The notes below the pieces were generated by a model. It had not been told where the DNA came from and ran no database searches. It worked only from the letters and a program-made list of their open reading frames with translations. The position numbers and the translations under genes were made by a program. A stretch of DNA of 64,000 nt, from the NCBI RefSeq assembly GCF_932294415.1, contig NC_065545.1, positions 22,615,357 through 22,679,356 of the forward strand, written 5' to 3'. Positions within the stretch are counted from its first letter, which is position 1, and the number at the start of each line of letters is the position of its first letter. The stretch comes from Quercus robur. Lineage: Eukaryota; Streptophyta; Magnoliopsida; Fagales; Fagaceae. This document shows positions 1 to 64,000 of the stretch, one piece after another.

Positions 1-111
1 ATGCAAGGCCTTGGTTCTGTCCATTACTTGTAAGATTTCTTTTTTGTACTTGGTTTCCCCATAGGTTTGGGTCCGAGGACCATGCAATGCCTTGGTTCTG
101 TCCATTACTTG
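1..111. repeat. 30-bp direct repeat in retroelement leader
   Basis: Positions 1-30 and 82-111 are the same 30-mer with one mismatch (position 7 of the unit), 81 bp apart. The array may continue outside the window. Confidence 0.8.
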
Positions 112-329
112 TTGGAGATCAGCCCCTAGACCATGGCAGGGGGGATTTGGCCTGAAGCCGGAAGCCCCTAGAGCTGTCTGCGCTGTTGACACTGCAGGGT
201 GTAGCCCCTAGCAAAAATTCGGGTCGGAGCAACGACGGCATGTCGCCGGAGATGGAGGGAATTCCACAAACCTTAGCTGGCTAGAGAGTTGACTCAAACA
301 CTTCTTACGCCAACGCGCAAGCCTTCCCA

Positions 330-341
330 CAGACGGCGCCA
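330..341 (-). other. tRNA primer-binding site, tRNA-Asp-like
   Basis: The minus-strand sequence TGGCGCCGTCTG lies two bases inside the LTR end. The first eight bases match the complement of a plant tRNA-Asp 3' end. This fixes the element's orientation as minus. Confidence 0.65.
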
Positions 342-343
342 AT

Positions 344-1104
344 TGTGGGGACACAAAATCTTCAACGGCCCAACATCGGTGTTGGGCTCGCACACGGGAA
401 GTCCCCCACAATAATATTTGTAGAGAGTGGGCTTGAAAGGCCAGCGTTGGATCACAGGGAGACATTTCGGGCCGGACTATAGATGAACCGATATGAAAAA
501 GAGCTTCGGGCTGGATATTCAGGCCCTTCAACCTTGTATCTAGGAGGATTTGGCTCCTCAGATCATGTCCGAGGAATGATGGTGCTGTCCTCGGTTACCC
601 GCCGGAGGGTTTTTGTGTGGTGTCCGGCATATATTATCCAGGCATTCTCCTTCATCAAGTCTTTCTCCAGAAGCTAGATGGGAGCCCCCCTTTCCTTTGG
701 TCACATAACATTCTCTTTTATACTAGTCTACGTTTGTTGTCCTTCGTCCACGTGTAGGGTCGATCTTTCTAGGACAGCTATCTGTCCCATCAGTTTAATC
801 CCAAAGATTGCTGGAGATGATCCATAAAGCCTAAGATCCCGGCCCTGTTAGGGGCAGTGTCATGTCAGGGAAGGGTATTAAAGACAACTTCCCCAGGATA
901 TTTTCTGATCTTTCCAACTTACTCGTATTCCATTTCTATCCATGAGGTTTTGGACCTGCCGAGGACGAAACCGTCCTCGGCTATGTCTTCGGGCTACTTT
1001 TTATGTATCCTAGTTTCGAGCTTGGGCCCTGGCCTCCTTCCGTTTAAGACCGGTAGGCTTCCCATAAGCATGTGGGCCGGACCCATAAACTATTGGACCC
1101 CACA
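344..1104 (-). repeat. 5' LTR of minus-strand gypsy-type element
   Basis: Begins TG and ends CA on either strand, with 7-bp inverted ends TGTGGGG/CCCCACA. It contains repeated CCTCGG/CCGAGG-type blocks (around 545-600 and 955-985). Two apparent open frames here are not coding. Confidence 0.8.
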
Positions 1105-1955
1105 AATATATATACACACACACACATAGATTTTGATTTTGCTAATAAAATATATATAATACAAGTATTTTAGTAATATGTATGTGCATTTTGTTTAATT
1201 AATTATTTTCATCTACTCAATTTGTGTGTTTAGAATTTAGATAAACTTTAAATCTAGTTTATTTTTATAAAAAAATTGAATGTATAATCTTTAAAACTTT
1301 TGTAATTACAACTGTAATTTTTTATTTATATTTTCAAAATAAAAATAAACACAAAAATTGAGATAAACACATAAATTTCTAGCTTATTTTCTAAATAGGG
1401 TCATCGTTATCATTATTATTTCTCTATTTAACGTCTCTTAAATTGACAACATTTCTATCTCATAATAGACAATATCATTGTAATGTTTTTTCAATAAAAA
1501 AAAAAAAGTAATGATTTGATTTTTTAATGATTAAATTATAATATATAAAAAAAAAAGTAAATAACTAAACTAGATTTGAATCATTCTAAAACCTCACTTT
1601 AGAAATATATATATATATATATATATATTTTTTAATAGAAAAAAAGAATTTTCATGTATTTGAAAATAACAAAAGTATTTTTAGTAGAAAGTAAAACTTT
1701 ATCCAAGGTGAGTTTAAATGCAAAGTTTGACCGAGCAAAAGAATATTCGAACCATAAAAAGCATAAAAAAGAGCTGTCCCGAAGAAAGAAGTGCCTTAAA
1801 CGTTGCAGCTGGCGTCACCTAGCACGCCAGCCTTGACACCGACACCAATAACCTCAAAATCCGCTCAAACCCACCGTATAAAAACCCCACAAAATTTTAT
1901 AAAATAATAATACCCACAATAACCCCAACACGTTTTTTTTTTTTTTTGTTTCCTC
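1105..1955. other. AT-rich intergenic and bZIP upstream region
   Basis: No gene seen. It holds a short AC run (about 1114-1126), an (AT)n tract at about 1605-1630 and A-runs near 1495-1508 and 1545. Another TATAAAAA lies at 1877-1884. Confidence 0.6.
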
Positions 1956-1962
1956 TATAAAA
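1956..1962 (+). promoter_or_regulatory. Probable TATA box of the bZIP gene
   Basis: TATAAAA at 1956-1962 would place transcription start near 1985-1995, giving a leader of about 390 nt. That leader carries the conserved uORFs and excludes an upstream ATG at 1979. The position is inferred, and the TATAAAAA at 1877 is an alternative. Confidence 0.5.
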
Positions 1963-2128
1963 CCACAATTCCACGCATATGTTTATCTTCTTTGCTTTCA
2001 CTTTTCAACCACTACTATTCTCCGCCTCCATTGTTATCGTTTTTATCTCTATCTTCAAAAACCCAAAAGCCCTATCAGTTCTAAGCTCTTCAATTTGAAA
2101 TCTAGGGTATTCGATTCCGATTTTCTCA

Positions 2129-2149
2129 ATGAATTTAGTTTTTCTATGA
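2129..2149 (+). CDS. Small leader uORF (6 codons) overlapping the sucrose-control uORF
   Basis: ATG at 2129, stop TGA at 2147-2149. The stop overlaps the ATG at 2146 of the next uORF (ATGA). Overlapping short uORFs in front of the conserved one are usual in S1-group bZIP leaders. Too short to assign a function by itself. Confidence 0.5.
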   Translation: MNLVFL

Positions 2150-2232
2150 CACACACCATCCTCATGCGTCGAATTCGATTGCTTCATTCGTTTTCCGTTG
2201 TATTTCTCTACTGGTTCTACGTGTTTTCATGA
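2146..2232 (+). CDS. Conserved sucrose-control peptide uORF (SC-uORF), 28 aa
   Basis: A 28-residue reading frame in the bZIP leader ends in SFSVVFLYWFYVFS before TGA at 2230-2232. This C-terminus is the hallmark of the conserved uORF of group S1 bZIP mRNAs. In the known family, the nascent peptide stalls ribosomes when sucrose is high and so represses translation of the main bZIP frame. The start is either 2146 or the in-frame ATG at 2164, and no earlier in-frame ATG was found. A three-codon frame ATGAACTAG (2229-2237) overlaps its stop. The main frame begins 150 nt downstream. The identity of the peptide is seen directly; the regulation is known from the family and inferred here. Confidence 0.93.
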   Translation: MTHTILMRRIRLLHSFSVVFLYWFYVFS

Positions 2233-2382
2233 ACTAGATCTAAATCCCTAAATCTTTGATTTTGATTTTATTTCTCTTTAAGCCTGATCTTTGTTTTTAA
2301 TTTTGTAGTCTAACTCTTTAGAAACCCTAATTTTCATAGATTTTGACAAATTCGTTCGGAAGAAAAAAAGAATTTGTAATTA

Positions 2383-2823
2383 ATGGCTTCGATTCAACGA
2401 CCTGCGAGTTCGGGATCCGGATCTGGATCTGGATCTGGATCGGATGTGGCGATTGACGAGAGGAAGAGGAAGAGGATGCTGTCGAATCGCGAATCGGCGA
2501 GGCGATCTCGGATGAGGAAGCAGAAGCAGCTGGAGGATCTGACGGACGAGGTGACTCGGTTGCAGCTCTCGAATCGCGATCTGATGCAGAAGATCAACGC
2601 CAAGGAGCAGAACTACGGGGCGATCGAATCCGCCAATAACGTTCTCAGAGCTCAGCATGCGGAACTCACAGATCGCTTGCGATCCTTGAACTCGGTGCTT
2701 CAGATGATGGAAGAAATGAGTGGATTCTCCGTGGATATTCCGGAGATTCCTGATTCTATGATGAACCCATGGCAGCTCAACCGTCCGATCCAGCCGATCA
2801 TGGCTGATATGTTCATGCCTTGA
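2383..2823 (+). CDS. bZIP53: Group S1 bZIP transcription factor, bZIP53-like (146 aa)
   Basis: Single-exon frame, as usual for S1 bZIPs. Residues 11-21 are a Ser/Gly repeat encoded by a GGATCT hexamer run. The basic region follows, with the N-x7-R signature (N35 to R43, core NRESARRSR). The zipper has heptad positions L53, L60, L67, K74, I81, L88, L95 and L102. The C-terminus ([14 protein letters not shown] and a final ADMF) resembles bZIP53 more than bZIP11 or bZIP44, and the length matches bZIP53. The family binds ACGT/ACTCAT elements as heterodimers with group C bZIPs. It controls proline/asparagine metabolism and seed or starvation genes in the nucleus. The leader carries the sucrose-control uORF, so translation is probably sugar-repressed. 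No defect seen. Confidence 0.93.
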
Positions 2824-3180
2824 TCAATAATCCTATCCATCGGTCTCTGATCTTTCATTGTTAGTAGAAGTCGGTTTTGTGGTGATGAGTCATTGTAATG
2901 GTGTTTAATAATTTGGGGTTGTGCTATGTAGAAAAGGCTTGATATGTTAAAATTGTTATGGAAGGTCGTTTGGATTTCTCATTGGGTTTGTATTTTGTAG
3001 ATGATGTAGTAGTAGTAGTAGTAGTTTGTTTTATCATTTTAATCAAATGTGTTTTTATGTTTTATGTACTCCAGTTATTATTATGGATTGTTGGGTTGTG
3101 GATGCGTTTTGGATTTCAATCTCTAAAAGCTTTGTATGTTGTTGTTTCAATTTGGTTCGCTTAGCATTTTATTCCCAATG

Positions 3181-3212
<32 letters not shown>

Positions 3213-3674
3213 GTTTTTTATTGTTTTTGAATCTAGGAATGCCCTAAAACTTTTTTTTTTTTTTTTTTAAGCTCTTGACTCTTGTAAATCTAATTTGTGA
3301 TCACATTGATGGTTATCATGTTCCTGGATTTTCTCTCTTTATTATGTTTAAGGAAACACGGACACTTTTTATTTGGGGTTCCGTTTCTGTGCTTCTTCTT
3401 CTTCTTAGTTTATGTTCGTGTCCGAGCTTCTTAGTTGATGGGTTTGTTTCTGTTTAACAAAATATGCTCATCATTCTGAGATTCCCATTTTTGGGGTTGG
3501 ATGAGATTGTCAGGTTTTCTTGTTTCATTAGAGCTATTTTCACTAATTTTGATATACAAGACCCTCAAATTTTCAACCCTCCTCGTAGATCTTGAAATTC
3601 TCAAGTAAATGTTTGATGAATGTAATAAATATTTAAGCTTGGAATTTGATAAGGAAATATGGTTTATTGACTTA

Positions 3675-3977
3675 GGGTGGGTTTGGATCCCCGGAGTTTT
3701 GCTTTTGAGTTTTGTTTTGTTTTGTTTTTTTTTTTCTATTTTTTCTACACGTGTTTCAGGAGACAAGTGCAACAGTGGAGTATTGTTCAGTACTGTTTAG
3801 CCGTGTTTTTTTTGACATTTCGCTCGTGCACTGTTTATAGACCTATAAATTTCATTTTTTATCAATTTTTTTATTAAAAATGAGTCCTATAATATTATTC
3901 ACACATTTAAAAATTATTTTACTACTATAATATTTTCAATTTTCAATTTTAACAAAATAAGTTCTATCCAAACAAAC
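3675..3977. mobile_element. MITE-like element with GTTTGGAT ends
   Basis: The left end GGGTGGGTTTGGATCC and the right end (reverse complement TGTTTGTTTGGATAG) share an inverted GTTTGGAT core. The interior has CAGTACTGTT-type motifs shared with the elements at 4638-4937 and 50966-51165. Exact ends and target duplication are not resolved. Confidence 0.45.
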
Positions 3978-4637
3978 AGTTTCATTCGTCAGTCTTCCTG
4001 CTTGATAGGATTCCCCACCTAAAAGTTTTTGACTGCGTTTCAAGTGGATTCAATGTGAGAAAAATGAGACACGGAAAGAATCTTTCTTCCAGGTGTTTAT
4101 CCGAGAAAATGCGATTATCAAACGCAAGCAAGAAAATTTGGAAAATTCAGCTATTTCGTGATAAGCAATTGCGTAAGCAACCTTCACTTCTAGCTGTAAT
4201 GTTTCTAGTCTTGTCTATAAAACATATTAACGTCATGATCTCCACCGAAGCCAATTGGAAAATGGCTCATCATCATAATTGAATATTCTCCACAAATCAA
4301 ATTAAAATATGAATTTCATAGGCAGCCATTGTCGGAGGTGGGAGTGGAATGGATATACCTAACACCTTTCGCATCTTTTCTTAAACAGAGAACCATGGTC
4401 CATGACCTATGCCACAGTCTCAACATATTTTGGCAACTTTTAAACATAATTCTAGTGGCAACATATTTTTTCTATGTGCGTGTGCAATTTGGCGCTTTTT
4501 TTATAATCCATCTTTTTTTTTTGGGGGAGGGGGGGGGGGGGGGGGTGTTGGTGGTGAATAGGCTCTTACACTCTCCTCATACCATACCCCAATCTCCTCC
4601 ACTCATTTATAAATGAAAATCCTCCGTCCTATATTAA

Positions 4638-4937
4638 GGATCCGTTTGGATACAACTTATTTTTATTGAAACTGAAAACTGAAAACTGAAAACACGGTAG
4701 CAAAATAATTTTTAAATGTGTAAATAGTACCGTGAGACCCATTTTTAATATATATTTTTTTTTTCTGATGAACAGTGCACAAACAGTAGTGAACAATGCA
4801 CAAGCAGTACATGAACAGTACCATTGATGCGCATTGTTGGATCTAGAATGGTCAACAACTGCAGCTGGGAAAAAAGAAAAAAGAGGAAAACGCACAAATA
4901 AGAAAACGTAGATGCGCAAACGTGGATCCAAACACAC
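4638..4937. mobile_element. MITE-like element with GTTTGGAT ends
   Basis: Left end GGATCCGTTTGGATAC, right end reverse complement TGTGTTTGGATCCACG. The interior contains reiterated GAACAGTA/AAACAGTA motifs and GAAACTGAAAACTGAAAAC. Noncoding. Confidence 0.5.
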
Positions 4938-5191
4938 AATAAGAGTTCAATTTTATACTTCAATTTTTATAATTCTCTTTTTCTTTTCTTATAAGATAAT
5001 TAAAATTAAAAAAAAAAAAATCAAACACACACAAAACTATAACTTATGGAATATAGAGCACAAAAAATTTGGACATGATTTTTAATCATAAATTTTAATT
5101 CTAATTGAAAATTTCAGATATATGATTTATGCTTTAAAAAAAAAAATTGAAACCACACGTGTCTATATATTTAGAAATTATACTTCATATT

Positions 5192-6587
5192 TGTTAGGAT
5201 ATGTGCCCTTTAAATCCTATTATATAATGCTATGTATGTTATTATGTTGTGATTAATAAAGTTGTTTTATTATTATCTAAAATAATGGTAACATCAATAT
5301 TTGGACATTATCATATAGTCCATAGGATATATAGTATGTGATTTAGTCACAGAAGATATAAATCACAAATTCTTTGTAAATTCAGAATTTTAGTTCATAG
5401 TCGGTGATGAAATTGGGCATTTCATCTGCGAAAACTATAATATATCAACTAAGATAATTTGTCTTGATCATGAAAGTGGAGATTTCTAGTTGATATGTTT
5501 TAAGTGTTAAGACATATTGAACTAGACCGTTGTGAGATTTATTCTTCTACTAACGACTGTCAAATGAATAATAAATCTCACAACTTATATTTACATGAAC
5601 TCTAAATCCTGAGAGAATAATGAACCAGATCATGAAGTGTAGGCTGCTTTGATATATCAGGAGTGAGATTTAAAGTCACGATCAAAACCTCAGTATGTTT
5701 GGTAGTCACATTTAATATTGAAGGAACATATATTCTTAAGATGAAATTCATAATCTCTTAACGGAGATATAAAATATTCCCTTGATATAAGTTTAATGGG
5801 TTTGATTATTTAGAGTGTTAGGTCTAACCACTTTAGTAAGAAGTTACTAAAGTATATATTTATGAAATTGGATTTCATAAATATATGATGAATAACTTAA
5901 AAGATTAAACCGGGTACTCAATGATTAAGATGTAGTAATCTTTAAAATGACAATCAACATTCATGACTTTGTATTACTACAAATATTTTAATGAAGGGAT
6001 TGAATGTATAATAAAGTCTTGGGATATAATTTATTAATAAGGCCTAGAGTGCAATTATATTTATATAGTGGTATTAAATATAATTAATGGTAATTTTGGG
6101 CTTGTTGAGAGTTGATAGAAAGGCCTAAAACCCATTGGAGTCAGTGTCTTATTTGTCCATTTTGGTTCCACTCCAAGCCACATATTAAAACCCAATTGGA
6201 ATGACCTAAAAGGTTAGCCAAATTAGATAATCAGTTATATATAATGAGAGAAATATACAGAATTTTGTAATGCATAATAATATATGAAATGATGTGTATG
6301 TGAGTGTAAGCCACTCTCTTATTCTCCCTTGAACACATACGTATAAACTGATTGAGAGACCACACTTCTTGGGTATAAGTGGAATTGGAGTGAAAATTAA
6401 AAGTGTTTCCAAGTACTTCTAATCTTTGGTTTTGAATTTCACTGCACCAAGATACGTTCTCTTGTTCTTAAATTCTGAAATTTACATAGTATATGTTATC
6501 AATTGCGAATGAAGTAAATCCATTAATTTTCCACTGTGTATGTTTTGTATGAGATACAAAACTGTATTTTCATGTATTTTTTCAATA
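5192..6587 (+). repeat. 5' LTR of copia element
   Basis: Starts TGTTAGGATATG and ends TTTTTTCAATA. The terminal CA of the 3' LTR is TA here, a single substitution. 1396 bp. Confidence 0.93.
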
Positions 6588-6589
6588 AT

Positions 6590-6600
6590 TGGTATCAGCG
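6590..6600 (+). other. Primer-binding site (initiator tRNA-Met type)
   Basis: TGGTATCAGCG two bases after the 5' LTR closely matches the TGGTATCAGAGC primer site of plant copia elements, with G-for-A-type changes near the end. Confidence 0.85.
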
Positions 6601-6914
6601 TGGTCTTCTATTTCGAATTTGTATAACATGTTTTGTGAGTTTTGGAATCAAAGACAGTAATTTCATAATGTTAGAAGATTCTACAATCAATTTTCTGCAT
6701 GATTATTGAAATTATTGTCTGATAAAATTTGATATTGATGTTATGATGTTGTTTAAGTTTGATATTAAGTATGTTAGATTGAACTTTAAGACTATAGCAT
6801 CAATGAAATTCAGTTTCAATCTCAATCTCATTCTAATGTGATCAAGAAACTATGTTTGTTCAAGTGAAACGTCAAAAACGATTACCAAAAAAATTTGAAA
6901 AATTTTCAGTTTCA

Positions 6915-7170
6915 TGAGTTTCAACTGATCGAGAATTCCCTTCGATCGATCGAATGTTCCTCTCGATTGATCGAACAGGAATCAAGAATCGATCGAGTCA
7001 ACCCGAGACTTTGTGATAATTTTCTTCAATTTTTCTACCGATTGAAAATTCCTTTCGATCGATCAAATTTACCTTTCGATCGATCGAATAGGAATCGAGA
7101 GTCGATCGAGTCATCCAAAAACTTCAAAATGAATTTGTTGAACATTTTGATCGATCGGGAAATACCTTCG
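6915..7170. repeat. GATC-rich degenerate repeat in copia leader
   Basis: Many copies of CGATCGATCGAA-type palindromic blocks, arranged as two or three diverged units (about 6925-7000, 7045-7110, 7150-7185). The alternating GATCG open frame here is a by-product, not a gene. Confidence 0.75.
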
Positions 7171-7351
7171 ATCGATCGAATGAACTATTTTTTGAAATTT
7201 CACTAAGTGTTAAAACATAGATGAAGTGCAAGGCTATGTGTGATGAGATTACACATGATTTCTAATTAAAAAACTTTCTTTTAAAATATCTAGTGGGAGA
7301 GAGATACAAGGGTTAGATCTCATGGCCTCCATTATCGGTTCATAGTAATGT

Positions 7352-7521
7352 GGGTAAGTACCTCATCTTGTGTATATGCCTCGTGATCCCAAAGGAGGGT
7401 GTTTACTTCATAGTACTACAAGATTGAACTTACATGTTTAAAATAATGTAAACAAGCATCTCGTCTTGGCGTATATGCCTCATGATCCCAAAGGAGGGTG
7501 TTTTGTTTCATGGTACTACAA
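7352..7521. repeat. Two diverged tandem copies in copia leader
   Basis: A roughly 70-75-bp unit containing GTATATGCCTC and GATCCCAAAGGAGGGTG is present at about 7352-7421 and 7447-7521. A third CCCAAAGGAG lies near 7606. Confidence 0.75.
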
Positions 7522-7860
7522 GTTTAAACACAATAAGGTAGATGAAATGTGACTACACATGATTCTAGATAATGGTGTACACTAAACTAAGTGTAATGTT
7601 AACCTCCCAAAGGAGCTATGTCATTATTTACTTAGAGGCTAAAGTTAGTACGGCATATTATTAGTGTTTGATAAGAGTTATCATGATAACACTAATAATG
7701 AGAATAGTTCTCAGTCAATCATGATATTTATAATATACTTCCTACCAAAGAATTATAGACATGGATTGGGTTGTCGTTGCATATTTTATGTTATGGTTTT
7801 ATTAAGATTCCATACTATATGTTTATATGCTAAATTGATAATGTCCGGTTTACTTATTAT

Positions 7861-9248
7861 TGATGCCCACTTTGGCAAGGAGGCCCAATAACAGGAAGAA
7901 GCCTAACAATATGGGAGGAAAAGAGTTAGTAAATTGAGAAGAAAACCTTTAAGCCTAAATGACAGGAATAATAAACCATAGGCCTAAAAATAGCAAAAGG
8001 ACCCCAAAGAAAGCAGATGAGCCCTCAAGTCATGGCAAACGCATGAACAGTAGACAAACCATGGACACACATGGAAGTGGAGCACGCACAAGGTTTAGGC
8101 ACCACCAACTTGCACCCAGCCAATATAGGAATGGTGGGCCATGGGTTAGAGGTAAGATAGGGTATGGTCTGGCGGTGGGGAGAAGGGGAGAGCGTATTCT
8201 GGGATTCCCACTCAAACTCTTTTGGGGGAAATGTCCTGCTGGGATGACATGCCACCCAAAAAAGGGAAAGATGAGTTGGAATCACTAGGTACATGCCATA
8301 AGGGATAGTGAGAGAGAATACCCACTTTTATCCGGATAGGAATGCCATGGTGAACAAGAAAACAAAATAAGACTCTTTGTCTGGGAATGGGATATGGCAT
8401 GGCCAGCACAAGTAAGTGGTGATGGCTGGGCAGTTGACAGACCAGTGGGCAGTCTGGAAAGGACACCCACACCAAGACAAAAGCGGTTAAGGGGTAATAT
8501 AGTAAAAATTCGACACAGCAGGCAGTATAAAAGGTACCTCAGCCGTGCACAGGGGGATAGAAGGAGGGAACAAGAGAGTGAAAGATAAAGTAGAAAACTT
8601 AGAAAGGAAAAAAGGAATTAGAAAGAAAAGAAAAACGGAGAGTAAGCAAGAGTGTGACAGTGGGCATGTACCAATAGGCTATTCTCTTCTCTCCCTTTAA
8701 AAGCCTACCTTCTAGTAAGGATTGAGGAATCTAAGGATAAGCCATTTAGGCTCATTCTCTCAAAGTGGGTAATTTCTGTGGTAGGATTTTCCTGTGAGAT
8801 TGCCCACATTGAAGAGTGGTTCCCTTCTTGGACTTAACTCCGTAGAGAAATCAAGCATGACAAATTGACTATTTTTACTTTATTTTATTGATTAAGTATT
8901 AATGTGATTTCCTTTCTTTATTGTTATCATTTTATTTATGTTGCATTTATATTATTGCATTGCTTCTTCCTTTATTAAGATCATCATTTAGTATTTTCTG
9001 TGTTCAGATTGACAGTGAGCATATTCTTTTTATTGCTCATATTACACCTGCTTGCCATGACTCTTTTGTAATAGTTTCCTCTGCTATGGGCATGTGACCA
9101 AGGTTTTAGCGAAGAGACTTTAGTTTGTGCACAAGTTGGCTTGGGGTGTGTTGTAGTCAAGCCAGTCCTGACTCTCCTACCCAGAACCATTGGGCCATAG
9201 TGTGGCAGAAGGTAGTCCAGCCCGCAGTTGCGAAAAAGGCCCACCACA
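7861..9248 (+). mobile_element. Insertion in copia leader, solo-LTR-like (TG...CA)
   Basis: 1388 bp starting TGATGCCCAC and ending GCCCACCACA. It is flanked immediately on both sides by CTTATTAT (7853-7860 and 9249-9256). Removing one repeat and the insert joins the copia leader smoothly up to the gag ATG at 9287. TG/CA ends and a TATA-like TTTAAAAG near 8697 suggest a solo LTR, but an 8-bp duplication is longer than usual for LTR elements. The repeat could be partly chance in AT-rich sequence. The strand is not certain. No coding frame supported. Confidence 0.6.
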
Positions 9249-9286
9249 CTTATTATATTCATGTTTGTTATTTTCATATTTAAATC

Positions 9287-12200
9287 ATGGCATCTTTTAG
9301 CCCACTTGTTTCTATTCTTAATCAAAACAAATTGACTGGATCCAACTATGTTGACTGGAAAAGAAATTTGGACATTGTTCGCATTGCTGAAGAGCACAAA
9401 TTCGTGCTTTATGAACCTTATCCTAACTTCCCATCATTAGATGCTCTTCTTGAGGAAAAACAACGATATGATCGTTGGCAGAAATCTAATGAGATGGCTA
9501 AGTGCTATATCCTAGCATCTATCTCAAATGTTTTACAGCATCAAATGCAGGATGTAGAACTAGCTTCAGACATAATGCTAAGTCTAAAGGAGATGTTTGA
9601 TGAGCAAGACTGTTCTACAAGGCAAGAAATTATGAGGCAGATTTATAATACCAAAATGGCTGAAGGTACTTCAGTAAGGGAGCATTGTCTTAGTATGACC
9701 TCTCATCTAAATACATTGGAGGTTTTAGGTGCCGACATTGATGGAGAATCCCAAGCAGATATGATACTCCAATCACTGCTAGAATCATTCAAGGAATTCA
9801 GACTTAATTATAACACGAACAAAAAGATTTATACATTGTCTGAATTAATGAATGAGTTGGTGGCAGCAAAAGGCATTCTTGGTACAGCCAGTGTTGATGC
9901 TAATATGGTTGAAGCTTCTTCTTCTCAACCTAAGTCGAAAGGCAAGGGTAAAAAGAAGAAGAAGAAGAAGGACTTCACCAAGCAAGATGGTAAACAAATT
10001 GCCTTAGGAGTTGCCAACAAGGGAAAGAAAAAGGACTATGCCAAAGGAAAGTGTTTCTATTGTAGCGAGAAAGGTCATTGGAAGAGGAATTGTCCAAAAT
10101 TCAGAGTTGCCAAGAATAAGGGCATGAAAAGTTCATTCCTTCTTGAAATATGTTTAGTACAAAATCCCACGGATTCCTGGTGTGTGGATTTAGGTTGTAC
10201 TAATCACATCTACAATTCTTTGCAGGGGTTCTAAGAGACCAGAAAGCTGAATGAGGGGGAAATGTTTATTACTTTGGCTGATGGGAGCAAAATTCCAGTT
10301 GTAGCTGGTGGAGTGTTTAATTTATGTTTTGGTTTTAGAGTTTTAATATTGGAAGACTATTTATATGTACCTAATGTTCGTAGAAATTTAATTTCTGCAA
10401 TTTATTTAGGTAAACATGGATATTGTGTTATTTTGAAAGATAATGTTGTAATAAAGAAGGATAAAATGTTTATATGTTCTGGTAATGTTGTTGATGGTCT
10501 TCATATTATAACTCTTGTTAAGCATAAATTATACAATTCTGAATTAGATAATAATTCACATGTGAAATCATTAAAGAGAAAGTTTTCTTTTACTAGTGAT
10601 GCATATCTTTGGCATTTACGTTTGGGTCATATTAATTCAAACTAGATCCAAAGACTAGTTAAAGATGGGCTTTTAGAACCATTAGATTTTAATGAATTTC
10701 CAGTCTGCGAATCCTGCTTGGAAGGTAAAATGACTAAAAGGCCTTTTAATGCAAAAGGAAATAGAGTCAAAGATTTGCTAGAACTAGTATATTCAAATGT
10801 ATGTGGTCCAATGTCTATCCAAGCAAGAGGTGGCTATGAGTATTTCATTACTTTCATTGATGATTACTCTAGATTTGGTTATGTGTACCTAATGAAATGG
10901 AAGTCCGAAGCCTTTGAAAAGTTCAAAGAGTTTAGGATTGAAGTTGAGAATCAATTCGGTAAACGCATAAAGGTCATTCGATTTAATTGTGGTGGTGAAT
11001 ACCTTCTTGGGGATTTCAAGGATTACTTAACTCAAAATAGGATTGTATCCTAATTGACTGCACCTGGAACTCCTCAACAAAATGGTGTAGTAGAGAGAAA
11101 GAAAAAGACTCTTTTAGAAATTGTTAGGTCCATGATGAGTTATTCAACTTTACCAATTTCCTTTTGGGGATATGCATTAAAAACTACAATGCATATTTTA
11201 AATTTAGTTCCATCAAAATCAGTTCCTAACACACCTAAGGAATTGTGGAGTGGGCGCAAGCCTAGTATGAAATGCCTCCACATTTGGGGATGTCTAACAC
11301 TTGTGTTGAAAGGGAAGTTTGATAAGTTGGAAGCAAAAACAGAAGTATGCATGTTTTTAGGGTATTCAAAGGAAACTAATGGTTATTTATTCTATAATCA
11401 TAAAGATAACAAAGTGTTTGTTAGCACTAATGCCAAATTTTTGGAAGATGATTATGTGAATTATTTTAATCCTAGAAGTAAAGTTGTCTTGACTGAAATA
11501 GATGAACCAGTAATTAAACAACCAATGGATGAAACTAGGGATGATGTGGCTGTATTAGATATACCACAAGATTCTACTCATGAGATGATTAGTACACAAG
11601 AGCCTCGTTGTAGTGAGAGGATTATAAGGCCACCTGTAAGATTTATAGGTCTGGGAGAAACTTATGAATCTATCTTAGAAGAGGCTGAATTTGATCCTTA
11701 CACTTATGAAGAGGCAATGAAAAATATAGATGTACATCATTGGATCAAAGCTATGAAATCTGAATTGGATTCAATGTATTCCAATCAAGTTTGGGATCTA
11801 GTAAAGGTGCCTAACGGCATTAAACGTGTTGGTTGCAAATGGGTTTACAAGAGAAAGAGAGGGATAGATGGAAATGTTGAAACCTTTAGGGCAAAACTAG
11901 TGGCGAAAGGGTATACACAAAAAGAAGGTATTGATTATAAAGAAACATTTTTGCCAGTAGCCATACTTAAATCTATCAGAATTCTCTTATCCATTGCTAC
12001 TTATTATGATTATGAGATTTGGCAAATGGATGTCAAGACTGCAATTCTTAATGGCAATCTTGAAGAAGAAATCTATATGATGTAACCAGAAGGTTTCATA
12101 ACAAAGAACCAAGAGCATATGGTATGCAAATTGAAAAGGTCCATTTATGGACTTAAGCAAGCATCTAGATCATGGAACATCAGATTTGATCAAGCAATCA

Positions 12201-14614
12201 AGTCATTTGGTTTTGAACAAAATCTTGATGAACCATGTGTGTACAAAAGACATTAAGATAAAGTAATAATGTTCCTAGTGCTTTATGTTGATAATATTCT
12301 ACTCTTTGAAAATGATGTAGGGGTAATGTTATTAGTAAAGATTTGGTAGTCAAGCCAATTTGATATGAAGGACCTAGGCGAAGCTAACTTTATTCTAGGG
12401 ATCAAGTTTTGGCGAGATCGAAAGAATAGAATAATAGGCTTGTCACAAGTTGGATATATAGATAAGGTTCTAGAACAGTTTAGCATGCAAAATTCCAAAA
12501 GAGGATTACTCCCTTTCAGACATGGACTTCTTTTATCTGATGTTCAAAGGCCTAAGACTCTTGAGGAAGAAAATATGATGAGACAAATTCCCTATACTTC
12601 TGCAGTGGGAAGTCTCATGTATGTCATGCTTTGTACTAGACCAGATATTTGTTATTCAATTGGCATAGTTAGCCGATATCAATCAAATCCAGGACCTAAA
12701 CATTGGGAGGCTGTAAAGCATATTCTCAAGTATCTAAGGAGAATGAGAGATTATATGTTTGTATATCGGTGTGGGGATTTGATACCTATTGGTTATACAG
12801 ATTCTGATACCAGTCAGATCTTGATTTCAGAAAGTCCACTTCAGGTTGTGTGTTCACCTTAGGAGTGTTGGAAAATTTGGTTTTGCATCTTATACAAAAC
12901 ACATAGTGGAAGCAACAAACACATATCTACTTTATTTATGAGAGATAACATGTACTCTTGAATTCTAGAACAAAGAATAGAAAGCGTACCTTGATACAGT
13001 GAAATTCAAAACCAAGACTTGAGAATACTTCTAATCATCATCTCAATTCCACATGGTGCCCAAGAATTGTGGTCTGTCAATTAGTTTACACGTATGTGTT
13101 CAAGAGAGAATAAGAGAGTGGTTTACACTCACATACACACCATTTCCATCATCTACCTTCTAAAAATTCTGCATGTTTCTCTCTTTATACATAACTATTT
13201 ATCTAATTGGGCTAGCCTTTTGGGCCTGCCCAATTGGGCTTTAGTTTGTGGCTTGAGATGTGACTAAAGAGAATAAATAAGACTCTAGCTCCAATGAGCC
13301 TCGGGCTTTTCTGTCAACTTTTGACAAGTTCAAAATTACCATTAATTATATTTAATACCACTATATAAATATAATTGCACTCTAGATCTTATTAATAAAT
13401 CATATCCCAAGACTCTAATGATATCATTTGACTTCTCCATGAAATATCCATAGTGAACAAAGTCATAATGAACTATCACTTTGTAAACAACTATTTTATC
13501 CTTAAGTACCCGGTTTAATCTTTTAGTTATTCACATTTATTGAAATCTGATTTCAATAAATATAAGCTTAAGTAACTCTTTACTAAAGTGGGCACCTTGA
13601 ATAACCAGTTCCCACTAAACTTATCTTAAGGGGATATTTCGTGTCTCTATAAAAGAGATTATGGATTCCATCTTGAGAATATGTGTTCCCTCAACACTAC
13701 GTATGGTTGCCCAACATATTAAGATTTTGACCGTGAATATTAGATCTCACTCTTGATATATCAAAGTAACCTACATTTCATGATTAGGTTCACTATCCTC
13801 TTAGGATTGAGAGTCTATGAAATTAGAAATCATGAGATTAATTATTCAGGTGACAGTTGTTGATTGAATAATTAATCTCACAGCGGTCCAGTTCAATATG
13901 TCTTAACACTTAAGACACATCAACACATCAACTAGAAGTGTCCACTTCCATGATCAAGATAAACCATCTTAGTTGATGTGTTATAGTCTTCACAGATGAA
14001 ACGCCCAATTTCATCAATGACTACGAACTATATTTTGAGTTTATAAGGAACTTTTAATTTATACCTTCTATGACTAAATCACATACAATGCATTTCAAAG
14101 ACTATGATAATGTCCCATTAGTTCATTTATAAATAATCTCATATAATTAAACAATTTAATTATTTATGACATGCCAATAAATTGGATTTTAGGGCATAAA
14201 CCCCAACAGGAAGGTGGAGACATAAGTTGGAGTGTTAAGCAATCTTATATTGTCGACTCCACCATGGAAGTTGAATATGTTGCTGCTTGTGAAGCGACAA
14301 AGGAAGTTATTTGGCTTAAGAAATTCCTTTTTGATCTTGGTGTTGTGAGAATGGAGCAAGTTCCTATCACATTGTTATGCGACAATAGAGGCGCGGTTGC
14401 ACAATCCAGGGATCCAAGAAATCATAAGAAAGGAAAGTATATTGAAAGAAAGTACCACATCATTCAAGACATTGTTGCTCGAAGAGATGTAGTAGTAGCA
14501 AAGATTGATAGTGCAAATAATCTAGCAGATCCCTTTACCAAAATCTTGCCCCAAAGGACTTTTGAGTCACATTTAGAGGGAATGAGAGTTAGATTAGTGC
14601 ACAATAGTGTTTAG
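9287..14614 (+). pseudogene. Copia gag-pol polyprotein, broken by nonsense codons and a nested LTR
   Basis: The gag part (9287 on) has a UBN2-type retroposon domain and a CCHC knuckle (CFYCSEKGHWKRNC). It is followed by protease, integrase (GPM..., FIDDYSR, TPQQNGVVER), RT and RNase H. Six stops lie in the same reading frame at 10232, 10643, 11051, 12083, 12254 and 12347, with no frameshift between them. At 12866 the frame is interrupted by an antisense solo LTR and resumes at about 14214 (TMEVEYVAACEA, ADPFTK). Catalytic sites have also decayed: the protease DSG is DLG (about 10187), the first integrase Asp is Asn (10796) and the RT YVDD is YVDN (12293). It cannot encode an active polyprotein. 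The normal motifs are family knowledge; the breaks are seen directly. Confidence 0.95.
12866..14208 (-). mobile_element. Nested solo LTR of a related copia family, antisense
   Basis: 1343 bp, TGTTGG...CCAACA. On the minus strand it aligns with the host element's LTR (shared blocks such as the ATATAATTAATGGTAATTTTG stretch and GAACACATACGT) but is clearly diverged. It has no internal domain, so it is a solo LTR. Flanks are AGGAG (12861-12865) and GGAAG (14209-14213), a degraded target duplication. It lies between the RT and RNase H coding parts of the host element, so it inserted later. Confidence 0.9.
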
Positions 14615-14628
14615 GGCAAGTGGGAGAT
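14613..14628 (+). other. Polypurine tract of copia element
   Basis: AGGGCAAGTGGGAGAT abuts the 3' LTR start (TG at 14629) and follows the last gag-pol stop codon. Typical plus-strand primer position. Confidence 0.85.
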
Positions 14629-16058
14629 TGTTAGGATATGTGCCCTTTAAATCCTATTGTATGATGTTATGTATGACATTATGTATGACATTATGTATGT
14701 TATTATGTTGTGATTGATAAAGTTGTTTTATTATTATCTAAAATAATGGTAACATGAATATTTGGACATTATCATATAGTCCATGAGATGCATCGTATGT
14801 GATTTAGTCACAGAAGATATAAATCATAAGTTCTTTGTAAACCCAGAATTTTAGTTCGTAGTCGGTGATGAAATTGAACATTTCATATGCGAAGACTATA
14901 TAACATATCAATTAAGATGATTTGTCTTGATCATGGAAGTGAAGACTTTTAGTTGATATGCTGATATGTTTTGAGTGTTAAAACATATTGAACTGGACTC
15001 CTGTAAGATTTATTATTTTACTAATGATTGTCAAATGAATAATAAATTTCACGACTTCTATTTACATAAACTCTCAATCCTGAGAGAATAATGAACCTAA
15101 TCATGAACTGTAAGTTGATTTAATATATCAGAAGTGGGATCTAAAGTCACGATCAAAATCTTAGTATGTTGGGCAGCAACATTTAATGTTGAAGGAACAT
15201 ATATTCTCAAGATGAAATTCATAATCTCTTAACGGAGATATAAAATATTCTATTGAGATAAATTTAATGGGTTTGGTTATTCAGAGTGTTAGGTCTAACC
15301 ACTTTAGTAAGAAGTTACTAAAGTATATATTTATGAAATTGGATTTCATAAATATATGATGAATAACTTAAAAAATTAAACTAGGTACTCAAGAATTAAG
15401 ATGTAGTAATCTTCAAAGTGGCAATCAACATTCATCCCTTTGTATTACTATAAATATTTTAATTAAGGGGTTGAATGTATAATAAAATCTTGGGATATAA
15501 TTTATTAATAAGGCCCAAAGTGTAATTATATTTATATAGTTGTATTAAATATAATTAATGATAATTTTGGGCTTGTCAAGAGTTGATAGAAAGGCCCAAA
15601 ACCCATTGGAGCTAATGTCCTATTTGTCCCTTTTGGTCCCACTCCATGCCACATACTAAAACCCAATTGGAATGACTCAAAAAGTTAACCCAATTAAATA
15701 ATCAATTATATATAAGGAGAGAAATATACATAATTTTGTAATGCATAATAATATATTAAATGGTGTGTATGTGAGTGTAAGCCACTCTCTTATTCTCCTT
15801 TGAACACATACGTATAAACTGATTGAGAAACTACACTTTTTGGGTATAAGTGGAATTGGAGTGAAGATTAAAAGTTTTTCCAAGTACTTCTAATCTTATG
15901 TTTTGAATTTCACTGCACCAAGGTACGCTCTCTTGTTCTTAAATTTTGAAATTTACATAGTACATGTTATCAATTGCAAATGAAATAGGTCCGTTAATTT
16001 TCTGTTGCATATGTTTTGTATGAGATACAAAATTGTATTTTCATATGTTTTTTCAACA
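14629..16058 (+). repeat. 3' LTR of copia element
   Basis: 1430 bp, TGTTAGGATATG...TTTTTTCAACA. It differs from the 5' LTR by substitutions, small indels and an extra tandem TATGTATGACATTATG run near 14668-14700. Confidence 0.93.
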
Positions 16059-16135
16059 ATATTAGCTCCTACCTTGTCATATTCTTCTCCATGACTATAT
16101 TTATTTACATGGTTTTCTGCCTCTTACTACCCAAA

Positions 16136-17146
16136 GTTGTCAAAATCGGGATCGTACGTAAGATCGTTGAAGGTAGGTGGGATCGTAGATCGTAGGATCG
16201 AATCGTGAATCGTGAATTGTAAGATTTGCATCATATGATTTAATTTGCATGTCATACATCGCTAAGTCTATACTAATAAAATAAATATATTTAAGCTTTG
16301 ACCCAATATATCTAAAAAGTTCAATAAATGTTTAATTAACAACCAAATACCAAAATATTTATCAAAACATATGGAAAACATTTTCCAAGTTCTAAGTTCT
16401 AAGTTTGAAATCCAAAATAAGTTAGCAAATGGAAATTAGCTAACTACAATATGAAATTCAAAAGTAAGATGAATATTAAGGTGAAGTGAACATTTAATTA
16501 TTCTCATTCTAAAGTTCTTATAACAATCGTTCTAAATTCCAAATCATCATCATCCATTTCATCATCTATGTAGACATTATATATTTGTATACTAGAGCTG
16601 CAAAAGACATCAAAATACAATTCCACACTCAACTATTCAAGTTATACCACTCAGTAACAATTAAAAAGCATGCTAAAAAAAATCAATCAATCAATATACA
16701 AATACAAGCATAGTTGATAAAATTATATATAAAAAAATATTTTAGTAGTATTAGAACATAAATTAGTATTTGATCAATCAAATTTAACAACATTATAGCT
16801 TAAAAGGCAGCAAAGTCAACATCAAATTCTTCATTTAGAAATGATGAAGCATTCCTTCATTTTGATTACAAGTGAACTAGAAATTAGAAAACATTTGCTT
16901 AGATTAACATAATTAAAAAAAAAAAAAAAATCATACCATTACAACATGAAAAATTGAAAACTCTCAAAACTTCATCAAAACCAAAAAATTATCCCGTAAA
17001 AAAAAAATTATGTTTTTGGTAGGATCGATAAGATCTCATACGATCCTACACATGATCTTAACACTTTTACGATCCTAATGAGATCTTAAACATTTTGATA
17101 ACGTAAAATCGTGTGTTCTTACTATCCAAATTGCAATTTTGACAAC
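16136..17146. mobile_element. Non-autonomous TIR element with GATC-rich subterminal repeats
   Basis: The left end GTTGTCAAAATCG and right end (reverse complement GTTGTCAAAATTGC) form an 11-bp terminal inverted repeat. Inside both ends lie repeated AGGATCGTA/GATCGT motifs in opposite orientation (16146-16220 and 17018-17100). The roughly 800-bp middle is AT-rich with no coding frame. No clear target duplication was found (CTACCCAAA on the left, CAGACTCCC on the right), so the superfamily is open; hAT or Mutator-like are candidates. Confidence 0.65.
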
Positions 17147-17416
17147 CAGACTCCCACCTCTTTAAATGATTTGCTACTATTAAGTATCTAACTACTAAAG
17201 CACAAATACTAGAGATAAAGCAATTTAAATTTATAAATCTTTCAAGATAGTATGGTATTAATTAATTAAAAAGGTAAGCAAAGCAATACAAAGTTCCATC
17301 ATAAACCATGTTCTAATTAATAATCCCATTCACAGCAAAGGCCAAAGCATTAAAATTAATTAAAACATCTAAAATCTTCATCATCTTCTAAAATAAAGTT
17401 AACCCACTTTGAGTCT

Positions 17417-17809
17417 TCAATCTTCATAGGTGCGGCACTCATCTTTCTCCATGTTGTCCTTACAGAACTCCTCCAATGGGTCTGACCCTTTCTTCTTGTC
17501 ACGTGCATGGCTAGCTGCTGCACTCAGCTCCTCCACACCATCCCATGCTGCAACACACTCACCACTTGCTGGGTCATCAGCACAAGTCTCTTGAGCCTCC
17601 TTGATGCTCTCAGCTACCTTGTCTGTTATCTTTTCTGGGGCTGCACTCACTGGTCTAACTTGCATGCGACCAGACCCGAGCTGGGTGTGCCTCTTCCATG
17701 GGTGGCTCAGCCAAGGGGACTTGATGGTCTGAGCCTTTGGTGAGTCTGCTCCCTTGGCCATGACTCTAGGGGTTGTGAGGTTTAAACTAGCTGCTGCTAT
17801 TGTTGCCAT
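17417..17809 (-). CDS. CP12: CP12, chloroplast GAPDH/PRK scaffold protein (130 aa)
   Basis: Single-exon minus-strand frame. Residues 1 to about 55 are a Ser/Thr/Ala-rich basic chloroplast transit peptide. The mature part of about 75 residues has the CP12 hallmarks: an AWDGVEEL core (88-95), the N-terminal Cys pair C76/C85 and the C-terminal pair C116/C125, and the acidic TYED end. In the known system the oxidised disulphides let intrinsically disordered CP12 tie NADP-GAPDH (GapA) and phosphoribulokinase into an inactive dark complex. Thioredoxin reduction in light releases them. All four cysteines are present, so the protein should be functional. An ACGT-core motif (17958-17964) lies about 150 bp upstream of the ATG, a weak hint of light control. 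No intron or lesion seen. Confidence 0.96.
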   Translation of the reverse strand: MATIAAASLNLTTPRVMAKGADSPKAQTIKSPWLSHPWKRHTQLGSGRMQVRPVSAAPEKITDKVAESIKEAQETCADDPASGECVAAWDGVEELSAAASHARDKKKGSDPLEEFCKDNMEKDECRTYED

Positions 17810-19761
17810 TGTTGTTGTTTCTGAGTCTGGTTTGGTTTGGTAATTGGCGATGTAGCTGGATTGTTTGGGAGATATGGTAATGTGAAGCTATATTATTGGG
17901 ATCCGTAATGTTTTATGTGCACACACTTCTTATCATTTCTGAGCCAATCTTAAACCTCCACGTCTGACCAACTTTGAGATATTTCACGAGAAAATATCAC
18001 TTTTATGTGTAGTAGAAGAAAAGATCACATTTTTCAAAGTCACAATGAGTTCATGGATAATATGCCGTTTGTTATTCTAATAATGTTGTTTGTATTTTTT
18101 AGAAATATGTGTGGTTGAAAAAAATGTAAAAATATATATAATATTGTTTAAAAATTTAAAAGTGTTGCTCAAATAACCATACCAAACAGCCTTGTCTTTA
18201 AATTTTGGTATTAGAGAATAATCAAGCCCTTGCAAACTGGTGCTTATTTTGGAGCATGTCTAGAAGTTGAACATTTTCATATCACTGGTACGTTTTTTAT
18301 CTTTGATTAGTAAATTTCGTAGTCCAAATTATTACAACCGGCAAATAGATCTGATGTTACGGAAGTTACAAGAAAACAACACGTTACTTTTTGAAAGGAA
18401 AAAGAAACTAAATACGTTAACTTTTGAATAAAAACCTTGAATTCACGAGGGATTCCTTAAATTTACCAGGTGATAGGGTTCTGAAATCCACCAGAGAAAA
18501 ATAGACAAAGTCTGTATTTTTATAAATATGAAAAACTGTATAAAGTCTGTTTTTATCTTTGTTGGTAGATAATTGCATCTTAATGTATTTAGAAACAATA
18601 ATTTTGTTTAATTTTTTAATACTATATAGATGCTTGGATTTTTTTTTTCTTTATACTTTAACCCCCGCTAACTTAAAACCCTGAGTCCATCCCTATATGT
18701 ATTAGTCACTTAACTAACTACTACTCTAATTCCAAAAAATAAAACAAAAAAAAAAAAAAAAAAAAAAAACTTTTCGTCCTTATTATAGTTTGTGTGGTGA
18801 GAAAATTGTTCAAATCGATATTAAGGGACTTTCTTCGTTTTTAGAGGTTTTGACTGCTTGCCTGTCTGTCTCGTTCAATGCCATTAAAAAAGTCTTTTAA
18901 CCAGTTATCTTCACGCTAGTCGCTAGCTAAAAGTTAAGAACACCTCCAATGCAAGCCAGCCAAATGCTAATTTAATTGGCCACAAAATATTAAGATGAAT
19001 AATAAATCAAACGTGCTTTTCATGATAAATACCCTCTCGTCTCTTTTAAGTTATTTCTTAAAGACTTAAACGATTACGTAAACTCTTTTTATAAAACAAC
19101 GTGTGGCGCAATCTCCTCAACATGTCTCCAGGATATTTTTACAGCCCCCATACAATCTGGCGAGACATACATATTAGAAGTTGAAATCAGCTAGCTTTTG
19201 ACTGAAAACCCTATCTAACTGCTGCCACTACGCTTTCTTTGGAATTGGGAGGTAGCGTCTAGCATCGCTGACGATTCTCTTGCTAAACTATAAAATAGTT
19301 TCAATAGGAGGGTGTTAGGTACGCTCGCAAGAATATGAATTTTCAATAAGTCGGTGTTGTGGCGATAACTCTTGTATGCGCTGGGCACATAAGATACCTT
19401 CTCATATTGTAGCTTTGTAGGCCTTATGCTAGCAAGAATATTGATGGATAGAAGGGCTTTGATCGTCTCACACTCTTTTTATATATTATTAGTACAAAAA
19501 TTATCTCAATAATGAAAATATATGAATTTTGGGATTAAATTACAAATTACACTCGCTACAATATATAATTTGTAGTGAATTGGAATTGTATTAACTTATT
19601 TTTTGAGAAGAAGATACTTGCATTTAAAGAAAAAAAAGCAAAACTAGCCAAAATCTGCTACAAGAATAGAGTTGATTGGTGGTGGAACATCCTCCATCTA
19701 ACATGTTTAGCATGTTTCGCAAGGTTATGGGTAATATAATGACTCTTTTTATGAATATGAG

Positions 19762-19805
<44 letters not shown>

Positions 19806-20083
19806 ATTAGAACAAACTTTAGGCCTGGTAATAAGGTGACCATATGAGGAGAAAGATTCATCTTGATTACAAAGAGCTTTGATGACTTGATAGTTAATTA
19901 AATAATTAGTTAAAATGAAAATAAATAAATAAATTTTTATAAAAATTAGCAATCTTGACTAAAATAATATCTTGAAAGGTTTCACAATTTATTATATATA
20001 GAGGTTAGATATACATTTTATTATTACTTCAAATATTTGGTCAAATTTGTAGTTCTGTAAAATGCTCAAGAACCCCGAAACTT
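17810..20083. other. Intergenic DNA
   Basis: Includes the CP12 5' flank. Long A-tracts lie at about 18745-18770 and 19761-19803. No coding, RNA or TE feature could be supported; apparent frames across the A-tracts are Lys/Phe homopolymer artefacts. Confidence 0.5.
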
Positions 20084-20131
20084 ATGTAATCAAACTTTTT
20101 TTTTTTTTTTTTGAGAGATGTAATCAAACTT
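20084..20131 (-). mobile_element. Micro-retroposition footprint (a)
   Basis: 14-bp direct repeat ATGTAATCAAACTT at 20084-20097 and 20118-20131. On the minus strand the 20-nt insert is CTCTC followed by 15 A. Confidence 0.8.
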
Positions 20132-20554
20132 TATTAATATGATATAATCAATATAATAAGACAAAATTCTCACCTGTTATAAGATAATATATTTAAATGT
20201 TTATTGAAATAAAAACCAATATATATTGGTCAAAATTTATGTTTAGGTCCTATATTTTAGGTTTTCAATTTAATATAACCTTGTCCTTATGATTATATTG
20301 ACCAATAAATTATATGGTTGAATTTAATTATTATTTAAAAATATAAATTTTTTATAATATTAATTAATTTAATTAATACAATTATGGCTTAAATTCATTA
20401 ACAAAAAAATGTGCTAAAGATTAAAGTATACTTGTATTTTGAATGAGTGATGTTATAAAATAAAATAATTAAAAAAAAGAAAAAGAAAAAGAAAGAAAAA
20501 CTAGTCCCAAAACACACATAGTATTTGGCTTTCTTTTTTGATTGACAATATATG

Positions 20555-20634
20555 ACCGCATCTAGGCCCAATACCATAGTCCCAAAGCTAGTCCCATTCA
20601 TTAACAATACCGCATCTAAGCCCAATACCATAGT
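20555..20634. repeat. 26-bp direct repeat
   Basis: 20555-20580 and 20609-20634 share ACCGCATCT(A)(G/A)GCCCAATACC with one mismatch, 54 bp apart. Confidence 0.8.
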
Positions 20635-20660
20635 TTAATAGGCTGATATTTCACTCAACT

Positions 20661-20711
20661 AAATTTTTTTAGTATCCTTCCTTCCTTTCAAAAAAAAAAA
20701 AAATTTAGTAT
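20661..20711 (+). mobile_element. Micro-retroposition footprint (d), imperfect
   Basis: AAATTT(T4)AGTAT at 20661-20675 and AAATTTAGTAT at 20701-20711 flank CCTTCCTTCCTTTC plus an A-run. The repeat copies differ in T-run length. Confidence 0.55.
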
Positions 20712-21443
20712 TAGCTAAAACCGGAAATCCTTTAAAAAAAAATATAAATAAATAAAAGAAAGAAGGAAAATAAAGGAAGCTAAAGACGAAAATAGCCCAG
20801 GTGAAAATACAGCCCAAATCAGAAATAATGGACCATCGTTGGCAACTTTTAGGTTGCCTGACTAGCCTGGTGCGGCCTACTCAAAGTACCCAACATGTTG
20901 AGTCATGTTAACCGGGTAACCCTTTTGCTCTAAATTTTGGTTTGCTCTCAAAGTGCATAGAACTAATGACATAACTGCCTAAAGATTGCCCAAGGGGATG
21001 CTTCTTAGGGATGAAAAAAGGTTTCTATGCCGCTTAATCCATGCTCCACTCTATCTCAAATAAGTAATGAGACGAGGACGAGTTTTGCTCACTCCATGGT
21101 TCACTCTAGCTATTTCACCCTTACCTTACCTAAAATGAGTATATATATGTTTTAATTTAATATATATTTAAATTATTTTATATATATAATTTAATATTTT
21201 TCTTAGGTAGATAATAACGAGGCTGCCTAAAATTGTCTTTTTAGGGATGATAAAATTTGTATATCTCATGTAATTCATCTTGCTCTGTCTCATATGATTT
21301 TTTTTCCTTGTCTTGAACAGGTGACAAGACAGGGATGAGTTTTGCTCACTCCACCCTATCTCACCCCACCATGATCCAAATGGTTATATGTATGTTGTTA
21401 ACATAATTCAATTTTTGATACAAAATCCAATAATATGTATGCA

Positions 21444-21495
21444 GGTATTCTATTACTAGGTTTACCAAAAAAAAAAAAAGGGTATTCTATTACTA
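21444..21495 (+). mobile_element. Micro-retroposition footprint (b)
   Basis: Perfect 15-bp repeat GGTATTCTATTACTA at 21444-21458 and 21481-21495. The 22-nt insert is GGTTTACC plus 13 A and G. TTACC before the A-run matches the 3' tip of LINE B (CTTACC then poly(A)). Confidence 0.88.
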
Positions 21496-21528
21496 TTTCT
21501 CAAAACACCTACATCATCTCCCTTTTAA

Positions 21529-21576
21529 CACTCTCATGCTTCCTCAAAAAAAAAAAAAAAAAAAACCACTCTCATG
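21529..21576 (+). mobile_element. Micro-retroposition footprint (c)
   Basis: 10-bp repeat CACTCTCATG at 21529-21538 and 21567-21576. The insert is CTTCCTC plus about 20 A and a C. Confidence 0.75.
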
Positions 21577-22875
21577 ACTGTCTATCCCCTTTCACTTCCA
21601 TCTCTAATTCATTAATGTAGAAATCACTTCGTTATGAATGAAAAAATAGTAAAATATTTCCAATCCACTCCACCACCACTCCCGCACAAGTTTCACTTAC
21701 CTAGAAAAGGGAACCGGTGTCCTAATTTACCCGTCACTATCCCTATTGCATTTTAATGATATTTTAGCTTTATTATCATACATTGGGCTGTGAAGTTCAA
21801 AAGATAACGATATAAAGTTAAATTAATAGATTATAAATGACAAAATTATAATGAAATAGAATATAATATATTTTTTGTTGGTGCAAAACATAATAATAAT
21901 GGAAATAATACAAATAGCAACTGAATAATACTTTTGAATATTATTAATTTGAGATTATAAAATACACAATACTATTTAGACTGAGGCGCAACACTCGCTC
22001 TCTTTAAGGAAATTCAAGCCCTTCGTTGGCTAATCTTTGTAATCGATGTAGACATTCTCTGACTTGTCTCTCCCAGGATATAATAGCTCAACAAATGTCG
22101 TATGGCTAGAACAACCTCTATAAAAAATGTTTAAGCCCAAAACTCCACCAGAAATAACACCATTTTTGCTAATAACCTATTTATTTTTTAGTGTATAAGT
22201 ACGAAGATCCAAGAGGTTGATTTATTTCCATTGTTGACACATTTTCCCTTCACCTCTCTCTTGAGCACGTATTTAGCCCAATATCTGAATCAATATATAT
22301 TAGCCTATTAATCACTACAATTAAAAATAATAAAATAGTCATTCTCTTTTTCAATGTGAGATTAAACATTTTCACTAACTCCTTATCTTCCATATTAACT
22401 CTCACATTTTTACATTTATGTTGTAATATAAATCCATTTTCATTAATTAATATTAAAATGCTCCAACACTTTTTCTAATGTATTTAAGAGTTTATAAAAG
22501 AATTAATGGAACGTAAATAAACATTTAATTTTGCTAGTTTATCATTTAGCTTTAATTTGACTTTCCTCAATATATGGATATAAGTTAATATTTTACCTTT
22601 ATTTCATTAAATGAATGAGTGTTCCTCTCACTTATGGGATTATGGGATGAGTGCTTAAGAGGGAATATAATACAATGGACATTTCGTTATAATCCTTCAA
22701 TTTCTTTCAAATAAACTCCCAGATATAGGAATAAATAGAAAATTATTTTATTATTATTTTATGTTCTATTTCTTTATCCATTTTGATGCAATGAATGTGA
22801 TGGACTGTTTGTGTATGAGTTAGAAACCATGAAAGGGTTGAGTTACTTAGAACACATTGATAGGAAAACACTTAG

Positions 22876-23479
22876 ACTGCGTTTGGTTCGATGTAAATTG
22901 AATTCCGAGTGTAAAATGAATGCAGGGAAAAATATTTTCGGGAAAGGAAAATATTTTCAAGTGTTTGGTTACATTCCAAAAAATGCTTTGAAAAATATTT
23001 TCTAGTGTTTGGTTGTGTTCCTGAAAATACTCTAGAAAACCCATTTTTATCATGTTTCTCACATTTTCTTAGGATCCAAACAAATATTATTACAGATAAT
23101 CAAAATATATAAACAATCAAAGAAACAAAAAAAAAAAAAAAAAATCAAAATCCCAAGACCAATCATGAGAGAAGGACTTCAGTGAGAGAGAGAGAGAGAT
23201 CGGTTTGTGGGTTGCTCACACGGTGGGTCGATCTAAAGGTGGCAGCTCGATCTAAGAGTGGGTCTGGTTCGATCTAGGAATGGGTTGCTCACACGGTGGG
23301 CAAATCGGCTTAGGGGTGGGTTGCTCATGGCGATCCGATTGGCTCAGGGGTGGGTCGTTCACTGGGTCGGTGACGATGAGGAATGGGTCGGCGGAGTGGG
23401 ATGGGTCTTCTTTCTCTGGGTGTGAGTCCGGCGAGGATGTGCTTCAGGTGGGTCTTCTTTCTCTGTACTCTCTCTTCTT

Positions 23480-23527
<48 letters not shown>

Positions 23528-23861
23528 GGTGTCTGTGAGTCTGATGAGCTTTGGGTCAAGAATGAGAACGTCGGTGAGCTTTGGGTTGTGATCTCGGTGG
23601 CGCGATCTTGCCGGTGCTAGGGTGCGACGAGACCGGCGCGATCTCTTCTTGCTGTTTCTCTCTCTCTCTCTCTCGGTTCTAGTAGGGTGTAATTAGTTTG
23701 AAGGTAAAATAGAAGTGAAATTGATTTTACATCGAAATGCTGGATATTTTATGGTCAACGGAAATCATTTTCCATTTGACTGAATTTTCCAGCTGTTCTT
23801 AAACACGCCCCGTGGTGTAAAATATTTTCCGGATTTCTTTTACTGCCGAAACAAATGTAGC
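22876..23861. mobile_element. Non-autonomous TIR element with (CT)n core
   Basis: The left end ACTGCGTTTGGTTCG and right end (reverse complement GCTACATTTGTTTCG) match at 11 of 15 bases. CTTAG flanks both sides (22871-22875 and 23862-23866). Both subterminal regions carry AAAATATTTTC(C)GG-type motifs. The middle has several GTGGGTTGCTCA/CGATCT(A) repeats and a long (CT)n microsatellite (about 23478-23524). Frames crossing the microsatellite are artefacts. Confidence 0.7.
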
Positions 23862-24262
23862 CTTAGTTCCAAATAGCATACAAATGCTAACAATTCATTC
23901 AATTATCAAAATTGATAATATATTACCCAATTCTTCTCCTTGAGGTAGGAGCCTTTCCCTCTCACCCTAGGTGAGTATTTTTTTCCACTGAGTAGCGCCT
24001 CCAGGTGGACCCTCACCCCCTTATTCTAATATTTTCTTCTTTGTTGTCTGCTACCTACAACCCTCTGCTACCTATGACCCTCACCCTCTTTTTTTATTAT
24101 TTTCTTCTCTGTTTTTCTGCTACCTACGACCCTCTACTACACTCACCATACAAAACATCCGCACACACCTATCTACTACTCTCATCACACAAACCAACCA
24201 TACCCCCACCCACCTCTTTGGTACCCACTGTGTCAGTTGCTTTGGCTCTTTAGCGGCTTGGG

Positions 24263-25590
24263 ATGGACCCTGACATTTTGGAATGAATCACAAGAATCTC
24301 TCTGACAGTGGAGGAGGAGGCATATATTGCAGTACAAACAAATAGTCGAGACAGAAGCCTTGAGGAGTGCTTTTTAAGCCTCATAGGGCGCTTCCTCATG
24401 GATAGGCCCTTCAACTAGAGGATCGCTAAGAACCTTCTTTGGTCAAGTTGGAAGATGGGAAATGACCTCAAGATTGTGGATGTTGGCGATGGCCTCTTCC
24501 AGTTCAGATTTAAACTTAAAAGCCAGTTGGAGTGGGTTTTGGAGAAGGGCTCATGGAGCTTTGATAACCACCTGTTGTTGGTTCAACGGTGGGAGAAGGG
24601 CTTGATAGCCCATAACATTACTTTCCCTATTGTCTTGTTGTAGGTACAAGTTTGGGGAGTGCCTTTTGAGTTGTTCAACGAAGATGCAACGCGAGATATT
24701 GGTAAACACATTGAGACTATGATCGAAGCGGATAGTAAGTCGTTTTCTTCCGAACAAGCACGCTTTCTCAGAATAAGAGTAGAGATACCGTTGAACCAAC
24801 CACTATGTAGAGGGGGACCAGTGGTGAACCCAGAGGGAGATCATTCATGGGTTATGTTCCAATATGAACGTATAGTTGGACTATGCTTCTTCTGTGGCAG
24901 ACTAGGCCATGAGAAGAAGGCATGCACACAATTAAACCCCAATGGGGAAGAGAACCCCTATGGAGAATGGATGAAGGTGGGGGGTAGACAGCACCCAATG
25001 GAACGAGACCGATATCTAGAAGCCCATTATGACCATCGGAAAAAGCTACCAAGACCACAAGAGTGGTGCCGCAACAAGCTAGGGCAACACCGTTGACCTC
25101 GCTAAGCAAGTCTATTCCAGGAAAAAACCCCATTAATGTGAAGGGCCCACAAAATACTGAAGTTGAGGAAACTAATGGTACTCCTTCCACTTTCATCACA
25201 CCCATCTCGATACCTGATATGGTAAGTACGATGCATGAAAACTTACCAACCTTGGAAGACATTATTCCCATCGAGGCAACTAAGGAGCGGGATGACAGAT
25301 GTACTTAGAGAGTGCATGATCCTGTGCATGTGCTGACTACACAAGTTCCACAAATACCATACATGTTGGCAACTTGGAAGAAAATCTCACATCCTTAGTA
25401 CACGGGGATGGAGGTGGGTGCACTATCTCCCATGCCAACGGTGGGCCAAAAAAGACACTTTGAAGGTGACAAAGAGGAAAATGGCTCTGAAGGAGATTTA
25501 GAAAACAATAGGGTTAAGTTTTTGGAGAAGACCAACCATAAGCATACTCTAATGGCAGAGGCTGGTGCCCAGCCACGCCGATCACAATGA
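24263..25590 (+). pseudogene. LINE A ORF1 remnant (DUF4283, CCHC)
   Basis: Reading from the ATG at 24263, one frame runs to 25096 with in-frame stops near 24284, 24416 and 24641. It contains the DUF4283 core (GDGLFQFRFK...WVLEKGSWSFDNHLL) and the knuckle CFFCGRLGHEKKAC. After a frameshift, a second frame (25063-25590, one internal stop near 25306 and another before 25408) carries the Lys/Glu-rich C-terminus and ends in QPRRSQ. Its TGA overlaps the ORF2 ATG (ATGA, 25587-25590). The RNA-binding chaperone role is family knowledge. Not functional. Confidence 0.85.
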
Positions 25591-28500
25591 TCATCATGAG
25601 CTGGAACTGCCAAGGGCTTGGAAACCGCCAGGTAGTTTAAGTACTTGTCGACCTGGTGAGATCAAAAGGACCCATAATTTTGTTTCTCATGGAAACTAAA
25701 CTGTCAATACAAGAAATGATTCCTATCAATGATGAGCTAGGATATCGTTCTATGTTGGTGGTACCAAGCGTGAGATGAAGTGGGGGGCTAGCCTACTATG
25801 GAAGGATGAAGTTACAGTAGCTACTTAGACTTATTCCCTTAATCACATTGACTTAAAAATTACGTGTTCTTTACAGGTGGAGTGGTGCTTGACAGAGGTA
25901 CACGGCCACCCGGAAGAGCAGAGGAAGAAGGAAACTTGGGCTCTGCTAAGGTCTGTAGCATACTATTGCATTGCGATCTAGTGGACTTGGGCTACCAGGG
26001 ATACAGGTATACATGGAGGAATGGGCGGTTTGAGAATGCGTTCGTGGAGGAATGCTTGGATAGAGCTCGTGCGAATCCGAAGTGAAGGGAGATGTTCCCT
26101 ACCGCCAAAGTTACACATCTAACGGTTTCGTACTCGGACCAGGACTTTATTATCCTGGCAACAGAAATGGCTCAGATGAGGCATAGGTGAAAGAAGAAGC
26201 TTCAACATTTTGAAGAAAAGTGGGTGATACATGCCAAGTGTGAAGAACAAATACGAACTTCATAAAATCGATCCCAATTGACTGGAAGCCCAATGTACTG
26301 CCTTTTCGAAAAGATTAAGAAATGCTACATGGACTTGGTAAAGTGGAGCAGGGTGTCTTTTGGTAACTCGCGAGATCATTTAAATGCCAAGCAGTAAGAA
26401 CTACAATAAATGGTAACGTCAAACTATGGAATTAACCAAGACATGATAAACTGGACAAAGAGGGAGGTGAACGAGCTCCTACACAAGGAGGAGGTCTTTT
26501 GAAGACAACGATCCTGAGCGATATAGCTCCCAGCTGGCAATAAGAATACCAAATTCTTTCACCAGCGTGTGAGTCAGCGAAGGTAGAAAAACCATATTGA
26601 ATGCCTGATTGATATGAGTGGAGTGTGGCACACTGAGGAAGACAAGGTGGCAGAGATAGCGGTGGATTACTATAAGGCTCTGTTCTTTGCATTGGCACCC
26701 ACACATATGACTGAAGTGTTGGACACAGTGGACATGGTAGTGACCAACAACATGAGACATGCGTTACTGCTCCTATACACTGAGAATGAGGTGCAGGTGG
26801 CACTGTTTCAGATGCACCCATCAAAGTCTCTCGGCCCCGACGGCATGTCACCATACTTCTTCCAAAAATTCTGGCACATCGTCGGTCCTAATGTCACTTC
26901 TATAGTCTTATCTATTTTACACTCTAGACAATAATTACAGAAGATAAACTTAGCACACATTGTACTCATACCAAAGAAAAACAAGCCTGAGCACATGAGT
27001 GAGTATCGACCTATCAGTTTGGCGAATGTGGTTTCGAGGATGGTGTCTAAAGTCATTGCAAATTGGCTGAAGATTATCCTACCTAAGGTCATATCAGATG
27101 CCCAAAGTGCCTTCGTACCTAATAGACTCATCACCGATAATACTACGGTGGTCTTTGAGATGCTACATCGAATGTGGAATCGACGAAGAGGGAAGATTGG
27201 GCACATGGCAGTGAAGTTAGATATAATCAAAGCTTATGATTGTGTGGAATGGAGTTTCCTTAGGCAGATTATGCTCAGAATAGGGCTCCCTGAACAGTGG
27301 GTGGACATGGCCATGGAGACGATTCAAATAGCCTTTTACTCGGTTCTTATCAACGGTGAGCCTAAGGGACATATCACTCCAACCTATGAGATTAAATAAA
27401 GTGACCCCCTCTCCCCTTATCTCTTCTTGTTAAGTGCTAAGGGATTATCTTTGAGCCTAAGGGACATATCACTCCAACCCATGGGATTAAATAAGGTGAC
27501 CCCCTCTCCCCTTATCTCTTCTTGTTAAGTGCTAAGGGATTATCTTCAATGTTGCGAAAAGCAACAGAAACTAGCCACTTGCATGGGATTACGTCGTGTA
27601 GGGGTGAAGTTCAGATCTCACATCTCCTTTTCGTCGATGATAGCTTACTTTTCTGTGAAGCCACTTCGGAGAAATGCCACTGCTTGCTCGATATACTGGC
27701 CAAATATGAAGGAGCTTCCAACTAAGCCATTAATTGGCAGAAGACATCCTTGTTCTTTAGCCAAAACACCAGGCAAGAAGTAAAGGAGGAAATCTAGAGT
27801 ATCTTGGGAGCTCAGATTATGATAGAATGCAAGAGGTATCTGGGACTGCCAATGGTGGGAGGAAAGTCCAAAGTAAGTACATTTAAAGAGTTACATGAAA
27901 GAGCAACAAAAAGGGTGATGGGATGGAAGGAAAAGCATATCTCCAAAGCGGGGAGGGAGGTGTTGATTAAAACTGTAGCCCAAGCCATTCCCATGTATTC
28001 GATGAGCCTTTTCAAAATCCCCAAGACAATTTGTGATGGCATCAACTCAGCTCTGTCTAAGTATTGGTGGGGATAAACCAAAAATGAGAAGAAAATCCAT
28101 TGGATTAACTGGGGCGATTGTGTAACTTGAAGAAAAAGGGTGGAATGGGGTTTAGAGATATCCATGCCTTTAATTTGGCAATGTTGGTGAATCAGGTGTG
28201 GAGGCTTATACACGAGACACATTCGTTGTTTTACCAGGTTTACAAGGCACGTCACTTCCCCTCATGCTTTTTCATGGAAGCTGAACTGGGAACAAACCCA
28301 TCCTTCGTATGGCGTAGCCTTCTACAAGCTCGAGAAATTATTAGGGAAGGGTTAGTATGGCAAATTGGTAACAGACAACATATCAGCATCAACACTCATA
28401 AGTGGCTTTTTAGGCCACCCGTGTTCAGGGAAGGGGCTGATCAAAGCTTAAAAGTGGCTGACCTCATCGATACCAATACGAAAGAATGGAATAGGATGTA

Positions 28501-29158
28501 GGTGCGTGCCATGTTTGCTTGGGGCACAAGCGAAGACATTCTATGGTTTAAACTAGGCAATTTAAGCTCGAGGGACAAGCTGGTCTGGAAGGAGAATAAG
28601 GCTAAGGTGTTCTCCATAAAAACGGCCTACCAGGTGGCGCTTCGGCTCCATCACCCACATGCAGGGGAACATTCTTTGGCAACTATGGACCAGAAGATAT
28701 GGAAGAGGATTTGGTCCATAAACGTTCCTCCTAAGGTTAGGACCTTTGTTTGGCGAGCCTGCTCTTATATCCTCTCGACTAAGGCTAACCTCTTTCATAA
28801 GAAGGTGCTAGTAGATCCATTTTGTTCGGCATGTGGTCAGGCTGACGAAACAATGGCCCACATCCTCTGGGAATGCCCATTAGCACGCAACGTTTGGGTG
28901 TTAGTATGACGAAGGATACAAAAAACAAACTCCTCAACAACAAGCTTCTTTCTTCTCACACGACAAATGATGGAGAGACTATCCAAGAAGGAGTTTGAGA
29001 TGTGGACCATGGTGGCATGGTCACTTTGGAACGCACGTAATAGGATGCACTTTAGAAAGTCACAACCCCATCGCAAAGAGATTCTTAAACAGGCAATAGA
29101 TTTAATGGAGGAGTATCAGAAATTGATTAAGGACCTTGTACACCAGCAGTGGACCTGA
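25587..29158 (+). pseudogene. LINE A ORF2 remnant (endonuclease, RT, zf-RVT)
   Basis: Starts MIIMSWNCQGLGNRQ, the usual start of an L1 endonuclease, with METKL soon after. RT blocks are recognisable: GPDGMSPYFFQKFW (about 26838), the palm motif KLDIIKAYDCVEWSF (about 27215), GDPLSPYLFL (about 27497) and FVDDSLLF (about 27631, catalytic Asp pair kept). The zf-RVT type segment (IWKRIW...WECPLARNVW) lies at 28695-28905. Many stops and frameshifts and a 95-bp tandem duplication break the frame. No RNase H is recognisable. Confidence 0.88.
27358..27547 (+). repeat. 95-bp tandem duplication inside LINE A RT
   Basis: 27358-27452 and 27453-27547 are near-identical consecutive copies (GAGCCTAAGGGACATATC...GGGATTATCTT) covering the region around the RT GDPLSPYLF motif. 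Each copy carries an in-frame stop. Confidence 0.92.
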
Positions 29159-29360
29159 GACTCTCATTTCCAGGACCCCTTTTTTATACTTCTTATACTT
29201 TTTTTTTTCTTCTTTGTTTACCTAGGTCCTCATAGAAGCTGTAGGCCATTATTCATGTTAGTGCATGGTTGTTTGTGTAATATAGCTTTCTCAACCTAGG
29301 TTTTTGTGCTTTGTACGTTTTCCACTTTTCATACTTTGATATACTTCTATCTTTGGATGT

Positions 29361-29397
<37 letters not shown>

Positions 29398-29399
<2 letters not shown>

Positions 29400-30555
29400 G
29401 ATTTACAAAAACACTTACATTTCTACTACTTATACTAGTTGTTTGTCATTCACAGCCTCTAGATGGTTGACTAGTATCTAAATTCTATTGACTAATGCTT
29501 AAGAAATCATCTAACTAACTAACTAACTAATTAGCTATAACAAGACGTACTATGATATATCTACTTGAAATTGCCTTGCATCACATTCCCAAATAAATTG
29601 TTGAGTTCTCCTTTTTTATATCTAATTAATGTCGATGATGGGTTGATTGTAGCTTTTTATAATCGATGTTTATGATGTCTGTTAAAATTCTTACCTTCGA
29701 AGTCTAGTCATGATTTGATTTTGAAAAAAAAGTAATACTACAACCACAAATTATTTCACAATATTTTTACAAATTGTTGATGTGATTAATTTTTTACTGG
29801 TTTTCATCTAAACCCATCATTAACATCATTTTTTCATTTATCAATAACCACTCACCACATCACCAATTTGTAAAATTTTTTGTAAAAAAGTTTGTATCTC
29901 TAGCATTACTCTTGAAGAAAATATATTAGGTCATTATGGTCCAAAACCCTCCCCAAAATTGGCTGCATTGATTGATGAACACCTTTATTTATGGGTAAAC
30001 TCTATTTAGATGAAAAATATCTATCAATCCAAGAGAGAGACAGATAGATAAATAATTTCCTAGCAACTTCGTAGCAACTCCTTATCTTGTACTCTTTTAT
30101 TTAAGAAGAAAAAAAAATCCAATCACAAGTTAACTTTAGAGTAACACTTGTTTAGGTGAGATCATTAAAAGACAATTGACCTAGGGAATCTTATGTCACA
30201 TTCATTCAATAAAAAACAAAACATTTTAGAGTTATAAAATTGTTCAATATATTTTCTTACTATATGTTGATACAATTTGTTATGATTAGTTTATAATAAA
30301 AATGATGTTGGTAGTATATTTATATAAAAATGATATTATCTCAATCTCCTTTTAACCAATTAAAAAAACCAAAATAAAGAGAAACATTGTGATAGCATTG
30401 ATGGTAAAAATGATCCATTTTTAGAAAAAAAAAAAAAAAAGTCCATCTTGAAAGTAGTCTACTAGTCTTTGAATTACACTATTTTATCAAAAATTGAAAG
30501 GGAAAAAGAGAAAAAAGAAAAAAGAAAAAAAAGAGCATCTTTTGGCATGCAGTTT
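29398..30555. other. Intergenic DNA between LINE A and CGEP
   Basis: One MITE (29731-29910) is listed separately. Otherwise AT-rich with no supported feature. Confidence 0.5.
29731..29910. mobile_element. MITE, AGTAATRCTA-ended family
   Basis: 180 bp. The left end AGTAATACTACAACC and right end (reverse complement AGTAATGCTAGAG) are inverted repeats, extended by TTTTTACAAATT-type sequence on both arms. Related in layout to 38331-38492 and 39008-39176. Confidence 0.7.
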
Positions 30556-30610
30556 CGTACCACAACTTTTTTTTTTTTTTTTTTTTTTGTTTGAGAAGGG
30601 CGTACCACAA
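30556..30610 (-). mobile_element. Micro-retroposition footprint (e)
   Basis: 10-bp repeat CGTACCACAA at 30556-30565 and 30601-30610. The minus-strand insert is CCCTTCTCAAAC followed by a long A-run. About 185 bp upstream of the CGEP start codon. Confidence 0.75.
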
Positions 30611-30793
30611 TTTAACCCGGAGCTCAAAGATTTTTATTTTCTCACTGGACCATGAACTGATAACCAAAAAAAAAAGATTCTAATTCCTTCCTTGCACTTT
30701 ATTGGATTTGGATATGCACTACTACACTAGTACTACACCACACCGAAAAGTAGTACTACACAGCACTAAAATAAAAAAATAAAATTGAAGCCA

Positions 30794-33700
30794 ATGATGC
30801 GCCTTCACAAAGTCTATCATCGTCTCTCTCTCCTCTCTGTCTCCGCTCGCTCTTCACCTTCCATTTTCTCTCTCTCTCCTCCCGTTATCCTCAAACTCCG
30901 TCCCGTTAACGCCGTTAGGTCCCTCAACTCCACCTCCATGTCTGCCTCTAAATTCCGTTATCTTGTCCCTATCAACGCCGTCGCCGCCGAAGACAGCGGT
31001 GGAGCTTCTAACGGCCCCGTTTCTTCTTCTTCTACTCCTCCTCCAACTGAAAGTGAAGGTAAATTTAAAAATTAAAAGCTCTTTTTCAAATTTTTTTTTT
31101 TAAAATTTGATTGGAAATTGGAATTGCTTTCGAAAAGTGTTTCTGTAAAACAGTTTTATTCAATTAAAAAATAGTTGAATTGTAATTGTAGTGTATTGAG
31201 AAAGAATCGGAAAGCTTGTGAATTAGATTAGGAGAAAAGGAATTTTTATTTTTATTATTCGAATTGGTTTCTGAAAGCGGTGGAAGTGTTTCCGAAATGC
31301 GAAGTTGAATTGTAAGTAATTAGCTATCCTGGACAGAAATTGCTGTGTTTCGCTAAAGATTCAGAGGTCGATTTTTGAAAGCAATTGCCATGTGTTTTTA
31401 AGCTTGTGATTTGAATTAAAAGAAAAAGGAACTTTGTTTTATTTGAAACTGCTTTCATTTGAATTGGTTTTGAAAGCAGTGTGGAAGTGTTTAGCTTTGG
31501 TCTGGTTAGTATATTTAGCTTTAGTGGTTTAATCAAAAAAGAAGTTGAGTTTTAATATTAGCGGAATTATATTCAAGTTATACTGAGTGTAACTCTTACT
31601 TAATATATTAGATTAGTGTTTTGAAAATCTCAAAATTTCATGTCGATCGGACTTTTTTTCTTACTATTTGATCCTTAAACTCATGTAAATTCAAAAAACT
31701 ACTTTAAGCATTTGATAAATGAGATAGTTATTGATCTTTAATCATCTTGATATCCAACGTAGGAATTGTTTAAAAAAAAAAAAAAAAAACTCTTCCAATA
31801 GAAAGTTTTTTAGCATATAAAAGTTACACCTGGTATAACTTGAACTTGAATCCAACCCATATGTATAATCATTGCATGGAATGCTGCTTTTAAATTTTAT
31901 TTGGGGTACTGTGAGAGTTAGTGACTTCTATTTTTGATTCACATTATCTAGATGATTTGACGTTGGGAGTTGGATATCGTCTTCCTCCACCGGAGATTAG
32001 AGATATTGTTGATGCTCCACCGCTTCCTGCGCTGTCATTTTCACCACACAGGGATAAAATACTATTTCTTAAGCGGAGATCTTTGCCTCCATTGGCAGAA
32101 CTAGCAAGACCGGAGGAAAAACTGGCTGGTATTCGTATTGATGGAAAATGTAATACTAGAAGTCGGATGTCATTCTACACTGGTATTGGGATTCATCAAT
32201 TGATGCCTGATGGTACCCTAGCACCAGAGAAAGAGCTACATGGCTACCCTGACGGTGCTAAGATCAATTTTGTGACCTGGTCCCAAGATGGTCGGCATTT
32301 AGCATTCAGCATCCGAGTTGAAGAGGAAGAAAACAGTAGCAGTAAGCTTAGAGTGTGGGTTGCTGATGTGGAAACAGGGAATGCTAGACCTTTGTTTCAG
32401 TCACCCGATATCTGTCTGAATGCGGTTTTTGACAATTTTGTTTGGGTTAATAATTCTACTCTGTTAGTTTCCACCATCCCCTTATCCCGTGGAGACCTGC
32501 CAAAGAAACCTTTGGTTCCATCTGGCCCAAAGATACAGACCAATGAGCAGAAAAATATTATTCAAGTTAGAACCTTCCAAGATTTGCTTAAAGATGAGTA
32601 TGATGAAGATTTATTTGACTACTATGCCACTACACAACTCGTATTGGCTTCTTTAGATGGGACGGTGAAGGAAGTTGGCCCACCAGCTGTGTATACATCA
32701 TTAGACCCCTCCCCCGATGGGAAGTACCTTTTAATTAGTTCAATTCATAGACCATACTCTTTCATTGTACCGTGTGGAAGATTTCCCAAGAAGGTAGATT
32801 TGTGGACAAGTGATGGGCAATTTGTTAGGGAAATTTGTGATTTGCCCCTTGCTGAGGACATTCCTATTGCATTCAATAGTGTGCGGAAAGGGATGCGCTC
32901 TATCAATTGGAGAGCAGATAAGCCATCAGCACTCTACTGGTATATATCTGAGATTCTACTCATGTTTTTCTGTGGATGACGTAGCTATTTTATACTGGGT
33001 CCTCACTATATCTGGAAACTGTTATTAATTATAAAATTTTTAATTGGAGTGTCTTTTTCAAATTGTATAAGATAATGCAGAATGAGTCAATACAGAGATT
33101 GGTTCTGTATCATTGTAAACATTCCATTACTTGTTGACATATATAACAATTTAAAAATGCTTGGATTGCTCTGACTGTTGAGGTCTTTAGGGTAGAGACA
33201 CAAGATGGAGGTGATGCGAAAGTGGAAGTTTCTCCACGTGATATAGTTTATACAGAGCCTGCTGAGCCACTAGAAGGTGAACAGCCAGCAATCTTACATC
33301 AACTTGATCTCCGTTATGGGTATGATTATGAGCTATATGATTAATATCTTACACATAACTATGTTCTGATTAACATCTAAACCTGAATGTGTTTGGAAGA
33401 AGTATGACATTATTTCACCTTTCTTTTATCTGTATGGCAATGAAGTTTTCCAAGAACTTTGTCTTATAAGACTTGCTAACCTCAAGAAGGTACTAATGTA
33501 GCACTGGATACTTTGATGATAGGTCTAATGCCTGCTGGAGTTGGATTATGGTCCACACTTAGTGAACCTAACTAGTACAAATGTTTGATAACCATGCCTC
33601 TAGTGCTCATTTCAATTCAAATTCTGGATTTTTAACCTTCTTGCCAGGAAGATTTGCATAATATTGTATGTACATAAGTAAATGGTTGGTTGCATGCCTT

Positions 33701-36700
33701 TGACACTTATATAATTCCCTAAATTCCTGGACCTCATAATATTCTCCAAATCCAACATATTACTAGATGTCAGAGATCGTTGCCTTTCATGTCCATGGTC
33801 AAAGCTGCTCTCAGGCATGTTAAACACAGAATGTGTCATCTTAAAGCCATCTGTAGCTTTGTTTGCAAATATGCAGGAGAATTTAACCTAAAATCTTGTT
33901 TTAATGTATTTGACCTTTTCTATCACCACAGAGGTATTTCTTGGTGTGATGATTCACTGGCTCTAGTTTATGAATCTTGGTACAAAACGCGGCGAACAAG
34001 AACCTGGGTGATTTCTCCTGGATCTAAAGATTCTAGTCCACGCATCCTATTTGATAGGTCATCAGAAGATGTGTACTCTGATCCTGGCTCTCCAATGTTT
34101 CGGAGAACTCCTGCTGGAACTTATGTGATTGCAAAGATAAAGAAGGGACATGATGATGAAAGCTATTATATTATACTGAATGGAAGCGGTGCAACACCAG
34201 AAGGGAACATTCCATTCCTTGATTTGTTTGACATGTAAGTGTTTCAAATCATCTTTTTTGGGTGTGTTCCTTCCCAAATGCTCATTGCTGCCATATGGTC
34301 CTAAACCAACTTCTTTCAGAAATACAGGCAGCAAAGAAAGAATATGGCAAAGCGACAAAGAAAAGTATTATGAGAGTGTTGTTGCTTTAATGTCTGATCA
34401 GGAAAAAGGGGATTTGTGTCTGGATCAGTTGAAAATACTGACCTCCAAAGAGTCAAAAACTGAGAACACCCAATACTATATCCTGAGCTGGCCAGATAAG
34501 CAAGCATGTCAAATTACGAATTTCCCTCATCCATACCCACAGCTGGAAACATTGCAGAAAGAGATGATCAGGTATCAGAGAAAAGATGGGGTTCAAATGA
34601 CTGCAACACTATACCTGCCACCAGGCTATGATCCGTCAAAAGATGGACCTCTTCCATGTCTGGTTTGGTCTTATCCTGGTGAATTTAAAAGCAAAGATGC
34701 TGCTGGACAAGTTCGTGGTTCTCCTAATGAATTTCCTGGAATAGGTGCTACATCAGCCCTTCTTTGGCTGGCTAGAAGGCATGAATTACCTCTTCCCATT
34801 GTTTTGTTTATACTCTCTTTTAAAATCTTTGGCATGTCATCATTATTCCCCTACATATTGCATCTATCTTCTGGTTTGCTGTGAACATAATGGACCAATT
34901 TTCAATTGCTTTGATACTTGCAGGTTTGCTATTCTAAGTGGACCAACGATTCCTATTATTGGTGAGGGTGATGAGGAGGCAAATGACAGGTAGCTTGAAA
35001 CAATTTTTTTAAAGAATGTACTGATAGTTTCAAGGATATGGGAATTTTTATTTATAAAAAAATAAAAATAAAAAGGGATATGGGACTTTCATCCTAGTCA
35101 TATGATAAAGTAAAATGCCTATAAGCACATTTTAGATATTTTCATATGATTGATGACATGAGGAAGTTCATCCCATTCTTAACCAAAAAAGAGAGTGTGT
35201 GAAGTGCATATCCCAACAAGGATGGCAAGTTTGTGAAAAGGAAGTTGTGAAATGGGTGTGAAAAGACTTTACCACAACGGGGAAATGACATTTGAGATGT
35301 CCAGAAAATGTGTGGAAACAGAAAAATAGAAATGAAATTTCTTTCATGATTGCAGTTTGATAAACCAACCCCCCCCCCCCGGCCACCCAAAAAAAAAAAA
35401 ACTAAAAATTACTAGCAATGTATATATCCTCAATTAATCTATGCTTCTGCAAAGAACCCAGATTATACTAGGAAATGTAACATGGGGCCTTCCCTTCCCT
35501 ACTCCTTTCTTCACTTCACAGTGAAGTTTCAACTTCTTCAGCTTTCATATGAGGCTTGACTTGTCAAAAAGAAAAAAAGCTCTCATATGAGGCTTGGTTT
35601 ATTTGATTTTATTCCTCAGCTATTTGAAAGTTTCACAAAAGAAACTATGCAACATAGAGTTTCAGGATCTATATCTGAAATGCCTTGACCAGGTATGTAG
35701 AGCAGTTGGTTGCGAGTGCAGAGGCTGCAGTTGAGGAAGTTATCCGACGTGGAGTAAGCTGCTTTGTTCTTTTCCATCTAAATTTTGTTTGCATATCTCT
35801 TGAGTGTGAACTTTTGGCTCAACAGTAGTCTGATGTTGCCCTTGTTAAGGTGGCCCATCCAAACAAAATTGCTGTTGGGGGACATTCCTATGGAGCATTC
35901 ATGACAGCAAACCTCCTAGCACATGCTCCTCATCTTTTCTGTTGTGGAGTTGCTCGCTCTGGTGCTTACAACAGAACACTTACTCCTTTTGGTTTTCAGG
36001 TAAGACAATAATGGAATAATTTTGTACTTAACCAACCAGTTGCTTACATTAGTTTAACTTTCTCCCTCATTTTTTTCTTTACCTCTCTTCCCAATAGTCA
36101 TTGTCCCTAGTGTCATATCTTACCTCTTGATGGTTAATGACCTTTTTGTTATACTGGTGTAGAATGAAGACAGAACTCTTTGGGAGGCAACAAGTACTTA
36201 TGTAGAGATGAGTCCTTTCATGTCAGCTAATAAAATTAAGAAGCCAATATTGCTTATCCATGGAGAAGAAGACAATAATCCTGGAACTTTAACAATGCAG
36301 GTAAAGGAGGAATTTTTTTTCCTGTTTAATTTGTTATGTCTCCCATTTAGTTCAACCTTTTTCCTGTGTTCCCATTAACTAATGACTTGTCAAAACATCT
36401 TCCTATAGATTTAAACTTACCCCTCTCATTAGTTTCACTTTTGAAAATTAGTTTTTCCATGGGCTGAGCTTGAAGCTATGTAGTGTTTAGTGGCTAGCTC
36501 CTTTTCTTCTTTACCTAGTTGTTCACTTGCCACTTATTTGTGTTTGCATGCCCTGCAGTCAGATCGTTTTTTCAATGCCTTAAAAGGTCATGGTGCTCTT
36601 TGTCGCCTTGTGATTCTTCCATATGAGAGCCATGGATATGCTGCACGTGAGAGTATCATGCATGTACTCTGGGAAACTGATAGATGGCTTCAGAAGTATT

Positions 36701-36876
36701 GTGTGTCAAACACTTCTGATGTAAAAGCAGATCTTGATGCATCTAAAGATGATCTAAGCAAAGGGACTACAGATTCAGAAAGCAAAGCAGTTGCGTCTAG
36801 TGGAGGCGGTGGTGCTGAGATGTCAGATCATGAATGTGAAGGATTTCACTCAATAACAAGGTCATCATTATGGTAA
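30794..36876 (+). CDS. CGEP: Chloroplast glutamyl endopeptidase CGEP (S9D serine peptidase), 10 exons, 958 aa
   Basis: Coding exons: 30794-31058, 31952-32939, 33191-33319, 33932-34234, 34320-34778, 34924-34989, 35693-35753, 35850-35999, 36163-36300, 36559-36876. Phases join cleanly to 958 codons and a TAA, close to the 961 aa known for Arabidopsis CGEP. The N-terminus is a Ser/Arg-rich transit peptide. A beta-propeller-like region follows (exons 2-5), then the alpha/beta-hydrolase domain with nucleophile GHSYGAF (Ser770), Asp844 in GEEDNNPG and His878 in ESHGY. The family cleaves after Glu in the stroma and can trim its own C-terminus. Start: the first of two adjacent ATGs (30794, 30797); the second is equally possible. 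Every junction is GT-AG except intron 5, whose donor is GC (34779-34780). No lesion seen. Intron 6 holds two micro-insertions. Confidence 0.95.
34779..34780 (+). other. GC 5' splice site of CGEP intron 5
   Basis: The exon must end AGA AG before GCATGA so that AG+G restores the Arg-Phe-Ala-Ile frame in exon 6. The nearest downstream GT breaks the phase. GC-AG introns are a known minor class. Confidence 0.8.
35034..35085 (+). mobile_element. Micro-retroposition footprint (f), CGEP intron 6
   Basis: 10-bp repeat GGATATGGGA at 35034-35043 and 35076-35085 flanks a 32-nt A/T-rich insert ending in repeated ATAAAAATAAAAA-type sequence. Confidence 0.65.
35540..35596 (+). mobile_element. Micro-retroposition footprint (g), CGEP intron 6
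   Basis: 19-bp repeat at 35540-35558 and 35578-35596 (AGCTTTCATATGAGGCTTG, one mismatch). The 19-nt insert is ACTTGTC then an A-rich run. TGTC before the A-run matches the 3' tip of LINE A. Confidence 0.88.
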
Positions 36877-37252
36877 TTTCTTCACCATTTTTTTTGGATA
36901 GGTTTTGTTTTAATGGAATCACTAGCTGCTTAAAAATTAGTTATGTTTAGGACAAGTATTTTTGTGGCAGAATTGGAGAAAGTTATGTATCCTACTTTTT
37001 ATAAGATAGTTAATTTGGGTACAAACAGATTCTGTCAGAATGGGGCAATGAGATGCATGTGATATAAAGAGAAGCATTTAGCACTTCATCTCTGTTATTG
37101 CATCTACCTCTATATATGCTCATTCCCCCTCAACCCAAGGAAACTTCAGCATTTGACTATTGGGAAAAAAAGGAAAAAAGAAAGAGATGGGTGGAGTGTT
37201 GACTTGTGCACCAGATGAGTGCTATCCTTACCTAAACAAGGATCCTGTCCAT

Positions 37253-37362
37253 TGAAATGGATCCTTTATGGATTAAATTAAATATTACAAATCTGAAAGT
37301 GTACATCTGAAATGGATCCTTTATGGATTAAATTAAATATTACAAATCTAAAAGTGTATATC
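37253..37362. repeat. 55-bp tandem duplication
   Basis: 37253-37307 and 37308-37362 are two near-identical consecutive copies starting TGAAATGGATCCTTTATGG. Confidence 0.9.
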
Positions 37363-37796
37363 GCCATATATTTCTAAATTTTAAATGATGTAATATCAAA
37401 TGCACTGTTAGATACAAAATTTTAAATCTTAGCCATGAAATTTATTATCATTCTATTCGGTCATTCATTCCAACCTCTTGATCTTAGCTGCCCTTATCTG
37501 GCTTCCACTTATTTAACCCAGGGTATCAGCTTTCCCACTAAAGATTTCTATGGCATCAATAATATGTAGCTCAGTTACAAAAAATTTCCCTCCAATACTT
37601 GTATTCTCAGATCTTCCCCCTCCCCTACTAACATAAACCTCAAATATACAAGCATTACATGTTTGCTATTCATGTTCAACTTCTTAATTTCTAGTCATGT
37701 TTCTTTTCCATTATATTTATCTTGAGCTATGTGGTGTAGATTGAATTGCTGATCATTGGTCATTGGGGAATGAAGTTGAAGCGTGAATGGTGCACA

Positions 37797-37923
37797 AATC
37801 AAATTCAGAACAACGCAGATATACATCAGGTTTACAATATTGAATCCTGCTTCCAAACTGTCATTCATAATTGGGACCCAAAATGTCTCAAATCAAATTC
37901 AGAACAGCACAGATATACATCAA
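37797..37923. repeat. 33-bp direct repeat, 94 bp apart
   Basis: AATCAAATTCAGAACA at 37797 and 37891, each followed by a near-identical GCAGATATACATCA-type stretch; two mismatches. Confidence 0.8.
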
Positions 37924-38330
37924 TGCATATGGCAGATTGCTGACGACCACTTATGGATTTATTGGGATGTGTGTTTTCTCTGTTGATTGCTAGTGTTAAT
38001 AAAGCTTTTACTCGAAATAATTTGTATTGTCTAGTGTGGGATGAAGGTATTTTCTTTTTCCCTCACCCCACCCCCTTCCCCTGGAAGAAATTAAATGATT
38101 ATCTGTGGGATGGTGGTCTTGTGTTCCATTCCATCTGTGAATTTATTATACTCTTAATATGGCACAAGCAGTAGTTTTGTCTTGCCCTGTTCATTTTTTT
38201 GTGAGCTATCTTATTATTTAGCAAACTACGGGGGTGTAGAATATGGATCCTCAAATAAATTGAGGGTCTTGTTTTCCTTACTTTTGTGAAGGATCATGAT
38301 GTGATTAATAGTAGCAAATTAATGAAAGAG

Positions 38331-38492
38331 TAATGATATGTCTATAATATTTTTACAACAAATCCTAAGTGATGGTTATTATTGGTTGTTATTGTTAGGA
38401 CAAAAAAGTAGTCTTAGTATTTCAAATTTGAACTAATAACAACTAACTATCTGTGATTTGTTGTAAAAATATTATAGACGTAGCATATCTCA
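38331..38492. mobile_element. MITE, TIR ending in CTATAATATTTTTACAACAAATC
   Basis: About 160 bp. The left arm GTCTATAATATTTTTACAAC and right-arm complement are nearly identical over about 27 bp, with a short interior. Noncoding. Confidence 0.8.
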
Positions 38493-38563
38493 TAATGATA
38501 TCATCCTAATCTCTGAATCAGTTGTAAGAAAGCTGAGGGATTTGATGTCAGCTTCCAGACCCC

Positions 38564-38638
38564 AGTGTTACATAAGTTGCACCATCAAAACGTTGTCAGC
38601 AAATTACATCGTTTTGATGGTGCAACTTATGTAACACT
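38564..38638. repeat. Perfect inverted repeat, 29-bp arms, 17-nt loop
   Basis: Arms 38564-38592 and 38610-38638 are exact reverse complements (outer AGTGTTACATAAG, inner CATCAAAACG); the loop is 38593-38609. The 75-nt unit would form an unbroken hairpin as RNA on either strand. It does not match the neighbouring MITE ends. Confidence 0.95.
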
Positions 38639-39007
38639 CAAAATGACACTGCAAAGAAGTCAAAAGCCGTGACTTTGTAGTCCGCTCATGTAAAATTATT
38701 TAACATATTTATTCCCAGCCGTTTGTGATTGTCATCTAGAAGGAAAGGAGGAAAAAAAAAAAAAACGTGTAGAGCCATTTAAGGATTTTTTATCCCACAT
38801 GCCACACTAAAGGGAAAAAAAGAAGGATGCTAATGCATGTAATGATATACAATAACTTCTCCAGGCAGCCTACTAAGTACTAACTCAAAATCAGTAGTTA
38901 AATAAAAAATATTGTGGTAGTTGTAAAGAAATAATTTAACAATCAATTTGCCACTATCAAAGCCAAAATGAGCATAATGATACAAATTTTCTTTTAGAAT
39001 ATGAGCT

Positions 39008-39176
39008 AGAAATGCTATGTTCACATCATTTTTACAACAAATTCCATGTAGCAGGTTACTACTTGTTGTTACTAATGAGATAGAAAGTAATTTTAGTAAT
39101 AGATTCAAAATTAAAAACTTATAATAATCTGCCAACTAAGATTTGTTGTGAAAATATTGTGAACGTAGCATTTCTC
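39008..39176. mobile_element. MITE related to 38331-38492
   Basis: Ends AGAAATGCTATGTTCACA and (reverse complement) GAGAAATGCTACGTTCACAA, with TTTTTACAACAAAT/TTTTCACAACAAAT continuing the inverted repeat. About 169 bp. Confidence 0.8.
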
Positions 39177-39226
39177 TTTAAAATATAATAATGTCATTTA
39201 CAACTAAATTAACAAAAGGGCGTCAA

Positions 39227-39270
39227 ATAACTGTAATTATTTGTGATAAAATAATAACTGTAATTATTTG
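39227..39270 (+). mobile_element. Micro-insertion footprint (h)
   Basis: 17-bp perfect repeat ATAACTGTAATTATTTG at 39227-39243 and 39254-39270 around a 10-nt insert TGATAAAATA. The insert lacks a long A-run, so the mechanism is less certain. Confidence 0.65.
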
Positions 39271-39732
39271 GGTTTAAAATTTTAACAAAATAGATATATG
39301 AAATTTATTTTAGAATAAAAAAAATATATTAAAAGTTTGATTGGAATACATTTTCTAGAAGTTTTTTTATTTTTATAAACCACAAGAGAACTTTCATTCA
39401 ACAAGTAGTAAATGATTGATTTACATCAGATTGTAATTGAATGAAGGAAAAAAAGCTGTGTCAAACCAGTAAACACTCTGGCTTGAAGAGTTTCATAATA
39501 TTATATATATATTTTTCCTCTAATAATCGTGTTTGACTTTTGATGCCTAAAGCCAACCGTTTTCATTAGGAAGGCAAGTTAACCTATTAACTAAAGAAGA
39601 CGATACATACATGTTCCATTACAAACGTTTAGTATTCTTTCAGCCTCAAATTAACGCGTACAGTTCTCATTGCCAATATTACGGACGTACGCGATTTATT
39701 TAAACGCATATATGGTTTGTTACGCGAAATGC

Positions 39733-39846
39733 CTAGTACAAACGCTTCCGACAGTTAGCTGCACCACAATAGCATGGGAATTCCTTTATCTTTCCATCGG
39801 GACCAACAACGCTATCAAGTTGGTATCCATAGTCATAAGTAAGCTC
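39733..39846 (-). pseudogene. SUVH4-type last exon (SET end plus post-SET), beyond LINE B
   Basis: 38 codons including TAG. Encodes ELTYDYGYQLDSVVGPDG and the post-SET zinc motif CYCGAANCRKRLY. It is separated from exon 14 by 7.06 kb, of which 6.2 kb is LINE B. Splice phase (0) and acceptor CAG are intact. Confidence 0.92.
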
Positions 39847-40208
39847 CTGTTTATAGCATTAACACTGTTATGAAGTTGATCTATCAAAAGCTAAAACATT
39901 ATTCTCAGGACAAACCTTAACCAGTGTAGTAAGAATACTAGCCAAAACAAAACATAAACTTACATTACCTACATTAATTTGCCACAACAGACATATAATA
40001 ACGTGATAGTGAAGACTGAACAAGGCTAAACTTGCTACTCGGACACATTACATCATTATGCCATTACCTCACTAGTACATTTTGTTAACATTATATATTA
40101 TTATTATTATTATTATTGATTTAGTTATAGACAGGTTATATTATTAATTCTAGAGGTGGAGGCCCCCATATTTTTTTTTTTTTTTGGTAAGCTGGAATTA
40201 ACATTCAA

Positions 40209-43200
40209 CTAACAACCAGAAACCAACCTAGGACAGCGCCTGTTACAAGATTCACCGTGAATATCAGCCTCAACAAGGAAGACTAAATCCACAGGAGGAA
40301 CAGAATAAATAAAAAACTCCGAAGCTTGAGAATGGCCAGAATTCGCTAACCGATCCGCACATTTATTAGTTTCGCGAAATACATGATTGATACAAACTTG
40401 GGGGATTTGGGAAATCAGCACCTTTCAATCATCAAATAGAGGAGAAATAATAGAGTTACCGTAACGGGGATTTTTAAGAGCGTCCACAAGAGCCTTAGCG
40501 TCTAGCTCAATAATAATGGCAGGAAGCTTCATTTGATGGATAAGCATCAAACCATCTCATAAAGCCCATATTTCTGCAGAAAAACTGTTCACATTGCCCA
40601 GCTGCCTTGAAAACCCAATCACCCAATTGCCCATATCATCTCTGATCAAGCCTCCCCCAACTGCCTTACCTAACGCTGCACTCCAAGACTCGTTTGTGTT
40701 CAACTTCAACCATCCCCTCTCCGGTCTTTCCCACTTCACTTGCTTGATCATCATAGGCCGGTTCCGACTTGGCTTAGAGGCACAGAGGAAGAACTCCAAA
40801 GCCTGTGATAAGATACTCTTACTCAGGTTCGGATTAACACTCTTACTATTGAAAACAACCTGGTTCCGTTGCTTCCAAATCCACCAAAGAGCAAAAGAGA
40901 ATAAGACATTCCAAGGAATACCCACAGCATTTTGAGAAGATTTAAGGCCACCATTGGAGATTAACCAATCTCTAATACCTTGAGAGAAGAAGGAAGACTG
41001 AACACAGTATAAACTTAATTGATGCCAAATGGGTCTGACCAGATTACAATCTCTGAGGGCATGCAAAATAGATTCGACTTCTAAATGGCACAATGGATAG
41101 GTAGTATCAAGCAGAATCCCTCTATTAGCTAAACATTCCTTTACACCAATACTCTGCTGCATACACTTCCAAATAAACAACTGAATTCTAGGCAGCGACG
41201 GAAACTTCCAAATCCAAGAACCAGAGAAGGACCTGATACCAGGAGAGTTTATGGCAAGGAGATAGGCACTTCTCATATCAAAATTGCCTTTTAAAGAAGA
41301 CTTCCAGGCTAGTTTATCACTGCATCTTGCCACACGAGGAACCGGGACAGCTTGAATGTCAGCTTTATCTTCAGGGGGAAGCTCAAAAGGAAAAATAGTC
41401 CAATCCCAGCCAGCAGGAGAAAAAACATCTTTGATTTGTAAATTCTCCAAAGCTTGCGGGATCGGGCTGTGGATAAGAGACCGGATGGGACCAAGGTTGG
41501 TCCATGTATCAGACCAGAAGTTTAGATTGCTTTCATGACCTGGGATCCATTTAACCCCTTTTTTGAAAACTTCTTCACCTTTCTTTAAGCCTTTCCATAC
41601 CGGAGAGCTTGGAAGTCTAGCTTCATTCCTAGAGCTGATTCGAAGCCTATTGCAATACTTGAACTTCAAAACCTTAGCCCAAGGCACATTCCCCTCTTTA
41701 TGGAACCTCCAATTGAGCTTGGCCAAAAGCGCCGTGTTCCTACCTTTAGCAGTTTGTAAACCCAACCCTCCTACCTCTTTCGGCTTAGTCACTTCACCCC
41801 AATTGACCCAATGCATTTTTTTAGCATGATCTGAAGACCCCCATAGAAAGCTTCTATTGACCCTATCAATACCATTCAAAATTTTTGCAGGAAGGGAAGC
41901 ATATTGCATCACATAATTTGGGATCGTTGAGGAAGAAGCCTGGATGAGAACTACCCAACCAGCCATAGAGAGTAAATTGGCTTTCCACCCTACCAACTTC
42001 TTCTTAACTCTATCTAGCACAAAGTCAAAGTCATGCTTGTGGTCACCTGAGTGCTTCAACGGGAAACCCAGGTACTTACCAAGATTAGACGTCGAATTAA
42101 ACCCAAGACTATCAGAGAGAAGCTCTCTTTGATCCGGATCCACATTTGGAGAGAAAAACACTCGAGATTTGGCTTCACTCACCCTCTACCCAGATTTTTG
42201 GCAAAATTCACTCAACACTTCCTTAATGGTATTACAGTTGTCCTGATCTGCACTAGCAAACAGCACCAAGTCATCCACAAAAAATAAGTGCGAAAAAAAG
42301 GGGCCGCTCCTAGAAGCTCTCACTGGATTCCAGAGCTTAGCCTCACACTTCTCCTTAATCAAATGGCCTAAAAATTCCATACAAAGGATGAAAAGATAAG
42401 GAGAGAGGGGGTCTCCTTGTTTAATACCTTTAGATGGGCAAAAAGCATCTAAACAGCCACCATTAAAAAGAAGGGAAGTTGAGACCGAGGAAACACAGCT
42501 CATAATAATATCAATAAGAGAGGCAGGAAAATTGAAAAAAATCAGCATTTCTCTAATAAAACTCCACTTAATCTTATCGTAAGCTTTTTCCAGATCAATC
42601 TTAATAGCCATATACCCCTTGCGACCTTTAGCTCTGCCTATAGAATGGATCAATTCTTGCACAATTATAACATTGTCCGCCCCTCTCCTACCCGGAACAA
42701 AAGCCGTTTGATAAGGCGAGACAAGATACTCCAAATGAGGTCTAATCTGAGCAACAATAATCTTAGTAATGATCTTATAGATAGTGTTGCACAGACTGAT
42801 AGGACGGTAATTACCAATGGTTTCAGGGCCTTGGACTTTAGGAATGAGCACAATATGGGTCCTGTTAAGAAAATTAGGAACCTTTCTATCTCTGAAAACT
42901 TTCCTTACTTCCTCCACTACAGACCCCCCAACCACTAGCCAGAACCGTTGAAAAAACCCGGCATGAAGACCATCTGGGCCTGGCGCCTTATAAGGTTTCA
43001 TAGACCATAAGGCATCTTTGATTTCCTCCAAAGTAACCATACCACCAATCATGTCCTTGACTTCCTCAAACAAATGCACATGGCCACGCACATTCTGCCT
43101 TGGCACCCAAGAGGCCTCCTCTAAAGAAGTGGTATAAAAGGAGATAAAACCATTTCTCAAATGCTCCATTACTTCTCTCTCCATCGTTAACCACATGCCC

Positions 43201-44339
43201 ATCTCATCTTTAACCGAGGCAATGTGATTCCTTTTCCTTCTAGCAAGGGCAGAAACATGATAAAAGGAGGTATTGTGGTCCCCTTGAATCATCCAATTAA
43301 TTCTGGACTTAAGCATCCAGAGGTCCCTTTCTTGATCTAGAACCACCTCAAGCTCCTGATGCAACTTATCCTCAAGATTAATGAGAGAGGAGCTCGGCCA
43401 ATTGGAGATAGCTTTTTGGACACCATAGATTCTCGCCATAATTCTTCTCTTCTTTTGGTGGATATTCCCAAAATGATTCCTATTCCAACAGGTAGCTTCT
43501 TTAGAGAAAACCTCAATAGACTCAGCTAAATTCCGGTTACCACCCTAAGCACTAGAAACAACATTGGGGAAAGACATATCTGAGAGCCAGAACTCTTGGA
43601 ATCTGAATGGACAGTTGAGCCGAACGGATCTAACCGGAATGGTCTCCATAAGAACCGGACAATGGTCAGAGTGACACCGGGGGAGATGGGTAACTTTTGC
43701 CTCAGGGTAAAGGACACACCAATCCAGATTCATGAAGAACCGGTCAATCCTTTCCAAGATGAGATTACTAACATCCCGCTTGTTTGGCCAAGTGTACCTT
43801 GGGCTAGAGAAGCCCATATCCACCATACTACAGATATCTAAGCAATCTTTGAAGGCCAGAGACCGATTAACACTGACCCCTCTGCCCCCAAATTTATCCT
43901 CTTGAACAAGAGGTTCATTAAAATCCCTGGCCATAATCCAAGGCTTATTATGTAAATCAGCAACTTTAGCTAGATTATTCCATAAAATGCACCTCTCTTC
44001 ACTCCTAGGACTAGCATAAATAGCAGAAAAAACCCAGGAAAGATTAGAGGCACGTACCTTAACTTCGACATGAATTTCCTGTTTTGTTTTAGCAAGCTCA
44101 ACAACCTCCACTTTGTCATCATTCCACAGCAGCCACAACCCACCCGATAATCCAATCGTCTCCGTATGAATTGCCCCATCAAACGGTAACCTGTCTGAGA
44201 CTACCTTTGCTCTGCTACCACCCAACTTGGTCTCCATAACTACAAGGATAACCAGGTCATGCCGCCTAGATAATTCATGGATGTAGTTTTGAAAGGAGGG
44301 TTTTAACGCTCCTCTACTATTCCAAATCAGCAAATTCAT
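40209..44339 (-). pseudogene. LINE B ORF2 (endonuclease, RT, zf-RVT, RNase H), four stops
   Basis: Starts MNLLIWNSRGALKPSF at 44339. Endonuclease motifs METKL, DFNEP and SDHCPVL are followed by RT palm motifs IDLEKAYDKIKWSF and FFVDDLVLF, the GDPLSPYLFILCME block, a zf-RVT region, then RNase H (LKLNTNESW...FSAEIWAL). All parts share one frame, interrupted only by stops at about 43545, 42183, 40554 and 40422. The first RNase H catalytic Asp position is Asn here (NTNES instead of the usual NTDGS). Confidence 0.92.
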
Positions 44340-44370
44340 GACTAAACTAATAACACAAGGAGCTAGCACC

Positions 44371-46345
44371 TCAATCCGACAGAGGGGCTCCATCCCTTCC
44401 CTCCGATACCATACCATCATACCCCAACTCTTCATAGATTGTCCCTTCTTTAGAACAAGGACTCGATAACTCCTCATCCAAGATATCCCCATTACCCACA
44501 CAAGTAGCTTGGCCAAGAGCTTCAGAATTGAGATTTAAATTAGTAGACTCACCTAATATCTCAACACCATTAACTGTGCTAGCCTCAGAATCCGGAGGAG
44601 CGACTCGTTGATCCCCTGAAGACCGTGTCTCACTCCGACTGCCTTGGTGATCTACATCAACATCGGACAAAGGAGGTTCACACCCATCCTTTTGTTGATC
44701 CCTTCCAACACTATGTTGAACCCTTCCAACACTAGCTGCTGCTGTGAATTTAAAAGACTGATCAAGAGGACCAGCCGTTCCATGGTAGAGAGCAGAGGTA
44801 TGAAGTAGAGGCAGAGGAGTGGGTTTTGCAGAAAAATGTTTCCTTACAGAGACACAGTCAGTGTTAGGAGAAAACTGACTTAATCCCCTTGCAATGACTT
44901 TTTGACCCTTTACAGAAGTTGGATATTTTCGGTGGATTTGGGCTTGAGAAGATGACATGGATAAAGGCCCACTATCTTCACCATGATTAATACCCTCTTT
45001 TTCCAGCGGCATGCAATCCACTGGACCCAAACCAGATTTTTCCTTCATGCTCGTGGAGCCCAAACCAGTGAAACTTGGAGTCCAGCTCGGTTCAGCCCTC
45101 TTGTGATGGTCCCCACTACTAGGTACGTAAACACTACGGGACATTCTAGGTGTGATCTGCTCTACCAGTTGACGTGTTCCTCCATTCTGGGAAATTAGGA
45201 GGAGGTTGTGGCGCAGCATTCCGAGCAGATTTTGTAGTACCCTCCGTACTACCAACCAAATTTGTTCCCTTGCGACCGTTAGTCCTTCTGCTCACTACCA
45301 TCCACGGTCCGTACTGACCGTTGTCCTTCGTGGCCTCACCCATTTCAGCCATGCCAGTACTGGACTGCGCCCCATGTCCGGCATGATTCTCTTGAGACGT
45401 TGCACCTCTGTTAGGCAGTGCATCCTCAACCGGCGCCTCTTGCTCCTTACCCTTTCGTATGGTGTATGGGCAAGCCACCACTGTATGCCCAAGCCTTCCA
45501 CAGGAGAAGCAAAGGGTTTGGATGCCCTCGTAGCTCACCGGTTGCTCAAAACGCCCAATAAGGATGGTATTCACTAGCGGTTGGTTGATGTCAATCTGAA
45601 TGCAAAGTCTGGCGTATCTGCCACGAGCCTCCATGGCTGTATGGGAGTCAATCCTTAAGACCTTACCAATGGTTTCTCCTAGCTCCTTTAACACCTCCGC
45701 TTCATAAAGTTCAATGGGAAGTTCATAAAGACGAATCCAAACCGCAATCAGAGATACATTAGCCGTAGAAGGCTTAAAAAAAGGTTCCCAAGGCCTTATG
45801 GAAAGAAACTGGTCACCAATAAACCACGGACCCTTCACCAAAACATTATCAAGGTCCTCCTTTGAATAGAATCTTACCAGGAAAAACTCAATCCCAAGAT
45901 CCACACAGTCCATCCTACTCGTCGGCCTCCACATTTGGTTCAATTTGGTCCTCATGTAAAGCAGGCTGTTCGTTCTACCAACAAGCTTGACAATAATGGA
46001 TTTTGACCACGGACCTCTAATGCGGCTTTTAGTATCTTTGGACAGCTTGTACTTGACCCAGCCGTCCGGAATCGAATCATTTTCCTCCCCACCTTCACCG
46101 TCAGACCCTTCATCTTCCTCCATAAGACTATCAAATTCAAAAGCTTTCGCATAAGCCCCTGGCATTTCACCCACGAGTTTCTCCTTGAATGAGGCTCTGT
46201 CAACAGGTTCGGAGCTTTGAACAAACGGAGGTGGAGACCTCTCCCGTGGACCTTCATTAAACTCAGCATGATGTATATCTTTAATCTTCTTGTTACTCCG
46301 GGCCAACTCTGCCTCTTCCTCCCTAGAGAGCGTACGTGGTTTCAT
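44371..46345 (-). pseudogene. LINE B ORF1 (DUF4283, CCHC), one frameshift
   Basis: The first frame runs 46345 to 45146 (399 aa) with an acidic N-terminus, a DUF4283 nucleic-acid-binding region (residues about 120-230) and the knuckle CFSCGRLGHTVVAC (about 280-295). A frameshift between 45255 and 45146 moves the Ser/Pro-rich C-terminal part into a second frame that ends at 44371. ORF1 proteins of plant L1 elements package the LINE RNA; that role is family knowledge. The ORF2 ATG is 31 nt further on. Confidence 0.85.
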
Positions 46346-46387
46346 AGAGAGCGTTTTCCTTATTGTAAAAATATTGCCCCCATATTT

Positions 46388-46908
46388 CTTTTACATCTGT
46401 TTGCAAGCCTCTTCCACAGTCTTCTCCAAAGTGGATTCTTTTTTAAGAAAACAAAGAAAAAAAGAGTATTATTAACAAAACATGAATCCAAGTACACTGG
46501 AAGTATATACAATAGAAACACAAATAAATCCTCTCCAGCGTAGATATTGGTATTAGGATAACAAAAGCAATGAAGTTGCAACCGTCAAATATAAAAGATT
46601 TATAGTTATGATATTATCACAGACCTAGCTTATTAGAGCGTTTACCTTTCAGTTATAGTATTCATAAAAATTGGTTAAGAATCACCCTGTTACGGTGTGC
46701 TTCCTAGCATACAATTTCCAATCCCTTTTCAGATTTAAAACGTGTCATTAAAACTACTGGAAGAAAACATTGTGAAGACAAACCTCAATGTCCAAGCAGG
46801 AATTATCTGAATTCACTACTTTCATTATGCTTTGGAGGCATTAAAAAAAGGAGGGGGGCGGGGGGGGGGGGGGGGGGGTGTGGGAACTATAGACGAGCAA
46901 CAAATTAC
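46388..46908. other. Remainder of SUVH4-type intron 14
   Basis: Intronic, no feature except a G-run at about 46852-46878 (G/C only on plus). Confidence 0.6.
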
Positions 46909-47539
46909 CTTCATAGGGAATATGTTATCTGCAGCAAATAACACCACTCGCGCAAGTCTAGCATCGTGGTGGGAACTCAAAACACACTGAACATTGAGGT
47001 TAGGCTCACAACTGTGATTAATAAATCTGGCAACATTACCACAAGTACCTGCATCTATACAAAACTCAGGCCCAGTTTCTGATATATGGTCATCTCTTTT
47101 CTTAGCATGATTGCTTGAGGGTATAGATACATTGCGAAACCGCCTCTGCATTAAAAAAAAAAAAAAAAAAATCAGAGGAATAGTTGAAATTAGATTAAGA
47201 GTGACCTTACATGATCGTTTCTGTACAAGATTGCTTTACAATCAATAGAATGACAACAATTTATTCTCATTCCCTTGAGAGAGAGAAAGAGAGAGAGAAT
47301 AAATTGTAGTTTAACTATTTAATTATAGAGCAATCTTATACTATTTCCCTTAAGTATAGAGATTAAAGACAATTTAGTGAAAATTTGTGGTGAACAACAA
47401 AGCAATAGAAAGCTGCTGCAACAGGGTAAAAAATTTGCAAGTTGCATTCTTCCAATATTTAAGCAGTTCAATACACCCTAACAAAACAGTACAGATGTCA
47501 CATAGCCACAAATTTGAGTTCATGCGTAACTATTGGTAC

Positions 47540-47720
47540 CTCTCTCCCTCCTATTCCTCTCATCGTTTGCAAGCAATCAATGTCAAATATATAGTCATTC
47601 TCTGAGACATTGTCTAATTCATCACTCTTCCTGAGAATTCCACTGTACTCAAACTGGTGCACCAGAAGGAATAAAGTCTCTAGACCTAACAGCCCAGCCT
47701 TTATCCTTGGTACGATAGAC
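47540..47720 (-). pseudogene. SUVH4-type exon 13 (SET N-terminal part) with 2-bp deletion
   Basis: Reads KGWAVRSRDFIPSGAPV in one frame and EYSGILRKSDELDNVSENDYIFDID in another. The expected APV-Cys-Glu-Tyr codons have lost two bases (minus CCAGTTTGAGTAC, about 47652). With two bases restored the exon length is 61 codons, phase 0 at both ends, so this is a deletion and not a splice choice. Confidence 0.88.
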
Positions 47721-47770
47721 CTGTTCACAGAAAAATGATTTAATCATCTGTTGCATAAGTGATATACTCA

Positions 47771-47819
47771 GAAAACATTACTATTTAACCCAAAAAAGAA
47801 AGAGAAAACATTACTATTT
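47771..47819 (+). mobile_element. Micro-retroposition footprint (i), intron 12
   Basis: Perfect 16-bp repeat GAAAACATTACTATTT at 47771-47786 and 47804-47819. The 17-nt insert is AACCCAAAAAAGAAAGA. Confidence 0.88.
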
Positions 47820-47941
47820 GATTTAATTACAGGACCTCAAGTTCATAATTCAGTCCCTGCTGGGATCTACGATTTAGGCAACTATGTCCACAGCAACAAT
47901 TTGGACCACATTCAAACACAACATCCCTTGGTTCACCTAAT

Positions 47942-49387
47942 CTGAAAAAGGGAAACAAGATACCAAACTTTCAAGACAAACACACACAGAGGATAAAGAC
48001 CAATAAATCTCAAATAGATACCTCAGAAACAAGATACCAAGCTTTAAAGACAGAAGAAAAGAAAAGAAAACATAATAGAAACCAGAAAACATAATTTAAA
48101 AATTCAAACAACACGCTAACTAACAGGGTATTTTCCAACTAGCTGAAAAAGCAAGCTAAATAAAAACATATAGACATAAAATGTGCATAACATTAATTAA
48201 GACTACTCTGCTTCATGGGTAATATCTAATCTAACATAGGTTACGAAACATAGTTAGTAATATACATGATGAATATATTCAGTACAGAATACTTAAACAT
48301 TTTCATAGGCCGAGTCCAAAGTACTCAGGCAGAGCATACAGAGAACACTCAAAAAAGAAAAAGAAGACAAGACAAACAGGCAGCACAAGAATCAAACCAT
48401 TAATAATCCTGCCAGAAAATCTAGGAGATCCATCTCATAAGCTTGCCGCCATTCAAATAAAGAACACAACAGCTGAGATTTAAGTTGAATAATCGAGCGT
48501 TCCTTCCCTTCAAAATGCCGCGCGCAGATTCCTTTACCACCACATAAACACGTAGGAATAACCACCCAAGTACTGGAAACCATCCTCTTACCACACAACC
48601 CCAACCAACAGGAGCATATCAGTAGTCCTTCTAGCATCACCCAGTTAAGACCCACAAGAGTGAGAGATAATTTAAGACTTCAATAATGGCAATACATTTA
48701 AATTATTATTCTCCAATTTAGTACCAGACTTACGCTATCTCAGTATAATTTCACAAAATATTATAAAAAATAATTAAGTAGTTAATATACATATATTTTT
48801 TTAAAAAATTTTGGACGTGTTTTCAAGCAAAATTATAAACAAAAAAAATTATGTTCCCTCATAAATTTATAATGTTATGATTTCGAATAATTTGAGTATT
48901 TTTAATTTAATATAATATAAATATGTGCACACACACATATATTAAGATCTAATCATTGAAATTATAGAAAATTAGTGTTTAACTCTGTGCATATGCACAG
49001 TACAATTAAAAACAATCATAATTATACAGTTTAAATTATACATTTTTTTTAGAAGATGTTCAAATTATATATGATATTAGCTTACACTTTTTTTAAATCA
49101 TACATTTATAAAATATATAATGATTTAGAATTTAATTAGCTTTAGATTCTTCGGTTTTTGCATTCAATAATTCAATTGCCAAAAAAATTACTGTAAAATC
49201 TTAAATGGATACATGGTGGAAAATTGGACTCCAATTACTATAAAACTTTGTTTCATATTATAAAAGGAGAGTTTTTATAAGAATATATGCATTTGTGTAA
49301 TAAAGTATAATATGTGTATTTTACAAACTATGTTACTAAGCAATCAATTTCTGCTGACCAACCATCATTCACATCCCTTTGAGCCAT

Positions 49388-49424
<37 letters not shown>

Positions 49425-49701
49425 TCCATGATTAACACTATGTCAATGCCAGCAGTTGAGTTGTAAATTGTGGAAGATTATGATTAGATGCATTAAAAGA
49501 GGGAGAGAAGAGTGAGCAGAGAAAGGGTATAAGAAAATAGGTTTGGGACTAAAATTGATTAGTCCCCATATCATGTATATTCTATTGAAATGAAATGACA
49601 TGATTACAAGAAACCCTTACACTAATATAAAATAATAAGCTAATACAAAGATAGCAAGAAGTATAACTCTAACATCCTCAAACCAACAGTGCAAACCTCA
49701 C
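47942..49701. other. SUVH4-type intron 11
   Basis: 1.76 kb of AT-rich intron with a (CT)n(TA)n microsatellite at about 49390-49424. No gene or TE recognised. Confidence 0.55.
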
Positions 49702-50770
49702 CTGCCACCATCATCGTGCACGTATGGGAAGTCATTGCCATTAAGTCGAGCACAAGAACACTTCTCAGCCTTAGTGCATTTTCCTTCGCAATTGCATCCA
49801 GGAGCATTTGGGGGGATACTTACATTTTCTGCAACTTCAACAGACTTGACATATTTAAAACCTACAATTCCAATAATGTCAGTAGTACTGGCATCCATAG
49901 ATATACTACCAGCAAAGTCAACCCAAAAAAATAAATAGATAAATAAAAACAAGAAGAAGAAGAAATAAAATGTTTATCAAAAACAGGAGGGAGACCTAAA
50001 GAATAAAAATGATTTTTATTGTCATTTGCCATTCAAGGAACAGAAACTGCAAATAATGCCTTTATGGTGGAGTAAAATTTATGTAGAAACGTATAATTGC
50101 ATATATATTGCTACTAAAAAAAAAATTAGATGGGAGAATTTACCTGAAGGTGCAATAGGAGGAACATCACATACATTTGTAGCAGCAATACGTATTTTTT
50201 CTTCACCACCAGAGATATCCATACACACCAATCTAGAAAACTAACTGACATAAGTTATGTAAAAATATTTTTCATTAGTGGTTTTTTTTCCATTTTTGTT
50301 TTTCTATGGAAAGACAGAAAAACAAAAGGGCATAACTCTAGTAGAGAGGAATTATTTTTTCATTAATGTGGCAGCTTACAGAATTCATACCCATTTAATT
50401 CAGAATGACCTTTAGAGACTTTCTTCCGAGCAAAATCTACCTAATTTATAAAATCAAACTAAGAGTAAGAATAGTACTATGAGCAAGAAAGAGGTATGTG
50501 TAATCAGTCAAAAAGACCAGAAAAGCCAGATCAAGTATTAAAATATGACTTATATGCAGCCTAGAAGACCATCAAAATGCAAAAGAAGAGTCAAAACAAA
50601 AAACCTAATTAACTACTAATACCTAAAATAAAATTCAATGGACCAATAAAAATACAATAGACTAGCAAAATTAAATAAGACTAAATTAAAGAAAATATTT
50701 TCATGCGCTTCCTGCACCACATGGTAAACGCTAAGAAAAATAATCATTTGAAATCAAGATATGGACACAG

Positions 50771-51541
50771 AAAGAGTTTAACAAAATCTACAGAAATATT
50801 CAATAAATACATATCTATAAATGTATAAAATCAACTACAGAAATAAGAAAACTAGGATGCATAATAAAAATACTTAATCAGCTATAAGACAGGCCACAAG
50901 CTCTCAATAATTTGCAAATGAATTTTTTTTTTCTTTCTATTTTTGGATAAGACAAGTTATCAAGTGTCCGTCTGAAACTGAAAACTTTTGACTGAAAGTA
51001 CTGTAGATAAAGTGTAAAACTAATTGAAATAGTATAGTAGGACCTATGAATAGTATCAAAAAGTGCAATGGAACTTATAAATAGTAACAAAAATAAACTG
51101 AATAGTAGTAAAAATAAACTAAATAGTAAAAAAAGCTGGCTTTTCAGCCAATGCCGAACGCACCCCAAGTAAGTTTCCTCCCAACTACTTTTTTTTACTT
51201 ATATTTTTTTAATAAGTAAAGAAATCATTATTTGTATAAAGAGAAAATTCAAATGAACAGGAAGAGTTTAACAAAATCTACAGAAATACTCAATAAATAC
51301 ATTTCTATAAATGTATAAAATCAACTAAAGAAATAAGAAAACTAGGATGCATAATAAAAATACTTACGATCAGCTACAAGACAGGCCACAAGCTCTCAAT
51401 AGTTAGCAAATGAAAAAAAAAATTTCTTTCAATTTTCGGATAAGACAAGTTATCAAGTAAGTTTCCTCCCAACAACCTTTTTTTATTCATATTTTTTAAT
51501 AATTAAGTAAAGAAATCATTATTAGTATAAAGAGAAAATTC
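50771..51541. repeat. 285-bp tandem duplication in intron 8, each copy later hit by a TE
   Basis: Copy 1 starts at 50771 (AAAGAGTTTAACAAAATC) and ends at 51260. Copy 2 starts at 51261, runs to 51541, is interrupted by LINE C and resumes at 55741. Copy 1 contains a 200-bp MITE-like insert (50966-51165) that copy 2 lacks. Copy 2 contains LINE C, which copy 1 lacks. Each copy therefore preserves the other's empty site. Confidence 0.9.
50966..51165. mobile_element. 200-bp MITE-like insertion with CAAGT target duplication
   Basis: CAAGT at 50961-50965 and 51166-51170 flanks the insert. The uninserted site (TATCAAGTAAGTTTCC) is present in the tandem copy near 51450. The interior has reiterated AAATAGTA/GAATAGTA motifs like those of 4638-4937. 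Confidence 0.85.
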
Positions 51542-54500
51542 CTCCCAACAACCTTTATTTATTTATAATGGAATTGTAGAGGTGCTTTGAATGTTGATTT
51601 CATAAGAAGAATTTTTGAAATGGCAATTAATCATCGCCCTTCAATTATGGTTGTTATGGAGACGAGGGTTGAAGGAGATAGAGCAAGAAGAATTATTGAA
51701 GGATTGCCTTTTGATGGGTACATCACTACAGATACCGTTGGCTACACTGGGGGTTTGTGGATCCTTTGGAAGACAGAGGATGTTGAAGTGTCTCATCTCT
51801 CAAGCACAGAACAAGAAATTCATGCCTCTATTAAAGGTGCACTCTTCTAACCTAACCTGGCTTATTTCTGCAATTTATGCTAGTCCTAGGTTAGCTGAAA
51901 GAAGAATTTTATGGAATAATCTAAAAACTATAGCTCAACTCCATAATTTACCTTGGCTGATGCTGGGGGACTTTAATGAAGTTTTGTGCAGAGAAGATAA
52001 GTTTGGGGGAAATCAAGTGAATCTGAATAGAACTCTTGAATATAAAGAGTGTTTGGATGAATGTAATATGCTAGATTTGGGTTTTGCGGGTCCTAAATAC
52101 ACATGGAAGAATCGTAGGCCCATCACAAGTCTTATTTTGGAAAGAATTGATAGGTGTTTTGCTAACTCGGGGTGGAGACTCCTTTACTTATAAGCTATAG
52201 TTACCCATTTGCCTAGAACATTTTCGGACCACTGTCCAGTACTTTTGGAATTATGTAAATCTAATACCAATAATTTTAATAAATTGTTTCGTTTCCAAAC
52301 GATGTGGCTTCTTCACCCGGATTTTTATAGAGTAGTGTAGCAAGCCTGGGTTGAGAATAGAGCACTATAAAGAGCAGTGGCAAATTTTGTTGATAGAGTT
52401 AAAAAATGGAATGTGGAAGTATTCGGCAACATTTTTGCAAAGAAGAGAAGGGTGTTAGCTAGACTGAATGGTGCACAGAAAGCCATTGCAGAGAACCCTA
52501 ATAATTTTCTATTAAATTTGGAAAATCAGCTTTTGTCAGAATATTCCCTTATTTTAATGCAAGAGGAAGAATTTTAGGCCCTTAAGTCTAGACTAAATGC
52601 AGCCTCTTTTGGGGACCGAAACACGTCCTTTTTCCATGTCTCCACTGTGGTGAGGCGACATAGAAACAAAATAAGGTGTATCAAGGATGCAGTTGGGAAT
52701 TGGTTAACTGAGGATAATGAGGTAAAGGAGCATATAAGGAGTGGTTTTATAAATTTGTACACCACGGAGCTGAGGTAGTTTACTAAATCCTCGAATGTCT
52801 CTAATTTCTCTTGCTGCTACTTCTCAGATGAGGTTAGAGCTAGGATTCATTGTGATGTTACAGTGGAGGAAATTAGAGCAAGTCTTTGGGCTCTCAAACT
52901 GTTCAAAGCTCCAGGTCCCGATGGTCTACATGCGGGATTCTACCAACATTTTTGGATGGAGGTTAAAAATTCTATTTGCGAGGAGATTAAAGAAATTTTT
53001 ATGCATGGTGTTGTGTCGAGTTATCTAAATGAGACATTGATAGCCTTGATTCCGAAATGCCAAAATCCAGAATCACTGAGCAACTATAGGCCCATCAACT
53101 TGTGTAACTTAATTTATAAAGTTATTTCGAAGATCATTGTGGCCCGAATCAGCAGCTTGATATCTCCTGTGCAGACTGCTTTTGTACCTGGCCGAAGAGG
53201 AACTGATAATGTTATCATTGCCCAAGAACTCTTTCATACCTTGGACAAAAAGAAGAAGGGAAGAGTCGGTTACATGGCTATCAAGTTGGACTTAGAAAAA
53301 GCATATGATAGGCTTGAATGGAGTTTTGTGCATAAAGTTTTAGAAGCCTTTCGTTTCCCTCCAAAACTCACTACGATCATAATGAGCTGTATTGCGACTA
53401 CTAGCATTTCCGTTTTGGTTAATGGGGGTGCTTTACAATCATTTGAGCCTTCAAGGGGTATTAGACAGGGAGACCCCTTATCCCCGTATATTTTTATATT
53501 ATGCATGAAATATTTGGTTCACCTTATTGAGCAAAAGTGTGTTGATGGAGGTTGGACCCCTTTGAAGGCTTCCAAGAATAATGTAGGAATCTCCCACCTT
53601 CTTTTTGCGGACGATATCTTATTGTTTGGAAAGGTTGATCCCGCTGCTTGTGAAGCAATATTGGAAGTGCTTGGGAAATTTTGTGCTGAATCAGGCCAAA
53701 AAATCAGTTTGGAAAAGTCTCGTGTTTATTTTTCCCCAAATGTTATTGAAAGTTTAAAGGAGGAAGTCTGTGGTAAATTGGGCATTAGGGTAATGCATGA
53801 TATTGGAAAGTACCTTGGATTCCCGTTTAGACATAGAGGGGTTGCTCGTAATCCATATAAGTTCATAGTGGAAAAGGTCATGAGCAAGCTTGTAGGGTGG
53901 AAGGCAAAGTATTTATCCTTTGCTGGATGAACGGTTTTAATTAAATCTGTGATGTCTACCATTCCCAACTATGTGATGCAAGGGGTGGCTCTACCAGTCC
54001 ATGTTTGTGATAAATTGGATAAAATTAACCGGGACTTTTTATGGGGTTCCACAAGTGAGAAAAGGAGGATGCACATGGTTGGGTGGAGCAAAGTTATAAA
54101 GTCCAAGGAAGATGGGGGTTTAGGAATACAAGCGGCTAGGGCGAAAAATATTGCGCTGCTCTCTAAACTAAATTGGAGAATGTACCATGAACAAGATGCT
54201 TTATGGACCAAGGTGTTGCTTAAAAAGTATTGTTCCATTTCAAGAGCAAGGTCGAGGGATCCGGTAAAACTCCCTTCTTCTCCTAATTGGAAAGCCATAA
54301 ACCTGGGGTTTCCTATCTTCAAGAAAGGTATCTGGTGGGGTATTGGAAATGGTCATGGAGTGAGAGTTTGGTTGGATAGCTGGATTAATGGTGAGTCTCT
54401 TCGTGGCATGATAGAGGGACCCTTAAAGCAAGAGGATGCTGAGTTGACTGTGGCTGTCTTGTGTCGTGATTATGATTGGAGATGGGAAATCCTATCCTTT

Positions 54501-55730
54501 GATCTACCAGATTCAATTAAGAATAAAGTTAAAGCTATCCCACTCCAACTCTTTGGAAGTAGGGAAGACTCTATCATGTGGAAATATTCCAAAGATGGTG
54601 AATTCTCCACTAATTCAGCCTACCAATTAGCCAACCAACCTGATTCAGCAGAAAATCCTTTTACAGAGCAGTGGATTTGGAAATTGGATATGCTACCAAA
54701 GATAATAAGTTTTCTCTGGCTTTGTGTACATGGTAGCATACCTGTGAAGAGTGTTCTGGTAGCTAGGGGTATTAATTGTGATAAGGTGTGTCCTATATGC
54801 AAGCGGCATGAGGAAACTATTGTACATTTGCTGCGAGATTGTGAGGTTGCGCATGATTTGGGGTGTAAGTTGGGAGTTCCTTATTCTCATATAAAGTCCT
54901 TTAATGAAAATTTCGCTAATTGGCTTAGAATTAATAGTTTGAGTACTGTTAGACACAACACACATATTCCTTGGTGCATGGTGTTTTTATATGCGGTTTA
55001 GTGTTTGTGGAAAAATAGGAATATTGTGATGTTTGAAAATGGTATACCAAATCCTAAGCTAGATAAAGTCTACCTTGGTCAAGCTAGGGAATTTCACTTT
55101 TGTGTGAGTAAGATCAACCAAGTAACCTCCAAAATACCCTTCCCTGTCAGTTGGAATAAACCATCATTTGGCTGGCACAAATTAAACACTGATGGTGCTT
55201 CCATTGGAAATCCGGGTAAGGTGGGAGGTGAAGGAGTAATTAGGGACTGCCATGGTGATTGGGTCAAGGGGTACTCAAGATCAATTGGGTATACCACTAG
55301 TGTGCTAGCTGAATGGTGGGCATTATGGGATGGGCTGATCTTGGCCATTCAATTGGGCATAAACCAGCTAAGGTGATTGTGGAGTTGCTCAATGGTGCTG
55401 AATGTCCTAACCGGAGTTACTCTCCTTTGTTAAATGATTGCAGGTCCCTCATAGCAAGACTTGTGCAGGTCCGGGTGAGGCATTGTTTTAGAGAGGCGAA
55501 TCAATATGCCGACTTTTTGGCTAAAAGGGGCTGTGTTATGTTGGAAAATTTTGCTGTGTTTGATATTCCCCCCTTTGCTGATATGTATATTTTGTTGGAC
55601 TCTGATAAAAATGGGTTGTACTGTTATAGGCATGTTGCTAGTACTCTTGCCTCAATGGCCAGTTTGTAATGTTTATTGCTGGTTGCTAATATAATATCTA
55701 TCCTATTAACCAAAAAAAAAAAAAAAAAAA
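51542..55730 (+). mobile_element. LINE C, 5'-truncated L1-type element in SUVH4-type intron 8, antisense to the gene
   Basis: Target duplication GAGAAAATTC (51532-51541 and 55731-55740), confirmed by the intact site in the upstream tandem copy (about 51231-51250). It lacks ORF1: coding starts at the endonuclease (about 51568). Poly(A) at 55712-55730 is preceded by TTAACC. The first about 25 nt after the left duplication (CCTCCCAACAACCTTT...) copy a nearby upstream segment (51470-51488), a 5'-junction filler. Confidence 0.95.
51568..55669 (+). pseudogene. LINE C ORF2 (endonuclease, RT, zf-RVT, RNase H)
   Basis: Begins WNCRGALNVDFIRR and has METRVEG, GDFNEVLCREDKFGG and SDHCPVL endonuclease motifs. 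RT shows AIKLDLEKAYDRLEWSF, GIRQGDPLSPYIFILCM and LLFADDILLF with both catalytic Asp kept. A zf-RVT region (CPICKRHEETIVHLLRDC) and RNase H (KLNTDGASIGNPG) follow. Frameshifts lie near 51838 and 55370. Stops lie at about 52192, 52340, 52370, 52575, 52778, 53928 and 55000. Not functional. Confidence 0.92.
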
Positions 55731-56069
55731 GAGAAAATTCAAATTAACAGAAAATTTATCAAGCTCCTCCTAAAGAATTAGAATCTAAAAATTTAACATG
55801 GAAAGGAGAGCAACCCTGTGGCAGTGTATCAAAGTGCTTACAAATATTTCTTGTATCACTCAAGACACTTTCCAACAGAGGTTGTGAGTTGTGACCAATA
55901 GACAAAAAATGCCTGGAAAAAAAGAAAGGAAGGATTGTTTGCCTGATTTATGACCAATTTGGGCTGGTGTGTTATTCGCGTTAAATGGTACTTAAAAACA
56001 TTAAATCCAGAAGCACCTCTCTCTTCCCGATAATGATCAACCTGACAGATAGTGAAAAAGAAACAGAAC

Positions 56070-56236
56070 ACATGAATGAAGAAAAAATTAATAAAAATAG
56101 TGAAATATCTTTTTAACATAAGAAAAAGAGAGTACAATTTGACCTAATATTTCTTTAAAAGAAAAAAAAAAACTTACAAGATCCTTAATGGTATTTAAGA
56201 GTACATGAATGAAGAAAAAATTAAGAAAAATAGTGA
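56070..56236. repeat. 34-bp direct repeat, 133 bp apart, intron 7
   Basis: 56070-56103 and 56203-56236 share ACATGAATGAAGAAAAAATT and the following AAAAATAGTGA with one or two mismatches. Confidence 0.75.
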
Positions 56237-57101
56237 CAGTGCATAATATTAGGAAAAAGGAAAAAAAGGACAGATTAAGATTTCTTTTAAACAAAAGCAC
56301 TTAAAGCAGAAAAAAGCCTTTAACGTTTTTAATTTTCCAACCCACAATATAAATCCTTAATTACTCCAACAGAAACCCATCTAAAAGAAGATGTAGAAAA
56401 CCAAAAAAAATATTCAACAGAAGACTGAAAGACAATTGGATAAATTACAAAAACAAATGTTATTTTTCAGAATCTACAATCATAAAGAAATGAGCTGCAA
56501 GGTTCCACAATGAACAATATGGAACCAAGTACAGATAGGGATACGAAAACAAGATACCGCTTCAACCTAGTCCAAGTAATAAAGTGATTTTGAAAAAGAA
56601 AAGATACATTAACAAGAATCTGGTTTTACTATTTCATATATATAACGCATAAAGAAAGGCATTGCACTTATCAAGATTGACAAAGTCTTGATATTTTCAT
56701 AAAGAGCTAAAAATAGTTTTGTCAAACTACTGTATCAGAAAGTTAAAATAAGTTTTGTTTATCATGCACATGTCCTAATTTATCCATCCAGAACGAAGGC
56801 ATTTTCAATATTTCCTCAAAACCACTGTTGAAGCATGCATTTAAAATGTTTAAAATCTCACATGACAACTACACACACATATTAGTGGGAACGTGATTTT
56901 GTCAAATAAGATGCTTGATCGAATTTTAAGCAAAGGTACAAAATACAATATAATGAAGAAAATTACATGGCCTAAATCCATAAAACTATTTTATAGTTTA
57001 TGAAAATTCTCAATTCACACAAAATCAATTTTCATGGACTTCAAAATACTAATACAATTCTTTAATAACAAACAAACTTTAAATTCGTTAGTATGTTCTA
57101 C

Positions 57102-57229
57102 CTTGTACAAGCCATCATATGTGTAAATTTTTCTTGGATGCCCACCAACAACACATTTATGTCCACGGATCACTCTAACAGGTAAACCTTTTTTTTTTGA
57201 GAAACAGGTAAACCTTGATCTATGTTATT
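57102..57229 (-). pseudogene. SUVH4-type exon 7 with 26-nt micro-insertion
   Basis: Encodes GLPVRVIRGHKC...IYTYDGLYK, carrying the YDG signature. A 14-bp repeat (57177-57190, 57203-57216) surrounds TCTC plus A-run on the minus strand. The 26 extra nt shift the frame to an early stop. Without it the exon is exactly 34 codons. Confidence 0.9.
57177..57216 (-). mobile_element. Micro-retroposition footprint (j), inside SUVH4-type exon 7
   Basis: 14-bp perfect repeat AACAGGTAAACCTT at 57177-57190 and 57203-57216. Minus-strand insert TCTC plus 8 A, 12 nt. Confidence 0.88.
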
Positions 57230-57267
57230 CTGTAAAAGATAATAATCACATACCATAAGATTGATTT

Positions 57268-57311
57268 GGTAAAATATTATTTATTTATTTTTGGCTTAAA
57301 GGTAAAATATT
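57268..57311 (-). mobile_element. Micro-retroposition footprint (l), intron 6
   Basis: 11-bp repeat GGTAAAATATT at 57268-57278 and 57301-57311. On minus the 22-nt insert is TTTAAGCC followed by A-rich AAAATAAATAAAT. Confidence 0.78.
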
Positions 57312-57734
57312 TGTTACCTTACCCATTTCTATGAAATAAATAAGCATATTAATACATCTAAATAAATGAGGATTTGACAGCCACAATTTCTAATTCCATA
57401 TATGAGTCAAACTTGCAATTGATCACATCTCATTTCATTCTAATAACATTTGACTTTGTTCAAGTTGAACTATTCGATAGCATGTTAACATTAAATGTAA
57501 CAATATTAAAAAAAAAGTGAGCAAAACTTCTTTTTAGGGTAGTTGGCAACATTATTCCCACTACAAAACCCTAAAGATTTTATTTGGGCATATTAAAACC
57601 AATTCTTTTAGCAATTTGATCCTTGGTTCACAAATTCACATTAATTCTAATTCATGCAATTCATGTTGGTAAGTTGAGGTTTGAAACACAAATTGAATTT
57701 GAATTTGAATTCGATTTGTTTTCATTCCTCGAAA

Positions 57735-58064
57735 CATATGAATTTGCCAGAATGATTTCAAATTCAACTCATCTTGGCCAATTCATTGGTTTCGAAATAG
57801 GCAGTCAAGTAAAATACTATACATTAGGTAAAATGCGATTTCTACTAAACTATGATGGTTTAACATGTTAACACCTATTAGGCATATATTGGAATTGCGC
57901 ATATGAATTTGCTAGAATGATTTCAAATTCAAATCATCTTGGCCAATTCATTGGTTTCCAAATATGAAGTTAAGTAAAATATCATATAGAAGGAAAAGTT
58001 TGAATTCGTCTAAACTACGGTGGTTTAAAACGTCAACACCTATTAGACATTTATCGAAATGACA
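57735..58064. repeat. 165-bp tandem duplication, intron 6
   Basis: 57735-57899 and 57900-58064 are two diverged consecutive copies beginning CATATGAATTTGC(C/T)AGAATG and ending after CACCTATTAG(G/A)CAT. Confidence 0.85.
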
Positions 58065-58163
58065 GATCATTATTAGATGCTAAAATCCAAATGGGTACCC
58101 TTGTACAATGGGAAAGGGCTTACTAGTGACCATTAATATAAGCACTTATACGGTTAGACCATG

Positions 58164-58214
58164 TTCTCTCTCTCTCTCTCTCTCTCTCCCCCACCCCCCC
58201 CCCCCCCCCCCCCC
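58164..58214. repeat. (TC)n microsatellite followed by C-run
   Basis: Simple sequence in intron 6; about 25 nt of TC then about 26 nt almost all C. Confidence 0.9.
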
Positions 58215-59291
58215 AAACAAAAAAAAGGAGAAGAAAATTTAGGAAATGATGGGGGAACATAATTGAAAGCTTCCTTTGAAGACTTATAAGAGGCGAGGAA
58301 AGGTTGGTTCAAGTTCTCAAACGATAATTTGGGATGTTTCGCATAATGGAAAGCTCTCTTGGAACATTTCTTAGCTATTCCATCTATTAGAAAGTTTCTA
58401 TTCTACTTGTAAATAAGTTTCCCAAGTTTTATTGTGTCAAGGGTAATCTGATAGTTTTTCAGATTTTGTATAATGTGTTGGACTAAGGACCATATATATG
58501 TCTTCTTGGTTTAAAAGTTCTTAATTACTTTATTTGTTATTGGGAATCCTTTAGGGGTACTAGTCTTTCTAGAAAAGGTTTTGGGAATCCTTGTACTAGC
58601 CATTGTTTTGAAATCAAATTAGCTTTTAAATTATCTAACCTTACCAAAACCCTTAAGCATTAACACCTATTAAATAACCCTTCAAAATCTCATAAAAAAT
58701 CCTTTTAGAGCCGAATTTCTAAAGATCCTTCATCAGAATATCTCTATCTTATTCAATTGTTTTGTTAGGAACTTCTTAAAATTTATTATTATTTTTTTAT
58801 AGAAAATCCTACTTAGAAGGAAAGATAAGAAAAAGGCATTCCAATTTTATTCTTTTCCCAAAAAACATAAAAACCTATAAGCACAAATAGATATTGGTTA
58901 TTGAGAAAATCCTACTATTTTGAGCTCAATTATTGGTTATTTATTTCATTTTACTATCCCGGGTTTTGTTAGAAAAATAATATTATTTTATATATAATTA
59001 TTAAAAATGGTGTTCTGGGAAAATTATTTTGGAGAATAGTCTTTTGTGTTTTAAAAACATAATTTTAAGTATTGAAATTTCAAATTTTACACTGAATTCA
59101 TGTTTCCAAAACACAAATTCAGTGTAAATGTGTTTACCACAACACTATTTTTAACAATTAATAATACAATAAAAATAATTTTCCCAAAAAAACCTTAATT
59201 AAAAATTCTACCAACTTAAAGCGCAAAAACCCAGGTAATCAAATAAAAATAATATGAATAAATTAATATTGCTGAGTAAGTCATTCCGAAC

Positions 59292-59515
59292 CTTGAGAGC
59301 CAAATTACCACGACACATAACTTGATCTTTAACTTGACATTTATTGCCGAGTAAGTCATTCCCACCTTCACCTGTATACTCAATTTCTTCTGACTTGTCA
59401 ACATCATCTTCATATTGGACAGACAAGACAATTGAAACAGCAACTGGCAACATAATCTCTTTTTTTTTTTTTGCTGAATAACTGGCAACATAATCTTCTG
59501 ACTCCTGAACTCTTC
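59292..59515 (-). pseudogene. SUVH4-type exon 6 with 38-nt micro-insertion
   Basis: Encodes LPVAVSIVLSVQYEDD...GNLALK of the SRA domain. A 17-bp direct repeat (59442-59458, 59480-59496) surrounds ATTCAGC plus 13 A and G on the minus strand, adding 38 nt and shifting the frame. Without it the exon is exactly 62 codons. A fortuitous AAAGAG acceptor could skip the insert in frame, but it has no pyrimidine tract. A 20-bp piece of the exon is repeated just inside intron 6 (59268-59287 against 59343-59362). Confidence 0.9.
59442..59496 (-). mobile_element. Micro-retroposition footprint (k), inside SUVH4-type exon 6
   Basis: 17-bp perfect repeat AACTGGCAACATAATCT at 59442-59458 and 59480-59496. Minus-strand insert ATTCAGC plus 13 A and G, 21 nt. 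Confidence 0.9.
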
Positions 59516-59958
59516 CTGCAATAATCCAAAGAGATAATTAAAGAAAGATTAAAACTATAAACTCACAATGTATTCCATCTAAGTTTACATAGAAACAACC
59601 AATTAAACAATCGTGAAAGCCACTCAGCATCATGGCGTTGTAATATGTATTATTGGTTGCTTATCCTTTGTTAAATACCAACATTCAATTTTTAACAAAA
59701 TAGTTTGCGGATATCCTTTACCATAAAGATAATCCTAGGCCTTTTCATCCATCATTGTGATCTTGGCAGGACATTTCAATTTCCTTAGCATCCCATGCAC
59801 CTAAATCTTCACCATTTTTTTCAATTGTATTAAGTTTAACATATTCTTAGAAACTTTATCATTGACCATACGCTTGGATGCCATTAAATTACTGTTGTAT
59901 ACACACTTTACTAATCAAATTCCGCAGAATTCCTGATTACTTTTAGATACCCTACCAC

Positions 59959-60060
59959 TTTTGAAGATTCTCCAGTATAATCAATTCCCCTCAAACACTG
60001 CCCATGAAGACCAACAGCCACCATTGCAGCCCGGGAAGAGAATTGATGTCCAACATTAAT
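59959..60060 (-). pseudogene. SUVH4-type exon 5 lacking a splice acceptor
   Basis: Encodes INVGHQFSSRAAMVAVG...GIDYTGESSK, the SRA segment corresponding to IDVGHRFFSRAEM in KYP. Exon 4 ends with one base of a Gly codon (LPG), so two bases plus an AG are needed here. The whole minus-strand stretch upstream back to about 60125 contains no AG. Confidence 0.8.
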
Positions 60061-60399
60061 AAAGGTAATAACAAAAATTAGATTAAAAGTTTGGAGATGC
60101 CATAAAACAATTAATGTAATTTATAAAAGAATAGATAGCAAATATCTACACCCCCAACAGACAACTGAATTTCACGAACCTGGTAGATGACCTATTTTCT
60201 TGCTGTACAAATTTTTTTTTGAATTCAGCATCTGCCATAATTCACAAAGCAACAGTAAGGAAATGAAGTAACAAAGTAGACCAGAGTTACTCTACACTAT
60301 AGTAAATCAAAGTAACCAGAAATGTTCACATATGGGAAAAAAATAAAAGTTACAAGCCTGCTTAAATATCATTTTCAATACAATAATTTACTACTTTGA

Positions 60400-60449
60400 A
60401 ACATTAACCTAGTATTTTTTGGTAAAATCATTAACATTAACCTAGTATT
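60400..60449 (-). mobile_element. Micro-retroposition footprint (m), intron 3
   Basis: 17-bp perfect repeat AACATTAACCTAGTATT at 60400-60416 and 60433-60449. Minus-strand insert AATGATTTTACCAAAA; TTACC before A matches the LINE B 3' tip. Confidence 0.85.
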
Positions 60450-60699
60450 GAAATTAAGATAAGCAAAAATTGATCAATATGAGTGTGTGGTGTCCACAAG
60501 CAAAATAAATTTAATGGCATAATATTTACTATTATGCAATACTGTAAGTAAAAAAAATTAAAAAAAAAAATGTTACAAGAAACAACGAAATTTAAGGAGA
60601 ATGCCTATCAGCCTAAGTCTATGTACGCACTTATGCATGCATTAAACTAACCCTTTTCTTCTCTCCAAGAATTTTCAAACGTCATCAGTATCAAAATGC

Positions 60700-60799
60700 A
60701 TTTGTGTACTTGCCAATGAGTCCTCAACCCATAATAATTGGAGGGTAAGGTTACCGGTTCAAAACCCACTATGTGTCTTTGAAACTTGCCCAAAAAAAA
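60700..60799 (+). mobile_element. Possible tRNA-derived SINE, intron 3
   Basis: A B-box-like GGTTCAAAACC at 60756-60766 is followed about 25 nt later by ACTTGCCC and an A9 tail. The upstream part could hold a degenerate A box. No target duplication established. Confidence 0.4.
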
Positions 60800-62435
60800 A
60801 GCTTTACCCATGCACCAAATGAAACAGGAAGTATGTGACAAAGATAAATTCAAGCCAGGTCAAAGAGATCTTTGACAATATTTATTAAGCCACCATATGC
60901 AAATTGTACAGCTATTAAGACTCTAGAATGCAGCTATTTGCAAGTTAAAAATGCACCCCTACCTGATAAGGGACATTTCTAACCTGATATGATTTCGGCA
61001 TTATCATGATTTTGTAACTATGCATCAGACCATTGGCAATAATACCAGTTCAGAGAAGTTTTTCAGTTTCATTGGTAGCTAAACCATAGTTCTTGAATAG
61101 CAAGTATGATTGATTATTAAAGCCATTGGATAATGTAGATAGTGTACAAGTAATATATGTGTAACACATAATCCAGCAACTTGCCTCAGAAATAGCCTTG
61201 AGATCAGGTCGCCTGGTACATCTCTTAGCATGACCATCACATGCATTCCCGTTCTGCAAAAATTTGTAGCATTAATGTAAATAACCATAAAGATCAATAA
61301 TCACCAAGAATAAGTAAGGCCATAGATACATTATGTGATTTTAAATGCATGAATTGGCCACTTGAAAAGAGCTAGCATGGAAATTAAAAGATTATAAAGA
61401 ACAATTAAAACAACAAAATTACTATCAGAAACCTTGAATCCAAGAAGGGATGCAAATTAAAAAGTGCATGTGTAATTACCAATAATAATAATTAAAAAAA
61501 AAAAAGATTATTTAATAAGAAATTTTAGCAATCATATAAATCCTAACAATGAATTATGTCTCACATGAAGGTCAAGTTGAAATGGATTGATCAATAGGGT
61601 GCTTGGCCTATTCACATGTAAATGTTCATCCCATATACACAAACGAAGTAGTGCAACTAAAGCCTTGTGTAACAAACTGCGAAGCATATTGCATATCAAG
61701 ATCATACTCACAGGTGGCCAGCCTATTGACATTTAAGGCCTCAAACCGCATACAAAAATGAAGTAGAAGAACGTCTAAAGCCTAGTGTAACAAACTCTAG
61801 AAATTCAACATCAATTCTGTGGTTTCTCCAAAACTGCCAATAAATAAAACTAAATTAAGAATTAAAAGTGAAGGAGAGCAAAAGGAAGTGCAAAAGACTA
61901 GAACTTCTTCAGCAAATTGACCAAAACTTTAATAAAAGTAACCATTAAAAGTAAGGGGAGAAAAAAAAAGTGAAAGAAATTGAAGTTCATGATTCTCACA
62001 TTATTTTCTGAACCATTAGAAATGTGCACATCATCCTTAGGCTTAAGGCATCTCTTCTCCTCTTCCTGTGTAAAGCATAGACAGGCTATGTTAAAAAAAA
62101 ATTTGCTAACTCAAATTATTAAAGTAGCCAAAATATAGCCCTGTGAACAAGTATTAGAATTTTGCAGATATACTGGCCTTAGCTTTCTTGCATCTATACT
62201 CTTCTATCAACATGCATAGACAGGCTAAGAGTAGACAAATTAAGAAAGGAACTTGCAACTTATCTATTCCAGACTAATCAAATCCAGCGCATATGAAAAA
62301 AATTAAAAGATGTTTAGCTCACTGCAGGATTCTTAATCATTTCAATTTCAAAAGATTATATTGTAAATTAGTCAAAAGAAAAATATCTCAGAATTCAGAA
62401 AAGAATATATGTGGCTGACCATGGCTAATATGTTT

Positions 62436-62486
62436 AGGATTCATAGCCAATCCCAAAAATTTGGGACTAAGGCTTGGTTATTGTAA
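62436..62486 (+). mobile_element. SINE 3'-tail fragment, intron 1
   Basis: GGATTCATAGCCAATCCCAA...GGGACTAAGGCTTGGTTATTG resembles the shared 3' tail (GGGACTAAGGCTTTGTTGTTG-like) of several angiosperm SINE families. Fragment only. Confidence 0.5.
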
Positions 62487-62904
62487 ATTTAACAATAACC
62501 ACTAGTTGTGTTACATTATGTGTGCACACATGTTGTTCCATTATGTGTGCCCAAAGGAATTATAAAGCCTTACTGATACAACAGACAGCTTGGTATGATC
62601 TATCTTAGAATGCAAAAAGCATTTAGTTCAGAACAATGTAAGTAAGAAGTTAATATGGGAGACTCAAAAAAGATAGTAACAGTAATATTATGTTAAAGTA
62701 CTGACATCATTGGTTTACTTGTACCATTACACAATGGCCATTTATGAAGCTAATACTACATTTCCTATTACAGTGCAGTTTCTTCTCTAATTTATTAATC
62801 CTCAACTATTGTAGACATGTCCATCTTCAAACTTTCCCTGTTTTCTTTCATCTTATTCACACAGTAGCGAGTTAATATAAAAGAAATGTTTAATGATAGA
62901 AAGT

Positions 62905-62966
62905 TCAACAACAACAACAACAAAGCTTTAGTCCCAAAATATTGGGGTCAGTTATGGATTCTCAAC
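62905..62966 (-). mobile_element. SINE 3'-tail fragment, opposite orientation, intron 1
   Basis: On minus it reads GAGAATCCATAACTGACCCC...GGGACTAAAGC then TTG repeats ((CAA)n on plus at 62906-62922). Same tail family as 62436-62486. Confidence 0.5.
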
Positions 62967-63048
62967 ATATTAATCTAAAGACATCTTGTCAACTATAAGT
63001 GCAATACATATATACAAAAATATAAACAGGTGGAAATTATATAACCAC

Positions 63049-63450
63049 CTGAACAAAGCGAAGGTAAAGTGTATTGAAATCCCTTAATGTCATTGTTACC
63101 CTCATAGAATCACTGACTACTTGAGCATCGCCATTGTTACACTCTGTCTCCAGATCACTTATACAACCAATGTCTTCCACAGGCACAACTACTTCAGTCT
63201 CTTTCTTGCTAACTTGATCTTTGAGGTCATCTGATAACCTCTTTCTCTTACTACCATAGGATGTCTGTTGTTTATCAGATTTCTGTTGAAGCCTTGGGCT
63301 AACCCTTCCCTGCATGTTTTGCAGTCGCAGGCTGCGTCGCAATGGTTCAATCTTTTTAATGCATTGGGCAATATTCTTCCTATCATCAGCTAGCACTTTA
63401 TTTTGATTGCACGCCAAGAGGTCATCACCTAATTCCTTTAATAAAGCCAT
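63049..63450 (-). pseudogene. SUVH4-type exon 1 (134 codons)
   Basis: ATG at 63450, ends ...LYLRFVQ before GT. Lys/Arg-rich variable N-terminus with a possible nuclear localisation stretch (SKRKRLSDDLK). The final LRDFNTLYLRFVQ matches the conserved LFNKxYLxxVQ block just ahead of the SRA region in this family. A TAA lies two codons upstream of the ATG, and a TGCAG acceptor-like site at about 63475 fits a 5' UTR intron. Confidence 0.85.
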
Positions 63451-63516
63451 TGATTATAGACAATATCACTGCCTGCATTCATAAAAAGGACCCCTCTTTT
63501 AAAAATCCGATACACA

Positions 63517-63792
63517 TCTCTGTTAGAAACTGGGATGCACGGACGCGGCACCCAGGGTCGCGCACCCGCGTCCGACGCGGCGGGACGCGGCGACGCGGGA
63601 GGGACGCCGCAGACCGCGCGTCCGTCCCGCGTCGTGCCGCGTCCCGCCACGTGGCAGTGCCCGAATCGGGCCGACGCGGGCCGACGCGGCTCAGATCGGC
63701 GCTGATACGGCCGAAATCGGCGCCGACGCGGCCGAAATCGGCCCGACTCGGCCTGTATCGGCCGAAACGGCCGAAACGGCCGAGTCAGGCCG

Positions 63793-63796
<4 letters not shown>
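63517..63796. repeat. GC- and CpG-rich repeat tract upstream of SUVH4-type exon 1
   Basis: Degenerate repeats of GACGCGG and CGGCCGAAA(A/T)CGGC, with base composition utterly unlike the flanks. It starts after GGGATGCACGG and is followed by about 30 A (63797-63826). Looks like part of a mobile element, with the other end outside the window. Frames through it are not credible genes. Confidence 0.7.
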
Positions 63797-63826
<30 letters not shown>

Positions 63827-64000
63827 AAAAAAGGTGCAAAACGCACCGTATTACTAAACCTAAGACTCCTAAGTGCCCAGACCCCCTCAAACCCTCACAT
63901 TTCGTCCAAACTCTCAAAGTCCATCTCTCTCACTCCGCCCCTCATCTCCCTTCTCTGTGTGTGTCACTGTGCTCCGTCCCTCTTCTCTATTCTCTGCGTT
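63797..64000. other. A-run and unassigned right edge
   Basis: Poly(A) to about 63826, then a CT-rich stretch up to the window end. No feature supported; it may belong to the same element as the GC-rich tract. Confidence 0.4.

Follow-up and report, generated by a model that had tools for sequence, protein, structure and literature searches.

Within a 64,000-nt stretch of the Quercus robur genome (the window), short direct repeats recur around inserts that consist of little more than an A-run, which raises the question of what process leaves them. The initial annotation listed 13 such sites and attributed them to an L1-type machinery that halts after copying an RNA tail. From sequence comparison, we consider it very probable that target-primed reverse transcription gave rise to the sites by copying only the poly(A) tail and a few 3' nucleotides of an RNA.

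Using a strict scan (an exact direct repeat of at least 10 nt and an A-run of at least 6 adjoining the second copy), we recovered seven of the 13 listed sites: 20084, 21444, 21529, 30556, 57177, 59442, and 60400. All seven carry a target-site duplication (TSD) of 10-17 nt and a C directly before the A-run. On the minus strand, the micro-insert at 20084..20132 has a 15-nt TSD (AAAGTTTGATTACAT) and the tip CTCTC followed by A17; 57177..57216 has a 14-nt TSD (AAGGTTTACCTGTT) and TCTC with A10; 60400..60449 has a 17-nt TSD (AATACTAGGTTAATGTT) and AATGATTTTACC with A6; 59442..59496 has a 17-nt TSD (AGATTATGTTGCCAGTT), ATTCAGC with A13, and one extra G; and 30556..30610, of the CTTCTC class, has a 10-nt TSD (TTGTGGTACG), CCCTTCTC continued by AAAC and A22, and one extra G. 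On the plus strand, 21444..21495 combines a 15-nt TSD (GGTATTCTATTACTA) with GGTTTACC and A13, with a single additional G at the 3' junction, and 21529..21576 a 10-nt TSD (CACTCTCATG) with CTTCCTC and A20, leaving one extra C. Four listed sites are weaker and are regarded as probable micro-inserts: 35540..35596 (plus strand; 19-nt TSD containing a single mismatch, tip ACTTGTC, interrupted A-run A5GA7), 47770..47819 (plus strand, listed as 47771; 17-nt exact TSD AGAAAACATTACTATTT, tip AACCC, interrupted A-run), 57268..57311 (minus strand; 11-nt TSD AATATTTTACC, tip TTTAAGCC, A-rich tract), and 20668..20711 (plus strand, listed as 20661; weak TSD of only 8 nt, TTTAGTAT, tip CCTTCCTTCCTTTC with A14). 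The other two were rejected, 35034 because its A/T-symmetric insert gives a score on either strand. At 39227, an 18-nt near-tandem repeat encloses a 9-nt spacer, and no A-run reaches 6.

The arrangement is directional. On the reversed sequence, in which the A-run lies on the wrong side, the strict scan (k=10) gave no match compared with seven in the real one, and shuffled sequence rarely produced any (100 dinucleotide shuffles, mean 0.12, maximum 1; 100 run-preserving shuffles, mean 0.18, maximum 2). Duplications accompany 7/58 of the window's C-preceded A-runs and 0/137 of the others (Fisher P=1.6e-4). A relaxed scan, which needs 8 As and thereby misses 60400, and which also misses 20661, returned 13 matches versus 2 on the reversed sequence (60 shuffles, mean 0.33, maximum 2); since 35034 scored on both strands, these represent 12 places, 10 of them among the listed sites. 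The two places outside the list, 49030 and 51093, are doubtful and were set aside. The window contains 50 near-tandem repeats, of which 40 lack an A- or T-run at a junction and 10 carry one. The run lies on the side expected for target priming in all 10, on the other side as well in three, and on the wrong side alone in none; 51463, which belongs to these 10, was set aside because of its position within nested duplications. A target-site test on the window sites alone was weak (P=0.027 and 0.017).

The tips had been likened to the 3' ends of three LINEs in the window, a comparison that holds only in part. LINE A (24644..29397, plus strand, start approximate; DUF4283/zf-CCHC_4, RVT_1, zf-RVT) ends in TGTC and A36, with no TSD found around it, and is rejected as a frequent donor, as GATGTC-A14 occurs 36 times genome-wide compared with 66 for the reversed pattern. 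LINE B (40171..46390, minus strand; DUF4283, RVT_1, zf-RVT, and an Exo_endo_phos match just under the cut-off) ends in CTTACC and A15, with its 11-nt TSD 6.2 kb away, and LINE C (51255..55730, plus strand, start approximate; Exo_endo_phos, RVT_1, RVT_3) in TTAACC and A19, with a 15-nt TSD 4.46 kb away. Tips resembling these ends are in excess, TTTACC by 3.1x and TTAACC by 2.7x, but just 2/10 TTTACC loci bear a short-range duplication.

The tips ending in CTC or TCTC had been tentatively assigned to another LINE or SINE family, and these lead to the principal source. The window's own 786-Mb genome contains CTTCTC-A14 2,165 times and the reversed pattern 171 times, whereas the one-base change CTTCTG-A14 occurs 38 times versus 67, and counts drop as the tip lengthens (CTTCTC 2,165, CCTTCTC 523, GTCTTCCTTCTC 12). 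Judged from its 3' end, the main donor is a set of LINE subfamilies ending in CTTCTC-An, distinct from LINEs A, B, and C, which explains the CTC and TCTC tips. The donor, a putative L1-clade LINE, was read at its RNase H end: the frame of this domain stops a short way ahead of ...AATAAAAGTCTTCCTTCTC-An, and in several subfamilies CTTCTC-A lies ~26-30 nt past this frame, with example 3' ends ...TTCCTTCTC and ...TTTCTTCTC. At one such locus, L032, RVT_3 lies upstream of CTTCTC-A (E=2.1e-15), and three further short peptides match RVT_3 under its cut-off. A piece near the L032 LINE end was matched in 40/40 scored sequences, from 96 candidates; among L032 and 10 fetched copies, 6/11 have CCTTCTC before the A-run (one with an extra C), two have CATTCTC, and three differ. 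A LINE-derived insert sequence is established for the CTTCTC class only, tips of 4-12 nt permitting no unique donor assignment, and ATTCAGC, CTTCCTC, CGGTTCTT, and CACAGTG match none of the identified donors. LINE relatives were not found in viral contigs; one distant locus in prokaryote genome contigs was not used.

At 60 sampled CTTCTC-A loci, a TSD score of at least 9 was reached in 37, compared with 15/600 mispaired controls, and 33 have the look of a micro-insert with a target duplication. The remaining 27 are not verified micro-inserts, six containing a LINE frame and some lying within other repeats. The tips of duplication-bearing loci (n=36) fall into a narrow size class, with 6-9 nt in 27, 10-16 nt in five, and longer in four; in verified micro-inserts the A-run is preceded by 4-16 nt, and tips of other sequence are similar in size. 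At least one of the counted duplications, that at L050 (tip 35), falls within a LINE frame and probably arose by chance, and the 9-nt TSD of L035, counted among the 33, may be spurious. The repeats at L033, L034, L035, L071, and L072 have the CTTCTC-A tract in common, at a similar place. CTTCTG loci, the intended negative control, gave a TSD at score 9 in 1/10 (mispaired, 3/90); by eye, L104 and L105 in this set also resemble decayed CTTCTC inserts.

The target sites of the CTTCTC loci look LINE-nicked (pyrimidine/purine, A-rich): a pyrimidine occupies position -1 in 28/32, and the mean number of As at the nick is 1.66 compared with 0.53 at random (P=0.0008), while a two-pyrimidine test did not reach significance (P=0.08). 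L056 and L057 are paralogous loci, each appearing as the other's empty site, in one pair with short-range similarity only, and the longest A-run at the empty insertion points is at most 3. Of 50 joined-flank queries, one was flagged as spanned.

From the orientation, the C-A junction, the target sites, the paralogous pair, and the donor identity, all of which favor the annotated L1-type machinery halting after the tail, we infer the enzyme and its L1-type nature. In the proposed mechanism, the LINE enzyme would copy the poly(A) tail of an RNA and usually its last 4-12 nt (~7 nt), whereupon the second end would be joined. The most frequent identified template would be RNA of the LINE subfamilies ending in CTTCTC-An, and in the usual product the two copies of the target duplication would enclose (0-3 nt) CTTCTC and A14-50. 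It thus seems that what a LINE places at new positions is frequently no more than the final half-dozen letters of its RNA and the A-tail.

Explanations that dispense with this enzyme fare poorly. The window is AT-rich and A-runs are mutable, such that A-tracts could have expanded in place between repeats arising by chance or slippage; however, run-preserving shuffles yield 0.18 matches compared with the seven observed, the window TSDs are confined to C-preceded runs, and the L056/L057 empty sites offer no A-run above 3 at the insertion points, leaving this the least credible account. Hardly more credible is patch-mediated break repair, in which staggered breaks are filled in to give short tandem duplications with captured filler. 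It would suit the 40/50 near-tandem repeats without a junction A-run, and tandem duplications are the commonest insertion source in rice (PMC7971508). Yet filler is expected in either orientation, whereas all 10 run-bearing repeats have the run on the target-priming side, and it predicts neither a single hexamer tip at 2,165 versus 171 nor a LINE 3' end. On orientation and tip, we reject both patch repair and tandem slippage. The same enzyme might instead have used the 3' ends of SINEs or ordinary mRNAs. Some tips indeed match no known LINE end, and plant L1-clade LINEs are thought to take poly(A) RNAs in trans (PMC3747384). This nonetheless seems unlikely, given the position of CTTCTC-A ~26-30 nt after the LINE RNase H frame in several subfamilies and a single dominant tip, which random mRNA ends would not be expected to give. 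No SINE family ending in CTTCTC-An was recognised by eye among the 60 loci, and micro-inserts as SINEs are rejected, since 4-16 nt before the A-run leave no room for a body bearing a pol III promoter.

A closer competitor concerns why LINE-templated copying would end ~7 nt past the tail. The RNA may have been degraded to a stub protected by the reverse transcriptase, the short product then being a full copy of the stub rather than an aborted one. The sharp 6-9 nt tips, similar in tips of other sequence, would fit, as would the last 35 nt before the L032 tail, which lack predicted RNA pairing to stop the enzyme; enzyme drop-off at a fixed distance, however, would look identical, and we hold trimming to be a real possibility at somewhat under even chances. 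We favor a boundary fixed by distance, set either by release of the enzyme at the edge of the A-tract or by prior trimming of the RNA to the stub that the enzyme covers. More tentatively, tail-stub retroposition may be a distinct, size-quantized LINE mode here, in which stubs are inserted more often than longer copies, through either a particle trimmed to ~7 nt plus poly(A) or a fixed release ~7 nt past the tail.

Rare human tail-only disease insertions are already known; a literature search of partial coverage found no report of an abundant, narrow-sized tail-only class in a plant. Among 124 human disease insertions, four rows are 'pA' insertions, three without a TSD and with 2-13.4 kb deletions and one with a 6-nt TSD, and the SERPINC1 insertion comprises 6 nt of Alu and A40 with a 1.4-kb deletion (PMC4859970, Table 1). 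Both share with our sites an A-run that carries few template bases or none and lies at an L1-endonuclease-type site, but here duplications are 10-20 nt, one donor end dominates, tip size is narrow, and extrapolated copies, in contrast to the rare pA cases, are on the order of ten thousand. 5'-truncated L1-clade LINE copies resemble the micro-inserts in presumed enzyme class, poly(A), TSD, and target preference, but their sizes are spread, whereas here truncation is almost total and tips cluster at 6-9 nt. Rice patch-mediated duplications (Vaughn & Bennetzen 2014, as described in PMC7971508) likewise comprise short direct repeats from small insertions, whereas the insert here is a LINE tail with a fixed direction. 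Other unusual short products attributed to L1 are the tailless retropseudogenes (PMC3747384), but these lack poly(A), which most micro-inserts here have. For human insertions, the passages of PMC12016303 considered here describe a pipeline keeping poly(A)-tailed inserts and otherwise have no bearing on tail-only products.

If this reading is correct, LINE activity in such genomes would be underestimated, because inserts of ~20-50 nt, mostly A, resemble microsatellites and would probably escape repeat annotation. Micro-inserts would serve as directional marks of endonuclease activity and would supply trees with new A-tract microsatellites and small insertion alleles, and their narrow tip size makes it testable where LINE reverse transcription stops or which template reaches the enzyme. 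Should the tail-stub mode be true, it would imply thousands of duplication-flanked, microsatellite-like A-tracts and a hidden class of plant insertion mutations.

Elsewhere in the genome, 25 random 10-kb stretches gave nine short-insert matches compared with three in mirror geometry (16 versus 7 with unrestricted insert size), a modest excess, with a C before the A-run in just 5/9. With a TSD of at least 12 and an A-run of at least 8, the window and the first 20 random stretches yielded six inserts of 4-12 nt and seven of 41-1950 nt; the latter were left uninterpreted because the reversed control at the same thresholds gave three long matches (70, 141, and 431 nt). Recurring tips in the random stretches were CTTCTC ends (L007, L012, L025) and an ATTCTC end (L028).

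The initial annotation had listed 13 sites in the window at which a direct repeat flanks a short insert, in most with an A-run that abuts the second repeat copy. A strict scan of the window returned exactly seven sites, all among those 13; four others match the pattern less strictly, their repeats being weaker or their A-runs interrupted, and the remaining two do not match it. The proposed excess over shuffled sequence holds, with shuffle means of 0.12 and 0.18 in the same strict scan (k=10), and the mirror geometry, in which the sequence is read backwards so that the A-run lies on the wrong side, gave no matches in the window. Among 50 near-tandem repeats in the window (repeats of at least 10 nt, spacers of 4-60 nt), an A- or T-run borders a junction in ten, in every case on the side expected for target-primed reverse transcription; in three of these a run touches the other side too, and one, at 51463, sits amid nested duplications. 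The suggested preference for C before the A-run is likewise borne out, since a target-site duplication (TSD) was found at 7 of 58 C-preceded A-runs in the window versus none of the 137 preceded by T or G. The A-run is often separated from the second copy by one to four additional bases (e.g., G, C, GAGC, CCAA, GGCG), as at window positions 21444, 21529, 30556, and 59442 and at C1 contig loci such as L036, L038, and L057; these are possibly non-templated additions at priming.

The three LINEs in the window, presumably of the L1 clade, were identified by Pfam domains (RVT_1, Exo_endo_phos, zf-RVT, RVT_3, and DUF4283). LINE A (24644..29397, +) ends in TGTC+A36, LINE B (40171..46390, -) in CTTACC+A15, and LINE C (51255..55730, +) in TTAACC+A19; the starts of A and C are approximate. 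LINE B has a TSD of 11 nt, with copies 6.2 kb apart, and LINE C one of 15 nt, with copies 4.46 kb apart; a search for a TSD of LINE A found none. A 95-bp, 97%-identical tandem duplication at 27357-27546 overlaps LINE A's reverse transcriptase frame. Repeats of 85-202 bp that share about 91% identity are clustered at 50767-51541, directly upstream of LINE C and reaching into its start.

Outside the window, we scanned a random sample of 25 stretches of 10-kb from five contigs (250 kb in total). With at most 15 nt allowed before the A-run and complex repeats required, the expected geometry gave nine matches versus three in the mirror; one of the nine, L029, is tipless and symmetric and was counted in the mirror as well. 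C precedes the A-run in five of these nine (T in two, G in two), so the C rule holds less strongly in the sample than in the window. Without the restrictions, the scan gave 13 matches versus 5 mirror in the first 20 stretches (30 shuffles: mean 1.0, maximum 4) and 3 versus 2 in the remaining five, and several of its matches have 27-42 nt ahead of the A-run. The window has 7 sites in its 64 kb and the sample 9 (net 6) in its 250 kb, so the window density is above average; by naive extrapolation, the genome total would be of the order of ten thousand. Tips (the few nucleotides before the A-run) ending in CTTCTC or ATTCTC were seen again in the random sample, in L007, L012, L025, and L028.

In the 786-Mb genome, where the window occupies positions 22615357-22679356 of contig C41, the dominant tip, CTTCTC, is followed by 14 As at 2,165 places versus 171 reversed; with its last base changed, the counts are 38 versus 67. 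Ahead of an A-run, TTTACC occurs 889 times versus 286 reversed and TTAACC 799 versus 301, and GATGTC, at 36 versus 66, is rarer than its reversal. As the CTTCTC end is lengthened, its count falls to 523 for CCTTCTC and to 12 for the twelve-base end of one donor subfamily, a drop that in part reflects subfamily differences.

Duplications were scored at the first 60 CTTCTC-A14 places listed on C1, which are not a random genome draw, by local alignment of the 3' flank with the sequence immediately upstream, mispaired flanks serving as control. A TSD score of at least 9 was reached at 37 of the 60 loci versus 15 of 600 mispaired flanks, and 33 of the 37 have tips of at most 16 nt. Since L054 and L055 represent a single event in two copies, 36 events are left; tips measure 6-9 nt in 27 (including two taken as 6 because the alignment ended within the hexamer), 10-16 nt in five, and more in four, that is, 6.75, 0.71, and 0.09 events per nt of tip length. 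The duplication at L050, one of the four with long tips, is probably due to chance, as this locus falls within a LINE frame. Three control CTTCTG-A loci, L104, L105, and L109 (TSD scores 7, 8, and 9), resemble by eye CTTCTC micro-inserts that have acquired one substitution and whose duplications have decayed. Motifs similar to GTGAACAGTGCAC characterize a short repeat family (L033, L034, L035, L071, and L072; window 4689-4760 and 3874-3925); several members hold a CTTCTC-A tract at a similar internal position, perhaps an old micro-insert spread along with the repeat.

In a motif search of the 27 unverified C1 loci, six (L032, L037, L050, L074, L076, and L082) showed a LINE RNase H frame whose C-terminus lies directly before CTTCTC-A; the donor was read at its 3' end, and some tips have no donor match. 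L032 matches RVT_3 at E=2.1e-15, and RVT_3 matches of short peptides from L032, L037, and L082 fall below its cut-off. A 127-nt piece of L032 matched at 40 of 40 scored places, among 96 candidates. Across L032 and ten copies, the A-run is preceded by CCTTCTC in six of 11 (one with an extra C) and by CATTCTC in two, and the remaining three end in CCTTCACAAC, CTTTCACCC, and CTTTCA, the last two having near-identical flanks by eye. The L032 stop codon lies 26 nt ahead of the tail, with AATAAA between them. T or C stands immediately before CTTCTC in five of the six LINE-frame loci (by eye); among the 25 micro-insert tips of at least 7 nt, 21 have T or C there.

At the target sites of 32 C1 micro-inserts (L055 dropped), T or C lies directly ahead of the duplicated target in 28, and the target starts with a mean of 1.66 As versus 0.53 at like-treated random positions (P=0.0008); a two-pyrimidine test did not reach significance (P=0.08). 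The window sites taken by themselves show a weak target preference (7 sites, P=0.027; 11 sites, P=0.017). Independent micro-inserts are present in the local paralogues L056 and L057, about 13 bp from each other, and each locus is uninterrupted across the insertion point of the other, and theirs was the sole junction spanned in joined-flank searches of 50 sites against fetched sequence.

From this anatomy follows an outline in which a LINE enzyme, whose identity and reason for stopping we infer, would nick a Y/AA-like site, prime on the poly(A) tail, and copy the tail and about seven further nucleotides, the product being joined with an ordinary 10-20 nt duplication. A hairpin is an unlikely cause of the stop in the one donor end folded, that of L032, in which no pairing is predicted over the 35 nt next to the tail and the complete end is no more stably folded than its shuffles (z=-0.84). 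Tips of other sequence are similar in size, 4-12 nt in the window and, L029 excepted, 6-14 nt in the random sample under the scan's 15 nt ceiling, which suggests that the boundary is set at a fixed distance from the tail and not by a sequence signal. Both enzyme drop-off on leaving the A-tract and RNA trimming to an enzyme-covered stub would fit such a distance.

Tail-only insertion is known as a rarity: a review table of 124 human disease insertions includes an Alu insertion that consists of 6 nt plus A40 and four 'pA' insertions, three with kb-scale deletions and without TSD and one with a 6-nt TSD (PMC4859970). In the part of the literature covered, we found no report of a plant tail-only class that is abundant, narrow in size, and dominated by one donor end. 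Relaxed, poly(A)-based template recognition has been proposed for plant L1-clade LINEs (PMC3747384), and the commonest rice insertions are described as tandem duplications, ascribed to patch repair (PMC7971508).

The window also encodes a CP12 protein, which matches Fagus sylvatica at 86% and one cluster at 97%, and its DNA is nuclear and from a flowering plant, probably of the beech family. A probable Copia-type LTR element, its type read by eye from ORFs, spans 5191-16060, with direct copies at 5191-6589 and 14628-16060 that are 88% identical; an inverted relative of these copies (76%) at 12871-14162 is apparently a nested insertion.
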